NCBI RefSeq assembly: GCF_030813595.1 | Contig: NZ_JAUSUH010000002.1 | Location: 372,001-436,000 of the forward strand | Length of the DNA stretch: 64,000 bases | Origin: Ancylobacter vacuolatus | GTDB lineage: Bacteria > Pseudomonadota > Alphaproteobacteria > Rhizobiales > Xanthobacteraceae | Reading direction: 5' to 3' | Shown here: positions 1 through 64,000 of the stretch, one piece after another | Position numbering within the stretch: position 1 is the stretch's first letter | Layout: the number at the start of each line of letters is the position of its first letter | The notes under the pieces: generated by a model | What the model saw: the letters and a program-made list of their open reading frames with translations, nothing else | What the model was told of the DNA's origin: nothing | Databases searched by the model: none | Made by a program: the position numbers and the translations under genes

Positions 1-2
1 AC

Positions 3-425
3 CCGCCGCTCTCGGGGCCCGGCAGGGCGCCTTACCCGACGCCGCTTTCCTCCTATCTCACCGCCCATGAGGCGGCCTCGCGCGGGGCGACGGTGGAGGC
101 TTTTCGCCCGCTCACGCCCGGCTGGAGCGACCCGCAGATCGCCCTGCGCCTTCAGTGGCTGCCGACCTGCAGCGTCGAGGCAATCACACGCTCGCATGCC
201 GGCTTCCATGAGGAAGACATCTTTCCCGACCTCCCCTTTCTGGACGTTCCCACCCTGCTGGTCTTCGCGCTGCGGGCGAAGGTCGTCTCGGCCGATGCCG
301 CCAGCGAGATGGTCCGCCGGATGCCGAACGGGCGCGCCATCGGCATCGATGCCGGGCACATGATTCCCTGGGACAATCTGGACGACTTCCTGACCGCGAT
401 TGCCGCCTTCCTCGACCACGGATGA
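3..425 (+). CDS. alpha/beta hydrolase, C-terminal part (cut by window edge)
   Basis: The frame is open from the window edge to its stop, giving about 140 residues with no start. The end resembles the cap and C-terminal part of alpha/beta-hydrolase-fold enzymes. A core strand reads TLLVFAL and a late DAGHMIPWDN motif supplies the expected catalytic histidine. The nucleophile serine must lie upstream of the window. The AGHMIPW ending recalls N-formylmaleamate deformylase or enol-lactonase-type hydrolases, which would suit the nearby enamidase, but this is inference from a short stretch. The loop where a catalytic Asp often sits reads ALRAKVV and has no obvious acid. Confidence 0.6.
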   Translation, partial: PPLSGPGRAPYPTPLSSYLTAHEAASRGATVEAFRPLTPGWSDPQIALRLQWLPTCSVEAITRSHAGFHEEDIFPDLPFLDVPTLLVFALRAKVVSADAASEMVRRMPNGRAIGIDAGHMIPWDNLDDFLTAIAAFLDHG

Positions 426-455
426 TGCGGTGCGGCATCTTCTCCCCGTCGCTCG

Positions 456-497
456 CTTGACAGATACAATTTTAACATAAAGACTGTAATTACAATT
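456..497 (+). promoter_or_regulatory. candidate promoter of the branched-chain-type ABC operon
   Basis: A perfect TTGACA box at 458-463 is followed by AT-rich DNA in an otherwise GC-rich 237-bp gap between the hydrolase and the binding-protein gene. No -10 box has ideal spacing (TGTAAT at 485-490 is 21 bp away). The sequence GATACAATTTTAAC right after the -35 box resembles an element near other promoters of this region. Confidence 0.4.
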
Positions 498-662
498 CGT
501 CGATATCCATTCATCTCTCATCGGCCCCAGGTTGGCAGCCCCAGGCAGTGCCGCCGCATGGCATTTTTGGATCCCTCGACGGGCGACCCGTGAAGAACAG
601 AGCCGGCTCACGCAAGTCGGCCCCTTTCTGAGACATGAAACAACAATCCAGGGGACCCAGAG

Positions 663-1850
663 ATGAAGACTTCAGTGCGCCTGTCTCTCGTCGCGTCCGC
701 CGCCTTGGCGCTCACTTTCGCCATGGCGGCCCCCCATGCCCGCGCCGACGACCCGGGCATTACCCCGACCTCGATCAAGATCGGCATGATCGGCTCCCTC
801 ACCGGCCCGGCAGCGGCGTGGGGATGGCCCACCATCAATGGCGCGCGTATGGTCTATGACGCGGTGAACGCGCAGGGCGGCATCAACGGACGCAAGATCG
901 AGCTGGTGGTCGAGGATGAGCAATGCGCCCCGCCGATGGCGCTGGCGGCCGCCAAGAAGCTGATCCACCGCGACAAGGTCTTCATGCTGCATGGCGGCAG
1001 CTGCAGCGGGTCCATCCTCGCCACGCGCGACGAGGTGCTGGCCAATGAAGTGCCGATGATGATCCTCGTCGCGACCATGGACAAGATCGTCCAGGAAAAG
1101 CCGAACGATTACATCTACCGCGCCTTCCTGCCCGGCAGTTTCGACGGCAAGATCATCGCCGATTTCATCGCCACCATGCCGAACGTCAAGCGCGTCGTGG
1201 TCGTGGGCCATGCCGACGAACACGCCGGCGCGCGCTATGGCACGCTGACCGAAGGGCTGAAAAAGCACGGCGTCGAGCTGCTCGGCCTTGAGACCATCGA
1301 GACCGAGCTCACCGACGCGACCGCGCAGGTCCTGAAGATCAAGGACGCCAAGCCCGATGCCGTCGTGCTCGTCGGCCGGCCCGCCGCCTCGGCCGTCTTC
1401 CTGAAGGACGCCCACCGCCTGGGGCTGGATGTTCCCATGATCGGCGCCACCGTCGTCGATCTTCAGGATCTTGCCGACCGCATCGGCGGCACTGACGCGC
1501 TCAAGAACATGTATGTCGTCGCCGTCTATAAGGGCCCGCTCGGCAGCGAGGCCATGACGCCATGGCAGGAGATGCTGAAGAAGTACTATCCCTCCGACAA
1601 GGTGCAGGCCTCCTCCTTCCTCGGCACGTCCGGCGCCCTCGCAGTGGTCGAGGGGCTGAAGAAGGCCGGACCGGACCTCACTCGCGCGAAATTCGTCGAG
1701 GCGATGAACGGGATCCAGAATCTCGATGGCGGCCCGATGGCCTGCTCGCTCAGCTTCTCCGCCGCCGATCATGACGGCTGCCGGACGGGCGTGATGTGGG
1801 GCGTTCGCGACGGCAAGATCGTGGTGATCGGCGACCGCTGGAAGAACTGA
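663..1850 (+). CDS. ABC transporter periplasmic substrate-binding protein, Leu/Ile/Val-type
   Basis: The 395-residue protein starts with a Sec signal peptide (basic MKTSVR, hydrophobic stretch, cleavage near AHARA-DD). The mature part begins with the family pattern GITPTSIKIGMIGSLTGPAA and continues with the NGARMVYDAVNAQGGINGRK segment typical of Peripla_BP_6 proteins. An AGGGGA Shine-Dalgarno precedes the ATG. It is the first gene of a five-gene importer operon with two permeases and two ATPases. Close LivJ relatives outside amino-acid uptake often bind aromatic acids, amides or urea, so the ligand here could be the aromatic compound degraded by the neighbouring genes; that is inference. 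Confidence 0.9.
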   Translation: MKTSVRLSLVASAALALTFAMAAPHARADDPGITPTSIKIGMIGSLTGPAAAWGWPTINGARMVYDAVNAQGGINGRKIELVVEDEQCAPPMALAAAKKLIHRDKVFMLHGGSCSGSILATRDEVLANEVPMMILVATMDKIVQEKPNDYIYRAFLPGSFDGKIIADFIATMPNVKRVVVVGHADEHAGARYGTLTEGLKKHGVELLGLETIETELTDATAQVLKIKDAKPDAVVLVGRPAASAVFLKDAHRLGLDVPMIGATVVDLQDLADRIGGTDALKNMYVVAVYKGPLGSEAMTPWQEMLKKYYPSDKVQASSFLGTSGALAVVEGLKKAGPDLTRAKFVEAMNGIQNLDGGPMACSLSFSAADHDGCRTGVMWGVRDGKIVVIGDRWKN

Positions 1851-1964
1851 ACCGTCCTGTCCATCCGCCGCGAGCAGTCCCAACGGGCCGCTCCTGGCCG
1901 ACATTCCCGCGTCCCGGCGGAGCCATTCCGCCGGGCCCTTCCTGCCGGACCGGATGGGGTTCAG

Positions 1965-2858
1965 ATGGAAATCGCGACACTGCTCTCCGTGGGGCTCTCC
2001 AATGGCTGCCTCTACGGGCTCGTGGGCCTGGGCCTCGTTCTGGTCTACAGCTCCCAGGGCATTCCCAACTTCGCCCATGGCGAATTGTTCATGGCCGGGG
2101 CGTTTCTGGCCTACACCGCCATTGTCCTGCTGGGACTGCCTTATTTTCTGTCCTTCCTCATCGCCGTCGTCGGCATCGGCCTCATGGGCATGCTGCTGGA
2201 ATGGCTGGCGATCCGTCCCATTTCCCTGCACCGCTCACTGGGTCGGGCCTCGAGCGAAGTCGCCATCGTGCTCGCGACCGTGGGGCTCGCCATCGTGCTG
2301 AAGGGCCTGGCCCGCATTCCCTGGGGCGATAGCGTGCGCAACCTGCCCACTGCCTTCACCACGCAGACGGTCACCATCGGCGGCGTCGCGATCGCCACCC
2401 AGCGCCTGCTGATCGTCGCGGTGACGCTCGTGCTCACCGTCGCTATTTCCGTCTTCTTTGCCCGCGCGCCGCTGGGCAAGAAAATGCGTGCCACCGCGCA
2501 GAACCCCACCGGGGCCAAGCTTATCGGCATCCACACCAGCAATATCTATTCGGCCACCTGGGCACTCGCGGCGGCCTGCGGCGCCATCGCCGGCGTGCTC
2601 GCGGCGCCGCTCATCTTCCTCCATCCCGACATGGGGACGCGGATGCTGCTGAAAGGCTTCGCCGCCGCCTGCCTCGGCGGCTTCGGCAGCGTGACGGGCG
2701 TGCTGCTCGGCGGTGTGCTGATGGGGGTCGTCGAGATCTTCGCCGGCCGCTACATCGCGACCTCGATGATGGATATCTTCGCGCCCATCATCATCATTCT
2801 CGTCCTGCTGTTCTGGCCACAGGGCCTGTTCGGCGCGCGCCGCGCCGCGAGGGTCTGA
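1965..2858 (+). CDS. ABC transporter permease, LivH-type
   Basis: This 297-residue integral membrane protein has about eight hydrophobic segments. It shows the LivH signature near its N-terminus (LVYSSQGIPNFAHGELFMAG) and the conserved tail GVLLGGVLMGVVEIFAGRYI. A region around residue 185 (ATAQNPTGAKLIGI) corresponds to the cytoplasmic loop that contacts the ATPase. It forms the translocation pore with the LivM-type subunit three bases downstream. The 114-bp gap after the binding-protein gene is common in these operons and may tune expression. Confidence 0.92.
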   Translation: MEIATLLSVGLSNGCLYGLVGLGLVLVYSSQGIPNFAHGELFMAGAFLAYTAIVLLGLPYFLSFLIAVVGIGLMGMLLEWLAIRPISLHRSLGRASSEVAIVLATVGLAIVLKGLARIPWGDSVRNLPTAFTTQTVTIGGVAIATQRLLIVAVTLVLTVAISVFFARAPLGKKMRATAQNPTGAKLIGIHTSNIYSATWALAAACGAIAGVLAAPLIFLHPDMGTRMLLKGFAAACLGGFGSVTGVLLGGVLMGVVEIFAGRYIATSMMDIFAPIIIILVLLFWPQGLFGARRAARV

Positions 2859-2861
2859 GCC

Positions 2862-3857
2862 ATGCGCACCCTGCTGCAGAACAATCTCGTCTGGCTGTTC
2901 TTCGCCGGAACCGTCGCTCTCTCGTTCACGACCGACGCCTATTCCCAGTACCTCATGAATCTCGTGCTGGTCTATGTGGTCATCGGACAGGGGCTCAATC
3001 TCATCCTCGGCTTTGCCGGCATGTTCGCCTTCGCCCATGGGGCGTTCATGGGCATCGGCGCCTATGTCTCCGCCTTGCTCACCGCCAAGCTCGGCGTGTC
3101 GCTGCTTGTTGCGATGCCGGCGGCGGGCGTTGCCGCGGCCATCGTCGGCGCCCTCATCGGCTTTCCCGCGCTTCGGGTCAGCGGCCTCTATCTCGCCATG
3201 GTAACGCTCGGCTTTTCCGAGATCGTGCAATGGGGCATCAAGCACTGGAAGTCGGTCACCGGCGGCCCGGACGGCGTCAGCGTCCCCGCGCCCGTCCTGT
3301 TCGGCCACCGCTTCTACGGCGACTACCCGACCTTCTACATCGTCGTGGTCGTCGCCCTGGCCATGACCCTTCTCGCCCAGGCGATCATCCGCTCGAAGCT
3401 CGGCCGCGCCTTCGTCGCCATCCGCGACAGCGAGATCGCCGCCCAGTGCAGCGGCATCAAGGTGGCGCGGACCAAGGTCCTCGCTTTCGCCATCAGCGCC
3501 TTCTATGCCGGCATCGGCGGGTCGCTGTTCTCTCTCACCCAGAGCTACATCACGCCCGAGAATTTCGGCTTCTACCAGACGACGCTGCATTTCTGCATCG
3601 TCATCGTCGGCGGCGCCGCAAGTCTCGCCGGACCCATCATCGGCTCGATAATCCTGACCTGGCTGCCGGAAGTACTGCGCAACGCGCAGGCCCTGCAGGA
3701 AATCGGCTATGGCCTCATGCTCATTCTGTTCGTCATTTTCGCCCCGCGCGGCATTGCCGGCTTCCTGATCGACAAGGGCATCCTGCCCCGTGAGCGGTTC
3801 TCGCTCCGCCGGCCGTCCTTACCGGGCCGTTCCCGCCCGGCGCCGCAGGAGGGTTAG
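2862..3857 (+). CDS. ABC transporter permease, LivM-type
   Basis: The 331-residue protein is the second membrane subunit of the importer. It has the LivM hallmark LNLILGFAGMFAFAHGAF near residue 45, and IRDSEIAAQCSGIKVARTK around residue 188 is the ATPase-coupling loop. Its start lies three bases after the LivH-type stop, so the two are probably translationally coupled. The C-terminal 20 residues are basic and proline-rich rather than membrane-embedded. Its stop is five bases before the next gene, whose ribosome-binding site AGGAGGG lies within its last codons. Confidence 0.92.
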   Translation: MRTLLQNNLVWLFFAGTVALSFTTDAYSQYLMNLVLVYVVIGQGLNLILGFAGMFAFAHGAFMGIGAYVSALLTAKLGVSLLVAMPAAGVAAAIVGALIGFPALRVSGLYLAMVTLGFSEIVQWGIKHWKSVTGGPDGVSVPAPVLFGHRFYGDYPTFYIVVVVALAMTLLAQAIIRSKLGRAFVAIRDSEIAAQCSGIKVARTKVLAFAISAFYAGIGGSLFSLTQSYITPENFGFYQTTLHFCIVIVGGAASLAGPIIGSIILTWLPEVLRNAQALQEIGYGLMLILFVIFAPRGIAGFLIDKGILPRERFSLRRPSLPGRSRPAPQEG

Positions 3858-3861
3858 GCGG

Positions 3862-4635
3862 ATGTCCTCCTTACTGACAGTGGAAAATGTGACGGTGCAG
3901 TTCGGCGGCCTCGTGGCGGTCGACAAGGTCAGCCTCACCATCGCCGAAGGCGAGATCCGAGGGCTCATCGGGCCGAACGGGGCGGGAAAGACCACCCTGT
4001 TCAACGCCATTTCCGGCCTCGCCCCCACAAGGAGCGGGCGAATGATCTTCGCCGGTGCGGATGTGACCGCACTGGGCGCGCCGGACAGGGCGGCACGGGG
4101 CATCCGCCGCACCTTCCAGACGGTGCAGCTCGTCCAGTCCATGACCGTGTTTGAAAACCTGCTGCTTGGCCTTCACAGCCGCGCCGACAACCCGCTCGCG
4201 GCCCTGTTCGTCGGCCACGCCGTCAATGCACGCGGTGCGACCGATCCAATGGCGACGATCACCCGGGTGCTGGACTATCTGGACCTCGCCCCGCGCGTCG
4301 ACCATCTGGTGAGCACGTTGTCCATCGCCGAACAGCGCTATGTCGAGATCGGTCAGGCGCTGGTGGCCTCCCCGCGGCTGCTGATGCTGGACGAGCCGAC
4401 GGCCGGCCTGTCCCCGGCACAAGTCGCGCGGCTGGACGACCTGATCGCAAGGCTGCCGGCAGATTGGAACGTGTCGATCGTTCTCGTCGAGCACGTCATC
4501 CCGCTGGTCGTGAAACTGTGCCACCGCATCACCGTCCTCGACCGTGGGCGGGTGATTGCGGAGGGAACAGGGGAGCAGATCGAGAACGATCCCGCCGTAC
4601 AGGAAGCCTATCTCGGAGAGCGGCTCAATGCTTGA
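3862..4635 (+). CDS. ABC transporter ATP-binding protein, LivG-type
   Basis: This is a 257-residue ATPase with Walker A GPNGAGKTT, a Q-loop in FQTVQLVQ, a variant signature STLSIAEQRYVEIG in place of LSGGQ, and Walker B LLMLDEPTAG followed by a switch histidine in VEHV. The ATG preceded by AGGAGGG is chosen over an upstream in-frame start because it matches family length and has a clear ribosome-binding site. The divergent signature (SIAEQ instead of SGGQ) is a known variation among LivG-like proteins. Confidence 0.9.
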   Translation: MSSLLTVENVTVQFGGLVAVDKVSLTIAEGEIRGLIGPNGAGKTTLFNAISGLAPTRSGRMIFAGADVTALGAPDRAARGIRRTFQTVQLVQSMTVFENLLLGLHSRADNPLAALFVGHAVNARGATDPMATITRVLDYLDLAPRVDHLVSTLSIAEQRYVEIGQALVASPRLLMLDEPTAGLSPAQVARLDDLIARLPADWNVSIVLVEHVIPLVVKLCHRITVLDRGRVIAEGTGEQIENDPAVQEAYLGERLNA

Positions 4636-5329
4636 CATCACAGGACTTCGCGCCGGCTACGGCGCCCATGAGGTGCTGAAGGGCCTGTCGATGCGCGTCG
4701 GGAAGGGGCAGGTCGTGGCGCTGCTCGGGGGCAATGGTGCGGGCAAGACCACCACACTGAGCGCGATCATGGGGCTGATCCCGTCGCAGGGCGGGGAGAT
4801 CGCCTTCGAGAGCAACAGCATCCAGGGACAGCCGGCGCACCGCGTCTTCCGCCACGGCCTGTCGCTGGTGCCGCAATGGCGGGAATTGTTCACCGACATG
4901 TCGGTGCAGGAACATCTGGAACTCGGCGCCATCGCCTGCGCCTCACGCGGGGACCTTGACGCCCGCGTCGCGAGCGCTCTCGACTATTTCCCGGAACTCC
5001 GGGCGCATCTTGGCCGGCGTGCGGGCACCCTGTCCGGGGGACAGCAGCAGATGGTGGCCATCGCGCGCGCGCTCACCGCCCGACCCAAGCTGCTGATGCT
5101 GGACGAGCCGTCCATGGGGCTGGCGCCACTGGTGGTGCGCGAGCTTGGCCGCACCATCAAACGGCTCAATGAGGCCGGAACCTCGGTGCTGCTCGTCGAG
5201 CAGAACATGCATCTGGCGCTGGGCGTTGCGAGCTACGTCTACGTCATTCGCGCCGGCAAGATCATCACCCACGGGCCGACGGGCGACTTTCACGACGAGA
5301 AGGAACTGTTTCATTCCTATATCGGCTGA
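4628..5329 (+). CDS. ABC transporter ATP-binding protein, LivF-type
   Basis: The second ATPase of the importer has 233 residues, with Walker A GGNGAGKTT, signature LSGGQQQM, Walker B LLMLDEPSMG and the LivF-type motif LVEQNMHLALGVASYVYVI. The ATG overlaps the end of the LivG-type gene by 8 bp, indicating translational coupling. It completes the operon, which then meets the oppositely oriented EthD-like gene after only 27 bp. No hairpin terminator is visible in that gap. Confidence 0.92.
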   Translation: MLDITGLRAGYGAHEVLKGLSMRVGKGQVVALLGGNGAGKTTTLSAIMGLIPSQGGEIAFESNSIQGQPAHRVFRHGLSLVPQWRELFTDMSVQEHLELGAIACASRGDLDARVASALDYFPELRAHLGRRAGTLSGGQQQMVAIARALTARPKLLMLDEPSMGLAPLVVRELGRTIKRLNEAGTSVLLVEQNMHLALGVASYVYVIRAGKIITHGPTGDFHDEKELFHSYIG

Positions 5330-5356
5330 GGTCGCCCGCAGGGATGGCGCGCCCGC

Positions 5357-6031
5357 TCAAACGGTGGGCGTCGCCCGAAACGCCGCGCCGTGGCGGGAGA
5401 AGACGGCATAGTGCCCCTTGAACCAGGGTTCGGCGGCAAGCTTGGCCCGCCAGGGCGTCGCACGGGCCGCCTCGCGCGCCCGGCTCTGCAGCGCGGCGAG
5501 ATCAGCGAGGTGATGCAGCGCCATATGGGTGAAAGCGGCGGGGTGCCCGTCGACGATGCGGTAGCGCCGGCAGCCAAGCCAGTGCTCGCAGCCCAGCAGC
5601 AGGGGAACATGGTCCTCGACATACCAGGCATTGAACGCTTCTTCATGCTCGGCCGGCACGCTGAAGAAGACGGCATAGAGATAGGCGGAATCGAGCACGC
5701 GATCATCCTCGACGTCGGGCCGCTGCTGCCAGCTGATCAGCTCGCCGGTGTAGCGGGTGAAATCCCCGACATTCGCCAGCATCCAGTTCGTCTGCTCGGA
5801 CGGGTTCTGCTTGATCCGCAGATAGTCCGGCGTCTTCAGCGCCTCCGGCGTCTGCATGTCGTAGACGGCGAGATAGGCCGGTCCCTCGACATTGCGGTAG
5901 CGCTGCGCGCCGAGAAAGCCGGGGGCTGCCATGCGGATCGGAATGTGGTGGGTGTCGTACCAACGATTGAAGTCGTCTTCCCACTCCGGGGCAGGCGTCA
6001 TTTCCGAAAACAGTACAGCTCCAGCGCGCAA
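5357..6031 (-). CDS. EthD-like tandem dimeric alpha/beta-barrel protein
   Basis: The 224-residue protein appears to contain two ferredoxin-like (dimeric alpha+beta barrel) repeats. Each has a W-Y-x-x-H-x-P pattern: FNRWYDTHHIPIRM near residue 20 and FNAWYVEDHVPLLL near residue 130. Such EthD/DUF domains occur beside oxidative catabolic genes and often bind small hydrophobic ligands or assist ring-cleavage chemistry, but no reaction can be assigned. It is the last gene of a three-gene minus-strand operon, 32 bp after the enamidase gene, which ties it to the same pathway. Confidence 0.65.
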   Translation of the reverse strand: MRAGAVLFSEMTPAPEWEDDFNRWYDTHHIPIRMAAPGFLGAQRYRNVEGPAYLAVYDMQTPEALKTPDYLRIKQNPSEQTNWMLANVGDFTRYTGELISWQQRPDVEDDRVLDSAYLYAVFFSVPAEHEEAFNAWYVEDHVPLLLGCEHWLGCRRYRIVDGHPAAFTHMALHHLADLAALQSRAREAARATPWRAKLAAEPWFKGHYAVFSRHGAAFRATPTV

Positions 6032-6063
6032 TTTGATCTCTCCTGCATTCCGCGACGTGAGGG

Positions 6064-7260
6064 TCAGTGGGACGCGCCGTCAAAGGTCTGGACGATGCGC
6101 GAGTGCGCCGTGCGGACATTGCGCATGCCGCGCGGCGTGTTCCGGCTGGCCCCGACGAAACGCGGGATGCCGGCCGTCACCACGGCCGCGACCGAAGGCA
6201 CGTCACCGTTGCGCATCGCTGAGAGGGCATCGGGCTGCGAGCCGCCGGTCCCGGCGTCGAGCAGGATGACATCGGCGTCGCGGCCGGGAGCGATCACCCC
6301 GGCGTTCAGCCGGAAATGGCGCGCATTGTTGCCCGTGGCTGCGGCGATCGCGATTTCCGGCGCCATGCCACCAAGCGCGACGAGATGCGAGATCGTGTAG
6401 AGCATGCCCAGCGGCATGATGCCCGATCCCGTGGGCGTATCGGTCGCGATGAGCAGCCGGTCGAGGGTGCCGGTGGCGGTCATCTTCTGTGCGATCAACA
6501 GAGCGGTGCGAAGATTCCCGGCCGTGCACAATTGCATCGCCACCTTCGTCTCATGGATCAGCCGGTCGAACCCCGCTTCCGGAATGGCGATAGGCCCGCC
6601 ATTCACATGAAAGGAGATGTCGGGCTGCATGGCCACCAGATGTTCGGCCCAGATGCCCGACGATCCGGGGATCGACGCGCCCCCGGTATGAACCATCGAA
6701 ATCAGCCCATGCCGCCGCGCGCTCTCGATCAGCGGCACATAGTCATAGGGTGATGGGAAGGCGCCGAAGCCCGCCTTGACGAAACGCAGCCCGGCGTGGG
6801 CCACCTCGCGTAAATCCTCGTCCGTCAGCCCCGGTTCGAGAATGAGGGCGCCGGCATGGACCTTCATGCCGCCCGGACGATAGTCGGCAAAGCATTTCAT
6901 CGCCGCCACGGCCAGCGCCTTCACGCCGACGGGGTCCTTCGGGCGGCCGGGCGTGTGCACCTCGGAAGCGGTGATCGACGAGGTCACACCGCCATGGACG
7001 TAGCTTTCGAGGAAGCCCACCGTCTTCTGGCGCGGCGTGTAGTCGCCGAAGGTGATGTGCACGTGCGAGTCGATCAGCCCGGGCGCGGCGAAGGTGCCGG
7101 CGGCGTCGATCACCACATCGGCCGCCTCGACCTCGGCGGGGCTGAGCGTGCCGACGGACTGGATCAGCCCATCGGCCATGAGAAGGGCGTCGCCGTCGCG
7201 AAAGGGCGCGTTGATGTCGCCGGAGAAAATGCCGCCAATATTGACGATGGCCGTCTTCAT
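6064..7260 (-). CDS. enamidase-like amidohydrolase (6-oxo-1,4,5,6-tetrahydronicotinate hydrolase family)
   Basis: The 398-residue metal-dependent hydrolase resembles the enamidase of Eubacterium barkeri nicotinate fermentation along its whole length, judged from memory of that sequence. Shared features are the opening NIGGIFSGDI, the metal motif DSHVHI, APRQKT-like TPRQKTVGF, GRPKDPVGVKALA, HTGGASIPGSS, a NGGPIAI motif and a closing GVIAPGRDADVI. Enamidase opens the cyclic enamide of tetrahydro-6-oxonicotinate to 2-formylglutarate and ammonia. Its ATG overlaps the TGA of the DUF1185 gene by four bases. No 6-hydroxynicotinate reductase or later formylglutarate enzyme is seen here, so the real substrate may be a related cyclic amide. 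Confidence 0.8.
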   Translation of the reverse strand: MKTAIVNIGGIFSGDINAPFRDGDALLMADGLIQSVGTLSPAEVEAADVVIDAAGTFAAPGLIDSHVHITFGDYTPRQKTVGFLESYVHGGVTSSITASEVHTPGRPKDPVGVKALAVAAMKCFADYRPGGMKVHAGALILEPGLTDEDLREVAHAGLRFVKAGFGAFPSPYDYVPLIESARRHGLISMVHTGGASIPGSSGIWAEHLVAMQPDISFHVNGGPIAIPEAGFDRLIHETKVAMQLCTAGNLRTALLIAQKMTATGTLDRLLIATDTPTGSGIMPLGMLYTISHLVALGGMAPEIAIAAATGNNARHFRLNAGVIAPGRDADVILLDAGTGGSQPDALSAMRNGDVPSVAAVVTAGIPRFVGASRNTPRGMRNVRTAHSRIVQTFDGASH

Positions 7261-7844
7261 CCCTGCGCCGCCTTCGCCTTGCGCGCCAGCACCTCCTCAT
7301 GCGTCATGCCGCCGACGCGCCAGTTCAGCCGCCGGCCGCTGGAGGCGCAGAAGATCACCGCCACTTCGTCCGCCTTCGGCCCGCCCGGCACCATCACGGT
7401 GATGCCGTCATAGTGCGAGCGGACATAGACCTCATCCTTGTGGTTCATCGGAATGTCGATCACGGTGCCGGGAGCGGCCACCTTCTGGAAGGACGATATC
7501 CAGGCCTCGCCGCCGCCAATCGCCTCGCGCACGGGATTGGCGAAAACCGTGGTGAGCAGGGCATTGGCGTGCTCCTGTTCACCCGCCAGCCCCACCAGCG
7601 CCCCCTTGCCGTATCCCTGAACCTCGAACCCCGCCATCACCTCGACCAGCTTCGCGCCGACTTTCCGTCCGAGATCGACGCTCGCCTCGATCAACGGAGA
7701 AAGATCCGCCCCCACCGTGCCGGCGAGGGGGTTTTCGACCACGAAGATGACCGCCGCCTTGCGCAGGGGCGTCTCCACGCGGACGGCCCCTTCCTCGAAG
7801 GTGTCCTCGTACTGGACTAAGACCCGCCGAATGTTCAGTTCCAT
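7257..7844 (-). CDS. amino acid synthesis family protein (DUF1185/PF06684)
   Basis: This 195-residue protein is recognised from the opening RRVLVQYEDTFEEGA, the ENPLAGTVGADLSPLIE motif, VQGYGKGALVGLAGEQEHANAL, and a GTVIDIPMNHKDEVYVRSHY segment, all typical of the DUF1185 family. Family members occur mostly in proteobacterial catabolic and amino-acid gene clusters, and their reaction is not firmly known. It is the first gene of the operon and is translationally coupled to the enamidase, which suggests that it acts on the same cyclic intermediate. A good promoter lies about 240 bp upstream. Confidence 0.75.
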   Translation of the reverse strand: MELNIRRVLVQYEDTFEEGAVRVETPLRKAAVIFVVENPLAGTVGADLSPLIEASVDLGRKVGAKLVEVMAGFEVQGYGKGALVGLAGEQEHANALLTTVFANPVREAIGGGEAWISSFQKVAAPGTVIDIPMNHKDEVYVRSHYDGITVMVPGGPKADEVAVIFCASSGRRLNWRVGGMTHEEVLARKAKAAQG

Positions 7845-8072
7845 CTGTCTGTTTCCCTGAGCCCGCCCTCAGCCGGAGGGCTCGGCGGGCGATCTTTGAA
7901 TATCCGGTCGGCCAAACGGATGGGCGCGCGTGGCATGCGAGCGCCCCTCCGTCGCCTCCCGGGACGACGGTCCCGTCTTTCCGCTCTCCGGCGGCGTGCA
8001 GCACGCGCCGGCGCGGACGCTTCCTGCCGCACCCCACGACGCGAACGAATAACAAGTCAATAATTTAGATAC

Positions 8073-8101
8073 ATATTGTAGTCATAGGATCGTGGTGTCA
8101 A
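8073..8101 (-). promoter_or_regulatory. promoter upstream of DUF1185-enamidase operon, with TACA-N3-TGTA palindrome
   Basis: Read on the minus strand, a perfect TTGACA (8101-8096) is followed after 17 bp by CAATAT (8078-8073). An inverted repeat TACA-TAT-TGTA at 8070-8080 covers the -10 box, where a repressor would block transcription. The rest of the 302-bp gap between the CoxG gene and DUF1185 (7845-8146) shows no other convincing gene. Confidence 0.55.
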
Positions 8102-8146
8102 CCTGACGGGCACCGCCGCGCGCGGCAGGCAGCGGGCCGGGCGGCG

Positions 8147-8596
8147 TCAGGATCCGGCCACGGCCTTCTCGAAGCTCTCGAAGAACTCCGCCGCCAGCTT
8201 CTTGGACACGGAATCGATCAGGCGCGAGCCCAGCTGCATCAGCTTTCCGCCCACATGGGCCTCGACCTCGTAGCGGAGCAGCGTGCCTTCCGCCGCCTCG
8301 GTGAGGATGACGATCGCCCCGCCCTTGGCGAACCCCGCGACGCCCCCTTCGCCTTCCCCGCGAATGCGGTAGCCATTCGGCGGATCGAGATCGAGCAGTT
8401 CCACCTTGCCCTTGAAGCTGGCCTTCACCGGGCCGAGCTTGACCTTGGCCACGGCGGAAAAGTGCGTCTCGTCATCCTGGCTTAGCGCCTCACAGCCGGG
8501 AATGCAGGCCTTTAGAACTTCGGGATCGTTGAGCTTGGCCCAGACGACATCCTTACTCGCCGGCAGTTGCACTTCTCCGGTCATCGTCATCGCCAT
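8147..8596 (-). CDS. CoxG-like SRPBCC family protein (molybdenum hydroxylase accessory)
   Basis: This 149-residue protein belongs to the carbon monoxide dehydrogenase subunit G group of the START/Bet v1-like superfamily. It opens with MTMTGEVQLPASKDVVWAKL and has the conserved LKACIPGCEALSQ motif and the VKLGPVKASFKGKVEL segment. Such proteins accompany molybdenum hydroxylases and are thought to help recruit or mature the enzyme at the membrane, although many sit in other catabolic operons. The ATG chosen gives normal family length; longer upstream frames lack similarity. It is the last gene of the long operon that also encodes the molybdopterin subunit, which supports the accessory role. Confidence 0.8.
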   Translation of the reverse strand: MAMTMTGEVQLPASKDVVWAKLNDPEVLKACIPGCEALSQDDETHFSAVAKVKLGPVKASFKGKVELLDLDPPNGYRIRGEGEGGVAGFAKGGAIVILTEAAEGTLLRYEVEAHVGGKLMQLGSRLIDSVSKKLAAEFFESFEKAVAGS

Positions 8597-8678
8597 GGTG
8601 GGCCTCCCTGATGCGCTGACACGGCGCGGAAGCGCCAGTTGTCGCGTGAAAACAAATCCGTGCCTGCGCGGGGCGAGG

Positions 8679-9917
8679 TCATGCCGCCCACGGCGCGCGC
8701 TCGACATGCGCGCGAGTCAGCGCCTCAATGCGGGTGACGCCGAGAAGCGCCATGTCGCGCTCGATCTCCGCCAAAAGGAGCCGGATCGCATGCCGGACCC
8801 CGTCTTGCCCGCGCGCCGCGGCGGCGAACAGGAAGGGGCGGCCGACGAAGACGAAATGCGCGCCCAACGCGAGCGCCTTCAGCACGTCCGAGCCGCGCCG
8901 AATGCCGCCATCGACCATGACCCGCATGGGCCCGGCGACCTCGGCGATGGCCGGCAACGCCGCCAGGGCCGGCCGTGCACCATCGAGCTGGCGTCCGCCA
9001 TGATTGGAGACGATGACGCCATCGGCGCCGTGCTCGCGGGCCTGCACCGCGTCCTCGGCCGACAGCACACCTTTGAGGATCAGCCTGCCCGGCCAGCGCC
9101 GGCGGATGAGTTCAAGATGGCGCCAAGACAGCTGGTCGCGGGCCCCGATGGCGCGCACGACGTGGCGCGAAAGAATGGGCGGGCCCCGGAAGGCGTCCAT
9201 GTTCTCGAAATGCGGCACGCCATGGCGCAGAAAGGTGGCAAGCCAGGTGGCGCCGAGCCAGTGCGGCCGCGAAAGCCCATCCCACAGAAGCCGCAGCGAC
9301 GGCTGCAGGGGAATGCTGAAGCCGGTGCGGACATTGTTCTCGCGGTTGGCCGGAACCGGCACATCGGCCGTCAGCACGAAGGTATCGTAGCCGGCGGCCT
9401 CAACCCGGTCGACCATCGCCTCGATGCGCGCGTCCTCGCCGGGCAGATAAGCCTGAAACCAGCGTGCACCGCCCTGTGTCGCGACGCGCTCCAGCGGCAT
9501 CAGCGACGTCGCGCTGACGATGGCGGGGATGCCGGCCTGCGTCGCGGCGCGCGCCAGCACCAGTTCGCCCTCGAAGGTCGCAAGGCCCGACAGGCCCATC
9601 GGCGCAATGCCGAACGGCGCGTCATAGGTGGTGCCGAACAGGGTGGTGCGGGCCGAGCGGGCCGAGACGTCCGCCAGCACGCGCGGCACGAGCTCATAGC
9701 TGCGGAAGGAGGCGGCGTTGGCCTGAAACGACTGGCAGGTCTCGGCCGCGCCCGCGTAATAGCCATAGATCTGGCGCGGCAGCCGCCGACGGGCGGCCGC
9801 CTCGAAATCGGCAAGGCACAGGAACGGGGCCAGATGCCGGGGCGTCGCGTCCTCGACCCGTGGCGCCGTGACAGCCGGCGCACGCTCCTGAACCGCAGCT
9901 TCGCGCAGATGTGCCAT
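8679..9917 (-). CDS. FMN-dependent alpha-hydroxy acid dehydrogenase (copy 1)
   Basis: The 412-residue enzyme has the LldD/mandelate-dehydrogenase/glycolate-oxidase fold. The FMN-binding motif PFGIAPMGLSGL lies near residue 105, and the catalytic histidine signature VSNHGGRQLD with the downstream GGIRRGSDVLKALALGA completes the active site. These enzymes oxidise L-2-hydroxy acids to 2-oxo acids. An N-terminal extension of about 40 residues precedes the conserved domain. The gene begins one base after the stop of the D-2-hydroxyacid dehydrogenase. It is one of three paralogues in 21 kb, each near TPP decarboxylase or molybdenum hydroxylase genes, suggesting oxidation of an aromatic hydroxyacid side chain. 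Confidence 0.85.
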   Translation of the reverse strand: MAHLREAAVQERAPAVTAPRVEDATPRHLAPFLCLADFEAAARRRLPRQIYGYYAGAAETCQSFQANAASFRSYELVPRVLADVSARSARTTLFGTTYDAPFGIAPMGLSGLATFEGELVLARAATQAGIPAIVSATSLMPLERVATQGGARWFQAYLPGEDARIEAMVDRVEAAGYDTFVLTADVPVPANRENNVRTGFSIPLQPSLRLLWDGLSRPHWLGATWLATFLRHGVPHFENMDAFRGPPILSRHVVRAIGARDQLSWRHLELIRRRWPGRLILKGVLSAEDAVQAREHGADGVIVSNHGGRQLDGARPALAALPAIAEVAGPMRVMVDGGIRRGSDVLKALALGAHFVFVGRPFLFAAAARGQDGVRHAIRLLLAEIERDMALLGVTRIEALTRAHVERAPWAA

Positions 9918-9918
9918 T

Positions 9919-10935
9919 TCAGTCCCGCCCGTGCCGTCGTGCGGGCAGCACGACATTCTGCGGGCTTCCCTGAAGCGCGGCCACCATGGTTTCGGCCGCC
10001 TTGACGCGAATGTCCCGATTGGCCGGCGCAGAGTAATAGGCCACATGCGGCGTCACGATGAGCCGGCCGGTCAACCAATCCTCGCGCTCGCGATAGGCGC
10101 GCAGCAGGCCCGGCAGGGGTTCGACGGGCGGCTCGACGGGAATGACGTCGAGGCCGGCCCCGGCAACATGGCCGGCCCGCATCGCCGCCTCCAACGCTTC
10201 GATGTCCATCACCACGCCGCGCGCCGTGTTGACGATGACGGCGCCGCGCGGCAGCTGGGCCAGTTCCGCCGCGCCGATCATCCCGCGCGTCTCGTGGGAC
10301 AACAGGCAGTTCAGCGACAGCACATTGGCGACGCGCAGCAGATCGGGCAGCGCGCGGGCCCGCTCGATGCCAAGGGCGAGATCGACGCCGTTCGGCACAT
10401 AGGGATCGTAGAAGACGACGCGAAGCCCGAACGCCTTGGCGCGCATGGCGAGGGCCGTGCCGATGCGCCCGAGACCGATGATGCCGAGGGTCTGCACATT
10501 GAGGCGGTCGATCAGCGGCGTCTCGACCAGAAGCCAAGGGGCGGGGGACGCGCCGCGCTGGAGATCATGATGCAACAGCAGCCCGCGCCGCAGCGCGAGG
10601 ATCAGGCCCATGGCATGGTCGGCGATTTCGGTGGTGCCATAGTCCGGCACGTTGCACACGAGAATGCCCCGCTCGGCAGCGGTGGCCATGTCGATGCGGT
10701 CATAACCGACGCCGATCCGCACCAGAACCGACAGCTTCGGAAAACGGTCGAAGTCCGCCCGGGTCACATGATGCCGGAACACGAGGAGACCGTCGGCGTC
10801 GCGGCACAGTGCCGGGTCGAGATCGGCGATCAGCGGCACGTCGTTGAACGAGACCTGGGCGTGCGGGGTCAGTATGTCCGCTTCAAGGGCGGTGTCGGAG
10901 TCGAGAATCTCCGGGTAGACGACACGGGGCATCAT
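9919..10935 (-). CDS. D-2-hydroxyacid dehydrogenase, NAD-binding (CtBP/SerA-like)
   Basis: The 338-residue NAD-dependent dehydrogenase shows the Rossmann motif GLGRIGTALAMRAKAFG followed by an acidic residue in YDPYVPNG, indicating preference for NAD over NADP. Catalytic Arg, Glu and His are visible in NTARG, LDVIPVEPP and TPHVAYYS. The protein interconverts a 2-oxo acid and a D-2-hydroxy acid. Next to FMN enzymes that normally act on L-2-hydroxy acids, it could permit use of both enantiomers or stereo-inversion of a racemic intermediate, which is inference from context. Confidence 0.85.
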   Translation of the reverse strand: MMPRVVYPEILDSDTALEADILTPHAQVSFNDVPLIADLDPALCRDADGLLVFRHHVTRADFDRFPKLSVLVRIGVGYDRIDMATAAERGILVCNVPDYGTTEIADHAMGLILALRRGLLLHHDLQRGASPAPWLLVETPLIDRLNVQTLGIIGLGRIGTALAMRAKAFGLRVVFYDPYVPNGVDLALGIERARALPDLLRVANVLSLNCLLSHETRGMIGAAELAQLPRGAVIVNTARGVVMDIEALEAAMRAGHVAGAGLDVIPVEPPVEPLPGLLRAYREREDWLTGRLIVTPHVAYYSAPANRDIRVKAAETMVAALQGSPQNVVLPARRHGRD

Positions 10936-10968
10936 GGCTTTTTCCGGAGAACCGGCCTTCTCATCACG

Positions 10969-13338
10969 TCAGACCGGAACGACGGCGGAGGCATCTGCAC
11001 CCGCCGCCCGCCGTGCGTTGTCGATCACCTGCCACAGCTTGAAAGGGCTGGCGGGCATGTCGAGTTCCTCGATGCCGAGCGGCGCGAGCGCATCCATGAA
11101 GGCACTCATCACCGCCGGCAGGGCGCCAACCGTACCGGCCTCCCCGGCACCCTTGACGCCGAGCGGGTTGGTGGTGGTTGGCACGGGATGGCTCAGCACA
11201 TGGATGGGGGGAAGATCCGTGGCGCGCGGCATGCCGTAGTCCATGAACGAGCCCGTCAGCACCTGCCCCTGCCCGTCATAGACGATCAGCTCGTCGAGGA
11301 TCTGTCCGGCGCCCTGCGCCACGCCGCCATGAATCTGGCCCTTGAGCATCAGCGGATTGACCACCGTGCCCACATCGTCGACGACGTGATAGGCGACCAG
11401 GCCGCGCTCGCCGGTCTCCATGTCGATCTCGACCTCGCAGATGTGGCAGGCATTGGGAAATGTGGATTTCTCCAGCGCGACATTGGCCGCCGCCTGCAGG
11501 CCGATCTCCATGTCCGGCGGCATGAGGCGCGGCACGAAGGCGGCTTTGGCGACCTCGCGCAGCGACATGCCCCGGTTCGTCCCGCTCACGACGAAACTGC
11601 CGTCGATGAAGCCGATCGCCTCCTCCGGCGCGTCCATCAGATGCGCGGCGATGCGCCGTCCCTTGGCGATGATCTTCTCGCTGGCGCGCACGAAGGAGGT
11701 GCCGACCGCCATCATCGTGCGCGAGCCGAACGTGCCGCGCCCATGCGCGACCAGATCCGTATCGCCGAACACGACGGCCACCTCGTCGCCGGTCATCCCG
11801 AGAAGCTCCGCCGCCATCTGGTGATAGGCCGTGGCGTGGCCCTGTCCCTGCGAATGGCTGCCGGCGAGAATGGTCATCCCGCCCGAGGCATCGAAGCGGA
11901 TTTCCGCATATTCCTCGAAAGGCCGGTCGGGCGGACCGCCGGCGATCTCGATGACCGTGGCGATGCCAATGCCCCGCAGCCTGTTGCGGGCGGCCGCGTC
12001 GCGGCGGCGCGCCTCGAAGCCGGCCCAGTCCGCGGCACTGAGGCACTTGTCCATGACGGCCTCGAACTCACCGCTGTCATAGGTGAACACCAGCGGCGTC
12101 GCATAGGGCATGGCCGACGGCGCGATCATGTTGCGCCGCCTCAGCTCCGCGCTGTCGAGGCCGAGCACCCGCGCCGCCTTGTTGACGATCATCTCGATGC
12201 AATAGGACGCTTCCGGACGACCGGCGCCGCGAAACGGGCAGGTCGGCACGGTGTTGGTGAACACCCCCCGCACGCGCACGTCGAAGGCCTCTGTCGTGTA
12301 GACCCCCGCAAGGCCGCCAATATTGTTGGTCGGCGCGTGCAGTCCGTTCGACGCAACGAAGGCGCCGAGATTGGCGATGGTGTCGACGCGCAGGGCCAAG
12401 AATCGCCCCTCCGCATCAAGGGCGAGCGCGACATCGGAGACGTTGTCGCGCGCCTGATGGTCGGAGAGAAACCCCTCGGAGCGATCCGCCGTGTGCCGCA
12501 CCGCACGCCCGGTGAGCTTCGCCGCCCACAAGACGAGCACCAGTTCGGGATGAAGGCTTCCCTTCATGCCGAAGGCACCGCCGACATCGGGCGCGACCAC
12601 CCGCAGCTGATGTACCGGAATGCCGAGGATCGTGGCGAGTTCCTGGCGGATCATGTGTGGCGACTGCAGGCCCGCATAGAGCGTGTAGCGGCCGGTGCGC
12701 GGATCATAGGAACCAAGCGCCGCGCGGGGCTCCAGCGAATTGGTGCCGACGCGCGAGATGACGAAGCGCTGCGTCACCACATGCGCCGCACAGGCGAAGA
12801 GCGCCTCCGCGTGGGTCCGGTCTCCGGCCCTCAGCTCGAAGCAGACATTGTCGGGATGGTGCTCCCAGACCCGGGGCGCCTCCGGTTCCACCGCCCCGGC
12901 CATGTCGACGATGGCGTCGGTCGCGTCATACTCGATCTGGACCAGTTCGGCGGCGTCGCGCGCCTGATTCATCGTCTCGGCGATCACCGCGACGACGGCC
13001 TCGCCGACATGGCGAACCGCCCCAAGGGCGAGCGGGTAATAATCGGTCGCGAGGTTCGGCGTGCCGTCGGCGCGCACCCGCTTCACCCTCGTCGGGAAAG
13101 GCTGGAACGCCTCCTGCCGCAGATCGTCCGGGGTGAGGATGGCGATGACGCCGTCGGCCTGGCGCGCCTCGGTCACGTCGATCGACACGATCCGCGCCGC
13201 CGCATGCGGCGAACGCACCACGCACAGATAGGCCGCGCCCTCCAGCGTCGCGATATCGTCGGTGTAGCGGCCATGACCGCGGATGAGGCGGAGATCCTCG
13301 ACCCGGCGGACCGGCTGTCCCAATCCCGCAGCATTCAT
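10969..13338 (-). CDS. molybdenum hydroxylase, molybdopterin-binding large subunit (xanthine dehydrogenase family)
   Basis: The 789-residue protein begins GLGQPVRRVEDLRLIRGHGRYTDDI, the standard start of CoxL-like large subunits. It contains VAPDVGGAFGMKG, the PFRGAGRPEA motif near the molybdenum site, a QGQGHATA-like segment (SQGQGHATAYHQMAAELL), and the catalytic glutamate in KGAGEAGTVGALPA. The VAYRCSFR loop of true CO dehydrogenase is missing, so it belongs to the general aromatic/heterocycle hydroxylases that add oxygen from water beside a ring nitrogen. Its FAD and iron-sulfur partners are not adjacent but lie 17-18 kb away on the same strand. Confidence 0.88.
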   Translation of the reverse strand: MNAAGLGQPVRRVEDLRLIRGHGRYTDDIATLEGAAYLCVVRSPHAAARIVSIDVTEARQADGVIAILTPDDLRQEAFQPFPTRVKRVRADGTPNLATDYYPLALGAVRHVGEAVVAVIAETMNQARDAAELVQIEYDATDAIVDMAGAVEPEAPRVWEHHPDNVCFELRAGDRTHAEALFACAAHVVTQRFVISRVGTNSLEPRAALGSYDPRTGRYTLYAGLQSPHMIRQELATILGIPVHQLRVVAPDVGGAFGMKGSLHPELVLVLWAAKLTGRAVRHTADRSEGFLSDHQARDNVSDVALALDAEGRFLALRVDTIANLGAFVASNGLHAPTNNIGGLAGVYTTEAFDVRVRGVFTNTVPTCPFRGAGRPEASYCIEMIVNKAARVLGLDSAELRRRNMIAPSAMPYATPLVFTYDSGEFEAVMDKCLSAADWAGFEARRRDAAARNRLRGIGIATVIEIAGGPPDRPFEEYAEIRFDASGGMTILAGSHSQGQGHATAYHQMAAELLGMTGDEVAVVFGDTDLVAHGRGTFGSRTMMAVGTSFVRASEKIIAKGRRIAAHLMDAPEEAIGFIDGSFVVSGTNRGMSLREVAKAAFVPRLMPPDMEIGLQAAANVALEKSTFPNACHICEVEIDMETGERGLVAYHVVDDVGTVVNPLMLKGQIHGGVAQGAGQILDELIVYDGQGQVLTGSFMDYGMPRATDLPPIHVLSHPVPTTTNPLGVKGAGEAGTVGALPAVMSAFMDALAPLGIEELDMPASPFKLWQVIDNARRAAGADASAVVPV

Positions 13339-13441
13339 GTCCGCGCGCTCCCCTGCATGGATCCGTTGTTCCCGCACATCCACCGCGCCGGCGCCTTGGC
13401 GCCGTTCTGTGCCGGTGTTCCGAACATCGCTCCCACGCCGT

Positions 13442-14239
13442 TCAATCTCCCGCTGCCTCGAGATAGCGGAGCTTGTGGCTCTGGATCCGGCCGAAGATCG
13501 CGTTGATGACCGAGGCAAGCGCAAAGATGATGATGATCGTCGCGTACATGGCGCTGATCTGGAACTGATCGGAGAACTGCATGAGCCGGTAGCCGAGGCC
13601 GGCATCCGAATAGGCGACCTCGGCGGCGAGCACGCCGATGATCGCCATCGCCATGCCGAGCCGGCCGCCGACCAGCAGCGCCGGCAGCATCGCCGGCACG
13701 TAAATCATGCGCACCTTCTGCGGCACTGAGAGGTGGAAGCTCTCGCCCACCTTCAGCAGGATCAGCCGAATCTGCAGATAGCCGCTGATCGTGCCAAAGA
13801 TCACCGGAAAGAACGCCGACATCGCCGACTTCACGATCTTCGATTCCACGCCCAGCCCGAACACGAGGAAGATGATCGGCAGGAAGATGATCTTCGGCGT
13901 GCCCGCGAGGGCGACGATGTAGGGCTCGAAGGCGCGCCGCATGAATTCGTTCGAGCCGAGCCACAGTCCCATGACAATCGCCAGCACCGAGCCGAGCACG
14001 AAGCCGCCGACGGAGGTGTAGACCGTCGTCCAGAGGTCCCGATACATGGAGAGATCGCCGAGCTGGCCGATGAGCGCCACGAAGACGCTGGCCGGCTGCG
14101 GCACGAGCCCGTCATAGAGAAGGCCCGAAACCGCGACGAGCTGCCAGACGCTCAGGAGAAGCACGACCGTCCCGACCCTGATCCAGAGGACGGGATCGCG
14201 CAGCGACAGCCGAAGGTGTGCGTGAGTGGCGGCGACCAT
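13442..14239 (-). CDS. ABC transporter permease, SsuC/TauC-like (first of two)
   Basis: This 265-residue protein has about six membrane segments and the binding-protein-dependent permease signature in the loop SFHLSVPQKVRMIYVPAMLPALLVG. It belongs to the family that imports taurine, sulfonates, nitrate or aromatic compounds. It is encoded four bases after the second permease, so the two probably form a heterodimeric pore. Neither the ATPase nor the binding protein is adjacent: an NMT1-like binding protein lies at 31.5 kb and an SsuB-like ATPase at 38.8 kb. Confidence 0.85.
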   Translation of the reverse strand: MVAATHAHLRLSLRDPVLWIRVGTVVLLLSVWQLVAVSGLLYDGLVPQPASVFVALIGQLGDLSMYRDLWTTVYTSVGGFVLGSVLAIVMGLWLGSNEFMRRAFEPYIVALAGTPKIIFLPIIFLVFGLGVESKIVKSAMSAFFPVIFGTISGYLQIRLILLKVGESFHLSVPQKVRMIYVPAMLPALLVGGRLGMAMAIIGVLAAEVAYSDAGLGYRLMQFSDQFQISAMYATIIIIFALASVINAIFGRIQSHKLRYLEAAGD

Positions 14240-14243
14240 GGGG

Positions 14244-15107
14244 CTACCTCAACATCTTTTCGATTCTGTCGATGATGGCGTTGCAGGTGATGCTGATCGC
14301 AGCGATGGCGATGATCGCCGTATAGGTGCCGGTGATGTCGAAGCGGAAATAGCTGTCCGACACCAGCCGCCCCAACCCGCCCGCATCGACGAGATATTCA
14401 ATCGCGATGATGTTGATGAGGGCATAGATCAGCCCGAGCCGGATGCCGGTGAAGATCGTCTTCGCACCGCTCGGCACCATGATCTTCCAGAAGATCTGCG
14501 ATTCCGTTAGATTGAAACTCTTGCCAACCTTGATCAGGGTTTTCGGCACCGAGAGAAAGGCCAGCCGGACATAGACGATCACGGGAATGACGCCGGCGGC
14601 CGAGCCCATGACGATCAGCGTGACGTTGTTGCGGCCAAGGATCACCATGAACAAGGGGTAGAGCAGGAAGATGGGCGCGGCGAAGAGCGACGCCAGCCAG
14701 CCCTCATAGGCCTTGCCGAAGTGCTTGTAGCGAAAGAGCGCGTAGCCGATGGGCACGGCGGCGATGATTTCGATCAGCACGGTGACGAAGACCATGCCGA
14801 AGGTCAGCTTGGTCGCGACCAGCAGCTGGAACGCCTTCTCCCCATGGAAGAGACCGCCAATGGCGGCGCTCGGCGGCGCAATGATGAGGCTCGAAATGAC
14901 GCCCAGCCGGACCAGCGCCTCGACGATCACCAGGCCGATGATTACCGTTCCCGCGCCGAAGAGCACCGGCGGATCGATCCAGCTGGTGAAAGGCCGCGCC
15001 GAGGGGGGCCGAAGCCGCCCTCCGGTCCGGTCGATGGCCGGCTCCACCACGGGGCGGGCGGAAACTGCTTCGTTGGCCGGCACCGAGGTCATGTCGCGCG
15101 CATCCAT
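14244..15107 (-). CDS. ABC transporter permease, SsuC/TauC-like (second of two)
   Basis: This 287-residue permease has an approximately 40-residue hydrophilic N-terminus before the first membrane helix. The cytoplasmic coupling loop reads SFNLTESQIFWKIMVPSGAKTI. The sequence is clearly related to but distinct from the neighbouring permease, which suggests an asymmetric pore. Position in the operon, between the TPP decarboxylase and the molybdenum hydroxylase subunit, points to import of the pathway substrate. No other transporter component is encoded within this operon. Confidence 0.84.
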   Translation of the reverse strand: MDARDMTSVPANEAVSARPVVEPAIDRTGGRLRPPSARPFTSWIDPPVLFGAGTVIIGLVIVEALVRLGVISSLIIAPPSAAIGGLFHGEKAFQLLVATKLTFGMVFVTVLIEIIAAVPIGYALFRYKHFGKAYEGWLASLFAAPIFLLYPLFMVILGRNNVTLIVMGSAAGVIPVIVYVRLAFLSVPKTLIKVGKSFNLTESQIFWKIMVPSGAKTIFTGIRLGLIYALINIIAIEYLVDAGGLGRLVSDSYFRFDITGTYTAIIAIAAISITCNAIIDRIEKMLR

Positions 15108-15137
15108 GAGACCGCCATTCTCGCGTGAGCTCGAAGA

Positions 15138-16913
15138 TCAATGGTGATTCAGCCAGTCCAGGCTGGATCCCCGCGTTGAATCGATACGGATGTCGAGCAG
15201 GTAGCTCTCGCCCGCTTCGACCGCACGCAAGCCGCGTTCCAACGCTGCGGCGATCTGGGCCGGATCGGTGATCTGCGGCTCGCTGGCGATGCCGAAATCG
15301 GCGGCCAGACCGGGAATGTCGATTGCCGGCTCGTCGATACGCTGGCCGATCCACTTATTCTCAGCCGGCCGGTCGCGATGATGCGCCACCGCCTCCTGCT
15401 GCACCTCGTCGGTGTAGTAGCTGCGGTTGTTGGCGATGACGAAGAGCACGGGAATCTTGTAATGGGCGGCGGACCAGAGTGCCGAGGGCGCGCCCAGAAA
15501 CTCGCCGTCGCCCATGAGACCGATGGTCAGGCGGCCGCTGTTGCGCAGCGCAAGGGCGGCGCCGATGGTCATGCCGGGCCCGGAACCCACGCCGCCGCCG
15601 CCATCATAGCCGAGATAGTCAAGTGGGTCGCGAAAGGGATAGGCGCCTGCCGGCCAGTTCAGCGGCACGCGGGCCAGGCACAAAGCGCGCTTGCCCTTCA
15701 CCTCGCACAGCGCCTCGCCGATATCGGCCAGCGTCGGCAGCCCCTCGGGCACGCGGGGCGGACGGGAGGCGGCAGCGAGCGCCGGGGTGGGCGCCGGGGT
15801 GGGCGCCACGAGAGCCCCCCCACGCGCCTCAAGGGCAGCGATGAGCGGCGCCAGAACCGCATCCGGTTCCACCGCGAGCTGGATGTCGGCACCGCTGAAG
15901 CGCTGGTGATCGCCGCTCCATCCATTATGCACATGGTGGTCGACCGACACATGGATAAGCGTGCGTGGCGCCGCCGCCTCGCCGGCCCCGGCGCGCATGA
16001 CATCGGCGATGTCGGTCCAGTCGAGGCTGAGCACGACGTCGGCCTCCGCGAGAATCTTGCGGTTCGGCCCAGTCAGGAACAGGTCCGGCGGGGCGCCATG
16101 GAGGGGATGCTCGGTCGGGAAGGAGGCGCCGGTCCTCAGATCGGTGATGACGCGAGCGCCCAGCAGCTCCGCCAGGCGGACGCGCAGCGCCCAGTCGGCG
16201 GAACTGCGGGAGACGCGGCCAATGAGGATCACCGGCCGCTGCGCTTTGGCGAGCCGTTCGGCCGCCGGCGCGACGGTTTCGGCCGCCGGAACGAGGCGCG
16301 GGGCCGGGACGAAGCGCGCGGCGGGCGGCAGCGTCAGCGGCGCCGGCAGGGCGTCTTCCTGCAGACGCCGGTCGAGGATGACATAGGAGGGGCCACAGGG
16401 GGCGGTGCAGGCCCTGTTATAGGCTCGCCCCATCGCCTCGATCGTCGCCTCGGGCGAATGGGGCTGGTCGTCCCATTTGACGAAATGCCGGACCATGGCG
16501 CCCTGGTCGCGCGCCGTGTGCATCCAGTCGATCCAGTTGCGCCGCACCGCCGTGTCGACGGCGCCCGTCGCGCCCAGCATCAGGATCGGCACCCGGTCGC
16601 ACCAGGCGTTGAATACGGCCATCATGCCATGCATCAGCCCGACATTGCTGTGCAGCACCACGGCCATGGGCTTGCCCGAGGCCTTGGCATAGCCATGGGC
16701 GATGGCGACCACGCTTTCCTCATGCAGCGCCAGCAGCATGTGCGGGCGCTCATTGCCGAGATAGTTCACCAGGCTGTCGTGCAGGCCGCGAAAACTCGAT
16801 CCCGGATTGACGCACACATAATCGATGCCGAGATGGCGCAGCATTTCGGCGGCAGCGTCGCTGCCCCACGCCATGCTTGTATTCTGGCTCTTGGCAGGCA
16901 CATCGGGCTTCAT
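15138..16913 (-). CDS. TPP-dependent decarboxylase/lyase-like enzyme (copy 1)
   Basis: This 591-residue thiamine-diphosphate enzyme belongs to the acetolactate synthase / benzoylformate decarboxylase superfamily. The N-terminal Pyr domain has VNPGSSFRGLHDSL and the catalytic glutamate in LALHEESVVAIAHGYA. The C-terminal PP domain has the GDG...NN cofactor motif (GLMGDGEF ... VIANNRSYY). The centre is proline- and alanine-rich (APTPAPTPALAAA). It lies between an aldehyde dehydrogenase and the permeases. A 2-oxo acid decarboxylase producing an aldehyde for that dehydrogenase is the likeliest role. A close paralogue lies at 32.8 kb. Confidence 0.8.
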   Translation of the reverse strand: MKPDVPAKSQNTSMAWGSDAAAEMLRHLGIDYVCVNPGSSFRGLHDSLVNYLGNERPHMLLALHEESVVAIAHGYAKASGKPMAVVLHSNVGLMHGMMAVFNAWCDRVPILMLGATGAVDTAVRRNWIDWMHTARDQGAMVRHFVKWDDQPHSPEATIEAMGRAYNRACTAPCGPSYVILDRRLQEDALPAPLTLPPAARFVPAPRLVPAAETVAPAAERLAKAQRPVILIGRVSRSSADWALRVRLAELLGARVITDLRTGASFPTEHPLHGAPPDLFLTGPNRKILAEADVVLSLDWTDIADVMRAGAGEAAAPRTLIHVSVDHHVHNGWSGDHQRFSGADIQLAVEPDAVLAPLIAALEARGGALVAPTPAPTPALAAASRPPRVPEGLPTLADIGEALCEVKGKRALCLARVPLNWPAGAYPFRDPLDYLGYDGGGGVGSGPGMTIGAALALRNSGRLTIGLMGDGEFLGAPSALWSAAHYKIPVLFVIANNRSYYTDEVQQEAVAHHRDRPAENKWIGQRIDEPAIDIPGLAADFGIASEPQITDPAQIAAALERGLRAVEAGESYLLDIRIDSTRGSSLDWLNHH

Positions 16914-16933
16914 AGCAGGTCCTGACCACGCGT

Positions 16934-18367
16934 TCAGTTGAACGTCTCGGTGACGGTCTTCACATGGGTGTATTCGAGCAGCCCCTCGCTGCCGGACTCG
17001 CGCCCGACGCCGCTGTCGCCGACACCGCCAAATGGCGCCTCGGGCGCCGTGACGGTGACGCCGTTAATGGCGACGACGCCGGCACGCAGGCCTGAGGACA
17101 GCCGCTCGGCCGTCCGGTGCGAGCGCGTGAACCCATAGGCGGCAAGGCCGAAGGGCAGGCTGTTGGCGGATGCGATCACCTCGTCCAGCGTGTCGAAGCT
17201 GCGGATCGGCGCCATCGGCCCGAAGGGCTCCTGCGTCATCACCTCGGCATCGGCGGGAATGTCGGTGAACACGGTGGGGGCGAAGAAATAGCCGCGATTG
17301 CCGATCCGCTGGCCGCCGGCGACGAGCCGCGCCCCGCGCGCCTCGGCATCGGCGACGAAACGATCCATCGCGTCGAGCCGGCGCTGGTTCGACAGCGGGC
17401 CCATCTGCACGCCGGGCGCCGTGCCGTCGCCTACCTTGATCGCCGCGACATGCTGGACGAACTGCCGGGTAAAGCTCTCGGCCACGCTGGCATGGACGTA
17501 GAACCGCGTCGCCGCCGTGCAGACCTGACCCGCATTGCGGAACCGCGACTGCACGCACATCTGCGCCGCCGCGGCAATGTCGGCATCCTCGCAGATGACG
17601 GCCGGCGAATGGCCGCCCAGTTCGAGCGTGACCTTCTTCAGCTCGCGCGCCGCCAGCATGGCGATGTGCTTGCCGACGCCGACCGAGCCGGTCAGCGAGA
17701 TCTTCTGAATGATGGGGCTGGCGATCAGGTGCTCGGAAACCTGCGCCGGCGCGCCGAACACGATGTTCACCACCCCCGGCGGCACCCCGGCCTTGAGGCA
17801 GAGATGGCCGAGAATGATCGCCGCGCCGGGGGTTTCCTCGGCCGGCTTGATGACGATGGAGCAGCCCGCTGCGAGAGCATGGGCGATCTTGCGCGCCACC
17901 ATGCTGCAGGGAAAGTTCCAGGGCGAGAACGCCGCCACCGGGCCGACGGGCTCATGCTCCACCCGGATCCGGCTGTTCGGAAAGCGGGACGGCACGATCC
18001 GGCCGTAGATCCGTCGCCCTTCCTCGGCGAGCCATTCGGCGAGCTCGGCCGCCCCCTGCACTTCCCCCCTCGCCTCGGCAAGGGTCTTGCCCTGTTCGGC
18101 GGTGATCGCCGCCGCCAGCAGGTCCACATGCTCGCGCATCAGGTCGGCGAAACGGCGCACCACCTTGGCGCGCTCCTGCGGCAGCACCTGGCGCCAGAGC
18201 TTGAAGCCGGCCGCCGCCGCCTCCAGGGCGCGGTCAAGATCGTCCACGCCGGCATGGGGAAGGCGGCCGATCTCGGCCTCCGTGGCCGGATTGATCACCG
18301 GCGAGCTTCGCCCCGACGACGGGACGATCCAGCTGCCATTGATGAGAAGCGCGAGGTCGTGCTGCAT
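16934..18367 (-). CDS. NAD(P)-dependent aldehyde dehydrogenase (succinate-semialdehyde type, copy 1)
   Basis: The 477-residue enzyme has the aldehyde dehydrogenase hallmarks: FSPWNFPCSMVARKIA in the cofactor domain, LTGSVGVGK, the general-base glutamate in LELGGHSPAV and the catalytic cysteine in RNAGQVCTAATRFY. The ATG gives the usual family length; the frame continues far upstream but only into antisense of the adjacent gene. It would oxidise the aldehyde released by the TPP enzyme encoded 20 bp downstream. It belongs to the GabD-like branch and so could alternatively handle a dicarboxylic semialdehyde. Confidence 0.88.
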   Translation of the reverse strand: MQHDLALLINGSWIVPSSGRSSPVINPATEAEIGRLPHAGVDDLDRALEAAAAGFKLWRQVLPQERAKVVRRFADLMREHVDLLAAAITAEQGKTLAEARGEVQGAAELAEWLAEEGRRIYGRIVPSRFPNSRIRVEHEPVGPVAAFSPWNFPCSMVARKIAHALAAGCSIVIKPAEETPGAAIILGHLCLKAGVPPGVVNIVFGAPAQVSEHLIASPIIQKISLTGSVGVGKHIAMLAARELKKVTLELGGHSPAVICEDADIAAAAQMCVQSRFRNAGQVCTAATRFYVHASVAESFTRQFVQHVAAIKVGDGTAPGVQMGPLSNQRRLDAMDRFVADAEARGARLVAGGQRIGNRGYFFAPTVFTDIPADAEVMTQEPFGPMAPIRSFDTLDEVIASANSLPFGLAAYGFTRSHRTAERLSSGLRAGVVAINGVTVTAPEAPFGGVGDSGVGRESGSEGLLEYTHVKTVTETFN

Positions 18368-18378
18368 GCGACGCGCCT

Positions 18379-19449
18379 TCAGACCGGACGGCTTTTGAGA
18401 TGGTAGAAGGTGCTGAACTCGTGCGTCGGGCCGATCACTTCCGCCTTGCGGACATAGTTCGGGCCGAGTTCGGCGAAGGAGGTGAGGCCCAGAAGGCCGA
18501 GCGCGTTGATGATCTCGCGCTCCAGAAGTTCGAGCAACCGCACGAGCGCCGCCTCGCCGCCCGCCGCCAGCGCCCATCCCTGCAGACGGCCGATGCCGAC
18601 GCTGGAGGCGCCGAGTGCGATCGCCTTGATCACGTCCGTGCCGCGCAGGAAGCCGCCATCGACGATCAGCTCGACCTTCTTGCCGACCTCCGCCGCGATC
18701 TCCGCCAGCGTGTCGAGCGCGCCGGCGCAATGGTCCAGCTGACGGCCGCCATGGTTGGAGATGTAGACGGCATCCACGCCGCGCGCGACCGCCATGGCGG
18801 CATCCTCGACATGGGCGATTCCCTTGAGGATGAACGCCCCGCCCCACTCGTCGCGGATGCGGCTGGCAAGGTCCCAGGTGATGGCGGCCTGCAGGTGACG
18901 GTCCTTCTGCGCCTTCACGCTCGGCGGCAAATAGCCGTTCATCAGCTGACGCTCGCGAATGCCGTAATGCGAGGAATCGACCGTGACGGCGAGGGCATCG
19001 TAGCCGGCCGCCTTCACCCGGCCGAGAATGCTCCGGATCCAATCGAAATCGCCGCGCACATATAGCTGGAACATCTTCGGGCCGGTGGTGGCGGCCGCGC
19101 ATTCCTCCAGCGAGGGCTCCGTGATGGAGCTGATCATCGGAATGGTGCCGAAGGTCGAGGCCGCACGGCACGAACTGGCGCCGCCGCCCTTCTCGATCGC
19201 CTGAAGCGAGCCGATGGGAGCGAGAAACACTGGAATGCGAACCTTATGGCCCAACATGGCGCCGGACGGGTCGACGTGCGAGACATCGCGCAGCACGCGC
19301 GGCAGGAAGACATAGCTGTCGAGCGCGTGGCGGTTACGGCGCATCGTCATTTCCGACTCCGCCCCGCCGGTCAGGTAGTCCCAGACCTCCTGATTCAGCG
19401 CCCGGCGCGCCTGCGTGACAATCTCCTGGCTACACGTGAACTGGGTCAT
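18379..19449 (-). CDS. FMN-dependent alpha-hydroxy acid oxidase/dehydrogenase (copy 2)
   Basis: This 356-residue member of the glycolate oxidase / lactate dehydrogenase family has the FMN-binding core PVFLAPIGSLQAI, substrate-binding YVRGDFDWIRS and the catalytic histidine in ISNHGGRQLDH. It is shorter than copy 1 and of standard length. The start ATG is 53 bp after the aminotransferase stop and the stop is 11 bp before the aldehyde dehydrogenase. The order hydroxyacid dehydrogenase, aldehyde dehydrogenase, TPP decarboxylase reproduces the three enzyme types of the mandelate pathway in one operon. Confidence 0.87.
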   Translation of the reverse strand: MTQFTCSQEIVTQARRALNQEVWDYLTGGAESEMTMRRNRHALDSYVFLPRVLRDVSHVDPSGAMLGHKVRIPVFLAPIGSLQAIEKGGGASSCRAASTFGTIPMISSITEPSLEECAAATTGPKMFQLYVRGDFDWIRSILGRVKAAGYDALAVTVDSSHYGIRERQLMNGYLPPSVKAQKDRHLQAAITWDLASRIRDEWGGAFILKGIAHVEDAAMAVARGVDAVYISNHGGRQLDHCAGALDTLAEIAAEVGKKVELIVDGGFLRGTDVIKAIALGASSVGIGRLQGWALAAGGEAALVRLLELLEREIINALGLLGLTSFAELGPNYVRKAEVIGPTHEFSTFYHLKSRPV

Positions 19450-19502
19450 CAATGCCTCGTGGAATAAACGTCCGGGTCGTCGGTTGGCTCTTGGGCGGCG
19501 GG

Positions 19503-20903
19503 TCAGGCGGGGATCTGCGCGTGTTCGACCTCCGACACCGCCTGCGCGAAGCGCCGCAGGCCCTCGCGGAAATGCGCCTTGGTGATGGTCAGCGGCGGCA
19601 TGATGCGGATGGTCGAGCCGTAGCGCCCGCAGGCCATGATGCGGACGCCGAGCTGCTCGCACCGCTGCAGAATGGCGCCGACGCGCTTCGGCTCCAGCGG
19701 CTTGCGCGTGGCCTTGTCGGCGACCAGTTCGACGCCGATGAAGAAGCCGCGCCCCCGCACATCGTCGAGAATGGCGCTGTCCGCCGCGATTGCCGCGAGT
19801 TCCGCCTTAATCTCCGCGCCAAACAGAGCGGCACGCTCGATCAGGTTGTCCTGCGGGTCGAGAAGTATGTCGAGATTGGCGAGGGCGACCACATTGGCCA
19901 GTGCGTTCTCCGCGCCGGTGATCACCTGCGAGGCGAGCGGCAGCTTGTCCTGGTAGCGCTTGTGGACGGTGACGCCGGAAAGGGGAAGGTCGCCGCCAAT
20001 GCCCTTCGCCCAGGTCATCATGTCCGGCACGACGCCGAAATGCTCGCTGGCCCACATCTTGCCGGTACGTCCGGCACCGGCCTGCACCTCGTCAATGATG
20101 AGTAGGATGCCGCGGCGGGTGCAGATTTCGCGCAGCATCTGCAGAAACTCGACCGGCGGGTCGATGTAACCGCCATCGGCCTGCATGGATTCGACGATGA
20201 CGGCCGCGACATCGTCGGCCCCTGTGTTCGGCGTCGACAGCTTGTAGTCGAGATATTTGGCGCAGCTGACGCCGCAATCGGGATATTTCAGATCCACGAA
20301 GCAGCGGTAGCAATAGGCGTAGGGCATGTGCAGCGCGCCAGGCATCAGGGGGCCGAACTTCTCGCGGAAATTCTCACGCGTGGTCAGCGCCAGCGAGCCG
20401 TGGAACACGCCGTGATAGGCGCCCTCAAAGGCGATGATCTGCGAGCGGCCGGTAATGGCCTTGGCGAATTTGATCGCGGTCTCGGTCGCCGCCGAGCCGC
20501 TCATGCCGAACCAGGTGAAGCACTCGCCGCGCAGGCCCTCGGGCATGCAGGCCGAGAGCCGCTCCGCCAGCGCCACCGTCGTTTCGTTGACGAGGCCGGC
20601 GGAGTGCATCAGCCGTTCCGCCTGGTCGCGGATCGCCGCCACCACGCGCGGATGGTTGCGCCCGACATTCGACACCGCGACACCGGCGGAGAGGTCGATC
20701 AGGATGTTGCCGTCGGGATCCTGGATGCCGGCGCCATATCCGCTCTCCACCACGATACGCCCCTTCACCGAGGGCCGGGTGGGAGATTGGAACTGAAGTG
20801 CTCGCTGAATGACTTCCTGCGCCCGTCGCCCCGGAAACTCGTTCGACACCATCTGCGGCATGACGGGGTAGGAAAGCGAGGCGAGTTTCTCTTCTGCAAT
20901 CAT
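19503..20903 (-). CDS. class III PLP-dependent aminotransferase
   Basis: The 466-residue aminotransferase is of the ornithine/4-aminobutyrate class. PLP-site features are GMSGSAATETAIKFAK, EGAYHGVFHGS, the Asp in LLIIDEVQAGAGRTG and the lysine in MMTWAKGIGGDLPLSG. A cysteine-rich insert (CYRCFVDLKYPDCGVSC) near residue 190 is shared with a subgroup of these enzymes and may bind metal. It would remove or transfer an amino group from an open-chain nitrogen-containing intermediate, or use a semialdehyde as acceptor. The identity of the substrate cannot be inferred. Confidence 0.86.
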   Translation of the reverse strand: MIAEEKLASLSYPVMPQMVSNEFPGRRAQEVIQRALQFQSPTRPSVKGRIVVESGYGAGIQDPDGNILIDLSAGVAVSNVGRNHPRVVAAIRDQAERLMHSAGLVNETTVALAERLSACMPEGLRGECFTWFGMSGSAATETAIKFAKAITGRSQIIAFEGAYHGVFHGSLALTTRENFREKFGPLMPGALHMPYAYCYRCFVDLKYPDCGVSCAKYLDYKLSTPNTGADDVAAVIVESMQADGGYIDPPVEFLQMLREICTRRGILLIIDEVQAGAGRTGKMWASEHFGVVPDMMTWAKGIGGDLPLSGVTVHKRYQDKLPLASQVITGAENALANVVALANLDILLDPQDNLIERAALFGAEIKAELAAIAADSAILDDVRGRGFFIGVELVADKATRKPLEPKRVGAILQRCEQLGVRIMACGRYGSTIRIMPPLTITKAHFREGLRRFAQAVSEVEHAQIPA

Positions 20904-20970
20904 GGCACGGCCCTTCGGAAGGAAACGCGGAGATGGAGCGAGGGCACCACGCCCTCGCCCGGGCCGGGCA

Positions 20971-22062
20971 TCACTGCCAGACGACAACCTGCGGAGGGTT
21001 GATCACGCCGTAGACGGATTTGTTCGCGAGCATCTCGAACGCCTTCGGCACCTGGTCGAGACCGTGCAGCGTATGCTTGATCGTCGGCTCGATCTGGACG
21101 CGCTTGGAAGCCACGAGATCGATGGCGTAGCGGATCATCTTTGGTGTGGGAGGGCGGCGGCCGATAATGCGCAGGCCCTTCTTCTCGATCGGCGCAAAAG
21201 TGACCTGTGTGCCACCCGGGAAGTGGCCGATCTCGATAATGCGCCCTTCCGGCCGCAGCATCTGCAGGCCCTGATGGAAAGCGTCGGTGCCGGCATGCCC
21301 CTGCCCGGTGGCGCCGCCGGCGCAGTCGAACACCACGTCGCAGCCAAGTCCGCCGGTGGCTTCCATGACAGCTTCCACCGGGTCCTGCTCGGTGATGTTG
21401 ACGAGAACGTCAGCGCCCAGAGACTTCGCGAGTTGCAGAACCGGGTCGCGGCGGGCGATGGCGATGACGCGCCCGGCGCCGGCGCAGCGCGCCACTTGCA
21501 AGGAGTCGAGCCCCATCGGCCCCAGTCCGATGACCGCCACCGTGTCGCCCATCTCGATGCCGACGCCGTTGACGGCGCCGACGATGGACACCAGCGGCTG
21601 AAGCGCCGCCGCCTCGAAATCGCTGACCTCCTTCGGCACAGCCGCGATCATGCGGGCCGGCACCGGGAAATACTCGGCGAGACAGCCGGGTGTGTCCTCG
21701 CCCACATTCAGCACCGAACGGCAATATTGCTGCATGCCGGCCTGGCAATATTTGCAGGACCCGCAGGGCACACCGCGATGATAGAAGACGCGGTCGCCGA
21801 GCTTCACATTGGTGACGCCGGCCCCGACCTCGACCACCTCGGCGCAGAACTCGTGCCCGAAGAGCGGCAGCGGCTTCTTCTGGGCAAACATCGCCTTCAG
21901 CGCTTCATGGCTGGAGATCGGGACGCCCTGAAACTCCGCCACTTCCGTCACCGACAATTCGAGCACGCGCGTGCGGCACACCACCCAGCCCGGCTCCGCC
22001 TTGGGCTCCGGAATGTCCTCGAGACGCATGTCGTTAAAATCGTAGGACATCCATGCCTTCAC
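20971..22062 (-). CDS. zinc-type alcohol dehydrogenase, first catalytic Cys apparently missing
   Basis: The 363-residue medium-chain dehydrogenase has GHEFCAEVVEVG around the second zinc ligand, the four structural-zinc cysteines in PCGSCKYCQAGMQQYC, and the Rossmann motif GLGPMGLDSLQVA. Where family members normally have the first catalytic zinc ligand (C-G-S/T-D), this sequence reads ELSVTEVAEF with no cysteine. The enzyme may therefore coordinate zinc differently or lack catalytic zinc. It is the promoter-proximal gene of the long minus-strand operon and would oxidise a hydroxyl intermediate. Its AT-rich upstream region is shared with the divergent monooxygenase gene. Confidence 0.82.
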   Translation of the reverse strand: MKAWMSYDFNDMRLEDIPEPKAEPGWVVCRTRVLELSVTEVAEFQGVPISSHEALKAMFAQKKPLPLFGHEFCAEVVEVGAGVTNVKLGDRVFYHRGVPCGSCKYCQAGMQQYCRSVLNVGEDTPGCLAEYFPVPARMIAAVPKEVSDFEAAALQPLVSIVGAVNGVGIEMGDTVAVIGLGPMGLDSLQVARCAGAGRVIAIARRDPVLQLAKSLGADVLVNITEQDPVEAVMEATGGLGCDVVFDCAGGATGQGHAGTDAFHQGLQMLRPEGRIIEIGHFPGGTQVTFAPIEKKGLRIIGRRPPTPKMIRYAIDLVASKRVQIEPTIKHTLHGLDQVPKAFEMLANKSVYGVINPPQVVVWQ

Positions 22063-22364
22063 GTTCGATCTCCGGTCTCGTTCTGTGAGCGTCAGTGAGC
22101 TTATCCCACCCGAAATTTATATCAATAACAAAGCTAAAAAAATATGCTTATGACTCCGACTTTATCCGCCGCCGCATACCCTTGGGGGAATGCCGCATGG
22201 AGCACTCAGCATCGAATTTTAGCTACATAAAAAAGGTAACTTGACAAGCTTCCTGGCCGGTTGAAGCATGATCGCGCCAAAGCCGGGCGGCGCGACGCCC
22301 GGCCTCTGTTCAGGCGCGCTCCCGGCCGGTGGCGCAAGCCCCCTTTCGCGGAAAGCTGCATGCC
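22063..22364. promoter_or_regulatory. divergent promoter region, dehydrogenase operon / NtaA-like monooxygenase
   Basis: This 302-bp gap holds no gene. It is strongly AT-rich from about 22110 to 22250. On the plus strand a perfect TTGACA lies at 22241-22246, without a good -10 box. Just upstream is GCTACATAAAAAAG (22222-22235), similar to elements at 8.07, 26.55 and 32.53 kb. On the minus strand AT-rich sequence near 22110-22140 (including GATATAAAT) could serve the dehydrogenase operon. Confidence 0.45.
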
Positions 22365-23708
22365 ATGACCGAAGGTTCCTCGATGCATCTCGGCGTCTTC
22401 TGCATGGCGACCGGCAATCATGTGGCCGGCTGGCGGCTGCCCGGCTCGTTCACGAGCAATGAGGACATTGCCGCCCTCACCCACATCGCCAGGGTCGCGG
22501 AGGCCGGCAAGTTCGACTTCATCTTCGTCGCCGACGGACTTTCCGCCAGTGTCGGCGACCATCCTGGCACGATCGCGCGGCTCGAACCCTTCACGCTGAT
22601 GTCGGCGCTCAGTATGCGCACGCACCGGATAGGGCTCATTGGCACGGCCTCCTCGACCTATACCGAGCCCTATAATCTGGCACGGCTGGTGTCCTCGCTC
22701 GATCATCTGAGCAGCGGGCGCGCTGGCTGGAACGTGGTCACCACCTCCACCGTGCAGGCAGCGGGAAATTTCGGCGCGGAAGCGCCGCCCGAGCATGACC
22801 TGCGTTATGAGATGGCGGCCGAGTTCGTCGAAGTCGTGCAGGGTCTTTGGGACAGCTGGGAAGACGGCGCCCGCCTCGCCGACCGCGAGAGCGGCCGCTA
22901 TGTCGACCCCGCCAAGATCCACGCACTCGACCACAAGGGCCGCTTCTTCGTGGTGAAAGGCCCGCTGAACAGCTCGCGCAGCTGCCAAGGGCGCCCGGTG
23001 ATCGTGCAGGCCGGCGCCTCCGCAGCCGGACGCGCCTTCGCCAGCCGCTATGCGGAGGCGATCTTCACCGTGCAGCAGGACATTGAGGAGGCGAAGGCCT
23101 TCTACCGCCGAACCAAGCAGGACGTCGCCGCCCAGGGCCGCGCCCCCGACCAGTGCAAGATCCTGCCCGGCCTTTTCCCCGTGATCGGCCGCACCGACGA
23201 GGAAGCCCGCGCCACGCTCGCCAGCTTCGTCGACATGGTCGACGAGCGCAGCGCGCTCAATACGTTGTCCGAGCGGCTCGGCCACGACATGTCCGGCTAC
23301 GACCTTGATGCGCCGATGCCCGAACTGCCGCCCTCGGCGCATATTCACAGCTATGCCGCCGTGGTGCGTACGCTCGCCCAGCGGCCGGGATGCACGCTGC
23401 GCGACATCTACAACATCTTCGCGGTGTCCCGCGCCTATCTCGTCGCCTGCGGCTCGCCGGCCACCATTGCCGATCTGATGGAGGAATGGTTCACCTCCGG
23501 CGCTTGCGACGGCTTCATGGTGGTGCCGGCGACCTTTCCCGGCACCTTCGACCGGTTCGTCGAAGGAGTCGTTCCGGAACTGCAGCGGCGCCGGCTGTTC
23601 CGCTCCGCCTATGTCGGCCGCACCCTGCGCGACCATCTGGGCCTCAAGATGCCTGCCAACCGGTTCGCACCCCCGGCGGCCGGCGCCTCCCGAGACCGGA
23701 GCGCCTGA
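22365..23708 (+). CDS. FMN-dependent monooxygenase, NtaA/SnaA/DszA family (bacterial luciferase-like)
   Basis: The 447-residue flavin monooxygenase opens with MHLGVFCMATGNHVAGWRLP, and shows FDFIFVADGL, IGLIGTASSTYTEPYNLAR, HLSSGRAGWNVVTTS and the PVIVQAGASAAGRAFASRYAEAIF segment characteristic of the NtaA/DmoA group. These enzymes use reduced FMN from a separate reductase to attack N- or S-containing compounds, including uracil-like rings and aminocarboxylates. The ATG after GGAAAG is preferred to an upstream GTG. A flavin reductase is encoded 4.5 kb downstream and might serve both monooxygenases. Confidence 0.85.
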   Translation: MTEGSSMHLGVFCMATGNHVAGWRLPGSFTSNEDIAALTHIARVAEAGKFDFIFVADGLSASVGDHPGTIARLEPFTLMSALSMRTHRIGLIGTASSTYTEPYNLARLVSSLDHLSSGRAGWNVVTTSTVQAAGNFGAEAPPEHDLRYEMAAEFVEVVQGLWDSWEDGARLADRESGRYVDPAKIHALDHKGRFFVVKGPLNSSRSCQGRPVIVQAGASAAGRAFASRYAEAIFTVQQDIEEAKAFYRRTKQDVAAQGRAPDQCKILPGLFPVIGRTDEEARATLASFVDMVDERSALNTLSERLGHDMSGYDLDAPMPELPPSAHIHSYAAVVRTLAQRPGCTLRDIYNIFAVSRAYLVACGSPATIADLMEEWFTSGACDGFMVVPATFPGTFDRFVEGVVPELQRRRLFRSAYVGRTLRDHLGLKMPANRFAPPAAGASRDRSA

Positions 23709-23728
23709 CGGTGGGGATGCGGGGCGGT

Positions 23729-24307
23729 TCATGCAGATGACCCCGGACATCTCGCGGCGGCGACGTGCGCCGCGCCGGCGAGGCGGGGAGCCAGTTCCTG
23801 CCGCCGCGCGGTGGGGAGGCCGGCAAGGCGCAGCACGAGGTCGAGATTCGCCGTAACGGCCCGCTCCGGCGTGGCGCGACGGGCTGCGTCGTGTCCGCGT
23901 TCCGAGAGGCGGAACAGATAGGCGCAGGCAATCTGCTCGGCGAAAAGCTCGCTCCGCTTGAGCGCCTCCCGCCCCGCCTGCACGGCGGGCGAGCGACCGC
24001 CCAAGAACTTCCAGTTCCGGCGCGCCTGCCGCAGCGGCTGCACCACCCCACCGGTCCAGGGCGCGAGGGAGTCGAGGAGCGTGCGATAACCGGCCTCGCC
24101 TGGGCTGTGTCCCCGTGTGCCGAGCCACAGCATGAACAACAGGGCGTTCACCTGGACGCCGAAATTGTCCTGCAGTTCGAGGCAGGCGGGCGCCACGGCG
24201 TCCTGCGCATAGATCAGACAGGCGAAGGACCAGAACGGGTTGTCGAGGGTGAGGTCCGCGCCGGCGTCGAGGCAGTCGGTGAGGACGAGAGGCCGCGCGT
24301 CGGACAT
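23729..24307 (-). CDS. TIGR02444 family protein (DUF2390)
   Basis: This 192-residue protein is recognised by the N-terminal pattern NPFWSFACLIYAQDAVAPACL, followed by LQDNFGVQVNALLFMLWLG, as in TIGR02444 proteins of unknown function. The C-terminal half is alanine- and arginine-rich and poorly conserved. It is the third gene after UbiD and UbiX, its ATG overlapping the UbiX stop by one base, so it is made as part of a decarboxylase operon. TIGR02444 genes normally sit near unrelated housekeeping genes, so this setting is unusual. Confidence 0.7.
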   Translation of the reverse strand: MSDARPLVLTDCLDAGADLTLDNPFWSFACLIYAQDAVAPACLELQDNFGVQVNALLFMLWLGTRGHSPGEAGYRTLLDSLAPWTGGVVQPLRQARRNWKFLGGRSPAVQAGREALKRSELFAEQIACAYLFRLSERGHDAARRATPERAVTANLDLVLRLAGLPTARRQELAPRLAGAAHVAAARCPGSSA

Positions 24308-24888
24308 TACGCGTCCCCCCTGCCCGGCTCGCCCCAGCGCACGAGGTCGCCCGTGTCGAGGCCGAACAAATCGAGCGCCCGCCCCACGGAATGGTTGACG
24401 ATGTCGTCCACCGTCGCGGGCTTGGTATAGTGGGCAGGCACCGGCGGCATGATGATGGCGCCGGCCTCCGTCGCCTGTACCATGCTGCGCAGATGGCCGA
24501 GATGCAGCGGCGTCTCCCTCACCATCAGCACCAGCCGGCGCCGCTCCTTCAGCACCACATCGGCAGAGCGCGTCAGCAGGTTGGAGGTGGCGCCATATGC
24601 GATTTCGGACAGGCTGCGGATTGAGCACGGTGCCACCACCATGCCACGTGTCCGGAAAGAGCCGCTGGAAATGCACGCGCCGATATTGTCGATCGCGTGC
24701 ACGACATCGGCGAGTGCCTCGACATCGCGCACTTTCAGCGTCGTTTCATGGGCGAGCGTCACCTTGGCCGAGCGCGTCATCACCAGATGGGTCTCCAGAC
24801 CCAGCCGCCGTGCCGCCTCCAGCATCCGCACGCCGTAAATGGCGCCCGAGGCGCCGGAGATCCCGATGATGAAGCGCTCGCGTGCCAC
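24307..24888 (-). CDS. ubiX: UbiX-family flavin prenyltransferase
   Basis: The 193-residue enzyme has the flavin-binding opening [20 protein letters not shown], the [10 protein letters not shown]-like segment and the conserved [21 protein letters not shown] motif that binds the prenyl donor. UbiX attaches a dimethylallyl group to FMN to make prenylated FMN, the cofactor of UbiD decarboxylases. It lies eight bases downstream of the ubiD-like gene, giving a self-contained decarboxylation module. This copy is likely dedicated to the local pathway rather than to ubiquinone synthesis. Confidence 0.93.
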
Positions 24889-24896
24889 GGGCGGAC

Positions 24897-26324
24897 CTAG
24901 GCGAGAATATCGGGCCAGCGCCGGCGCACGGCCTGCGCTTCCTCCACCGACAGGGCGGAAGTGGGCGGATAGCTGCCGAGCAGCTCGAACGGAATGCAGG
25001 CGTCGATGATCATCTTGGAATTCGAGGTGCGGCCCGCATTGCGGTCCTCCATCGACAGCCGCGGATCGAGCGACGAACTCCAGGCATTGCGGACGATGTC
25101 GACATCCTCCGACGGCTCAGCGCGGGTGGTCACCGCCCACATCACATCGGCGAGGTTGGACGGATCGACATCCTCGTCCACGACGACCACGATCCGGCCC
25201 ATATAGCTGTTGGCCGCGGCGATCAGCCCCGCGCGCTTGGCGTGGCCCGCATAGCGCTGCTTGATGGCGATGACCGTCATCAGCTGCGAGACATGCTGCC
25301 AAGCACCGACCACATCCGCGACGCCGCAGGCTTCGAGATTGGCCCAGATGCTGGCGGCGCGGAAGGGTATGCCGAAATGGAAGCGCGGCGGCTTGAGCGG
25401 GGGTGAGCCGAGCAGGATAGGGTTCGAGCGATAATGCACGGCCTGCACGTCCATCACCGGCGCCGGACGCCGGTCGGCGGCGTAATAGCCGGTGAATTCC
25501 CCAAACGGGCCTTCGGGCAGATTGTCCTGATCGAAGGGAAGCAGCATCCCTTCAAGGATGATTTCCGCACGAGCCGGCACCGGCAGCCCCGTGACCGGCA
25601 GCGCGAAGGTTTCGATGGGCGCCTGCTTGATCGCTCCGGCGAAGGCATATTCGGACTGGCGTTCGGGGAGATATTCAAAGCCGGCTATAAAAAGCGCGGG
25701 ATCCTGGCCGTTGACGATCGCGACCGGACAGGGCTGCCCCCGGTCCCAGTACTTGCGCGAGATCATCGCACCGTGGCGGCCCTTGTGGTCGAACTGGATG
25801 GTCACCCGGTTCGGCCCGTGCACCTGCACGCGGTAAATGGCGGCATTCACCCAGCCCTCGTCGGGGTCCTTGGTGATCACCAGGCTGCCGGAGCCGATAT
25901 ACGGCCCGCCGTCGCGTTTGTGCCAGATGGGACAGGGAAACACACTAAGGTCCACCTGATCCCCGAACTGCGAATTCTCGAGGAAGGCGGCATCCTTCAC
26001 CGAAACCGGATCGAGCGGCTTCAGCTCGACCCTGCGGCTCTTCCAGGCCTTCAGCACCTCCAGCGGCGGCAGAGTCGGATCGATGCCCAGCGCCAGCGCG
26101 GCCCGGCGGGTGCTGACGGTCGCGTTGGTGAAGACGCGATGGCCCGGGCGAAGGCCGGGAATCTGGTCGAACAGCAGCGCCGGGCAGGCCGGCAGGCCCG
26201 CCGCCACTTCCGTGATGGCGCCCAGCTCGAAATCGGCCGAGGCCCCGTCCACACGCTTCAGGTCGCCCATGCTCTCAACCAGGCCGATGAAGTCGCGAAG
26301 GTCGTTGTAATCCACCGCTGTCAC
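24897..26324 (-). CDS. UbiD-family prenyl-FMN decarboxylase
   Basis: This 475-residue protein has the UbiD catalytic Glu pair in [11 protein letters not shown] and the Arg in [13 protein letters not shown], with metal/prFMN-binding residues around VNAAIYR and the [18 protein letters not shown] segment. UbiD enzymes reversibly (de)carboxylate aromatic, heteroaromatic or unsaturated acids. Next to monooxygenases and a molybdenum hydroxylase, the likely role is removal of a ring carboxylate before or after hydroxylation. It opens a three-gene operon with UbiX and a TIGR02444 protein and is divergent from the HpaB-like gene. Confidence 0.92.
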
Positions 26325-26531
26325 GCTGATCTCCCCGCCAGGGCAACCGAGCCGAACTGTCTGAAATCACAAGCGTTTCCTGGCCTCTGCAGACTCACGG
26401 AAACCCTTTGCATGCAGGTCGGGCTGCCCATCGTTACCGATATTTATAAGACGGCATATGATAAGGCGCAATGCTATTTTGGCGTGCTGATTTAGCCCGG
26501 CACACGGGGATTCGGCGCCCCATCCTTCGAC

Positions 26532-26577
26532 TTGACACCCACGAAATGAAGATACATAAAGAAGCTACAAACCGTAG
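26532..26577 (+). promoter_or_regulatory. promoter and operator-like elements upstream of the HpaB-type gene
   Basis: A perfect TTGACA at 26532-26537 is followed by GATACATAAAGAAG (26551-26564), which would overlap a -10 box, then by an inverted repeat CTAC-N5-GTAG (26565-26577). The 300-bp gap (26325-26624) between the divergent UbiD and HpaB-type genes contains no coding sequence. Near the middle, AAGGCGCAAT at 26463-26472 matches eight of ten bases of the palindrome next to the MarR gene at 36.7 kb. Confidence 0.5.
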
Positions 26578-26624
26578 TTAATTTGTCCTGGCTAAGGCTC
26601 GGGCGAGTGCGGAGGAGACCTCGG

Positions 26625-28154
26625 ATGTCGGCCAGCATTGAAGCCTACGCGACCCCACTTCTGAGCCCCCGGCCCACCGCGCCGAAAGCGCTGCGGACGG
26701 GTGCGGACTATCTGCGTTCCCTCGACGATGGGCGGGCAGTGTTCATCGACGGTGAGCAGGTGAAGAACGTCACCACCCACCCGGCGCTGCGCGAAGCCGC
26801 GCGCTCGGCTGCCCGCCTGTTCGACATCGCCAGCGACCCGGCGATGGAAGAGCGGATGACCTTCGTCTCGCCTACCACCGGCAATCGCGTGCTGCGCGCC
26901 TATCAGATCCCCCGCACCCATGCGGATCTGAAGGCCAAGCGCCTCGCCTCCGAGACCTGGTCGGAATCAACCTTCGGCATGATGGGCCGGACGCCCGATC
27001 ACGTGGCCGGCTTCTTCTGCGGGTACGCGGCGGTGCCCGAAGTCTTCGCCGCCGGCGGCGCGCCTTTCGCCGACAATGTCGTCTCCTATTACGAGCATCT
27101 GCGGGAAAACCATCTCTGGGCGACCTATGCCATCGTGCCCCCGCAGGTCGACCGGTCGAAGCCCGCCCATAAGCAGAGCGATCCCACGCTCTATGCCGGC
27201 GTCGTCAAGGAAACCGATGGCGGCATCGTCATCGCCGGCGCGCAGCAGCTGGCCACCGCCGGGCTTTACTCCGACGTGCTCTACCTCTCTTGCATCCATC
27301 CGCTGCAGCCGGGCGACGAGAACTATGCCATCGGCGTCGCCATCCCGATGAATGCGCCCGGCCTGCGGCTCTACCCGCGGCGCCCCTTCGCGGTGCAGGC
27401 GGAGAACGGATTCGACCATCCGCTGACCAGCCGGTTCGACGAATCCGACTGCTTCGTCGTTCTGAAGGACGTGTTCGTCCCCTGGGAACACGTGTTCATC
27501 TATCGCAACCTGGAAGTCTGCCGGGACCAGTGGTGGAAGACGCCGTCCCATTCCTACGGCAATCTCCAGGCCCAGGCGCGCTACGCCGCCAAGCTGCGCT
27601 TCATGCTCGGTCTCGCCATGCGCATGAACGAGGCAACCGGCAATGCGGCGGTGCCGCCCGTCATGGTGCAGATGGGCGAGCTGGCCGCCCTCGCCTCCAT
27701 CGTCGAGACCATGCTGGAAGCGCAGGAGCTCAAGGCGACGATCGACGAGAAAGGTGTGGTCTGGCCCTCCAAGACCGCTCTCTACGCGGTCATGGCGCTG
27801 CAGTCGGAGATCAATCCGAAGATGGTCGACATGGTCCGCGAAATGACCGGCGCGGCCATGATCACCATGCCCTCTTCGCTCAAGGATCTGGACAGCGCCG
27901 TCACCGGCCCGGACATCGAGCGTTACATGGCGTCCGGCATCAGCAGCGCCCGCGATCGCATCGCGCTCATGCGCCTGGCCTGGGACTTCTTCGGTTCCGA
28001 ATTTGGCAACCGGCACCAGCAATATGAGAAGTTCTACGGCGGCGCGTCCTTCCTGGTGAAGCAGAACATGTACCGGAACTATGATTTCGCCCGGGCCTGC
28101 AAGCTGGTGGATTCCGCCCTGGCGCTGAGCGCCACGCCACTGGCCAATAGCTGA
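26625..28154 (+). CDS. flavin-dependent aromatic monooxygenase, HpaB family oxygenase component
   Basis: The 509-residue protein matches the 4-hydroxyphenylacetate 3-monooxygenase / acyl-CoA-dehydrogenase-fold oxygenases. It has TGADYLRSLDDGRAVFIDGE at the start, GRTPDHVAGFF in the substrate loop, the FAD-contact region around GAQQLATAG, DVFVPWEHVFIYRN and a C-terminal GMYRN-like NMYRNYDFARA. The start follows a GGAGGAG ribosome-binding site, which favours this ATG over an upstream one. Such enzymes hydroxylate phenols or hydroxypyridines with FADH2 from a reductase, here encoded 53 bp downstream. Pyrrole-2-carboxylate and hydroxynicotinate-like substrates are possible. Confidence 0.88.
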   Translation: MSASIEAYATPLLSPRPTAPKALRTGADYLRSLDDGRAVFIDGEQVKNVTTHPALREAARSAARLFDIASDPAMEERMTFVSPTTGNRVLRAYQIPRTHADLKAKRLASETWSESTFGMMGRTPDHVAGFFCGYAAVPEVFAAGGAPFADNVVSYYEHLRENHLWATYAIVPPQVDRSKPAHKQSDPTLYAGVVKETDGGIVIAGAQQLATAGLYSDVLYLSCIHPLQPGDENYAIGVAIPMNAPGLRLYPRRPFAVQAENGFDHPLTSRFDESDCFVVLKDVFVPWEHVFIYRNLEVCRDQWWKTPSHSYGNLQAQARYAAKLRFMLGLAMRMNEATGNAAVPPVMVQMGELAALASIVETMLEAQELKATIDEKGVVWPSKTALYAVMALQSEINPKMVDMVREMTGAAMITMPSSLKDLDSAVTGPDIERYMASGISSARDRIALMRLAWDFFGSEFGNRHQQYEKFYGGASFLVKQNMYRNYDFARACKLVDSALALSATPLANS

Positions 28155-28207
28155 CGAGCGGCGGGTGGCGCGGGAAAAGGGGCGCAGCCGCGCCCGAGGG
28201 AGGTCGT

Positions 28208-28771
28208 ATGGAAACCCTGGCCGACACCGAGACCCGCGCCTTTTCCCCCAGGGATCTTCGCGCGACGTTCGGCCTGTTCCCCACCGGGGTGACCATCATC
28301 ACCGCCGTCGTCGGCGGGGAGCGGATCGCGGCGACCGTCAGTTCCTTTGGGTCGCTGTCACTGGACCCGCCGCTGCTCTTGTTCAGCATTGGGCGACATT
28401 CCAAGGTCTTCGCCGCCTGGAACAGCGTCACCCATTTCGCCGTCAACGTCCTCGACCAGTCGCAGAAGGAGCTGTCCGCCCGATTCGGTCGGGCGCAGCT
28501 CGATAAATGGGAAGGGGTGCGGACCCTTCGCGGCGACGCCACCGGCGCGAGCCTGTTCCCCGACGCGCTGGCCTGGTTCGAGTGTGAGACCTACCGCATC
28601 TATGAGGGCGGCGATCACATCATCACCGTCGGCCGGATTGTCGCGATGGCGCGCCGCCCCTCGGCTTCGGCCGATCCGCTCGTGTTCTTCGGCGGGAGTT
28701 ATCGCCGCCTCGACCCCGAGGCGCGGAGCGAGCCGACCCCGCACGATGCCTATTGGACCTATGGCTGGTGA
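28208..28771 (+). CDS. flavin reductase, HpaC-like partner of the oxygenase
   Basis: The 187-residue protein of the flavin_reduct family has FPTGVTIITA, the FMN/FAD-binding stretch ATVSSFGSLSLDPPLLLFSIGRHSKVF and the terminal GGSYRRL motif. It supplies reduced flavin to the upstream HpaB-type oxygenase and perhaps to the NtaA-like enzyme. A GGGAGG sequence eight bases before the ATG is a good ribosome-binding site. Its last 13 bp overlap the end of the convergent FMN hydroxyacid dehydrogenase gene. Confidence 0.9.
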   Translation: METLADTETRAFSPRDLRATFGLFPTGVTIITAVVGGERIAATVSSFGSLSLDPPLLLFSIGRHSKVFAAWNSVTHFAVNVLDQSQKELSARFGRAQLDKWEGVRTLRGDATGASLFPDALAWFECETYRIYEGGDHIITVGRIVAMARRPSASADPLVFFGGSYRRLDPEARSEPTPHDAYWTYGW

Positions 28772-30024
28772 GCGGCACCGCCGGCGCGCATTGAACGTGT
28801 CTCCACCTTGCCGAGATCGGCGCATGTGCTCACGCCGATCTGGCACAGGGTCCGGCGCACATCCTCGCGCAGCAGCCTGATCAGGAAGTCGCCGCCCTCC
28901 TCGCCCAGAGCCGCCACGGCATAGAGGAAGGGCCGGCCAAGAAAGGCCATGTCGGCCCCGCAGGCGAGCGCCCGCACCACATCGAGCCCGCTGCGCACCC
29001 CGCTATCGACCATCACCGCCCCATCGCCCCCGGCGGCGCGGACCTTCGGCAGCATGTCGAGGCTGGCCGGCGCAGCGTCGAAGGTGCGGCCACCATGGTT
29101 CGAGACGAGGATCCCGTCCGCGCCCACCGCCCGCGCCTCGCGCGCGTCCGCCGGATGCAGCACGCCCTTGACGACGAGCCGGCCGGGCCACCGGTCGCGG
29201 ATACGCCGGACGAGAGCCCAGCTGAAGCCGCCCTCGATCGCGGTGGCGGCGAAACGCACGAGGTCTGCCGGGGTGGCCGGGCCGTCCACATAGGGACGCA
29301 GCGATTCGCAGCCGGGAGGCCCGGCCCTCAGCATGTCCGCCAGCCAGCGCGGGCGACCGAGCATCTGCAGCAGGGCGGCCGGCCCGGGACGGAAGGGCAC
29401 GGCGAGCCGGTTGCGGACATCCTGGGGGCGATGGGCCCGAACGGGCGTATCGAGTGTCAGCACCAGCGTTTGGACGCCGAGCTCGCCCGCCCGGCGCATC
29501 AGATCGAAGGTGCAGCGGTGATCGTTGTGGGGAAGGCCGAAGAGCTGGAACCACAGGACGTCCGGCGCGATCCGGCCGATCGTCTCGAGGCCCGCACTGG
29601 CCGCCGTCGACAGCACATAGGGAATGTTGGCCGCCTGCGCGGCGCGGGCGAGACTTTCTTCCAGCTTCGGACGCACCAGCGCCCCCAGCCCCATCGGCGC
29701 GATGCCGAAGGGCGAGGCATAGTCCCGCCCGAACAGCGACACGGAAAGCGACGGCTCACACCGGCCGAAGCCGTGACGCGGCAGCAGCGCGATGTCATCG
29801 AAGGCCGCGCGGTTTCGGCGAACCACGGCATTGTCGCCGCATCCGGCCTCGACCGTCGCCATCACGAAGGACGGAAGCCGCGCCCGCGCGCCCTCGACAA
29901 GGTCCGCCACACATGGGTAGCGCGCCTCGCGCGCGGCCTGCCGGCGTTGGGCGGAACGCGAAAGAGCCCCGGCCGGCGGATTCACCCGGCGCCTCCCAAG
30001 CCCTCGCGCGCGGTGGCCGTGCAC
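28759..30024 (-). CDS. FMN-dependent alpha-hydroxy acid oxidase (copy 3)
   Basis: The protein has up to 421 residues and is the third paralogue. The FMN core PFGIAPMGLGAL, LWFQLFGLP and the active-site histidine in VSNHGGRTFD are present. QLD of the usual signature is TFD here, a mild departure that may alter substrate choice. The first ATG is used, but a GTG 13 codons in (29985) would give a more standard N-terminus. It ends the operon holding the two small molybdenum hydroxylase subunits and the binding protein. The convergent gene overlaps its end by 13 bp. Confidence 0.84.
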   Translation of the reverse strand: MHGHRARGLGRRRVNPPAGALSRSAQRRQAAREARYPCVADLVEGARARLPSFVMATVEAGCGDNAVVRRNRAAFDDIALLPRHGFGRCEPSLSVSLFGRDYASPFGIAPMGLGALVRPKLEESLARAAQAANIPYVLSTAASAGLETIGRIAPDVLWFQLFGLPHNDHRCTFDLMRRAGELGVQTLVLTLDTPVRAHRPQDVRNRLAVPFRPGPAALLQMLGRPRWLADMLRAGPPGCESLRPYVDGPATPADLVRFAATAIEGGFSWALVRRIRDRWPGRLVVKGVLHPADAREARAVGADGILVSNHGGRTFDAAPASLDMLPKVRAAGGDGAVMVDSGVRSGLDVVRALACGADMAFLGRPFLYAVAALGEEGGDFLIRLLREDVRRTLCQIGVSTCADLGKVETRSMRAGGAAHQP

Positions 30025-30069
30025 AGTACCGGGCGGCGAGGGAATCCGCGCCGCCGCATCGCCAGCCGC

Positions 30070-30873
30070 TCAGCCGGCCGCAAGCGCGGCCACCGCGCGC
30101 CGCGTCATCACAGCCGCCAGATGCGCCCGATAGGCGCCGTCGCCGTGCATATCGGCGATCATGTCGTCGGCGGAAAGCGCCAGCCCGTCTAGCGCCGTCG
30201 GGGCGAAGACGGCCGTCAGGGCTTCCTCGGCGTCGATCCAGCGGAAAACGCCATCCTGGCCCGCGCCGGTGATCGCCACCCGAACCCCCTCACCCGCCCG
30301 CGCCACAAAGGCGCCCGCCATCGCGTAACGCGAGGCCGGATTGGCAAATTTGCGGTAGGCTGCCGCTGCGGGCACTGGAAAGGAGACGGCGGTGACGATC
30401 TCGTCCTCCTCCAGCGCCGTCTCGAACAGGCCGCAGAAGAACGCCTCCGCCGGCAGGGCCCGGCGGTCGGTGCGAATGGTGGCCCCCAGCGCAAGGCAGG
30501 CGGCGGGATAGTCGGCGGACGGGTCATTATTGGCGACCGAGCCGCCAAGGGTGCCCCTGTTACGCACGGCGGGATCGCCGATGAGGCCGGCAAGCTCGGC
30601 GAGGGCCGGTACCGCCCGACGAATCTCAGGCGACGCGGCGACATCGGCATGGCGCGTCATGGCGCCGATCGTCACCGCCTGCGGCGTGACCTCGATGCCC
30701 GCCAGCCCGGGGATACTTCCAAGGTCGATGAGGTCGCCGGGCGCCGCCAAGCGCTGCTTGAGGGTTGGAATCAGCGTCTGGCCGCCGGCGAGAAACTTCG
30801 CGTCGCCGCTATCGCGGGCACGCATGAGCGCCTCTTCGATCCGGTCCGGCCGATGGTAATTGAACGCGAACAT
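30070..30873 (-). CDS. molybdenum hydroxylase, FAD-binding medium subunit
   Basis: This 267-residue protein of the CoxM/NdhF/XdhB type opens with FAFNYHRPDRIEEAL and has the two FAD pyrophosphate motifs KFLAGGQTLIP and NRGTLGGSVANNDPSADYP. It passes electrons between the iron-sulfur subunit and an outside acceptor. Its gene lies between the 2Fe-2S subunit (17 bp upstream) and an FMN hydroxyacid dehydrogenase. No large subunit is adjacent; the only one in the window is at 11.0-13.3 kb. Confidence 0.88.
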   Translation of the reverse strand: MFAFNYHRPDRIEEALMRARDSGDAKFLAGGQTLIPTLKQRLAAPGDLIDLGSIPGLAGIEVTPQAVTIGAMTRHADVAASPEIRRAVPALAELAGLIGDPAVRNRGTLGGSVANNDPSADYPAACLALGATIRTDRRALPAEAFFCGLFETALEEDEIVTAVSFPVPAAAAYRKFANPASRYAMAGAFVARAGEGVRVAITGAGQDGVFRWIDAEEALTAVFAPTALDGLALSADDMIADMHGDGAYRAHLAAVMTRRAVAALAAG

Positions 30874-30890
30874 GGCCTACCTGCCCCGGC

Positions 30891-31391
<501 letters not shown>

Positions 31392-31473
31392 CGCCAACTC
31401 TCCATTGGCTGAGCCGGCAGGTCCGCCGGCGCGGCATGCGCCACCGGCCCTGTCGGTTCCACAGGCAACGCGG

Positions 31474-32433
31474 TCACGGGACGAGATCAATGATCGCCTT
31501 AGCCTGCTCGGGCGTGAGCGGCTGTTCAATGAACTTGTTGGTCACGGCCCATTTGACCGACTCGTCGAAGCCCTTCACCGGCGCGAAGCGCAGCTTGTCG
31601 CGGTTGTAGAACTTGAGCGCCTCCTTTGCCGTGGAGAGGTCGATCTTGTTGAGCGCCGCGAACATCTTGGCCGACTCGTCGGGGTTGGCATAGGCCCAGT
31701 CGATGCACTCATTGAGGACCATGAAGAATTTTTCCGCCACCGGGCGGCGATTCTTCAGGAAATCATCGCTCGCAATATTCACGCGGGCGGAGATTTCGCG
31801 CTGGCTTTCAACCACGTCGCCGCTGAACAGCACGCGGATCTCGCCCTTGGCCACGGCATCGAGGCCCGACGGCGGAACGGAATAGCCGACATCGACCTGC
31901 CCGCTCATGGTCATGGTGCGCGTCGCGTCCATGCCGCCGGACGAGACCGGGGTGAAGTCGAGCTTGCGCTCGGCCTTGAGCCCCAGCAGCACCGCCTCGG
32001 TCGCCCCGCCCGGGCGGGGATAGGCGACCTTCTTGCCGGCAATGTCCTCGATCGTCTTGATCGGGCTGTTGACCGGCACATAGAAGAAGGTGTCGTTCTG
32101 CCCGACGAATTCGGAGCCGACGATCTTGATCGGCGCGCCCTTCACGAAGGCGGCGATGGCGGCGGACGTGCCGGGCGAATAGCCGATGTCCATTCCGCCG
32201 GCGATCACCGCCTGCACCGTTTCCGATCCACCGCGGGTCGGGGTGATGCGGACATCGAGCCCCGCTTTCTCAAACGCGCCGCGATCTTTGCAGAAGGTCG
32301 GCTGGGAGGTGTCCCACAGGCCGACCCAGGAGACCGCCACCTTCACCGTATCCGCCGCCGAAGCCGGCATCGGAAGTCCGCAGGCCGCCAGGGCGGCGAA
32401 GAAGGCCAGGCTCTTACCAACAGGCTTTAGCAT
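31474..32433 (-). CDS. ABC transporter substrate-binding protein, NMT1/SsuA-like
   Basis: The 319-residue periplasmic protein has a clear signal peptide ([12 protein letters not shown], then a hydrophobic stretch and cleavage after PASA-AD). The mature part follows the taurine/nitrate/thiamine-precursor-binding pattern, with [29 protein letters not shown] and [16 protein letters not shown]. The chosen ATG follows AGAGGGGA. It heads a four-gene operon with two molybdenum hydroxylase subunits and an FMN enzyme. It is the only binding protein matching the SsuC-like permeases at 13.4-15.1 kb and the SsuB-like ATPase at 38.8 kb. Confidence 0.86.
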
Positions 32434-32840
32434 CGAAGTTCCCCTCTTTTTTAAACACAATGCGTCGCCAAGGAGTGTGAATGTGGACGCTGTCCGGCAC
32501 CTCTCGAAGGACAAATCCTGGATAAATAGGTACATATTCTAGGTAAATATCAAGCTTAAAATAGGAGCTTTAATGCCGAACGGTTGAGCATAGGGCCTCC
32601 CGTTATGCGCTGCCACGGCGTCGCCCGCACCTGTCGTGTCGCTCCGAGGCCGGTCCGCTGCAATCGCACAGCACGCCCGGCGCGCGAAAGCGATGCAAGA
32701 ATAGGCATGCCTCGAAATCCGCACGCCGGCGGGCTGTTCGCCTTCTTGACCTCCGCTAAAAAAGCTTCATTATTTATCTATCCAGTGAATGTTTATCGCC
32801 TGGGCACCGAAGCGCCGGATCGTGGCAGGGATTTAATTTG
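32434..32840. promoter_or_regulatory. divergent regulatory region with 13-bp tandem repeat
   Basis: This 407-bp gap has no gene. Two tandem 13-mers beginning TAGGTA (32527-32539 and 32540-32552) agree at about ten positions and lie where the minus-strand promoter for the binding-protein operon would be. On the plus strand TTGACC (32746-32751) with TTATTT (32770-32775) 18 bp later is a plausible promoter for the TPP enzyme. A small hairpin of GCATAGGG with CCC-GT-TATGC occurs at 32588-32608; its role is unknown. Confidence 0.45.
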
Positions 32841-34625
32841 ATGAACCTGATCAACAACGTGACCGAGGGCCAGCCCCTGACCAGCGCCAGCCAGCCGGAG
32901 CAGCCGACCGGCATTGATGCTGCCGCGCCCCAGGCCTGGGGCAGCGACCGCATCGCCGCCCTGCTGTCCCAGCTCGACATGCCCTATCTCTGTCTCAACC
33001 CCGGATCGAGCTTTCGCGGCCTGCATGACAGCGTGGTCAATTATCTCGGCAACACCTCGCCGCAGATGCTGGTCTGTCTGCATGAGGAACACGCGGTGGC
33101 CATCGCCCATGGCTATGCCAAGGCCACCGGCAAGCCGCTCGCGGTGGCGCTGCACGCCAATGTCGGCTTGATGCACGCGACCATGTCGATCTTCAACGCC
33201 TGGTGCGACCGCCTGCCGATGCTGGTGCTCGGCGCTACCGGCCCGGTGGATGCCGCCAAGCGCCGGCCCTTCATCGACTGGATCCACACCATGCGCGATC
33301 AGGGCGCGCTGGTGCGCTCCTACACCAAATGGGACGACCAGCCGGCCTCGGTCGAGGCGACGGAGGAGGCGCTGCTGCGCGCGATGCAGATCGCCCGCAC
33401 CGAACCGCAGGGCCCGGTTTACATCAATCTCGACGCCGAGGTTCAGGAGGCTCCCTATGCCGCCGGCCGCCCGATGCCAGATCTCGGGCGCTATCGCCCG
33501 GTTCCCGCCCCCGCCCCGGATCCGACGATGCTGGAAGAGGCCGCCCGCCTGCTCACCGGCGCCCGGCGCCCGGCCATATTAATGGGCCGCGCCACCCGCG
33601 ACCCGGCGGATTGGGACCGGCGCGTGCGGCTGGCGGAGAGCCTCGGCGCGATGGTGATCACCGACCTCAAGGTCGGCGCGGCCTTCCCCACCGCCCACCC
33701 CCTGCATTGCGCCGCGCCGGGCATGTCGCTCAGCAAGGCGGCGATCGCCAGGCTGACCGAGGCCGATGTCGTGCTGTCGCTGGACTGGGTGGACCTCGCC
33801 GGCTTCATCAGCACGGTGTGGCCCAACGGCCCCTGCCCCGCCAAGATCGTACTGGCCTCGGTGGACCACCATGTCCATAACGGCTTCAGCTTCGATCACA
33901 TGGCGCTGCCGCCGGTCGACCTGCATTTTGCGACCACGCCGGAGGCGTTCACCGCCGCCCTGCTGGAGCGCCTGCCCGCGCCCACGCGCAGTTACACGGT
34001 CACGCCCCGCCGGCCGGCCGCCCCCGCGCGCGGCGACGAGTTGAGCCTCGCCGATATCGCCTATGCGCTCGACCACGCGGCCGAGGGCCGGCCGGTCTGC
34101 CTGTCGCGCCTGCCGCTAGGCTGGGACGGCGCGCTGATGGATTTCAACCACCCGCTCGACCAGCTCGGCCATTCCGGTGGCGGCGGCGTCGGGTCGGGGC
34201 CGGGCATGGCGGTCGGCTCGGCGCTCGCTCTTCTGGGCAGCGGGCGGCTGCCGGTGGCGGTGCTGGGCGACGGCGACACGCTGATGGGCGTCACCGCCAT
34301 CTGGACCGCCGTGCACTACAACATTCCGATGCTCGTCATTTCCGCCAATAACCGCTCCTATTTCAATGATGAGCTGCACCAGGAGCGCGTTGCCCGCCGC
34401 CGCAGCCGGCCGGTGGAGAATCGCTGGATCGGCCAGCGCATCGCCGATCCCGAGCCCGACATCGCCAAGATGGCGGAAGCCCAGGGTGCGCTGGGATTTG
34501 GTCCGATCTGCGATCCCGACGCATTGCGGGTCGCGATGAAAGCGGCGGTCGAGGCGGTCGTCGCCGGTAAGGTGGCCGTGCTCGATGTGCATATCGGTCC
34601 CGGCTATGCGGGGAGCGGCGGCTGA
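32841..34625 (+). CDS. TPP-dependent decarboxylase/lyase-like enzyme (copy 2)
   Basis: The 594-residue paralogue of the enzyme at 15.1 kb shares LNPGSSFRGLHDSVVNYLGN, the catalytic-glutamate segment LHEEHAVAIAHGYAKATGK and the PP-domain motif VLGDGDTLMG ... VISANNRSYF. Its central linker is shorter and lacks the Pro-Ala run. The ATG follows GCAGGGA at moderate distance; a TTG three bases earlier is also possible. It is paired directly with an aldehyde dehydrogenase gene 45 bp downstream, repeating the decarboxylase/aldehyde-dehydrogenase pairing of the other copy. Confidence 0.8.
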   Translation: MNLINNVTEGQPLTSASQPEQPTGIDAAAPQAWGSDRIAALLSQLDMPYLCLNPGSSFRGLHDSVVNYLGNTSPQMLVCLHEEHAVAIAHGYAKATGKPLAVALHANVGLMHATMSIFNAWCDRLPMLVLGATGPVDAAKRRPFIDWIHTMRDQGALVRSYTKWDDQPASVEATEEALLRAMQIARTEPQGPVYINLDAEVQEAPYAAGRPMPDLGRYRPVPAPAPDPTMLEEAARLLTGARRPAILMGRATRDPADWDRRVRLAESLGAMVITDLKVGAAFPTAHPLHCAAPGMSLSKAAIARLTEADVVLSLDWVDLAGFISTVWPNGPCPAKIVLASVDHHVHNGFSFDHMALPPVDLHFATTPEAFTAALLERLPAPTRSYTVTPRRPAAPARGDELSLADIAYALDHAAEGRPVCLSRLPLGWDGALMDFNHPLDQLGHSGGGGVGSGPGMAVGSALALLGSGRLPVAVLGDGDTLMGVTAIWTAVHYNIPMLVISANNRSYFNDELHQERVARRRSRPVENRWIGQRIADPEPDIAKMAEAQGALGFGPICDPDALRVAMKAAVEAVVAGKVAVLDVHIGPGYAGSGG

Positions 34626-34670
34626 CGCCCCGACGGTTCGCGCCTGCCTCGTCGCTCCTTCCTTAGGAAA

Positions 34671-36134
34671 ATGACCATGCCGACCTATACCGACGTGCTC
34701 CCCCACCATCGCAATCTCTATTATGGCGGCCAGTGGCTCAAGGCGGGGAGCGGAAAGACCGACACCACCATCAACCCCGCGACCGGCGAGTCGCTGGGAA
34801 GCTGGGCGGTGGCCGATGCGACCGATGTCGATGCCGCCGTGCGCAAGGCGCTGGAAGGGTTCCGCGTCTGGCGCGCGGTGAAGCCGGCGGATCGCGCCGT
34901 CATCCTGCGGCAGGCGGCGCAGGTGATCCGCGACCATGCCGAGGAGATCGCCTTGATCGATTCCGCCGATTCCGGCGGGCCCTACCGGCGGATGATCCGC
35001 GATTCGGAAGGCGGGGCCGCCGCCTTCGAGTTCTTCGCCGGCCTCGTGACGGAAATGAAGGGCTCGACCCTTCCACTCGGCGACGACACGCTGAACTACA
35101 CGATGCGCGAGCCGCTCGGCGTGGTGGTGCGCATCAATGCCTATAACCACCCCTTCCTGTTCGCCGCCTCGCGCGCGGCGGCGCCCCTGGCGGCCGGCAA
35201 TGCGCTTATCATCAAGCCACCGGATCAGGCCCCGCTGTCGACCCTGCGCCTCGCCGAACTGATCGGGCCGCTCTTCCCGCCCGGCGTCATCAACGTGCTG
35301 ACCGGCGGGCGCGAATGCGGCGAGGCGCTGGTCGAGCACCCGCTCGTCGCCAAGGTGGCGCTGATCGGCTCGGTGCCGACCGGCAAGGCCATCGCCCGCG
35401 CCGCCGCCGGCACGCTGAAGAAAGTCGGGCTCGAACTCGGCGGCAAGAACGCGCTCATCGCCTATCCCGACAGCGATCCGGCCAAGGTGGCGGCCGGCGC
35501 CGTCAACGGCATGAACTTCACCTGGTGCGGGCAGTCCTGCGGCTCCACCTCGCGAATCTTCCTTCACGACAACATCCATGATGAGGTGGTGGAGGGCATC
35601 CTCAAGGCGGTCGAGGCCTACCGGTTCGGCCTGCCCACCGACGAGGCGACGCAGATGGGGTGCATGATCAGCGCGCAGCAGCTGAGCAAGACCGAGCATT
35701 ATGTCGCCCTCGCCCTGAAGGAAGGCGCGCGGCTCGTCGCTGGCGGCGCCCGGCCCAGCGACCCGATCTATTCCCGCGGTTTCTTCTATCCTCCGACCGT
35801 GTTCACAGACGTGACGCCGGACATGACCATCGCCCGCGAGGAAGTGTTCGGGCCGGTGATGTCGATCCTGCGCTGGCGCGACGAGGACGCGATGATCGAG
35901 GCGGTGAACCGCTCCGAACTCGGCCTCACCGCCTCGATCTGGACCCGGAACCTTGCCACGGCGCATCGGGCGGCGGCGCGGGTGGAAGCCGGCTATATCT
36001 GGATCAACGGCAGCAGCACCCACACGCTGGGCGCGCCGTTCGGCGGCTACAAGCAGTCCGGCCTCGGCCGCGAGGAATCGCTGGAAGAGCTGCTGGAATG
36101 CACCCAGCTCAAGAACATCAACGTCTCGCTCTGA
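34671..36134 (+). CDS. NAD(P)-dependent aldehyde dehydrogenase (betaine/benzaldehyde type, copy 2)
   Basis: The 487-residue enzyme has the cofactor motif AYNHPFLFAASRAA, LIGSVPTGKAIARAA, the general base in LELGGKNALI and the catalytic cysteine in WCGQSCGSTSRIF. It differs considerably from the copy at 16.9 kb, so the two aldehyde dehydrogenases were recruited separately even though the TPP enzymes are paralogues. It likely oxidises the aldehyde made by the upstream TPP enzyme. A second ATG six bases in is an equally good start. Confidence 0.88.
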   Translation: MTMPTYTDVLPHHRNLYYGGQWLKAGSGKTDTTINPATGESLGSWAVADATDVDAAVRKALEGFRVWRAVKPADRAVILRQAAQVIRDHAEEIALIDSADSGGPYRRMIRDSEGGAAAFEFFAGLVTEMKGSTLPLGDDTLNYTMREPLGVVVRINAYNHPFLFAASRAAAPLAAGNALIIKPPDQAPLSTLRLAELIGPLFPPGVINVLTGGRECGEALVEHPLVAKVALIGSVPTGKAIARAAAGTLKKVGLELGGKNALIAYPDSDPAKVAAGAVNGMNFTWCGQSCGSTSRIFLHDNIHDEVVEGILKAVEAYRFGLPTDEATQMGCMISAQQLSKTEHYVALALKEGARLVAGGARPSDPIYSRGFFYPPTVFTDVTPDMTIAREEVFGPVMSILRWRDEDAMIEAVNRSELGLTASIWTRNLATAHRAAARVEAGYIWINGSSTHTLGAPFGGYKQSGLGREESLEELLECTQLKNINVSL

Positions 36135-36150
36135 GCCCGGCCCTTGTCGG

Positions 36151-36182
36151 GAGCGGCGGCCGCGCTTCCGCGGCCGCCCTTC
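36151..36182. terminator. bidirectional hairpin terminator between ALDH and MarR genes
   Basis: A perfect 10-bp GC-rich stem (GGCGGCCGCG at 36155-36164 with its complement at 36169-36178) encloses a CTTC tetraloop and lies between the convergent aldehyde dehydrogenase and MarR genes. No T-tract follows, so termination efficiency is uncertain. Confidence 0.6.
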
Positions 36183-36192
36183 CCTCCGGGGT

Positions 36193-36684
36193 TCAGGCGT
36201 CGAGGCGTTCGCGGGCGTCGGCCCGGCCGCTGGACTGAGGATACTCCGCGAGCAGAGCGTCGGTGATGTCGTCGAGCACCGCGAACAGAGCCTCGACATC
36301 CTTCGGCTTCAGGTTCTTGCGCGCGCACAGATTCACCACGCGGGCCCGCTCCAGCAGCACCGGCTTCAGCGCGAGCCCCGCCTCGGTGAGGTAGACGTTG
36401 ATCTTGCGGCGGTCCTTCGGGTTGCGGACCCGCCGCACGAAGCTGAGCCGCTCCAGCTCGTCGAGAATGGTGGTCGACGAGGCCGTCTCGATGCCGACGG
36501 CACGGGAGAGTTCAGCCTGGGTGGGGCCGTCATTCTCCCAGAGCTTCTGAAGATGCACGAACTGGCCGAAGGACACGTCGACCTTGGCGAGTTCGTGACG
36601 AAAGGCCCGGCTGAACGCCATGTGGGCCCGCCGAAGGTGCCAGCCTATCCCGATTTCGGCCTGCTTCTCATCCGCCTCCGACAT
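36193..36684 (-). CDS. MarR family transcriptional regulator (first)
   Basis: The 163-residue regulator has a winged helix around residues 50-110: TQAELSRAVGIETASSTTIL is the recognition helix region and RRVRNPKDRRKINVYLTEAG is the basic wing. The N-terminal part (HLRRAHMAFSRAFRHEL) forms the dimer helices. It is divergent from the Rieske/amidohydrolase operon with 110 bp between starts, and that gap contains a perfect AAGGCGCCTT palindrome plus a second near copy inside the promoter. It probably represses its own gene and that operon, released by an aromatic ligand. Confidence 0.88.
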   Translation of the reverse strand: MSEADEKQAEIGIGWHLRRAHMAFSRAFRHELAKVDVSFGQFVHLQKLWENDGPTQAELSRAVGIETASSTTILDELERLSFVRRVRNPKDRRKINVYLTEAGLALKPVLLERARVVNLCARKNLKPKDVEALFAVLDDITDALLAEYPQSSGRADARERLDA

Positions 36685-36724
36685 TCCGCCTCCTGTGTTT
36701 GACGGCTCCCACTAGCCAAAACGT

Positions 36725-36771
36725 AAGGCGCCTTGTCAATTGACTCAGATCAAAAGGCGACTTATTATAAT
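36725..36771 (+). promoter_or_regulatory. promoter with two AAGGCG(C/A)CTT operator copies
   Basis: AAGGCGCCTT at 36725-36734 is a perfect palindrome; AAGGCGACTT at 36754-36763 matches nine of ten bases. On the plus strand TTGACT (36740-36745) and TATTAT (36763-36768) are separated by 17 bp, a near-consensus promoter. The second operator copy lies in the spacer and the first just upstream of -35, where bound MarR dimers would block RNA polymerase. Confidence 0.65.
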
Positions 36772-36794
36772 GTACCTTATTGTATGAGGCCCTC

Positions 36795-37160
36795 ATGAAC
36801 GAGCTGTATGTTTGCAAGGTCGGCGAACTCGACGATGGCGGGGTCCGTATCGTCGGCGAGCCGGGCCATCGGATCGGCGTCATGCTGCATGACGGAGAGT
36901 ACCTCGCGTATCTCAACCGCTGCCCGCATCAGGGCGGCCCCGCCTGCGAAGGGATGCGCATCCCCCAGGTCCAGGATGTCATCGACGAGGCTGGGCTGTT
37001 CGTTGGCCAGCGCTACGATGAGTCCGACCTTCACATTGTGTGCCCGTGGCACGGCTATGAATTCCACATCAAGACCGGCGAGCATGTCTGCAATTCGGCG
37101 GTGCGGCTGCGCAAATACGCCACGGTCGTGCGGGAGGGCGGAATCTATGTCCAGTATTGA
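36795..37160 (+). CDS. stand-alone Rieske [2Fe-2S] protein
   Basis: This 121-residue protein carries the two Rieske cluster motifs: RCPHQGGPAC near residue 37 and VCPWHGYEF near residue 80. The spacing between them is enlarged by a segment QVQDVIDEAGLFVG, common in ferredoxin-type Rieske proteins of catabolic operons. No dioxygenase large subunit is encoded nearby, so it may be an electron carrier for another oxidoreductase or a sensor-like partner of the amidohydrolase. ATG with GAGG eight bases upstream is preferred to a TTG five codons earlier. Confidence 0.85.
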   Translation: MNELYVCKVGELDDGGVRIVGEPGHRIGVMLHDGEYLAYLNRCPHQGGPACEGMRIPQVQDVIDEAGLFVGQRYDESDLHIVCPWHGYEFHIKTGEHVCNSAVRLRKYATVVREGGIYVQY

Positions 37161-37497
37161 CCTGGGCCTGATCCCGACCGCCGAGCTCGCGGCCGAGCTT
37201 ACCCGGCGCTTCAGCGCGGCAGCGGAGTGCGATGTGGCACGCGTCGCCAGCGACGATGTGGGCATGGTGCTCGCCCACGCCATCCGCCTGCTGGCGGAGC
37301 GCGCGCAACAGGGCCTGCCGCCCTGTACCTTTCCCGGCAACAACACGCTCTCGGCGACCGATGCGGTGATCGCCTGCACCGCCCTGCTCGAGAGCGTCGA
37401 ACTCGCCGTCTTTGAACTCGCCGCCTGGCAGGCCGTCTCCAATATCGGCTCCAGCCGGCTCGCACGCCCTTTGCCTGTTACGGAGCCGGGTCGATGA
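37147..37497 (+). CDS. small protein of unknown function in the Rieske operon
   Basis: This 116-residue protein is not recognised. It overlaps the Rieske gene by 14 bp and the amidohydrolase gene by 4 bp, so all three are likely translated together. Residues 5-60 look helical (AELAAELTRRFSAAAE, MVLAHAIRLLAERA), followed by a short loop with one cysteine in PPCTFPGNN and a further helix. It has no signal peptide or membrane segment. Tight coupling suggests a subunit or chaperone for the Rieske protein or the amidohydrolase. Confidence 0.7.
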   Translation: MSSIDLGLIPTAELAAELTRRFSAAAECDVARVASDDVGMVLAHAIRLLAERAQQGLPPCTFPGNNTLSATDAVIACTALLESVELAVFELAAWQAVSNIGSSRLARPLPVTEPGR

Positions 37498-38732
37498 CCG
37501 CCACTGCCGGAGTCTTCAGAGAACCCCTGCGCAAGTCCTTTGACACCGAGGAGCATCTCGGCAACGCCTATCAACAGGCGTTGGAGCGCAATTACGAGGA
37601 CTTCCTGATCGTCGACGTGGACTCGCACCACTACGAGACGGAAGCTTTCGGCGAGATCGCCCGCTACATTGAGGACCCGGTCCTGCGCGACGAGGCCCTC
37701 TATCAGGGCATGGCGCGCGGTGGCGTGACCTCGGTGGATGGCTCCTATCAGGAAATGACCGGACGGGTGACGCGCTATCCGCTGCGCCGCCACGAGGCGA
37801 CCCCGCCGACCATCCATCGCGACATCACGCTGATGCGTCGCTGGATGGACGCCATGGGCGTCGACATGGCCTGCATGTTCCCAACCCCGATGCTGAACAT
37901 CGCCACCTGCCCGCGTGTGGAAGTCGAGGTGGCGCTGGCGCGGGCGTATAATCGCTGGCTCTGCGACAATATCCTGTCGGAGGAGCCGCGCCTGACCTCC
38001 ATGCTCTATCTGCCGTTCAACGACCCGGAATCCTGCTACCGCATGGTCGAGGAGTTCGGCGACCGCAAGGGCGTCATCGGCTTCATGGTGACGGCCACGC
38101 ACTACAAGAGCGTGCAGGACAACGCCTTCGTGAAGACCTATGCGGCCCTGCAGGAACGCGGCCTGCCGCTCGGCTTCCACGCCGCCTATACGTGGGGCGA
38201 CAAGTCGACGGCGCTGATGAACCGCTTCATCTCTGTCCATGCCCTCGGTTTCGTCTGGCACAATATGGTGCACATGACGAACTGGCTCATGAACGGCATG
38301 CCCGAGCGCTTCCCCCGCCTCAAGACGCTCTGGATCGAAAGCGGCCTGGCATGGGTGCCCTTCCTCATGCAGCGCCTCGATAACGAATTCATGATGCGCA
38401 GCTCCGACGCCCCGCTGCTTAAGCGCAAGCCCAGCGACTACATGCGGGAGATGTTCTACACCTCACAACCCATGGAAATGGTCGAGAACAAGGAAGCGCT
38501 GGAACTCACCTTCAAGATGATGAAGGCGGAAAGCCAGCTGCTCTATTCGTCGGACTACCCCCACTGGGACATGGATCTGCCGAGCACGATCTACGACCTC
38601 CCCTTCCTTCAGGAAGGACAGAAGCGCGCCATACTGGGCGGCAACGCGCAGGACCTGTTCAAGCTCGATCCGCACTTCGCCCCCTGGAAGCTGGAGCGCC
38701 AGAAGCAGCGGGCCATGGCCGCGCGTGGCTGA
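37494..38732 (+). CDS. amidohydrolase-2 family metal-dependent hydrolase/decarboxylase (ACMSD-like)
   Basis: The 412-residue TIM-barrel protein of PF04909 has metal-ligand candidates in VDVDSHHYE (the usual D-x-H is shifted), GFHAAYTWG and the Asp in YSSDYPHWD near the end. Family members decarboxylate or hydrolyse ring-derived acids, for example aminocarboxymuconate semialdehyde or hydroxybenzoates. In this operon a decarboxylation or ring-opening step on an aromatic intermediate is plausible. It starts within the last codons of the small unknown gene. Whether it hydrolyses or decarboxylates cannot be settled from sequence. Confidence 0.82.
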   Translation: MTATAGVFREPLRKSFDTEEHLGNAYQQALERNYEDFLIVDVDSHHYETEAFGEIARYIEDPVLRDEALYQGMARGGVTSVDGSYQEMTGRVTRYPLRRHEATPPTIHRDITLMRRWMDAMGVDMACMFPTPMLNIATCPRVEVEVALARAYNRWLCDNILSEEPRLTSMLYLPFNDPESCYRMVEEFGDRKGVIGFMVTATHYKSVQDNAFVKTYAALQERGLPLGFHAAYTWGDKSTALMNRFISVHALGFVWHNMVHMTNWLMNGMPERFPRLKTLWIESGLAWVPFLMQRLDNEFMMRSSDAPLLKRKPSDYMREMFYTSQPMEMVENKEALELTFKMMKAESQLLYSSDYPHWDMDLPSTIYDLPFLQEGQKRAILGGNAQDLFKLDPHFAPWKLERQKQRAMAARG

Positions 38733-38820
38733 AGGCAGGGTCGCGCTCCGGTTGCTTGCCAGAGCAAGTGGAGCGTGGAGGCAGTAGGCGCTAGCGTTCC
38801 GGGAGGAGGCCCGATCTAGC

Positions 38821-39636
38821 ATGATGCACGCACAGGCAGTCAGCCCGGCAATGGCAGGCTCGGTTCCGGCACTGAGCTTGAAGAATGTCGGCAAGTCCTA
38901 TGGAACAGGCGCGGAGCCGATATGGGCCGTGCGTGACTTCTCGCTCGATGTGGCCAATGGCGAGTTCATCTCGATCATCGGCCCCAGCGGTTGCGGCAAG
39001 TCGACCCTGTTCAACATCATCGGCGGTTTCTTCAACCGCTATGACGGCGACGTGGTCGTCCACGGCAAATCCGACCCCGGCGCCCGCCGCACGATCGGCA
39101 GTGTGTTCCAGGAGGAATCGACCTTCGCCTGGCGCACCGCGATCGAGAATGTGATGTTTCCGCTAGAGGCGCTCGGCATCCCCAAGCCGGAGCGGATCGA
39201 GCGGGCCCGCGATACGCTCGCGCTGGTGGGGCTCGAAGGCTTCGAGAACCATTACCCCGCCGCCATGTCGGGCGGCATGCGCCAGCGCGTCTCCATCGCC
39301 CGCACCCTCGTCGTCCGGCCGCAGATCCTGCTGATGGATGAGCCCTTCGCCGCGCTCGACGAACAAACCCGCATTCTGCTGGGCGACAAAGTGCTGCAGA
39401 TCCAGCAGCAGCTGAAGCAAACCACCGTGCTGATCACGCACAACCTGACGGAAGCCGTGCTGCTCAGCGACCGCGTGGTGATCATGACCTACCGTCCGGG
39501 GCGAATAAAGCGCATCGTGGACATTGACCTCCCGCATCCGCGCACCTCCGACATCATCACCACGGACCGTTTTGGCCAGCTGGTCGGCACGATCTGGGCG
39601 GATCTGCGCGATGAATCCAATCGCGGGATGAAGTAA
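38821..39636 (+). CDS. ABC transporter ATP-binding protein, SsuB/TauB-like
   Basis: This 271-residue ATPase has Walker A GPSGCGKST, a Q-loop in VFQEESTFAWRTA, signature MSGGMRQRVSIAR, Walker B ILLMDEPFAALD and switch histidine in LITHNLTEAVLLS. This type pairs with SsuC/TauC permeases and NMT1-like binding proteins. No such permease is encoded in this operon; the permeases lie 24 kb to the left and the binding protein 7 kb to the left. Together they probably make one importer encoded in three operons. Confidence 0.9.
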   Translation: MMHAQAVSPAMAGSVPALSLKNVGKSYGTGAEPIWAVRDFSLDVANGEFISIIGPSGCGKSTLFNIIGGFFNRYDGDVVVHGKSDPGARRTIGSVFQEESTFAWRTAIENVMFPLEALGIPKPERIERARDTLALVGLEGFENHYPAAMSGGMRQRVSIARTLVVRPQILLMDEPFAALDEQTRILLGDKVLQIQQQLKQTTVLITHNLTEAVLLSDRVVIMTYRPGRIKRIVDIDLPHPRTSDIITTDRFGQLVGTIWADLRDESNRGMK

Positions 39637-39704
39637 CCCGCCATGCGTGCGGCCCGGCTCGCGGCTGCGGGCAGGCCGCGCCCCTTTCAACCAGCGAGGC
39701 TTTC

Positions 39705-40067
39705 ATGAACATCCAGCGTATCAATACGCGGAATCTGCCGCATCGCGGGGACTCCGTGACTTGGAATGGCTGCGTGCATCTGTCGGGCATCATGCCGTCG
39801 GACGAGACCGTATCCATCGCCGAGCAGACGGCCGACGTACTGCGCGAAATCGAGGCTCAGCTCGCCAATGCCGGCACCTCCAAGGCCGCGCTGATCTCGG
39901 CGACGGTCTGGCTCGCCGATCTCGACCGCGATTTCGAAGGCTTCAACGCGGTGTGGCGGGGCTGGGTCGATCGCGACAATCTGCCGGCGCGAGCCTGCGT
40001 GCAGGCGAAGCTGCACGGCAAGGGGCTGCTGGAAATCGCCGCTATCGCCGCCACACCGCCCGTCTGA
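39705..40067 (+). CDS. RidA/YjgF family protein
   Basis: The 120-residue protein opens with MNIQRINTRNLPHRGDSVTW and has the conserved arginine in PARACVQAKLHGKGLLEIAAIA, needed for imine hydrolysis in RidA proteins. The family hydrolyses enamine/imine intermediates to keto acids and ammonia. In a pathway that contains an enamidase and an aminotransferase, hydrolysis of a reactive enamine intermediate is a sensible role. It lies 68 bp after the ATPase gene at the end of the MarR-controlled operon. Confidence 0.88.
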   Translation: MNIQRINTRNLPHRGDSVTWNGCVHLSGIMPSDETVSIAEQTADVLREIEAQLANAGTSKAALISATVWLADLDRDFEGFNAVWRGWVDRDNLPARACVQAKLHGKGLLEIAAIAATPPV

Positions 40068-40330
40068 CGCGCAGTCCGCGCATCCGCCCGCGCTTGGCCG
40101 CCCCGGATTTGGCTGGCACTCCGGTAGGCATGAAGAGGGCCTCAATTGACGTAGAGTTAGATAAAGGAGAGCCGTAACAGGCCGGGTGCGCCGCTGGCCA
40201 TGCGACCTACGCCTCTTTGCCATTCAATTTTTGCTAAAGATTGAAGCTATCGCGGGACTATGGCAGAGTGCCCTGCACTGCCGTGCCTCAAGGCTGCAAT
40301 CGGCGAGTTGGGACACGGCAAGAGGACTCA

Positions 40331-40936
40331 ATGAAGACTAAGTTACCGCGCGTGGATTCGGGTTCTTCTAAAGTACGGCCTGAGAAAAAGTCGGACCCGA
40401 AAACGATGTTCATTCCACCCCTTACGATCTCGCATCGCCGTATCCTGTCGAAGGGGCGGGACGACGAGTTCCGGCAGACCATTTATCTCATCGTCCAGGT
40501 GCTCAGCCGGCTTGAGGCCTGTCGCGCCGCCTTCGGGCGCGCGCTTGGGCTCACCGGCTCGCAATTCGCGGTGTTGATCGGCGTTGCGTACCAGCAGGGC
40601 GAAGTTGGGGTTAAGATTAACGCGCTAGCGAAATATGTGCAGTTGGCGTCGACCCATGTCACCACCGAAGTCGGGGTGCTCTCACGACGCGGGCTGCTGG
40701 TGAAGCATGTCGACGCGGAAGACCGCCGTAGTGTGCTCGTCAAGCTCTCGCCCGAAGGTGAAGCCGCCGTTGAACAGGTTGCCCCCTTCCTGCGCCGGGT
40801 GAATGACCAGCTCTTCAACGACATATCGCGCGAGCAGATCACCAAGTTGCGAGAAATCTTCACTACTCTATCCTTCAATAGCGAATTTGCCATGGCCGAA
40901 GTGCGACGCTATGAGCGGGAGCGCGACGGAGCATGA
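40331..40936 (+). CDS. MarR family transcriptional regulator (second)
   Basis: The 201-residue regulator has a basic N-terminal extension of about 40 residues (MKTKLPRVDSGSSKVRPEKKS) before the winged-helix domain. Recognition-helix sequence KINALAKYVQLASTHVTTEV and wing VKHVDAEDRRSVLVKLSPEG are clear. An AGAGGA site precedes the ATG. It lies at the right end of the catabolic region and is unrelated in close detail to the MarR at 36.2 kb. It may control the promoters sharing TACATA-type elements; that is a guess. Confidence 0.85.
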   Translation: MKTKLPRVDSGSSKVRPEKKSDPKTMFIPPLTISHRRILSKGRDDEFRQTIYLIVQVLSRLEACRAAFGRALGLTGSQFAVLIGVAYQQGEVGVKINALAKYVQLASTHVTTEVGVLSRRGLLVKHVDAEDRRSVLVKLSPEGEAAVEQVAPFLRRVNDQLFNDISREQITKLREIFTTLSFNSEFAMAEVRRYERERDGA

Positions 40937-41216
40937 GGATTGCTCGGGCACGTGCAGCCTGCGACTGAGAGCACTGGCACTGCTGCCGGCCTTGCCGCAC
41001 GCGGCAGCTGACAATCCTGCCGCTTTAGCGCGAGAACGCGCCTGGTCTATCGTGGCGGATACTGAAGCCCTCGGCCGCCTACCCGGCCGCGCCGCCACTT
41101 GCTGGCGTGAACCTCACCATGACGATTGAGGCGCCCGGCCTGTTGCCGGCACCTGTTAAGGCCGTGGAGCAGGTAGCCGGCCTGCTTAACGACGGTGGAC
41201 CGGCTAAGCCGCAATC

Positions 41217-42338
41217 TCAGGTCGTTACAGCACCTCTCCGCAGGTTCAGGCGGTATCGCGTGTAACGGCGTTCGCCGAAGCGCGTCAGGGCGCCTTTCTC
41301 GACCAGATCGTGCAGGTCCCGCGTGGCGGTGGGGCGTGAGGTGCCGGTGATTGCGAGGTAGTTTTCCGCGCTCAGGCCGCCCGTGAAGCCGCCGGGGCCC
41401 TCGCGGAACAGGCGGGCGATCACCTTTTCCTGCCGTTCGTTCAACTTGTCGCGGAAGCGATCGTAAAAATGCGCCTTGGCGATGTGGAAGGCGACGCGGC
41501 CGAGCGTCGTCTGCTGGGCCGCGATGATCGTTTCCGCAAAACAGACCAGCCAGTCCGTGACATCGAGCGTCCGCTGATGGACCTCGAGCTGATCGTAACA
41601 GGCCTTGCGATGCTGCTCGATTGTATGGGCGAGCGTGATCAGCGTCGGCTGACCGATGTTCTGGGCGAGGGATTTTTCCGCCAGTGTCCGGCCGATGCGA
41701 CCGTTGCCGTCCTCGAAGGGATGGATGCTCTCGAAATAAAGATGCCCGATCCCGGCCCGGGTAAGTGCTGGCAAGGGCATTTCGCCGTCCGGGGCCGAGC
41801 CATTGAACCAGGCGAGATATGCGGCCATCTCGTCCGGAACCCGAGAGGATGGAGGCGCCTCGAAATGTACGGTCGGCCCATCCTGGTGGCCGGACACGAT
41901 CTGCACTGCGTCTTCATGGCGACGGTAGCCGCCGATGATCTCCAGATGCCGGCTGTCTGCCATCAGCATGCGGTGCCAGCGGAACAGCGTGCCAGCGTCG
42001 AGGGGATGGGCCCAGCTCCGATAGAGATCGACCATCATCTCCGCGATGCCCCGCTCTTTCGGCTTCACGTTGCGATTGTCGGTGTCGAGGCCGAGCTGAC
42101 GGCGCAGGGAGGATTGCACGCTGAGGCGATCCAGTGTCTCCCCTTCGATCACGCTGGTCTTGACCGCCTCGTCACTGAGGAGTTCGATCCGCAGCCGGTC
42201 CCGCTCGCCCTCGCTCACATGCCGAACCGCGCCGATCACCTCGCCGGTGAGCAGCAGGAACCGCCGCTCCAGCGGTTCGAGGACAACCGGATCATAGGCA
42301 AAATGCGGCCAGCCGTGCTGGGTCCAGTTCCAAGCCAT
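41217..42338 (-). CDS. Fic family protein with class II-type inhibitory motif
   Basis: The 373-residue protein has an N-terminal DUF4172-like region, the full Fic catalytic motif HPFEDGNGRIGR near residue 207, and an upstream inhibitory motif TSVIEGE near residue 60 that matches (S/T)xxxE(G/N). A winged-helix segment forms the C-terminus (ISGTSRPTATRDLHDLV-like). Fic enzymes transfer AMP to Thr, Ser or Tyr of a target protein, and the inhibitory Glu restrains activity. The gene looks intact, unlike its neighbours in the mobile remnant. A strong AAGGAGG precedes the ATG. Autoregulation by the C-terminal DNA-binding domain is possible. Confidence 0.9.
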   Translation of the reverse strand: MAWNWTQHGWPHFAYDPVVLEPLERRFLLLTGEVIGAVRHVSEGERDRLRIELLSDEAVKTSVIEGETLDRLSVQSSLRRQLGLDTDNRNVKPKERGIAEMMVDLYRSWAHPLDAGTLFRWHRMLMADSRHLEIIGGYRRHEDAVQIVSGHQDGPTVHFEAPPSSRVPDEMAAYLAWFNGSAPDGEMPLPALTRAGIGHLYFESIHPFEDGNGRIGRTLAEKSLAQNIGQPTLITLAHTIEQHRKACYDQLEVHQRTLDVTDWLVCFAETIIAAQQTTLGRVAFHIAKAHFYDRFRDKLNERQEKVIARLFREGPGGFTGGLSAENYLAITGTSRPTATRDLHDLVEKGALTRFGERRYTRYRLNLRRGAVTT

Positions 42339-42411
42339 GAGCGATAGAGCCTCCTTCTATCGCTCACATAATAGCGGATATGTGATTGATAGATAGCCGT
42401 CCTATCGCTCA
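42338..42411 (-). promoter_or_regulatory. three TGAGCGATAG repeats at the Fic gene start
   Basis: The 10-mer TGAGCGATAG occurs on the minus strand at 42411-42402 and 42366-42357, 45 bp apart, and in inverted orientation at 42338-42347, forming a perfect inverted repeat with the nearer copy around the Shine-Dalgarno. This suggests an operator, or an mRNA hairpin hiding the ribosome-binding site. The rest of the 384-bp gap up to trbB shows no gene; a 6-bp hairpin (ACCCCG/CGGGGT, 42658-42676) lacks a T-tract. Confidence 0.6.
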
Positions 42412-42722
42412 TGGCAGAGCCGCGCCATCGCGCCCCGCAGGCTGATCGAGCGCCCCCATCCCCATTTCCTGCGCTGGCATAGAGAGCATTGTTTCAAGCC
42501 GTGAAGCGGAGGCTCCCTATGCCGCTTCCGATCATTGCACAGCAGTTCCGCCGTTCGCCTGTCATTGCACGCCACGCTGCGACTCGGATGGAATCCTGTT
42601 GAACCGGCCTAATATCGGGCTCTTTTAATCATCCCCACCCGGGATGAGATCGTCAGGACCCCGGCACTGTCGGGGTTGGGATGGCGGCAGTACATCATCA
42701 GGGTTTTGCCCGCGGCGCGCGG

Positions 42723-43628
42723 ATGCTGCGCACGGCGCTGGGTCCGGCGATCACCCGCACGTGGAAGACCCATCCGTCGTCGAGGTGATGCTGAGCCCGG
42801 TTGGGCGGCTGTGGATCGACCGTCTCTCGGAGGGACTGTCCGACACGAGTGAGCGGCTTTTGCCTGCAGACGGCGAGCGCATCGTGCGGCTCGTCGCACA
42901 CCATGTCGGCGCCGAGGTGCATGCGGGAGCCCCGCGTGTTTCGGCTGAGCTGCCCGAGACGGGAGAACGGTTCGAGGGACTGCCGCCGGTCGTGGCGGCC
43001 CCGACTTTCGCCATCCGCAAGCCCGCCGTCGCGGTGTTCACGCTTGAGGACTATGTCCGCGCCGGGATCATGTCGGCCGGGCACGCTGGCGCTTTGCGCC
43101 AGTGTGTTGCCTCTCGCGCCAACATATTGGTGGCCGGCGGCACCTCGACGGGCAAGACCACGCTGACCAATGCGCTGCTCGCCGATGTCGCGAAGACAAC
43201 TGATCGCATCGTCCTCATCGAGGATACGCGCGAGCTGCAATGCGCGGCGCCGAACCTCGTCGCCCTGCGCACCAAGGACGGCGTCGCCTCGCTGTCCGAG
43301 CTCGTCCGGTCAGCGTTGCGGCTGCGTCCCGACCGCATCTCCATTGGCGAGGTGCGCGGCGCAGAGGCGCTCGACCTGCTCAAGGCATGGGGCACCGGCC
43401 ATCCCGGCGGCATCGGCACCATCCATGCCGGCAGCGCGCTCGGCGCGCTGCGGCGGATGGAGCAACTCATTCAGGAAGCCGTCGTCACCGTCCCGCGCGC
43501 GCTGATCGCCGAGACCATCAATCTCGTGGCCGTCCGCACGCCGGCTCATAGAACTCGCCCGTGTCGAGGGCCTTGGCCCCGATGGCGACTACCGCGTCAC
43601 CCCTGCTTTCACCGGAGATCCCTCATGA
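42723..43628 (+). pseudogene. trbB: trbB conjugal-transfer ATPase, frameshifted
   Basis: The gene encodes the VirB11/TrbB-type secretion ATPase: the Walker A stretch ILVAGGTSTGKTT, LIEDTRELQC and the Walker B/His region TGHPGGIGTIHAGSALGAL are all recognisable. The normal start [12 protein letters not shown] is present, but one base is missing near 42758, moving [11 protein letters not shown] into another frame. A further lesion around 43531-43545 (several codons lost plus a frame change) separates the ATPase core from its tail RLIELARVEGLGPDGDYRV. The protein cannot be made in one piece. The tail stop overlaps the trbC ATG in the original arrangement. Confidence 0.88.
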
Positions 43629-43957
43629 TCCGATCGCTCCATCGCGCCCGTAGCGCCGCCCGATTGGCCGCGTCTGCCATCTGCATCAGCCTGATGGCCA
43701 TGGCCAGCGCTCATGCCTCTGGCTCCTCCATGCCGTGGGAGGCGCCGCTGCAATCCATCCTTCAGTCGATCGAGGGGCCCGTCGCCAAGATCATCCCCGT
43801 CATCGTCATCATCTCGACCGGGCTGGCGCTGGCCTTCGGCGACACGTCGGGCGGCTTCCGCCGGCTGATCCAGATCGTGTTCGGCCTGTCGATCGCCTTC
43901 GCCGCCTCGAGCTTCTTCCTGTCCTTCTTCTCCTTCGGCGGCGGAGCGCTCGTCTGA
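43625..43957 (+). CDS. trbC: TrbC/VirB2-type conjugal pilin subunit
   Basis: The 110-residue protein has a long signal sequence (MIRSLHRARSAARLAASAICISLMAMASAHA) and two hydrophobic segments (IIPVIVIISTGLALAFG and LIQIVFGLSIAFAASSFFLSFF), the architecture of TrbC/VirB2 pilins. Its ATG overlaps the stop of trbB and its stop overlaps the start of trbD, so the original operon order trbB-trbC-trbD is kept. The gene appears intact but is orphaned, with trbE onward absent. Confidence 0.85.
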   Translation: MIRSLHRARSAARLAASAICISLMAMASAHASGSSMPWEAPLQSILQSIEGPVAKIIPVIVIISTGLALAFGDTSGGFRRLIQIVFGLSIAFAASSFFLSFFSFGGGALV

Positions 43958-44184
43958 TGGCCGAGACGGTTGAGGTCCCCGGCTTCAGCGTTCCGGTCCA
44001 TGGGGCGCTGACCGAGCCGATCCTGCTCGGCGGCGCACCACGCGCCATCGCCATCGTCAATGGCACGCTCGCCGGAGCCGTGGGTCTTGGCCTGCGCTCG
44101 GACGGTGGGGAACTGACGCATGTCGCCATTGTGTGGGATCGCGCCTGCCTTTGGTTCAACCAAGGACCGGCCACGGGGCCCTAG
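43957..44184 (+). pseudogene. trbD: trbD, truncated at a recombination junction
   Basis: The first 47 codons (opening MAETVEVPGFSVPVHGALTE and ending VGLGLR) match TrbD/VirB3-type inner-membrane proteins. After about position 44097 the similarity stops before the expected hydrophobic C-terminal half, and the frame runs on for 28 unrelated codons. From about 44119 the opposite strand encodes a recognisable helicase. The break is therefore a sharp join of two unrelated segments. TrbE and later conjugation genes are not present. Confidence 0.82.
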
Positions 44185-46077
44185 TTCGACGACAATCTGC
44201 TGCTCATAGGTCAGTTCGTCGACGGTGAAATTGCCGACTTCTGGCAGGTTCGGAGCCAAGTTCTTGGCTGTCGTGCAGGCGTGGTCGGCTTGCTGCACAA
44301 AGATGATGGTCTTCAGGTTCGTGGCGGCGGTTCGCGTGGCGATCGCGGCGGAAACTTTATTGGCATTAGCTGTCGGGCCGTGGGTACCCAAGCCGATAGC
44401 CACGGAGTCGGGCAAGAGCTTCAGGAGGGCCGTATCCTGGGGATGGTCTTTGTTCCAGTTGTTCTGAAGACCAAAGAGCGCGTAGGCGGGGACCTCCAGC
44501 GACGGCTTCTTGGGCTTCAGTCCCCTTTTCTTCGAATGGGCATAGGCTGACAACATGCTCAGCCGGCCCTGCGGATAGACGACCACGCCACGCGCCTGCC
44601 GGCTCGGCTTCCATGGCTCGTGATAATAACGGGCCTCGCCCGGAAGCAAGGTCGTCAGCCAAGCGGCCAATTCTTCTCCGTTGGTAAGCATGGCGGACAA
44701 CAGGAGGAAATCGGCCGTCGGGGCGCGTTTGGCCGCGTGCATCAGGCTCAGCATCGCATCGACGGAGCGGCTTCCCCCACCGATAGGGCTCAGAATGTGA
44801 CATTCGTCCAAGACGATCAGTCCCACCTCGGAGACATCAGCCTCAGCGAAGCTCAGCATCGCGAGCAACCGTTCTGGGGTCATCACCTCAATGTCGCTGA
44901 GTTCTGGACCGCTTGCCAAAATCGAAAGGTCGCCGTCCGCTGATACGATTACGCCGCCCAGATCATCGGGGAAGCTCTTGGCGAGGTCGTCGCTGAGTTG
45001 ATCGACTAGGGCCAGGGTTGGGACGAGAAAGATCACCTTGCGGCCCGCCGCCAGGGTCGCGGCGATCTTGAGTTCCGAAAAGGTGGTCTTGCCCGCACCG
45101 GTCGGCAGAACCAGAACGGCTGAGCGCCCCACATCAAGCAGGCCGTCATCGATGGCTGGCCGATGGTTGGGCCAAACGGTCGGCTTCGACTTGGTTCGAT
45201 TGCGGATCCAAGTCTTCCATACGTCGGCATTGACACCGGCGGGAACCGGCAAGGCCGCTAAGCTCGACCCTATCAGACCCTCGGCGACCTGGCGCAGGAG
45301 CCGCGCGAGGTGACGTGGTCCGGTAAAGGCCGAAGTCATCGCGCCGCCGTCGCCTGGAATCTGCAGGTCGCTGACTGATAGCCTCTCGACCATCACAAAG
45401 GTCTGTTGTGCCGTGGCGGCGCGACGAAACGCGCTTTCCGGCACAGGCTGATCCAACGCCAGTGCCGCCATTTGAACTAGACCTGACCAACAGAGACCGT
45501 AAAGGGCCTGGGTGGCCTGCCATTCAAACGGAACGTCTGGGCTCGACTTTAGAAGTTGCAGCCGTCGAGCCCGCGCAAGGATCGCCTCGAATCGCTCAGC
45601 ACTGAGATCGGCGATCGACTCCAGCAAAGCGGTCAGCACGAGGTCGTCCGCCGCCAAGCCCTGTAGCCGAAGGCCGGCCTCCCGAGCGTCGGGGCTTTGT
45701 CCGGCGATCATAAAGAGGAGCGGCGCGGCGAGGATTGGATGGGTGGCATTGGCTGTAAGCATGCCACGGCCGGCCACCCCGCCATGCGTCACAACACGGC
45801 CAACGATCTGATAGGCGGTCGCCGCGACAAACGCGGCCGCTTGTCGCGATGGAAGTTCCTGCGCGGTGTCGGCAACTGCCTCATAGACAGCGGCCATACG
45901 TAACAGGCGATCTAGATTCAGCGCCCGCAGGGCGCCTGCGTCCGGGTCCGCGGCGTGGAGGCGCAACGCAACTAGTTGCGCGTAAATCCGAGTGAGCTCT
46001 TGGGGTAGCGCTTCAGGATTAATGCCCTCGACGGGAGGAGCCGAGCGGATAAGATTTGCAGTGGCGACGTCAAACAT
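44119..46077 (-). pseudogene. Hachiman HamB-like superfamily 2 helicase, 3' end lost
   Basis: About 650 residues remain. The N-terminal 320 residues are helical and unrecognised; then come Walker A VLPTGAGKTTFSELK, LVPTLALVDQL, Walker B/DECH in IVLDECHILSP, motif III in LLSAML and motif IV TIIFVQQADHA, ending near a PHNGDM motif as in Ski2-like helicases. Motifs V and VI of the second RecA domain are missing because the gene is joined to trbD antisense at about 44098-44119; the frame continues to 43762 as nonsense. The start overlaps the upstream nuclease-like gene by 8 bp. The pair resembles HamA-HamB but could be another nuclease-helicase defence system. Confidence 0.6.
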
Positions 46078-46855
46078 CGAACGCCTCAATCTTTGCCCAG
46101 ACGAGCGCAGCAAAATCCTTGAACCAGCCGCGCATGTCCTTAAGCGGAAAGGTGTCGCCAAATCGCGCTTCAAGGTCTACGGCCAGATCGTCGTAGTCCT
46201 TGAAGACCTTCTTGCATTCGTTCTGAGGGAAGGCCTCTGGACTCACGGTCAGGGCGGCACGAAAGGCGATCGGACGGGGAGCCAGCGCAATGCGCCCATA
46301 GGCCCGATTGCTTTCGGCCTCGGTGAGATTGAAACGTGCCAACAGACCTATGGCGATCTGCAGAAGCTCATCGTCACGCGTACCCGTGATCCAATCCGAG
46401 AAGGCGGGCAGCACTTCATCGCGGAATTTTGTTCGGGGGTCGTCGGTGCACTTTTGCTCGTATACTGTCACCTTCCGCAGTTCTCTGGCCGTTTCATCAA
46501 AGATGACCTTTACCGAGTCGGCGCCCTGATTGGTGGCCCGGCGATGCGGATCGGAAACGACTTCGTTTGCTGCGGCGCCTTTGCGCGCGACGAGCCAGCA
46601 GATCGTTTCAAACAGCAGACCATCACGATGCCAGGGGTCTTTTTCCGGGAACAGCGCTTTATTCAAGCGTACCTTCAAGGCAGCGCTTGTGGGAACGGGG
46701 CCAATTTCCGCACCAGCTAGAATGCCCGTGACAAGTTGCGCTCGACCGACCATCACGATCGCGACGAGTTTCGCGAGTCCATCGAGATCATCGACGAACC
46801 ACTGCTCTCCGCCACACAGGTCGTCGACGCCGTGGTCAACAGTCGATATAGCCAT
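46070..46855 (-). CDS. HamA-like nuclease-domain protein, partner of the helicase
   Basis: The 261-residue protein has a putative PD-(D/E)xK core around residue 130: NQGADSVKVIFDE supplies an acidic residue and VTVYEQKC gives the E-x-K pair. The C-terminal half is helical and lacks known motifs. The ATG with GGGAGG upstream is preferred to an earlier ATG that overlaps the divergent gene start. The size, the nuclease-like core and the 8-bp overlap with a Ski2-like helicase match the arrangement of Hachiman anti-phage systems (DUF1837 HamA plus HamB). I cannot confirm the DUF1837 assignment. Without an intact helicase it is probably non-functional. Confidence 0.6.
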   Translation of the reverse strand: MAISTVDHGVDDLCGGEQWFVDDLDGLAKLVAIVMVGRAQLVTGILAGAEIGPVPTSAALKVRLNKALFPEKDPWHRDGLLFETICWLVARKGAAANEVVSDPHRRATNQGADSVKVIFDETARELRKVTVYEQKCTDDPRTKFRDEVLPAFSDWITGTRDDELLQIAIGLLARFNLTEAESNRAYGRIALAPRPIAFRAALTVSPEAFPQNECKKVFKDYDDLAVDLEARFGDTFPLKDMRGWFKDFAALVWAKIEAFDV

Positions 46856-46946
46856 AGATTGTTCGGCCTCCCATTCGCTATCTAGCATGGTATCCACGGA
46901 AGGCCATAAGCGCTGGTCAAGCAAGGCGGCTGCACCAAGAGGGCAC

Positions 46947-48261
46947 ATGACGGCAAGCCGATCCGAGGCCTATTTGCTCCAACTAACGGAGCGGACTTTT
47001 CTGAAGCCTTGGGTGCTTTCGGGGGCGACCTACAAGGCCGGGAAGGAAATTTGCGACCTCGTCATCCCGTTTGGTGACGATGTCATCATCTTCTCAGACA
47101 AAGCATGCGAATTCGACATCGCTGACGGCCCAAGTTTGGCCTGGTCACGTTGGTCGCGGGAAGCCATCAACAGCAGTCTTGATTAATTGAGCGGTGCGGT
47201 TCGCCGCCTCAATCTGCCAGGCGCACGGGTCTACACCGACCAGCGCGCCCGTGATCCGCTGGGCTTCGCGTTGCCGCCACCCGAGCGTCGCCGCTATCAC
47301 CTGCTGGCGATCGCGCGTCCTAGTCGGGATCCATCCTTCCTCCCCGCCGGCTGGTCGGGTCTCGGCTTTAATGACGACCCGTCGCCAGCGCCGTTCGAGC
47401 TTGGCCCGGTGGAGATTCGCGGTTTATTCGTGCACGTGTTCGACGGCGAAACGATCGACCTTCTGCTCCAACGTTTGGACACCGTCTCGGACTTTATCGC
47501 CTATTTGAGCTCTCGAGCGGCCACTCTATGCTCTGGCAATGGCTTTCGCTTCATGCTCTGGCAAAGGCTTTCGCTTCCGTGAGCCAGATCTGCTTGCTCA
47601 CGCGACGATCAATTGGATGCAAGGGAAGAGCTATGTGATCGATGGGCCGGGCCATGAGCTGTCCCGGCGTCTGCCAGGCCTTTGGGAGAGCTATTTGGCT
47701 TCCGATCGTGCGCGGGCGACGGAAGAAAAGGATCGGCCAAGCCGCCTGATCGACAATCTGATCGACACGTTTCACGATCACTATCTGGCAGCCAAGGCTC
47801 AGTGCGGTCACCCAGACGTCGACAACCACGAAACCACCATGCGTATGCTGGCCAGCGAGTCCCGGCTGGCGCGTCGGATGATCGTGGCGCCCCTGTTCGA
47901 GCTGCTCGACGAGCCCAATCAGGCGACCTATTGGAGCAAGACCATTGCGTCGCCGTCGACACCGGGCGTCCGCTACGTGATTCTCACCTGCCCGCGACCT
48001 CCTGGGATTTCAAACGCCGATGCCGATCGAAATCATCTCCAAGAACTGAGCAATCACATCGTGCTCGCGGCGGACCGCTTTCGGGACGATTTCGTCGTCG
48101 GCATGGCCTTTGGAAATCGAGCCTCCAACGATCCGATCAGTATCATTCGGGTGTGCGATTGCCGTGAATGGAATGAGCCCCATCAAGAGATGGCCGAAGC
48201 TCTTCGGGCTGCAGGCATGAAGGGCTACGGCGACGGCTCCACCACCCTGCATGTTCCCTGA
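46947..48261 (+). pseudogene. nuclease-like gene inactivated by a stop codon and a 25-bp duplication
   Basis: This is one gene of about 430 codons. Residues 25-55 (GKEICDLVIPFGDDVIIFSDKACEF) carry a D...D-x-K pattern as in PD-(D/E)xK or NERD-like nucleases. After 79 codons an in-frame TAA (47184-47186) sits where SL-D-x-LSGAVRRL would continue, most simply a CAA to TAA change. A second lesion is a 25-bp tandem duplication (47528-47552 and 47553-47577, one mismatch), which shifts the frame; removing one copy restores reading into FREPDLLAHATINW and onward to the stop. An AGAGGG site precedes the ATG. It is divergent from the HamA-like gene. Confidence 0.8.
47528..47577 (+). repeat. 25-bp tandem duplication causing a frameshift
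   Basis: Two adjacent 25-mers beginning ATGCTCTGGCAA differ at one position (T versus A). Because 25 is not a multiple of three, the extra copy shifts the reading frame of the host gene. Deleting either copy joins the two halves exactly, so this is the inactivating event. Confidence 0.9.
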
Positions 48262-48397
48262 ACCGCGGCCGCGCTCGGCCGCACGTGACGTGTCTCCGAG
48301 ACTAGCAAGAACGGAGCAAGCGCGCGGGGCTCGCTCTATTAGTTTTTTTAACGGCACTTACCCTCGGCAACTGCCTGAACTTTCAAGGAACAGCGCA

Positions 48398-49162
48398 ATG
48401 GTCAGTATACCTGTCACCCTATCGAACGGTCGCCACTTCGACACGCAGGGCAAGGCGAAAGGCCATTTTCAAGATATCCTTTATCGGCATGATGACGAGG
48501 AGCCGATCACCGCACCGGCCGACCATGAGGATCTGGTTGCGCTTCTCGAGCGGTATGACGCTCTGATCCTGGACGGTCCGCCAAAGTCGGCTCCTGGCAT
48601 CGATCACTTCTTCCGCCGGCTCAATCGCGGCGTCCGCAAGGGCGTTTATTTCGCCACCCCCGGCTTTTGGGTCTCACGCACGGACGGGACCTCGACAGAG
48701 TTCAGCTTCTTCGACGCGGTCAAGGGGCGCCCCAAGGGCGCGGCGCGTGAGATCTACGACGCTTGCCGCAACGCCGTTGCCGAGAATATGCGTCTTGCCA
48801 AGGACAATCATTTCGCGCTCCATGCCGACGCCGAGGGACGATTGGCCTGCGAATTTTCCGACCTCCCGCTCACCCGAGAAGAGACCCGACTGAACTACGC
48901 CGCACCGACGTTCATCGAAATCGTCACGGCGTTTCGCGGCGCCAACGGCTGGCAGGAAGCGGCCCCGGACGGGACGGTGGCGGCCTCGGCAGACCAGCAG
49001 ACGACGGCACAGTTCGTTGATCCAGCGGTCGCCCGAGCCTTCGTGCAATTCCATCGTGAGCGGGCCAATCTGCGGATCGTCGCCAAGTCCGATCCGTCCC
49101 CGCTGCCAGGTCGAGGGCCCGACGCGCCGGTCCGCCTCGCTGTGGTGCTTCCCCACCCCTAG
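48398..49162 (+). CDS. DUF3223 domain protein
   Basis: The 254-residue protein has an N-terminal DUF3223 domain (residues 1-110): GRHFDTQGKAKGHFQDILYR, DLVALLERYDAL and the GIDHFFRRLN / FWVSRTDGTSTEFSFF pattern fit that family, which is often linked to mobile elements and restriction-like functions. The C-terminal 140 residues are unrecognised. An AAGGAA sequence precedes the ATG. The gene looks intact and is the last before the tRNA. No function is assigned. Confidence 0.72.
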   Translation: MVSIPVTLSNGRHFDTQGKAKGHFQDILYRHDDEEPITAPADHEDLVALLERYDALILDGPPKSAPGIDHFFRRLNRGVRKGVYFATPGFWVSRTDGTSTEFSFFDAVKGRPKGAAREIYDACRNAVAENMRLAKDNHFALHADAEGRLACEFSDLPLTREETRLNYAAPTFIEIVTAFRGANGWQEAAPDGTVAASADQQTTAQFVDPAVARAFVQFHRERANLRIVAKSDPSPLPGRGPDAPVRLAVVLPHP

Positions 49163-49360
49163 ACAACTGGCTTTGGCTTTTCTGGGAATTTCGGCGAGCC
49201 CGAGCACGGTCAATTCACTGCTGCAATCTACAATGCTGCTACCGGATGAGCCTTGGCGACACCTCAACTTCAAAACGCCGGTTCGCCTGGCCTTGTAACC
49301 GGCGTGTAACCGCGCGCCTTGTCTGGTCGCTTCACGCACCTGAAATCGCCAAGCCCCAAA

Positions 49361-49390
49361 ACGACAAAAGCCCCGCTGGCGCGAGGCTTT
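49361..49390 (-). terminator. factor-independent terminator after tRNA-Gly
   Basis: Read on the minus strand, AAAGCCTCGC and GCGGGGCTTT form a 10-bp stem (one G-T pair) with a GCCA loop, followed by TTTTGTCGTTTT. It lies about 17 bp beyond the CCA end of the tRNA and should end its transcript. Confidence 0.85.
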
Positions 49391-49406
49391 GTGTCTTATG
49401 GGAAAC

Positions 49407-49481
49407 TGGAGCGGGCGATGGGATTCGAACCCACGACCCCAACCTTGGCAAGGTTGTGCTCTACCCCTGAGCTACACCCGC
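49407..49481 (-). tRNA. tRNA-Gly (anticodon GCC), CCA encoded
   Basis: The minus strand gives a full cloverleaf: acceptor GCGGGTG with CGCCCGC, D-arm GTAGCTCAGGGGTAGAGCAC, anticodon loop CTTGCCAAG and T-arm GGGTTCGAATCCC, with discriminator T and genomic CCA. Glycine tRNA genes are frequent integration sites for genomic islands and conjugative elements in Hyphomicrobiales. Its 3' end faces the decayed mobile region on the left. Confidence 0.97.
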
Positions 49482-49629
49482 CCGCTCCGCCGTCCCGCGC
49501 CGCTTGTGTGCGGCCCCGAACGGGCCGTCTCTATGCCCCAGCCTCGCGGAGAATGCAACGGGGTTTCGCAGATTTCTCACAGGTCGATGACAGCGTCTGT
49601 TTCCGCCTGTCGCGACGGGCTTTCGAACC

Positions 49630-50505
49630 TCAAAGCGCACGGCGGGTGAAGGCGTCCGCGAGGCGGGCACCATCACCGGCGCGCTCCAGCCGGCAGTGAT
49701 GAAACAGCTCGCCCGCCTGCCGTTCGGCCTTCAGCCGGCGCACCACCACCCGCTCGCCGGGATCGATATTGCCGTGGAAATACACCTCGCGCGCGCGGGT
49801 GGTCGCCAGTGGCGCGCGGCGGCCGTCGAACTGCCATTCGGCGCGGTCGATGAAGGCAAGGAAGCTGGTGAAATAGAGGAAGCCCGCGCCGTTGAAGTCC
49901 TGCGCCGGGCACGGATCGATCTCCAGCACCGCCTCCTTGTCCCGGGAGGGGCCGGATTCGAATCGTGCCTCCGGTGCCGCGCGGCCAGCGCGGAAAGCCG
50001 CAGCGCGGGCGGCGAGTTCTGATTCGCGCCGGTCCGCACCCATCCGGGGCGGGGCAGGAAAGCCGTCCAGCGCCACACGCGCCACCGTATGATTGCCGCC
50101 ACCCGGCGCGCGCCGCACAAAGGCGGACACCAGGTGCACCGTGCCGACGGCCCGCCCCTTGCTGGTGAGGTCATGCCGGCTGGCGCATTGGGTGCGGGAG
50201 AGGCGGCACGTCTCGCTGCGGATGGTCAGCCGGTCATTTTCACGCAGCGAGGCGAAATCGGCATCCTCCACCGACAAGGCGCTGAAGGCGGCGTAGACAG
50301 GCACGCCGTCGGCATCACGGAAATCGGGAACTGCGCGGCCGGCCATCGCCGCCAGGGCCATCCAGTGGCGATGACCTAACTCCTTGAGCAGCCACGTTTC
50401 CGAAAGGCCGCCGAGACAGAGCTGCGGCATGCCGAGCTGCACTGTCTCCTCCGAAACGATCGCCGGCACGGCCGCGAACAAGGCGGGAGGCAGGACCAGG
50501 TTCAT
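49630..50505 (-). CDS. LnmK-like hot-dog protein (Pnap_2097-type), last gene of the nitrilase cluster
   Basis: The 291-residue protein resembles the LnmK/Pnap_2097 group of biosynthesis-associated hot-dog fold proteins: MPQLCLGGLSETWLLKELGHRHW at the start and a later DFNGAGFLYFTSFLAFIDRAEW segment, suggesting two hot-dog domains. LnmK itself is a bifunctional acyltransferase/decarboxylase acting on an acyl carrier protein, but no carrier protein is encoded here. Its start overlaps the stop of the flavoprotein gene by 4 bp, so it belongs to the operon. It is an addition to the basic eight-gene cluster. Confidence 0.6.
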   Translation of the reverse strand: MNLVLPPALFAAVPAIVSEETVQLGMPQLCLGGLSETWLLKELGHRHWMALAAMAGRAVPDFRDADGVPVYAAFSALSVEDADFASLRENDRLTIRSETCRLSRTQCASRHDLTSKGRAVGTVHLVSAFVRRAPGGGNHTVARVALDGFPAPPRMGADRRESELAARAAAFRAGRAAPEARFESGPSRDKEAVLEIDPCPAQDFNGAGFLYFTSFLAFIDRAEWQFDGRRAPLATTRAREVYFHGNIDPGERVVVRRLKAERQAGELFHHCRLERAGDGARLADAFTRRAL

Positions 50506-51767
50506 GCGGCGCTGCCCCGCCGGGCTTGCTGCGCCCGGCCGTCAATATGGGAAACGATGTGCGCGGCATCGCGCCCGACGCTGCCGAAGCGGCCGGAGCC
50601 CCATGTGTGCAGCCAGGGCAGGCCGATGAAATACACGCCCTCGCGCGCGGTGATGCCACGCCGGTGCTGGGGATGGCCGGCGCCGTTGAACACCGGCGCG
50701 TCGAGCCAGTGGAAATCAGGCCGGAAGCCGATGCACCAGACGATCGAGGCGATGCTGGATTCGGCGAGGTTGAGCCTCGAGCGCTCTTGGCGTGGCTGCC
50801 AGACGGCCTCGTAGACCGAGGGTGGCGGCGCCTGCAACCCCTTCTGGGCGATGTGTTTATCAATGGCGGCGTTGATACCGTTATAGGTCTTGTCGGCGTC
50901 GTCGAGCGCCTGGGTGAGGTTCGTGTCGAAGAGCAGCCTCTCCCCGTCGAAGTCGCGCAGGGCGCCATAGAGTTCCATGCCCTCAAGAGCGAATTTGCGC
51001 AGGTCGATGTCGCGCCCGCCGTCGCGGCCGGTGACATAATGGTTGGTGTTGTCGCGCACGCCTTCGCGCAGCGGGTGCTCTTCCACCGGCATATCGTAAT
51101 AGCCCATGTCCGCGAGCCAGGTGACGACATCGCGGCCACGATAGAAACGGGCGCAGCGCGGGGCGTTGCCGACGGCCAGATGCACCTTGCGACCGGCAAG
51201 ATGCAGATCCTCGGCGATCTGCGCGCCGGACTGGCCAGAGCCGACCACCAGCACCGGACCTTCGGGAAGCTGGCCGGCATTGCGGTACTGCGCCGAGTGG
51301 ATCTGCGCGATCGACGGCGGCAGGCGCTCGGCCATGCGCGGCACGATCGGCTCATGATAGCCACCGGAGGCGACCACGACATTGTCGGCGCTGAAATCGC
51401 CCGCGCTGGTGGCGACGAGAAAGCCGCCTTCCGGCCGGGGCGTCACCCGCCGCACGCTCACACCCTCGCGGATGGGTGGATCGACCTTGGCGCGGAACTC
51501 CTTGAGATAATTTAGGATTTCATCCTTCTTCATGAAGCCGTCGGGGTCCGGCCCGGCATAGGGATGGCCGGGCAGGTCGCACTGCCAATTGGGCGTGACG
51601 AGGCAGAAAGTGTCCCAGCGCTGGGTGTTCCAGGCGTGCATCGCCTGGTGTTTTTCCAACACCAGATGGTCGATGCCCTGGCGGGAGAGATGGTAGCTGG
51701 TGGACAGCCCGGCCTGCCCGCCGCCGACGATGACCACGGGGTAATGCGCGATGCGGTTCTCGTTCAT
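50502..51767 (-). CDS. MSMEG_0569 family flavin-dependent oxidoreductase
   Basis: The 421-residue protein has two dinucleotide folds: an FAD motif VVIVGGGQAGLSTSYHL at the N-terminus and an NADPH motif VLVVGSGQSGAQIAEDL near residue 175. A substrate region includes HAWNTQRWDTFCLVTPNW. It fits the family found only in Nit1C nitrilase clusters and resembles flavin-containing monooxygenases and N-hydroxylases. The inner ATG is preferred because an extra six residues upstream are not conserved. It is seventh in the operon and overlaps the last gene. Confidence 0.9.
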   Translation of the reverse strand: MNENRIAHYPVVIVGGGQAGLSTSYHLSRQGIDHLVLEKHQAMHAWNTQRWDTFCLVTPNWQCDLPGHPYAGPDPDGFMKKDEILNYLKEFRAKVDPPIREGVSVRRVTPRPEGGFLVATSAGDFSADNVVVASGGYHEPIVPRMAERLPPSIAQIHSAQYRNAGQLPEGPVLVVGSGQSGAQIAEDLHLAGRKVHLAVGNAPRCARFYRGRDVVTWLADMGYYDMPVEEHPLREGVRDNTNHYVTGRDGGRDIDLRKFALEGMELYGALRDFDGERLLFDTNLTQALDDADKTYNGINAAIDKHIAQKGLQAPPPSVYEAVWQPRQERSRLNLAESSIASIVWCIGFRPDFHWLDAPVFNGAGHPQHRRGITAREGVYFIGLPWLHTWGSGRFGSVGRDAAHIVSHIDGRAQQARRGSAA

Positions 51768-51781
51768 GGGGTGTCTCCGGC

Positions 51782-52069
51782 TCATTCCTCGAACGCCTCG
51801 ACGGCGACGCGGGCCTCGGGATGGGTGGAATAGGCGCGGCCGGCGGCCTCGAGGCGGGCGAGCTGGCCCAGCGCGCGCGAGCAGGGAAAGCCGTAGCGCG
51901 CCTCGACGCGGTCGCTGGCGATGGTGAGCGCCTCGCGCGATTTCGCCAGGAATTCCAAAAGCTTGTAGCTCTCACCGGGGACAAAGTAGTCCTTGATAAC
52001 CAGCGAGGGCGAGTAGCAGGCCTCCACCGTGCCGTCCGGCCAGCGGATGGTGAAGCGCATTTCAGGCAT
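51782..52069 (-). CDS. MSMEG_0570 family nitrogen starvation response protein
   Basis: This 95-residue protein has the compact pattern MRFTIRWPDGTVEACYSPSLVIKD and the SLVIKDYFVPGESY stretch seen in the MSMEG_0570 family, a small acidic protein found only with this cluster. The start lies within the last codons of the glycosyltransferase gene (8-bp overlap). Its biochemical role is unknown; the name comes from induction of the cyanobacterial homologue under nitrogen starvation. Confidence 0.88.
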   Translation of the reverse strand: MPEMRFTIRWPDGTVEACYSPSLVIKDYFVPGESYKLLEFLAKSREALTIASDRVEARYGFPCSRALGQLARLEAAGRAYSTHPEARVAVEAFEE

Positions 52070-53219
52070 GGGCGGGCTCCGCGAGGGTCTGATAGGTGGG
52101 AAGGTGCGCCCGCGCGGTCGCGGCCCAGTCGAAACGGGCAGCGGCCTCCGGCCCCTTTTGCGCAAGACGCGCAAGGGTTTGCGGCTGCAGGGCCAGCATC
52201 AGCGCGTCGGCGATGGAGCCGACGTTCAGCGGGTCGCACCACACGGTTTCATCCGCGCCGATATGCTCGGTGAAGGGTGCGATGGCGGAAACCACCGTGG
52301 GCACGCCGCAGGCCATCGCCTCCAGCGCCACCAGGCCGAAACCTTCCTTCACCGAGGGGAAGGCGAGCACGTCGGCGAGGCGGTAGAGCGCCGGCATGTC
52401 CTCCTGCGCCTGCGGCCCGGCGCGGACCACCGCCCCCGCCGACAGGCCGGAGGAGGCGACCAACGCCTTGAATTCATTTGCATATTCGTGATGGTCCAGC
52501 AGGCTGGCGCCGCCGGCGATGACGAGCTGGGCGCGCGGGTGCATCGCCCGCAGCTGGATGAAGGCCTCCAGGATGCGCGTGCTATTCTTGCGTTCCTCCA
52601 CCCCGCCAATGCTGAGCACGACAGGCCCGACATCAAGCCCCAGACGCCGCGCCAGCGCCGCCTCCCGCCCATCCGGCACGGGGGAGAAGCGCTTGATATC
52701 AATGCCATTTCCGACCAGGGCGGCGTCGATGCCGAATGTCTCGGCAAGCAGTCCCTGCCAGAGACGGCTGACGACGAAATGCCGGTCGGCGGCGAGAATC
52801 GATCGATTTTGCAAGGCCTTAAGCTCGGGATCGCGGAAGGCGTCGATATGGTGCACCGTGCGGGCGAAGCCGGGGATCAGGCCGCGCGCCTTCAGCGTCG
52901 CCAGCGCATTGGCGGAGATGCCGTCCTGGGCGTGGAACACGTCGAAGCGACGATGCTCTAGACTGTTGAAATAGCTGACATATTCGTCCGCACGCTGGCG
53001 CACCATCGCCGCCACATCGCTCCCCACCGGGCCGGCCGGCACGCTCACCGTTTCGCACAGGCTGGGGCGGAAAAAGCCGGCGCCCTTCGGGTCGGGCGCA
53101 TGCACGACAGCCTCGAAACCCAGTCGTACCAACGCTTCGCCGAGTTCAAGCGCATGCACCACGCCGCCCCTCGGGTTGGTGGAATGGGCGAGAAGGGCGA
53201 TGCGCAGCGGGCGGGTCAT
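52062..53219 (-). CDS. MSMEG_0565 family glycosyltransferase (GT4)
   Basis: The 385-residue GT-B fold enzyme has an N-terminal acceptor domain (IALLAHSTNPRGGVVHALELGEAL) and the nucleotide-sugar-binding signature PSVKEGFGLVALEAMACG, with both glutamates of the E-x7-E motif. It is the glycosyltransferase of the Nit1C cluster and presumably adds a sugar to the cluster product. The sugar and acceptor are unknown. It overlaps the AIR-synthase-like gene by 4 bp. Confidence 0.9.
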   Translation of the reverse strand: MTRPLRIALLAHSTNPRGGVVHALELGEALVRLGFEAVVHAPDPKGAGFFRPSLCETVSVPAGPVGSDVAAMVRQRADEYVSYFNSLEHRRFDVFHAQDGISANALATLKARGLIPGFARTVHHIDAFRDPELKALQNRSILAADRHFVVSRLWQGLLAETFGIDAALVGNGIDIKRFSPVPDGREAALARRLGLDVGPVVLSIGGVEERKNSTRILEAFIQLRAMHPRAQLVIAGGASLLDHHEYANEFKALVASSGLSAGAVVRAGPQAQEDMPALYRLADVLAFPSVKEGFGLVALEAMACGVPTVVSAIAPFTEHIGADETVWCDPLNVGSIADALMLALQPQTLARLAQKGPEAAARFDWAATARAHLPTYQTLAEPAHA

Positions 53220-54220
53220 GCCGCGTCCTCCGCCGGCCCGCAGCCAATCAGCGGCGCGCGGGAAAAATCCCATATCGTCTCGCGACTTAGGCCGTGTTTC
53301 ACCGTGACCTTACGCTCGGCGGTAACGGTGCCGATGACGGCCGCGGCGATGCCGCGCTCCCTGAGGGTAGTGAGGACAGTGGGGTGGACAGTCAGTGCAG
53401 TGGGAACAAGATAGCCAAAGCTCGGGAAGGTCATCAGCCAGCGCACCGGATCGACCCCTTCGGGCGCCGGCACCGCGTCAAGGTCGATCTCGATGCCGAC
53501 GCCGGAGCCCTCCGCCAGCATGGCGGCGGTGCCGACGAGCCCCCCCTGGCTGATGTCCTTGGCGGCGCGCGCCAGCCCGGCCTCGGCGAGGCGGGGGAGC
53601 AGCTCGAGATCGCCGCGCAGCCGCTCCGCCGGGGCGTCGGTGGCGGCGTCCCAGTTGGCGAACGGCTCGCGGTAGCGCCCGCGCAGGTCGATCGCCGCCA
53701 CCAGCACCTCGCCGGGGCGGGCGTCGAAGGAGGTGAGCAGGCGCTTGGCCCGCCCCAGCACGGCTACGGAAAGCTGGCCGCGGTCACTGGCGAGATTGGT
53801 ATGGCCGCCGACGATGGGCACGCCGAAGCGGGCGGAGGCGGCGCGCAGCCCCTCCAGCACCGGGGCGGCGCCGTCCTCGCCCTTGGCCCACACCGCGTCG
53901 ACCACCGCGAGCGGGCGCCCGCCCATGGCGGCAATGTCGGAGAGATTCACCATCACCCCGCACCAGCCGGCGAACCAGGGGTCGGTGGCGACGAACTCGT
54001 TCATGAAGCCTTCGATGGCGAAGAGGAGATAACCGTCGCCATCGGGAATCGCGGCGCAGTCATCGCCGACCCGGATCGCCTCGCGCCCGTCAAAGCCCAG
54101 CCGGGCGGCGGCGCGGGCGATATCGGCCTTGGAGGCGAGCCCGGCCGAGGCGCGTAGCCGGCTCACCACCTCGGAGAAGGCGATGTCGGAGAAGCGGGTG
54201 CTGAGTGCGCGCGCGGTCAT
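53216..54220 (-). CDS. Sll0787 family AIR synthase-like protein
   Basis: The 334-residue protein has the PurM/SelD/ThiL-type ATP-binding architecture: a glycine-rich acidic segment IRVGDDCAAIPDG, the conserved GWCGVMVNLSDIAAMGGRP loop and VGGHTNLASDRGQLSVAVLG, and AKDISQGGLVGTAAMLAEGSG. This family phosphorylates or cyclises a substrate at the cost of ATP; here it is specific to the nitrilase cluster. Its start is 1 bp from the end of the GNAT gene. Confidence 0.9.
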   Translation of the reverse strand: MTARALSTRFSDIAFSEVVSRLRASAGLASKADIARAAARLGFDGREAIRVGDDCAAIPDGDGYLLFAIEGFMNEFVATDPWFAGWCGVMVNLSDIAAMGGRPLAVVDAVWAKGEDGAAPVLEGLRAASARFGVPIVGGHTNLASDRGQLSVAVLGRAKRLLTSFDARPGEVLVAAIDLRGRYREPFANWDAATDAPAERLRGDLELLPRLAEAGLARAAKDISQGGLVGTAAMLAEGSGVGIEIDLDAVPAPEGVDPVRWLMTFPSFGYLVPTALTVHPTVLTTLRERGIAAAVIGTVTAERKVTVKHGLSRETIWDFSRAPLIGCGPAEDAA

Positions 54221-54221
54221 G

Positions 54222-54764
54222 TCACGCCGCCCGTCTTGGCTGGGCGTGGAAGCCGGTTTCGGCATCAACGATCGGCGGGTAATGCGCGAGGTCGGCCTGC
54301 ATCAGCACATGCGGGCGACCGTGCAGTTCCTTCTCCTCGACGACGTTCCAGTGCAGGCGGCGAAACAGCAGCGCGTTCTGCGCCTGCACATGGGCGAGAA
54401 ACCTTGTGCAGCCGCGCGCATGTGCGGAGGAGACGGCGAGGCGGATCAGCGCCGCGCCCAGCGCGCCGACCTTTCGGTAATCCTCCGCCACGGCGAGGCG
54501 CGAGCCCCACCACAGGCCCGGCTCGGCCTCGTGAATGCGGACCGTGCCGACCACATCATCGGCCAGCAGGCCGAGCAGCGAGACGGCCACAATAGGAATG
54601 GCGGTGTCGTCGATCGGGTCGCGGTCGTCGCCGGCGAACAGGCCCTGCTCGTCGCAGAACACCTCGTGGCGCAGGCGCGCGGCGCCGCGCTTCTCCCAGG
54701 TCTGGGTGGCGAACTTCACCTGGAAATCGGCGGCGCGGAAGGGGCGGAAGGTGCCGTACATCAT
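54222..54764 (-). CDS. MSMEG_0567/Sll0786 family N-acetyltransferase (GNAT)
   Basis: This 180-residue GNAT-fold protein has an acetyl-CoA-binding region SRLAVAEDYRKVGALGAALIR in motif A and GDDRDPIDDTAIPIVA in the N-terminal half. It belongs to the acyltransferase branch found in Nit1C clusters. Its substrate is not known. The start overlaps the stop of the radical SAM gene by 4 bp. Confidence 0.9.
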   Translation of the reverse strand: MMYGTFRPFRAADFQVKFATQTWEKRGAARLRHEVFCDEQGLFAGDDRDPIDDTAIPIVAVSLLGLLADDVVGTVRIHEAEPGLWWGSRLAVAEDYRKVGALGAALIRLAVSSAHARGCTRFLAHVQAQNALLFRRLHWNVVEEKELHGRPHVLMQADLAHYPPIVDAETGFHAQPRRAA

Positions 54765-55927
54765 GCGCAGCCCCCGTGCCGCAGCTCTTCCCGACCAAGG
54801 GCCTGCCGCTCATAGGTGGCAAGCGCCGAGCAGGCGCCGCATTTGGCGCAGCCGGCCTTGACGTCAATGGATTTCAGCCCGGTGGCCAGCAGCATGCCCG
54901 AGAGCGGGCCGAGGATGGCGTTCATGAAGGCGGGCGTGGGTGTCGGGTGGCTTTCCAGCGGCGTGCCTGAAATCGGCACGAAGGGCACCACGAAGGGATA
55001 GACGCCCATCCTTGTGAGCCTGTCGCAGACGTCGAGGATGTCCTCTCGGCTGTCGCCGAGGCCTGCGAGGATATAGGTCGACACCTGCCCGCGCCCGAAC
55101 ACCGGCACGGCGGCGGCAAAGGCCTCGAAATAACGCGCCACCGACACCTGCGCCTTGCCGGGCATGATCGCGGCGCGTACCTCTTCGGTGCAGGCTTCCA
55201 GATGCATGCCGAGCGCATCGGCGCCAGCGTCAAACATGCGGGCGAACCACGCATCGTCGTCCGGCGGCTCGCACTGCACCTGGATCGGCAGGTTCACCGC
55301 CGCCTTCACCGCCGCCGCGCTCTCGGTGAGCAGCGCCGCGCCCCGGTCCTTGCCCGGCGGGGTGCCCGTGGTCATCACCATGTGCTTGACGCCATCAAGC
55401 TCCACCGCAGCCTTCGCCACTTCGGCGAGCTGCGCGGGGGTCTTGCGCTCGATGGTGCGGCCGGCCGCCAACGACTGGCCGATGGCGCAGAACTGGCAGG
55501 TCTTGGTGCGGCTCTGATAGCGGATGCAGCTTTGCAGCACCGTGGTCGCCAGCACGTCGCGCCCATGCAGCACGGCGATCTTGGAATAGGGGATGCCGTC
55601 GGCCGTGGAGAGTCCGTAGAATTTCGGCTGCAGGGGAAACGACACCTCGCCCAGCACCAGCCCGTCGCGGCTGATGCGGCTCTGGCCGAAGGCGTCCGGC
55701 TTCTCGACGAGATAGGGGCTCTCGAAGGCCGGCGCGGTGTGGACGGGGACCATCACCGTCATGCCGTCCAGCGTCATCGCCTTGTGGTCGGAAGGCCCGG
55801 CTCCGCCCCGGCGCGAATCGGCGCCGGCGCGGGGATCAACGAGGCGCACCCCGTAGGACTGCAACTCGTTGATCAGCTGCTGCGTCGGCAGCGGCGTGAG
55901 TTCGCTGGCGAGATCCATCGGCTTCAT
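54761..55927 (-). CDS. MSMEG_0568 family radical SAM protein
   Basis: The 388-residue protein has a radical SAM motif in the variant [14 protein letters not shown] (the three cysteines that bind the 4Fe-4S cluster) and a second C-x2-C pair near the end in AKCGACS. The SAM-binding region includes [14 protein letters not shown] and the Ile-Gln strand PIQVQCEPP. It generates a 5'-deoxyadenosyl radical and probably rearranges or couples a small precursor of the cluster product. Its start lies 92 bp inside the end of the nitrilase gene, an unusually long overlap. Confidence 0.9.
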
Positions 55928-56939
55928 CGGAAACGCTCCCTGTCTGGACGGGGAAAGGGGCCCCGGCAGCGGTGTGGACGGGCACGGCCGGGCGGGTGTC
56001 GTGGTGGAGGCTGAGCAGTTCCGGGCGGGCGTAATGGCCGACCGAATCCATCATCCGCTTGCGCTTGGTGATGAGCGCCATGTCGAGATCGGCGATCAGG
56101 ATGCCCTCGCCTGTCGTGAGCGGGGGCACGACATGGCTGCCCTCCGGCGAGATGATCGCGCTCATGCAGCCGCCGGTGAGCGCCTTGCGCAGCCGCTCGT
56201 CCGGCGAGATGCGGGCGATCTGTTCCTCGGTGAGCCAGCCGGTGGCGTTGACGACGAAGCAGCCCGATTCCAGCGCGTGGTGGCGGATCGTCACCTCGAT
56301 CTGCTCGGCGAAGATCGGCCCGACCAGCGCGCCCGGAAACTGCGCGACGTGGATTTCCTCGTGCTGGGTCATCAGCGCGTAGCGGGCCAGCGGGTTGTAA
56401 TGCTCCCAGCAGGCGAGCGCGCCGACACGGCCGACCGCCGTGTCGACCACTTTCAGCCCGGCCCCGTCGCCCTGGCCCCAGATCATCCGCTCATGGAAGG
56501 TGGGGGTGATCTTGCGGCGCTTGAGCGTGAGCGAGCCATCGGCATCGAAGATCAGCTGCGCATTGTAGAGCGAGCCATGGTCGCGCTCGTTCACCCCCAG
56601 CACGACGACGACGCCGAGGCGGCGGGCGCTCGCCGACACCGCCTCCGTCACCGGGCCGGGGACGGTGACGGCGTTGTCATAGAGCCGCAGATGCTCCGCC
56701 CCGGTGAGCACGGGGGGCAGCACGAAGGAGAAATAGGGGTACCAGGGCAGGAAGGTTTCGGGGAACACGACAAGCTGCGCCCCCTTGCCCGCCGCCTCCT
56801 CCAGCGCGGCGAGCACGCGGGTGAGCGTGCCCTCCAGGCTGTCGAGCGAGGGCGCGATCTGCACCGCGGCGGCGCGGACGACGCGCTTTTCCGCGCTGCG
56901 CTTTTCCGAGGTCTTGTCCGAACTCTTTGCGTCGGCCAT
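55836..56939 (-). CDS. Nit6803-type nitrilase
   Basis: This 367-residue aliphatic nitrilase of the Nit1C group has the catalytic Glu in [15 protein letters not shown], Lys in [14 protein letters not shown] and Cys in [17 protein letters not shown]. It resembles the Synechocystis Nit6803 nitrilase along the chain. It hydrolyses a nitrile to acid and ammonia. The inner ATG is used; the upstream frame adds 14 unlikely residues. Its C-terminal 30 residues ([16 protein letters not shown] onward) overlap the radical SAM gene and are unusual, so the end of the frame may be longer than the ancestral protein. Confidence 0.93.
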
Positions 56940-56960
56940 CGCGGCCTTCCTCCGTTCGTC

Positions 56961-57032
56961 CGTCATCCCGGACGGCGGCACCGCCGCCGATCCGGGATCG
57001 CTCCGTCAGTGGCGTCCGATCCCGGCTCTCCG
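56961..57032 (+). repeat. intergenic inverted-repeat element, copy A
   Basis: A roughly 70-bp element beginning CGTCATCCCGGACGG and containing GATCCGGGATCG and GATCCCGGCTCTC lies between the nitrilase and MSMEG_0572-type genes. Copy B at 57.86 kb is the same sequence in reverse orientation with a few changes. Similar elements are common in intergenic regions of alphaproteobacteria. Confidence 0.75.
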
Positions 57033-57034
57033 GA

Positions 57035-57517
57035 TCACAGCGTCCACGTATCGAGGATGAAGGCGTTCTCGCGACGGTGGAGCAGGACGATGTCGAGCAC
57101 ATCCAGCGGGCTGATCGGCACGATGCCGGGGATCAGCGCGCCCTCGCCATGGCCGTAGAGTGCCTGCAGCGCGAAGCGGCAGGCATAGACCTTGCCGCCA
57201 TCGTTCAGGATCTTCTCGATGCGGTTGTTGAAGTTGAGATGGCCCGGAAAGGCCTCGTCGCCGAGCTTCGGGAAGCCGCGCTGCACGCCGAGCGTGACGC
57301 CGGGGCCATAGAGCAGCACCGAGGTCTCGAAGCCCTTCTGGATCAGGCGCGAGGCCTGCAGCAGGTTCACCAGGCCGATCGAACCCTCGAAGGCGACGGT
57401 GTGGAAGGTGACGAGCGCCTTCTCGCCGGGGGCGGCCTTTACGTCCTCGAACTTCTTGTCCTCATAGTCGACGAGGACGTCGCCCTTAGCATGGGCCGGC
57501 ACGGTGATGGTGGCCAT
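57035..57517 (-). CDS. MSMEG_0572/Sll0783 family nitrogen starvation response protein
   Basis: The 160-residue protein is recognised by [38 protein letters not shown], split here by the conserved [10 protein letters not shown] stretch, and [16 protein letters not shown]. The Synechocystis homologue Sll0783 is induced by nitrogen starvation. This is the first gene of the cluster, and the repeat element A lies between it and the nitrilase gene. AT-rich promoter DNA lies directly upstream. Confidence 0.92.
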
Positions 57518-57940
57518 GTCGCTCTCCTTGGCTGGCAATGGGGGCCGGGTACGCCAGAAGAATTGCAATCAATGTGCCAATTGACAGAATGCCAAAAGAA
57601 TCATCAAAACAATCAAATTACATACAATAATACATTCAATACGGACCGAGGTGCGAAAACGGCGGTGGCGAGAAAGCGGGCGGACGCTTAGAGAAAGGGC
57701 GGGTCAGTGCCCGCTTGCTGCGCAGGCGACGGCGTCGGGTCCGGTACCGCGCTTACGCAGCAAGTTGTGGACCAAGGGTGACAGACCACCTTTGCAACAT
57801 TATACAGTCAATTAGAGCGAGCTAGTGTGGATGCCGTCCTCCCGGCCGAGCGCCGCGAGAGCCGGGATCGCACTCAGCTCTGGCAGACGATCCCGGATCG
57901 GCGTGACGGCCGTCCGGGATGACGACAGGTGACGAGACGC
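57518..57940. promoter_or_regulatory. divergent control region of the nitrilase cluster and MocR regulator
   Basis: This 423-bp gap has no gene. From 57560 to 57650 it is AT-rich, with repeated ATACA and CAATAC words (57620-57645) and TTGACA on the plus strand near 57580. Such direct repeats resemble MocR binding sites, so the MocR regulator probably acts here. The right part is occupied by repeat copy B. Confidence 0.5.
57855..57925 (-). repeat. intergenic inverted-repeat element, copy B
   Basis: The reverse complement of copy A with substitutions: GAGAGCCGGGATCG at the left, GATCCCGGATCGGC in the middle and CCGTCCGGGATGACG at the right. The two copies bracket the first gene of the nitrilase cluster and its promoter. 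Confidence 0.75.
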
Positions 57941-59326
57941 ATGGCCGACTGGATTCCCGACCTCGCCCGCTCCGACAAGCCGCGCTACCTCGCCATCGCC
58001 GACCTGATCGGCGAGGATATCCGCGCCGGGCGGCTCGCCATCGGCGACCGGCTGCCGCCGCAGAGGAAGCTCGCGGCCAAGCTCGACATCGATTTCACCA
58101 CGGTGGCGCGCGGCTATGTCGAGGCGCAGAAGCGCGGCCTCGTCGAATCCCGCGTCGGCCAGGGCACCTTCGTGACCGGCGCGCCGCGCCCGAAGACCCG
58201 CGCGGCGAGCACGCCCAAGCCGGGCACGGTCGATCTCTCGATGAACCTGCCGCCCGAGCCGGACGACCCGGCGCTGATCGAGCGCATGCAGGAGGGGCTG
58301 GCCGAGGTGGCGCGCGATCTGGTCGCCCTGCTGCGCTACCAGGGTTTTGGCGGCACCGCGGCGGACAAGGACGCCGCCTCGTCCTGGCTCGGCCGGCGGG
58401 CGCTGGTGCCGGCGCAGGAGCGCATCTTCGTCACCCCGGGCGCGCATCCGGCGCTGCTCGGCATTTTCGGCCTGCTGGCGCGGCCGGGCGATGTGATCCT
58501 GTGCGAGGCGATCACCTATCCCGGCGTGCGCGCCATCGCCGCCCAGCTGGGCATCAAACTCTTCGGCCTGCCGATGGACCGGGACGGGATCGACCCCGAC
58601 GCGTTCGCCGCCGCCTGCCGCGAGATGGCACCGAAGGCGCTCTACCTGAACCCGACGCTGCAGAACCCGACCACGCTGACCATTCCCGAGGAGCGGCGCG
58701 AGGCGATCGCCAAGGTGGCGCGGCGCTTCGGCGTGCCGATCGTCGAGGACGACGCCTATGGCTTCGTGCCGCCGCACGGGCCGCCGCCGCTGGCGGCGAT
58801 CGCGCCTGACCTGACCTGGCACATAGCGGGGCTCGCCAAATGCATCGGCGCCGGGCTGCGCGCCGCCTATGTCGTCGCTCCCGAAGCCCGCGCGGGCTAC
58901 CCCTTCGCCAGCGCCCTGCGCACCGCCAATGTCATGGCCTCGCCGCTCACCACCGCGCTGGCGACGCGCTGGATCGAGGACGGCACCGCCGACACGCTGC
59001 TGCGCTTCATCCGCACCGAATCCGCCGCGCGGCAGGCGCTGGCGAGCGAGATCCTGCCGAAGGGCAGCTTCCGCGCCGACCCGCTGAGCTTCAATCTCTG
59101 GATCGAACTGCCGGCGCCGTGGACCCGCTCGGCCTTTGTCGGCCACATGCGTTCCACCGGCATCGGCGTGGTGGCGAGCGACGCCTTCACCGTCGCCGGC
59201 CCGGCGATCGAGGCGGTGCGGGTGTGCCTGGGCGGGCCCGCCACCCGGGCGCAAATCCGCTCGGCGCTGGACTTCATGGCGCACGCGCTGGAGGAATCGC
59301 CGGAGGTGGTGTCGGCGGTCATGTGA
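57941..59326 (+). CDS. MocR-type GntR/aminotransferase regulator
   Basis: The 461-residue regulator fuses an N-terminal GntR winged helix (residues 15-80: YLAIADLIGEDIRAGRLAIG, LPPQRKLAAKLDIDFTTVARG) to a fold-type I aminotransferase domain. That domain keeps the PLP-lysine in GLAKCIGAGLRAAYVV, LYLNPTLQNPTTLT and the Asp-Tyr pair VEDDAYGF. MocR proteins sense PLP-amino acid adducts and control amino-acid or vitamin metabolism. It is divergent from the nitrilase cluster across 423 bp, so it is a candidate controller of that cluster. The ATG is preferred to a GTG four codons earlier. Confidence 0.88.
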   Translation: MADWIPDLARSDKPRYLAIADLIGEDIRAGRLAIGDRLPPQRKLAAKLDIDFTTVARGYVEAQKRGLVESRVGQGTFVTGAPRPKTRAASTPKPGTVDLSMNLPPEPDDPALIERMQEGLAEVARDLVALLRYQGFGGTAADKDAASSWLGRRALVPAQERIFVTPGAHPALLGIFGLLARPGDVILCEAITYPGVRAIAAQLGIKLFGLPMDRDGIDPDAFAAACREMAPKALYLNPTLQNPTTLTIPEERREAIAKVARRFGVPIVEDDAYGFVPPHGPPPLAAIAPDLTWHIAGLAKCIGAGLRAAYVVAPEARAGYPFASALRTANVMASPLTTALATRWIEDGTADTLLRFIRTESAARQALASEILPKGSFRADPLSFNLWIELPAPWTRSAFVGHMRSTGIGVVASDAFTVAGPAIEAVRVCLGGPATRAQIRSALDFMAHALEESPEVVSAVM

Positions 59327-59368
59327 GGGGGCCGCTACCTCATCGCGGACGGCACGGCCCGCGCCCTG

Positions 59369-59479
59369 CGTCCTTCGAGGCCCGGCCGATGGCCGGGCAC
59401 CTCAGGATGACGACCGTTCGGAACGCACAGGCCCCCGTCATGCTGAGGTGCCGGCCGACAGGCCGGCCTCGAAGCACGC
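59369..59479. terminator. long inverted repeat between convergent genes
   Basis: Left arm 59369-59412 (CGTCCTTCGAGG ... CTCAGGATGACG) and right arm 59436-59479 (CGTCATGCTGAGG ... CCTCGAAGCACG) are nearly complementary over about 42 bp with a 23-bp loop. It lies between the ends of the MocR and threonine aldolase genes and likely ends both transcripts. The arms belong to a common alphaproteobacterial repeat family. Confidence 0.75.
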
Positions 59480-59498
59480 ACGCGGTCGCCCACACCCC

Positions 59499-60551
59499 TC
59501 ACCCCAGCGCCCGCGCCGCCGCCACCAGCCGGTCGACATCGCCTTCCGACGTGGCGAAGGAAGTGACGAGGCGCACCACGCCCGCGCCCCAGCGCTCCGT
59601 GTAGAAGCGGAAGCCCTGCGCCAGCAGACCCTCGCACATGGGAAGCGGCAGGCGGACGAACAGCATGTTGGCCTCCACCACGCCTTGGATCTCCACCCCG
59701 GCGATTCCCGCGAGCCCGGCTCGCAGCCGCGCCGCCATCGCGTTGGCGTGGCTGGCATTGGCGAGCCAGAGGTCGCCATCGAGATAGGCGTCCATCTGCG
59801 CGGCGAGGAACCGCATCTTGGAGGCGAGGTGGCCGCCGCGCTTGCGGCGGAAGGCGAGTTCACTGGTGCGGGCGGGATCGAACAGAACGATGGCTTCCAC
59901 GCCCAAAGCGCCATTCTTGGTGGCGCCAAAAGAGAGAATGTCGACCCCCGCCTTCCAGGTCATGTCGGCCGGGCGGGCATCGAGTGCCGCCACCGCATTG
60001 GCGAAGCGCGAGCCGTCCATGTGCAGTGGCAGGCCGGCGTCGCGGCAGACCGCGCCGATCGCGGCGGTCTCTTCCACCGAATAGAGCGTGCCAAGTTCCG
60101 TCGCCTGGGTGATGGAGACGCAGGAAGGCTGCACGCAATGCACATCGCCGCGGTTGCGGCGAGCGGCCTGCGCCAGCGCCTCCGGGTCGATCTTCGCGTT
60201 CGCGCCCGGCACATGCACCAGCTTGGCGCCGCCGGTGAAGAATTCCGGCGCGCCGCATTCGTCATTCTCGATATGGCTGTCAGGATGGCACAGCACCGCG
60301 CCCCAGGGCGGAGTGAGCACGCTAAGCGCCAGCGCATTGGCGGCGGTGCCGGTGGAAACCAGCAGCACGCTCACCTCGCGCTCGAACAGGGCGGAGAGGC
60401 GGGCCTCGACCCGGGCCGAGATCTCGTCGGCGCCATAGGAGGGCATCGGCCCTTCGTTGGCGGCGGCGAGCGCGGCCAGAATGGCGGGGGAAATGCCGGC
60501 GACATTGTCGCTGCCGAAGCCGGGCGGGCGGGAGGCGGGGGTCTCGGTCAC
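59499..60551 (-). CDS. threonine aldolase, low-specificity type
   Basis: The 350-residue PLP enzyme of the beta-eliminating lyase family opens with FGSDNVAGISPAIL and has LVSTGTAANALALS, the Asp of HMDGSRFANA and the PLP lysine in LSFGATKNGALG. It splits L-threonine (or allo-threonine) to glycine and acetaldehyde. Its sequence belongs to the GLY1/LtaE-like branch. It is monocistronic, 129 bp from the divergent kinase gene. Other beta-hydroxy amino acids are possible substrates. Confidence 0.9.
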   Translation of the reverse strand: MTETPASRPPGFGSDNVAGISPAILAALAAANEGPMPSYGADEISARVEARLSALFEREVSVLLVSTGTAANALALSVLTPPWGAVLCHPDSHIENDECGAPEFFTGGAKLVHVPGANAKIDPEALAQAARRNRGDVHCVQPSCVSITQATELGTLYSVEETAAIGAVCRDAGLPLHMDGSRFANAVAALDARPADMTWKAGVDILSFGATKNGALGVEAIVLFDPARTSELAFRRKRGGHLASKMRFLAAQMDAYLDGDLWLANASHANAMAARLRAGLAGIAGVEIQGVVEANMLFVRLPLPMCEGLLAQGFRFYTERWGAGVVRLVTSFATSEGDVDRLVAAARALG

Positions 60552-60679
60552 GGCGTGTCCTGATCATGTGCGGCGCAGGCCCCAAGGCCGACACCCGCAC
60601 GGCCCTGCTTGTCAAGAGCAGGAGGGAGGCGCTCCCTGCGTCACTTGCCGGATGGCGCGGACCGGCGCGACCGGCTTAG

Positions 60680-62266
60680 ATGGCCCGCATGAGTGCCAAT
60701 GACCATGTCGTCGCCGACCAGCAGGCGGTGTTCGCCCTGCTCGCCGATCCCGCCACGCATGGGGTGGACGGCCCCGTCGCCCGCATCGACACCCATGGCG
60801 CGGTGGTGTTTCTCGCCGGCGCCGATGTCTACAAGGTGAAGCGCGCGGTGCGCTTTTCCTTCATGGATTTCTCCACTCTGGACAAGCGCCGGCACGCCTG
60901 CGCCCGCGAGCTGGAACTGAACCGCGCCACCGCCCCCGCGCTCTATCTCGGGCTCACCCCCATCGTCCGGCGCGGCGGCGCGCTGCATCTGGGGGGCGAG
61001 GGCGAGGTGGTGGAATGGGCGGTGCACATGGCCCGCTTCGACGAGAACGCCACGCTCGACCATGTTCTTGCGCGCGAGGGCGAGAAACGCGCGGGCGAGA
61101 AACGCGCGGGATTGTCGCCGCCTCTGATCGCGGCGCTGGCGCAGGCGGTGGCGGCCGCGCATGAGCGCGCGCCTGTGATCACAGGCAGCTCCGGCCGCGA
61201 ATTGCGGGCGGTGGCGCGCAACGTCGTCGCCGGGCTGCGCGAGGCGCCGGACCTGCTGCCGCCGGCGCGGGTCTCGGCGCTGGAGGCGGGCCTCCTTGAA
61301 GCCTTCGATCGGCTGGAGCCGCTGCTGGCGCGCCGCGCGGCGGCGGGCGAGGTGCGGCGCTGCCATGGCGATTTGCATCTGCGCAACATCGCGCTCATCG
61401 AGGGCGCGCCGGTGCTGTTCGACGCGCTGGAATTCGACGAGGCCCTGGCCAGCATCGACCGGCTCTACGACCTCGCCTTCCTCCTCATGGACATCGCCCG
61501 GCGCGGGCACGATTTCGCGGCCAATCTGCTGCTCAACCGCTACCTCATCGCCTGTGGCGAAGCCCCGCCCTATGACGGGCTGGCGGCGCTGCCGCTGTTC
61601 CTCGCCCTGCGCGCGGCGATACGGGCGCAGGTGGGGGCGGCGGCCGCCGCCTTTCGCGACCCCGCCGGCCGGGCGCAGGCGGGCGAAGAGGCGCGGGCCT
61701 ATCTCGCCTTTGCCGAGGGCGCGCTGGCGCCGCGCCCGGTGAAGCTGGTCGCGGTGGGCGGTCTCTCCGGCTCCGGCAAGAGCACGCTGGCCGCCGCGCT
61801 GGCGCCCCATCTCGGCCCCCTGCCCGGCGCGGTGCATCTGCGTTCGGATGTCGAGCGCAAGCGCCTCCACGGCACGCCGGAACTGGAGCGCCTGCCGCAG
61901 GAAGCCTATTCGATGGAGGCGACGCAGCAGGTCTATGCCACGCTGCGGGCGCGGGCGGAGGCTGTCCTGGCCGCCGGCCATGGCGTCATCGTCGACGCCG
62001 TGCACCAGCGCCCGGATGAGCGCGCCGAGATCGCGGCGCTGGCGCATGAGTGCGGGGTGGATTTTATCGGCCTGTGGCTGGAAGCGCCGGTCGAGGCGCT
62101 GGCCGGCCGGGTGGAGGCGCGGCGGGGCGATGCGTCCGACGCCACGGCGGAGGTGGTGCGCTGGCAGGCCGGGCGCGAGGCCGGCCCGCTCGACTGGGCG
62201 CGGCTGGATTCAACGCAAGCCCCCGCGCAGCTGCTCGCCCAGGCGCGGGCGCTGGTCGAGGGCTGA
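60680..62266 (+). CDS. bifunctional APH-like phosphotransferase / AAA ATP-binding protein
   Basis: The 528-residue protein joins an N-terminal aminoglycoside-phosphotransferase-like kinase domain (catalytic CHGDLHLRNIAL and metal-binding LFDALEFDEALASID) to a C-terminal P-loop kinase domain with GGLSGSGKST and a following RSDVERKRLHG. Such fusions are widespread in proteobacteria, and their substrate is not known. A 15-bp perfect tandem repeat (61078-61107) adds GEKRAGEKRAG near residue 135. A second ATG at 60689 is also possible as start. Confidence 0.88.
   Translation: MARMSANDHVVADQQAVFALLADPATHGVDGPVARIDTHGAVVFLAGADVYKVKRAVRFSFMDFSTLDKRRHACARELELNRATAPALYLGLTPIVRRGGALHLGGEGEVVEWAVHMARFDENATLDHVLAREGEKRAGEKRAGLSPPLIAALAQAVAAAHERAPVITGSSGRELRAVARNVVAGLREAPDLLPPARVSALEAGLLEAFDRLEPLLARRAAAGEVRRCHGDLHLRNIALIEGAPVLFDALEFDEALASIDRLYDLAFLLMDIARRGHDFAANLLLNRYLIACGEAPPYDGLAALPLFLALRAAIRAQVGAAAAAFRDPAGRAQAGEEARAYLAFAEGALAPRPVKLVAVGGLSGSGKSTLAAALAPHLGPLPGAVHLRSDVERKRLHGTPELERLPQEAYSMEATQQVYATLRARAEAVLAAGHGVIVDAVHQRPDERAEIAALAHECGVDFIGLWLEAPVEALAGRVEARRGDASDATAEVVRWQAGREAGPLDWARLDSTQAPAQLLAQARALVEG
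61078..61107 (+). repeat. 15-bp perfect tandem repeat in the kinase gene
   Basis: Two adjacent copies of a 15-mer beginning GGGCGAGAAACG encode GEKRA twice in the linker between lobes of the phosphotransferase domain. It is in frame and probably a recent slippage event without effect on reading. Confidence 0.9.
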
Positions 62267-62269
62267 ACG

Positions 62270-62917
62270 CTATTTCTCTGCGGCCCGGGCGCGGGCGTCC
62301 GCGACCACGTCCTTGAAGCCCTGATAGTCGAGCGCGGCGGCGACCTTGAACGGGCCGACCAGATAGACCGGCGTGCCCGGCAGGCCGAGCGCCTCGGCCT
62401 GTTCATTGTTGCGCTTGAGCAGGGCGCCGATGTCGCCGGCATGGGCCTTGAGGTCCTTGGCCAGCTTGCCCCGGTCGATCCCGGCCTTGGCCAGCGCCTC
62501 GCTCATGCGCTCGGTGGTCAGCTTGCCCGGCAGCTTCATCAGGATCTTGTGCGCGTCGAGATATTTGTCCTGGTAGCCGGCGGCGAGCGCTAGCTGGGCG
62601 GCGACCACGGAAGATTCCGCCAGGATCGGCCAGTCCTTGTAGACGAGGCGGATCTTGCCATCCTCGCTCACCAGCCGCTCCAGCTCCGGCAGCGACTTGC
62701 GGCAATAGCCGCAATTATAGTCGAAGAAGGCGACGATGGTGACGTCGCCCATCGGGTTGCCGAAGGTCGGCGTCTGCGGGTCGTGCAGCAGGGCATCGAC
62801 ATCGAGCGGCTTGTCCGCGCTCGGCGGCGGCGACACGTCCGGCGTCGCCGCCAGCAGCGGCAGGCACGCGCCGAACAGGGCGCCGGCGGCGGTGAGGAGC
62901 AGCGCGCGGCGCTTCAT
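62270..62917 (-). CDS. DsbA-family periplasmic thiol-disulfide protein
   Basis: The 215-residue protein has a signal sequence (MKRRALLLTAAGALFGACLPLLA) and a thioredoxin-like domain with the active-site CGYC in FFDYNCGYCRKS and the cis-proline loop GLPGTPVYLV. It resembles the Com1/DsbA group of oxidoreductases that shuffle disulfides in the periplasm. A cysteine inside the signal region (FGAC) could alternatively be a lipoprotein site. It converges with the kinase gene across 3 bp. Confidence 0.9.
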   Translation of the reverse strand: MKRRALLLTAAGALFGACLPLLAATPDVSPPPSADKPLDVDALLHDPQTPTFGNPMGDVTIVAFFDYNCGYCRKSLPELERLVSEDGKIRLVYKDWPILAESSVVAAQLALAAGYQDKYLDAHKILMKLPGKLTTERMSEALAKAGIDRGKLAKDLKAHAGDIGALLKRNNEQAEALGLPGTPVYLVGPFKVAAALDYQGFKDVVADARARAAEK

Positions 62918-62969
62918 TGGAATGTCCCTTTACCTGTGCCGCGCCGGATTGCGGCGCCTCCGGCACGTT

Positions 62970-63779
62970 TCACCGTGGGCGCAGCCCATCGAGGATGAGG
63001 CGCTGCACGTTGCGCGTAGCCTCTTCGACAAAGGCCTCCTCGTCCAGCCCCCTGCCGAGCAGGGCGTCGATCTGCACCGCGAAGTCGGCATAATGCTGCG
63101 TCGTCGCCCACAGGGCGAAGATGAGGTGATGCGGGTCGATCGGCGCCAGCTTGCCTGCCGCCACCCAGCCGGCGATTACCTCGGTCTTGGCGTCGACCAG
63201 CTGCTTCAGCGCGGTTTCCAGCTCACCGCGCAGCAGCGGCGCGCCCTGCACCACCTCCAGGCAGAACAGCCGCGAGGCTTCCGGATGGGTGCGGGAGAAG
63301 CGGATCTTGCGGCTGATATAGGCGCGGATGCCCTCGACCGGGTCGGTCTCCACCTCAAGCGCGCGCAGCGGGTCCAGCCACTGGTCGAGAAGCCGGCTCA
63401 GCACCCCGACATAGACCTCTTCCTTCGAGGCGAAATAATAGAACAGATTGGTCTTCGACACGGCGGCGGTGCGGGCGATCTGCTCCACCGTGGTGCCGTG
63501 CAGGCCGTAGCGCGAGAACAGCGCCAGCCCTGCATCGAGGATAGCGGTGCGCTTCTCGGCGATGCGGCGCAGGCGATGCGGCGTCTTGGTGCGCGGGCTG
63601 TCGGGGCGCGAGGTTTCAGTGCGGGGAATTTCAGTGCGGGGAATTTCGGGGCGCGCACCGGCCGGGTCCGCCGCCAGCGCGGCGCGCGCAGCCGCCGGCC
63701 GGGTCGTGCGGCGGGGCGGAGAAACGGTGGAACGCGCGGCTGTCAACAAAAGCTCCCGCCTTGACCAGGGCCCTGACAT
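62970..63779 (-). CDS. TetR/AcrR family regulator, RutR-like
   Basis: The DNA-binding domain is in the middle: RRIAEKRTAILDAGLALF then GLHGTTVEQIARTAAVSKTNLFYYFASKEEVY, as in TetR proteins. The ligand domain (LFCLEVVQGAPLLRGELETALKQLV) resembles RutR. The N-terminus is long and low in complexity, containing a 15-bp repeat encoding PRTEI twice (63614-63643). The start is uncertain because no good ribosome-binding site is seen; the ATG shown is the most downstream one before the conserved domain. Confidence 0.8.
   Translation of the reverse strand: MSGPWSRRELLLTAARSTVSPPRRTTRPAAARAALAADPAGARPEIPRTEIPRTETSRPDSPRTKTPHRLRRIAEKRTAILDAGLALFSRYGLHGTTVEQIARTAAVSKTNLFYYFASKEEVYVGVLSRLLDQWLDPLRALEVETDPVEGIRAYISRKIRFSRTHPEASRLFCLEVVQGAPLLRGELETALKQLVDAKTEVIAGWVAAGKLAPIDPHHLIFALWATTQHYADFAVQIDALLGRGLDEEAFVEEATRNVQRLILDGLRPR
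63614..63643 (-). repeat. two tandem 15-bp units in the TetR gene
   Basis: Two perfect copies of a 15-mer beginning TTTCAGTGCGG (plus strand) encode tandem PRTEI in the low-complexity N-terminal part of the TetR protein. A third partial copy follows on the right. The repeat length is a multiple of three, so variation would not shift the frame. Confidence 0.85.
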
Positions 63780-63916
63780 GGCACGGAAAGGAAAGCGGCC
63801 GCAATATGCCGGGCGCCACCGTGTCGATTCGGCCGGTGGCGCGCCCCGGCGAGGACCGGCAAAAGAGACCCTGCGAAAGACCGCCTGAGAGCGACCACCC
63901 GCGAGAGACATCGACC

Positions 63917-64000
63917 ATGGCTGCGACCTATGACCGGACCTCCCGCCTGCTGCATTGGCTGGTGGCCGCCCTTGTGCTGGTGCAGTTCGCCACGGGCTGG
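63917..64000 (+). CDS. cytochrome b561 family protein, N-terminal part (cut by window edge)
   Basis: The first 28 codons are present. MAATYDRTSRLLHWLVAALV continues with LVQFATGW; the histidine in LLHWL at the start of the first membrane helix is typical of the cytochrome b561 / Ni-Fe-hydrogenase b-type cytochrome family. The rest lies beyond the window. It is divergent from the TetR regulator, which may control it. Confidence 0.7.
   Translation, partial: MAATYDRTSRLLHWLVAALVLVQFATGW

What the first reader, a model, noticed from the sequence alone, without database searches (positions are those of the whole stretch)
5357..40067. Putative catabolic island for an N-heteroaromatic acid
Enamidase, molybdenum hydroxylase, UbiD/UbiX decarboxylase, HpaB/HpaC-type and NtaA-type flavin monooxygenases, aminotransferase, RidA, ACMSD-like amidohydrolase, two importers and two MarR regulators lie within 35 kb. 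Each family is known in aromatic or N-heterocycle breakdown, but I know of no described cluster with this whole set. The combination suggests a ring with N, a carboxylate and a hydroxy- or oxo-acid side chain. This pathway is the strongest candidate for an undescribed system in the window.
Basis: partly seen in the sequence, partly recalled or inferred. Interest (0 to 1): 0.75.

Follow-up and report, generated by a model that had tools for sequence, protein, structure and literature searches.

The report
Modular gene island for N-heterocycle acids
A bacterium carries a 35-kb set of genes that looks built to trim the acid side chain off a nitrogen-containing ring and then open the ring with water rather than with the usual ring-splitting enzymes; pieces of the set recur together in other bacteria, but the compound it breaks down is unknown.

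Summary
Mo-hydroxylase subunits and one ABC importer are split over both halves, which argues for one unit.

Best reading: a ring with a 2-oxo/2-hydroxy/amino-acid side chain is shortened to the ring carboxylate, decarboxylated (UbiD), hydroxylated (HpaBC) and opened hydrolytically by AA_synth/EthD/enamidase. The enamidase matches the known enzyme 2vun at 339 bits. Its sister clade occurs mostly in genomes with an annotated 6-hydroxynicotinate reductase; the window's genome has none, and the window's clade mostly lies with oxygenases.

Modules recur piecewise (HpaB in 8 of 11 enamidase loci, 0 of 40 control stretches). The whole set was seen only here; one Bosea MAG has the right half. Several side-chain genes show no enrichment. 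Substrate and step order are inferred. New variant of a known kind.

The parts
675..5329 (+).
   Evidence: Pfam
5357..6001 (-). EthD-like / DUF4286 protein, inferred tautomerase or lactam isomerase
   Evidence: Pfam; near AA_synth/enamidase in L105, L108, L130, L138, L040 and others, but in only 3 of 11 order-sample enamidase loci
6064..7260 (-). enamidase (amidohydrolase family)
   Evidence: 2vun ENAMIDASE 339 bits, alignment with HVH, HTGG, H(V/I)NGG and D regions in register
7257..7844 (-). AA_synth (PF06684/DUF1185), overlaps enamidase by 4 bases
   Evidence: Pfam 200.6 bits; structures 2qtp/3byq; linked to enamidase in the order sample
8147..8596 (-). CoxG-like protein (Mo-hydroxylase accessory)
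   Evidence: Pfam
8679..9917 (-). FMN-dependent 2-hydroxyacid dehydrogenase 1, mandelate-dehydrogenase-like
   Evidence: Pfam; (S)-mandelate dehydrogenase 6bfg 249 bits, after two L-lactate oxidase entries, 7f22 283 and 7f20 270 bits
9919..10935 (-). D-2-hydroxyacid dehydrogenase
   Evidence: Pfam
10969..13338 (-). molybdenum hydroxylase, large subunit
   Evidence: Pfam; CODH and glyceraldehyde-dehydrogenase alpha models best, below cut-off; no AYRCSFR loop
13442..15107 (-). two ABC permeases of the NMT1/SsuA-type importer
   Evidence: Pfam, NCBIfam
15138..16913 (-). TPP-dependent decarboxylase 1 (PRK08327 and benzoylformate-decarboxylase models best, below cut-off)
   Evidence: Pfam, NCBIfam
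16934..18367 (-). aldehyde dehydrogenase 1
   Evidence: Pfam; nearest linked relatives seen stand beside AROs (52% in L161, 48% in L153 and L154)
18379..19449 (-). FMN-dependent 2-hydroxyacid dehydrogenase 2
   Evidence: Pfam; 48% in ARO cluster L149
19503..20768 (-). class-III aminotransferase
   Evidence: Pfam
20971..22050 (-). zinc alcohol dehydrogenase
   Evidence: Pfam
22383..23708 (+). NtaA/DmoA-type FMN monooxygenase; no step assigned
   Evidence: TIGR03860 533 bits, over cut-off
23729..24307 (-). DUF2390/TIGR02444 protein next to UbiX
24307..24888 (-). UbiX flavin prenyltransferase
24897..26315 (-). UbiD decarboxylase
   Evidence: closest structure 7pda 388 bits
26625..28154 (+). HpaB-type oxygenase
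   Evidence: 80 loci kept of 116 relatives
28208..28771 (+). HpaC-type flavin reductase
28759..29910 (-). FMN-dependent 2-hydroxyacid dehydrogenase 3
   Evidence: Pfam
30070..31322 (-). molybdenum hydroxylase medium (30070-30873) and small (30891-31322) subunits
31474..32433 (-). NMT1/SsuA-like binding protein of the second importer
32841..34625 (+). TPP-dependent decarboxylase 2 (51% identical to TPP 1)
   Evidence: no PDB sequence at E 1e-30
34671..36134 (+). aldehyde dehydrogenase 2
36193..36684 (-). MarR regulator 1; homologue in 3 of 9 order-sample ARO loci
36780..37160 (+). Rieske ferredoxin (CxH...CxxH present)
   Evidence: next to the ARO in 9 of 9 order-sample loci
37147..37497 (+). 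116-aa conserved helical protein between ferredoxin and ARO; possible third component
   Evidence: alignment of 6 homologues; no Pfam hit; low-confidence model
37494..38732 (+). amidohydrolase-related dinuclear oxygenase (ARO), not ACMSD-like
38929..39636 (+). ATPase of the second importer
39705..40067 (+). RidA-family protein (imine deaminase role inferred)
40406..40936 (+).

Best explanation
A single composite catabolic island for a nitrogen-heteroaromatic compound with a short acid side chain. (1) Import by the NMT1/SsuA-type ABC system and perhaps the Liv-type system. (2) The side chain is reduced to a ring carboxylate by one-carbon shortening: amino, L-hydroxy and D-hydroxy forms become the 2-oxo acid (class-III aminotransferase, three FMN enzymes, D-2-hydroxyacid dehydrogenase), a TPP enzyme removes CO2, and an aldehyde dehydrogenase or the Mo enzyme makes the acid. 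The ARO with its Rieske ferredoxin hydroxylates the CH2 next to the ring (arylacetate to arylglycolate), so a second round ends at the ring carboxylate; that would explain two TPP enzymes, two aldehyde dehydrogenases and several hydroxyacid dehydrogenases. (3) UbiD, with prenyl-FMN from UbiX, removes the ring carboxylate. (4) HpaBC hydroxylates the bare ring, giving a hydroxy-pyridone- or pyrrolinone-like lactam. (5) EthD/AA_synth and the enamidase open the ring by tautomerisation and hydrolysis to an omega-semialdehyde plus ammonia (RidA clears imines), and an aldehyde dehydrogenase feeds it to central metabolism. Shown: the genes, their families and the recurring neighbourhoods. Inferred: every reaction, their order, the ring and the substrate. 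A pyridine is the favoured ring because the sister enamidase clade is found with an annotated 6-hydroxynicotinate reductase; a pyrrole is the runner-up.
For: Gene content. Unity: Mo-hydroxylase subunits and one ABC importer are each split between the left (10.9-15.1 kb) and right (30-39.6 kb) halves. Enamidase. Window-type HpaB in 4 of 397 order genomes, window-type enamidase in 13, and all 4 HpaB genomes have it (without the window's genome 3 of 3 against 12 of 396, hypergeometric 2e-5). Of 13 other HpaB genomes that I chose for, 10 have an enamidase of 57% identity or more. HpaB-family gene in 8 of 11 enamidase loci and AA_synth in 9 of 11, both 0 of 40 control stretches; UbiD in 25 of 46 full-length HpaB loci and a Mo large subunit in 14 of 46, both 0 of 40; TPP in 8 of 46 against 0 of 40. 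Roseomonas locus L040 holds MarR-HpaC-HpaB-FMN dehydrogenase-TPP-Mo large subunit-EthD-AA_synth-enamidase in about 12 kb. Pseudolabrys L037 has an alanine-dehydrogenase-type enzyme, D-2-hydroxyacid dehydrogenase, DAO and an AsnC regulator among UbiD/UbiX/TPP/ALDH/HpaB. ARO next to Rieske ferredoxin in 9 of 9 loci; L149 combines ARO with FMN dehydrogenase, TPP, ALDH, UbiD, UbiX and CoxG. In Aminobacter (L161) an ARO lies with an ALDH, an aminotransferase, a TPP enzyme and 4-hydroxybenzoate 3-monooxygenase. No 6-hydroxynicotinate reductase in the window or in the 23 other window-type enamidase loci scanned, whereas 23 of 26 sample genomes with the sister clade have it.
Against: The complete set was seen only in this window. 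L025 (Bosea MAG), syntenic on the right, lacks the Mo subunits at that place, and no close enamidase was found in its genome. None of the 9 order-sample ARO loci has HpaB or enamidase within its 20-kb stretch. Side-chain genes are weakly tied: by the strict test TPP and FMN dehydrogenase each in 1 of 9 ARO loci; around HpaB, FMN dehydrogenase 2 of 46, aldehyde dehydrogenase 6 of 46 (1 of 40 in controls), D-2-hydroxyacid dehydrogenase 5 of 46 (1 of 40), class-III aminotransferase 2 of 46 (2 of 40), none of these significant; RidA in 0 of 80 HpaB loci. The aldehyde dehydrogenase 16934-18367 resembles ARO-linked enzymes (48-52%) more than the enamidase-linked ones (41-43%), so its role in the last step is doubtful. 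AROs also occur with benzenoid genes (L161). Most enamidase loci with an HpaB carry a different subclade (38-41% to the window's); L105 and L108 have an FAD_binding_3 enzyme, and in L106, L107, L127, L133 and L138 neither was seen. Only 12 of 27 sister-clade enamidase genes have the reductase within 30 kb, and 3 of 7 window-type genomes have it elsewhere.
Confidence: 0.45

Rival explanations
1. Two or three separate catabolic pathways that happen to lie side by side: an oxygenase-linked enamidase pathway for one N-heterocycle, and an ARO/TPP/UbiD pathway for a benzenoid arylacetate or mandelate.
For: ARO loci and enamidase loci do not overlap in the order sample (0 of 9 and 0 of 11). In Aminobacter the ARO lies with 4-hydroxybenzoate 3-monooxygenase and 4-carboxy-4-hydroxy-2-oxoadipate aldolase. 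Bosea L025 has the right half, and no close enamidase was found in its genome.
Against: Subunits of one Mo enzyme and of one ABC importer are scattered over both halves. L040 joins HpaB, FMN dehydrogenase, TPP, Mo large subunit and enamidase. No ring-cleavage dioxygenase family for a benzenoid ring was found among the 40 proteins scanned.
Confidence: 0.35
2. An aryl or hydroxyaryl amino acid (arylglycine or tyrosine type) is degraded through a phenol: UbiD makes a phenol, HpaBC a catechol or hydroquinone, and ring cleavage is encoded elsewhere; the enamidase handles an unrelated amide.
For: Mandelate-dehydrogenase-like FMN enzyme, TPP enzymes with benzoylformate-decarboxylase similarity, closest HpaB structures are 4-hydroxyphenylacetate and chlorophenol enzymes, benzenoid ARO cluster L161.
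Against: Enamidase co-occurs with the window-type HpaB genome-wide (3 of 3 against 12 of 396).
Confidence: 0.12
3. An indole substrate: tryptophan or indoleacetate shortened to indole-3-carboxylate, decarboxylated to indole and oxidised.
For: The side-chain chemistry fits; a UbiD for indole-3-carboxylate is known (AnInD, PMC8988006, passages read).
Against: Window UbiD is far closer to 7pda (388 bits) than to AnInD (108 bits); what 7pda acts on I could not find. Relatives of the enamidase and AA_synth lie with genes annotated for nicotinate.
Confidence: 0.05

Closest known systems
Nicotinate breakdown through 6-hydroxynicotinate reductase and enamidase (Eubacterium barkeri Ena, structure 2vun, reaction as told in PMC7356986 passages; annotated clusters in Sulfitobacter, L204/L205)
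   Same: Enamidase (41% to the Sulfitobacter protein; 339 bits to 2vun), AA_synth, a Mo hydroxylase, MarR
   Different: No 6-hydroxynicotinate reductase or UPF0280 match in the window; oxygenase (HpaBC) and UbiD instead; single rather than tandem AA_synth. The reductase name is the record's annotation, not tested here
AROs: AibH1H2 with Rieske protein AibG, and SfbO (PMC7782822 search listing only; PMC10401708 passages; PMC10811679 first of three parts and passages)
   Same: PF04909, adjacent small Rieske ferredoxin, SDYPHWD motif including the residue aligned with AibH2 D342
   Different: A conserved small helical protein sits between ferredoxin and ARO; substrate unknown; side-chain and UbiD genes around it
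Mandelate pathway (recalled)
   Same: FMN 2-hydroxyacid dehydrogenase, TPP decarboxylase, aldehyde dehydrogenase in series
   Different: Several copies of each, with UbiD/HpaBC/enamidase beside them
Picolinate pic cluster (PMC10142695, passages)
   Same: Oxidative attack and later decarboxylation of a pyridine acid; a MarR regulator (PicR)
   Different: No gene for the 2,5-dihydroxypyridine dioxygenase or maleamate steps recognised in the window; the paper on PicB is not held, so its homology was not tested
Pyridine pyr pathway of Arthrobacter 68b (recalled; paper not held)
   Same: Two-component flavin monooxygenase, amidohydrolase, semialdehyde dehydrogenase
   Different: Bare pyridine, no UbiD or side-chain genes recalled; homology not tested
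Lumichrome catabolism, lum cluster (PMC12746152, abstract, outline and first two of six parts)
   Same: TPP-dependent decarboxylation, xanthine-oxidase-type and Rieske enzymes combined on an N-heterocycle
   Different: Different enzymes and ring; extradiol cleavage

Membership tests
Enamidase (Ena, 2vun) | Full-length similarity to the characterised enzyme | tested here: met
   339 bits over residues 2-381
Enamidase (Ena, 2vun) | Conserved histidine and aspartate motifs in register (ligand roles recalled) | tested here: met
   HVH, HTGG, HVNGG and ATDTP regions align with those of 2vun
Enamidase (Ena, 2vun) | Hydrolysis of a cyclic enamide | not testable with these tools
   needs enzyme assay
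Reductive nicotinate pathway | 6-hydroxynicotinate reductase present | tested here: not met
   no match in the window nor in its genome at E 1e-40
ARO (amidohydrolase-related dinuclear oxygenase) | PF04909 member closest to AROs | tested here: met
   five best PDB sequences are 8sm7, 8sm6, 8sm9, 6m1w_B, 8sm8
ARO (amidohydrolase-related dinuclear oxygenase) | Small Rieske protein with CxH...CxxH in the same unit | tested here: met
   36780-37160; adjacent in 9 of 9 homologous loci
ARO (amidohydrolase-related dinuclear oxygenase) | Dinuclear metal site and O2-dependent hydroxylation | not testable with these tools
   His, Asp and Glu residues invariant in 6 homologues; metals and activity unknown
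ACMSD-like decarboxylase | Closest to ACMSD | tested here: not met
   37 bits against 126 for 8sm7
UbiD/UbiX system | UbiD three-domain protein with adjacent UbiX | tested here: met
   TIGR00148 and TIGR00421 over cut-off
4-hydroxyphenylacetate 3-monooxygenase (HpaB) | NCBIfam HpaB equivalog cut-off | tested here: not met
   347 of 480 bits and 291 of 885 bits: family member, not the equivalog
Mandelate pathway | Substrate specificity of FMN dehydrogenase and TPP decarboxylase | not testable with these tools
   similarity only

The most novel reading that the evidence does not exclude
An undescribed aerobic strategy for N-heteroaromatic acids: iterative one-carbon removal of the side chain driven by a three-part ARO oxygenase, prenyl-FMN decarboxylation of the ring, flavin hydroxylation, and purely hydrolytic ring opening by an AA_synth/EthD/enamidase unit related to that of a reductive nicotinate pathway, with no ring-cleaving dioxygenase. 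It would also give the Pfam family 'AA_synth' (PF06684) a first real role, as a partner in opening lactam rings.
Probability: 0.3. Interest if true: 0.7.

Novelty: new variant of a known kind. Interest (0 to 1): 0.5.

Why it matters
If true, ring opening of an N-heterocycle would need no ring-cleaving dioxygenase: an oxygenase makes a lactam and an enamidase unit hydrolyses it. The neighbourhood tables give concrete targets. PF06684 'AA_synth', whose structure paper (PMC2954203, abstract and passages) guesses a role in amino-acid metabolism, is here tied to enamidase and 6-hydroxynicotinate reductase: 30 of 31 enamidase genomes in a 160-genome sample have it, as do 27 of the 129 others, and 31 of 39 reductase genes have it within 10 kb. 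AROs gain a catabolic setting seen in several clusters (aldehyde dehydrogenase, Mo hydroxylase, MarR, sometimes TPP, 2-hydroxyacid dehydrogenase or UbiD) and a conserved small partner protein. Both are directly testable with purified proteins.

Tried and rejected
ACMSD-like decarboxylase for 37494-38732: rejected on structure ranking.

Succinate-semialdehyde dehydrogenase for 16934-18367: the NCBIfam SSADH model scores 484 bits, below the 646 cut-off, and ARO-linked aldehyde dehydrogenases are closer, so it is not used as evidence for a C4 product.

Whole-cluster orthologue in G028: HpaB (77%) and enamidase (66%) are there but on different contigs; only a partial match.

DUF2848/cupin genes, present beside HpaB in Bosea and others, as an obligatory ring-opening step: the window's genome has no DUF2848 match (13 of the 20 genomes searched have one), so they are an alternative or accessory module.

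Structure of the 116-aa protein: four helices, mean pLDDT 63; too weak, no fold search made. A first enamidase tree held wrongly extracted rows with extreme branches (L115, L116, L120, L125, L126); it was rebuilt without them (32 rows), where the 28 window-type rows separate from the two Sulfitobacter and two Rhodococcus rows (99/98). Four further loci (L122, L123, L125, L126) could not be added, so the reductase-type side of the tree rests on two rows. The strict test (half the query in one piece) missed a TPP gene in L149 (shown by Pfam) and one in L151 that is cut by the end of the stretch.

Literature: searches. No paper held both 'enamidase' and 'pyrrole'; one held enamidase, amidohydrolase and monooxygenase, on 4-hydroxypyridine (PMC7356986, abstract and passages); none held DUF2848. 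These searches cover open-licence PMC only, so absence is weak. What 7pda is was looked for in one paper only and not found.

Full report
What is there. Left, on the minus strand: EthD/DUF4286, enamidase, AA_synth, CoxG, an FMN 2-hydroxyacid dehydrogenase, a D-2-hydroxyacid dehydrogenase, the Mo-hydroxylase large subunit, two ABC permeases, a TPP decarboxylase, an aldehyde dehydrogenase, a second FMN dehydrogenase, a class-III aminotransferase and a zinc alcohol dehydrogenase. Middle: NtaA-type monooxygenase, DUF2390, UbiX, UbiD, HpaB, HpaC and a third FMN dehydrogenase. Then the Mo medium and small subunits and the NMT1-type binding protein. Right: a second TPP enzyme and aldehyde dehydrogenase, MarR, Rieske ferredoxin, a 116-aa protein, the PF04909 protein, the ABC ATPase, RidA and a second MarR. 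Spacing is tight over most runs. The subunits of the one Mo enzyme and of the one NMT1-type importer are divided between both halves, which is the best direct argument in the sequence that this is one unit.

The PF04909 protein. The five best structure sequences are four proteins studied as AROs (8sm7, 8sm6, 8sm9, 8sm8) and chain B of 6m1w, which I take to be AibH2. PMC10811679 (first part of three and passages) identifies AROs by a neighbouring small Rieske gene, and the window has one with the CxH...CxxH motif. The aspartate that matters in AibH2 (D342, PMC10401708 passages) aligns with D359 here, read from the alignment. In 397 genomes of the order, 7 including the window's carry a close homologue, and in all 9 loci taken from the six others the ferredoxin lies beside it. 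Between them sits a small protein, conserved in the six sequences aligned and annotated as hypothetical at the same place in all five plasmid clusters opened, out of 96 matching records.

What travels with the ARO. L149 has FMN dehydrogenase, MarR, aldehyde dehydrogenase, TPP enzyme, TctABC transporter, ARO, small protein, ferredoxin, UbiD, UbiX and CoxG in about 14 kb. L148 has UbiD, MarR, Mo hydroxylase and CoxG, and a binding protein 80% identical to ones of HpaB loci L039 and L139. L150 has two aldehyde dehydrogenases and a TPP enzyme. Three plasmids carry an alpha-hydroxy-acid oxidase, MarR, ferredoxin, small protein and ARO. Aminobacter L161 has an aldehyde dehydrogenase, ARO, small protein, ferredoxin, 4-hydroxybenzoate 3-monooxygenase, an aminotransferase and a TPP enzyme. 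Against 40 control stretches the strict test finds, in the 9 order-sample loci, aldehyde dehydrogenase in 4 (1 of 40 in controls), Mo large subunit 3 (0), MarR1 3 (0), UbiD 2 (0), CoxG 2 (0), but TPP 1 (0) and FMN dehydrogenase 1 (0), the last two not significant. L152 shows none of these partners and L155 only the Mo subunits. The Aminobacter case suggests the chemistry: an arylacetate hydroxylated next to the ring, oxidised, decarboxylated and oxidised to a ring carboxylate. That is an inference; no ARO is known here to do it. It also shows that AROs occur with benzenoid pathways, so the ARO itself does not imply a nitrogen ring.

HpaB and UbiD. The collection scan found 116 relatives, of which 80 loci were kept. 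Of the 80, 36 hold a UbiD match and 18 one of at least 45% identity; 29 hold the MarR2 homologue at 45% or more; 20 a Mo large subunit (none at 45%); 8 a TPP enzyme; 6 the aldehyde dehydrogenase 2 type at 45% or more; 7 an enamidase; 3 an NtaA; 2 an aminotransferase of this kind; 2 a match to each FMN dehydrogenase; 1 (L025) the ARO; none RidA. Of the 46 loci of 20 kb or more, 25 have a UbiD, against 0 of 40 controls; TPP 8 against 0; aldehyde dehydrogenase 6 against 1, D-2-hydroxyacid dehydrogenase 5 against 1, FMN dehydrogenase 2 against 0 and class-III aminotransferase 2 against 2 are not significant. L025, a Bosea MAG, is syntenic from the second FMN dehydrogenase to the ABC ATPase at 45-92% identity, but has DUF2848, a cupin and another binding protein where the window has only 332 bases, lacks the Mo subunits there, and no close enamidase was found in its genome. 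In Pseudolabrys L037 the neighbours of UbiD, TPP, aldehyde dehydrogenase and HpaB are an alanine-dehydrogenase-type enzyme, a D-2-hydroxyacid dehydrogenase, a DAO-type oxidase and an AsnC/Lrp regulator, which points to an amino-acid-like substrate that is deaminated to a 2-oxo acid.

Enamidase and AA_synth. The enamidase aligns with 2vun over almost its whole length. In 397 order genomes the window-type enamidase (E up to 1e-120) occurs in 13 and the window-type HpaB (E up to 1e-180) in 4; all 4 HpaB genomes have the enamidase, which without the window's own genome is 3 of 3 against 12 of 396. The two genes are 5 and 13 kb apart in G127 and G377 and on different contigs in G028. Of 13 other HpaB genomes that I picked, 10 have an enamidase of 57% or more, two only a 40-41% one and the Bosea MAG none. 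Of the 12 other enamidase genomes 11 were opened as loci and the twelfth seen as plasmid L108; of the 11, 8 hold an HpaB-family gene and 9 an AA_synth. Most of these HpaBs belong to another subclade, 38-41% identical to the window's. In Agrobacterium vitis and Mariluticola plasmids an FAD_binding_3 monooxygenase stands in that place, and the Mariluticola one is most like PnpA and 6-hydroxy-3-succinoylpyridine 3-monooxygenase, enzymes that, as I recall, replace a substituent by OH. In L106, L107, L127, L133 and L138 I saw neither kind in the stretch. So the oxygenase is exchangeable and the enamidase/AA_synth unit is the constant part. My guess that an FAD enzyme of this type does in one step what UbiD plus HpaBC do in two is untested.

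The anchor to nicotinate. A sister enamidase clade (39-46% to the window's) lies on Sulfitobacter plasmids with a gene annotated 6-hydroxynicotinate reductase, a Mo enzyme, UPF0280 and two AA_synth genes. In a 160-genome sample AA_synth is in 57 genomes and any enamidase of the subfamily (E up to 1e-30) in 31, with 30 in both; 22 of 34 enamidase genes have AA_synth within 15 kb. The reductase is in 39 genomes, in 23 of 26 with the sister clade, and within 10 kb of AA_synth in 31 of 39; but only 12 of 27 sister-clade enamidase genes have it within 30 kb, and 14 genomes have the reductase with no enamidase. Genomes are related, so small p-values overstate independence. Near the window-type enamidase the reductase was not found: no hit in the window, in the 23 other window-type loci scanned or in L109, and none within 30 kb on the same contig in the 7 window-type genomes of the sample, three of which have it elsewhere. 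The tree of 32 rows separates the two kinds, with only two rows on the Sulfitobacter side. I conclude that the window's unit is probably the oxygenase-fed version of a ring-opening unit whose other version is fed by a reductase, which makes an N-heteroaromatic ring likely and a pyridine the favoured one.

Mechanism and doubts. The proposed order is import, side-chain shortening, UbiD, HpaBC, hydrolytic opening, with RidA clearing imines. Only gene presence and neighbourhood are shown. The Mo enzyme lacks the CO-dehydrogenase loop as I recall it (AYRCSFR), and its subunits score best with CO- and glyceraldehyde-dehydrogenase models below cut-off, so it could oxidise an aldehyde or hydroxylate the ring. 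The NtaA-type monooxygenase has no assigned step. Since ARO and enamidase loci were not found together outside this window, a reading as neighbouring but separate pathways keeps real weight (0.35).

Host. The window lies in a 5.0-Mb, 29-contig assembly. A 'same order' genome matches the Mariluticola plasmid at identical coordinates, so the order is inferred to be Hyphomicrobiales; the genus is not named. Of the 24 same-genus genomes searched, none has an HpaB above 42% identity, so the island looks accessory.

Noticed in passing
window 41217-50000: Downstream of the island: a Fic-domain gene, a T2SSE-type ATPase domain fused to a TrbC/VirB2 pilin domain (42644-43957), a DEAD helicase, two tRNA-Gly genes (43943 and 49407) and GC down to 0.59; perhaps a remnant of a conjugative or integrative element.
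   Followed up: partly
PF06684 in the 160-genome order sample: AA_synth genes often stand as tandem pairs (20 pairs under 300 bp apart among 108 places) and near 6-hydroxynicotinate reductase; the family name looks like a misnomer.
   Followed up: yes
L025 3850-5856; also L037, L039, L042, L043, L048, L052, L061, L062, L067, L068, L092: A DUF2848 (FAA-hydrolase-like) gene, a cupin and an NMT1-like binding protein recur beside HpaB and may be an alternative ring-opening module; no paper in the held library names DUF2848.
   Followed up: partly
L044, L050, L054, L070, L072, L074, L093 and L148, L149: A second, longer UbiD type (about 560 aa) is shared between HpaB loci and ARO loci.
   Followed up: no
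window 23729-24307: DUF2390/TIGR02444 gene overlaps ubiX by one base; a homologue stands at the same place in L025 (45%); role unknown.
   Followed up: no
L157 (Thioclava plasmid pLX02): A plasmid with an ARO cluster also carries a PLSDB-predicted BKC-1 beta-lactamase gene at the start of the record.
   Followed up: no
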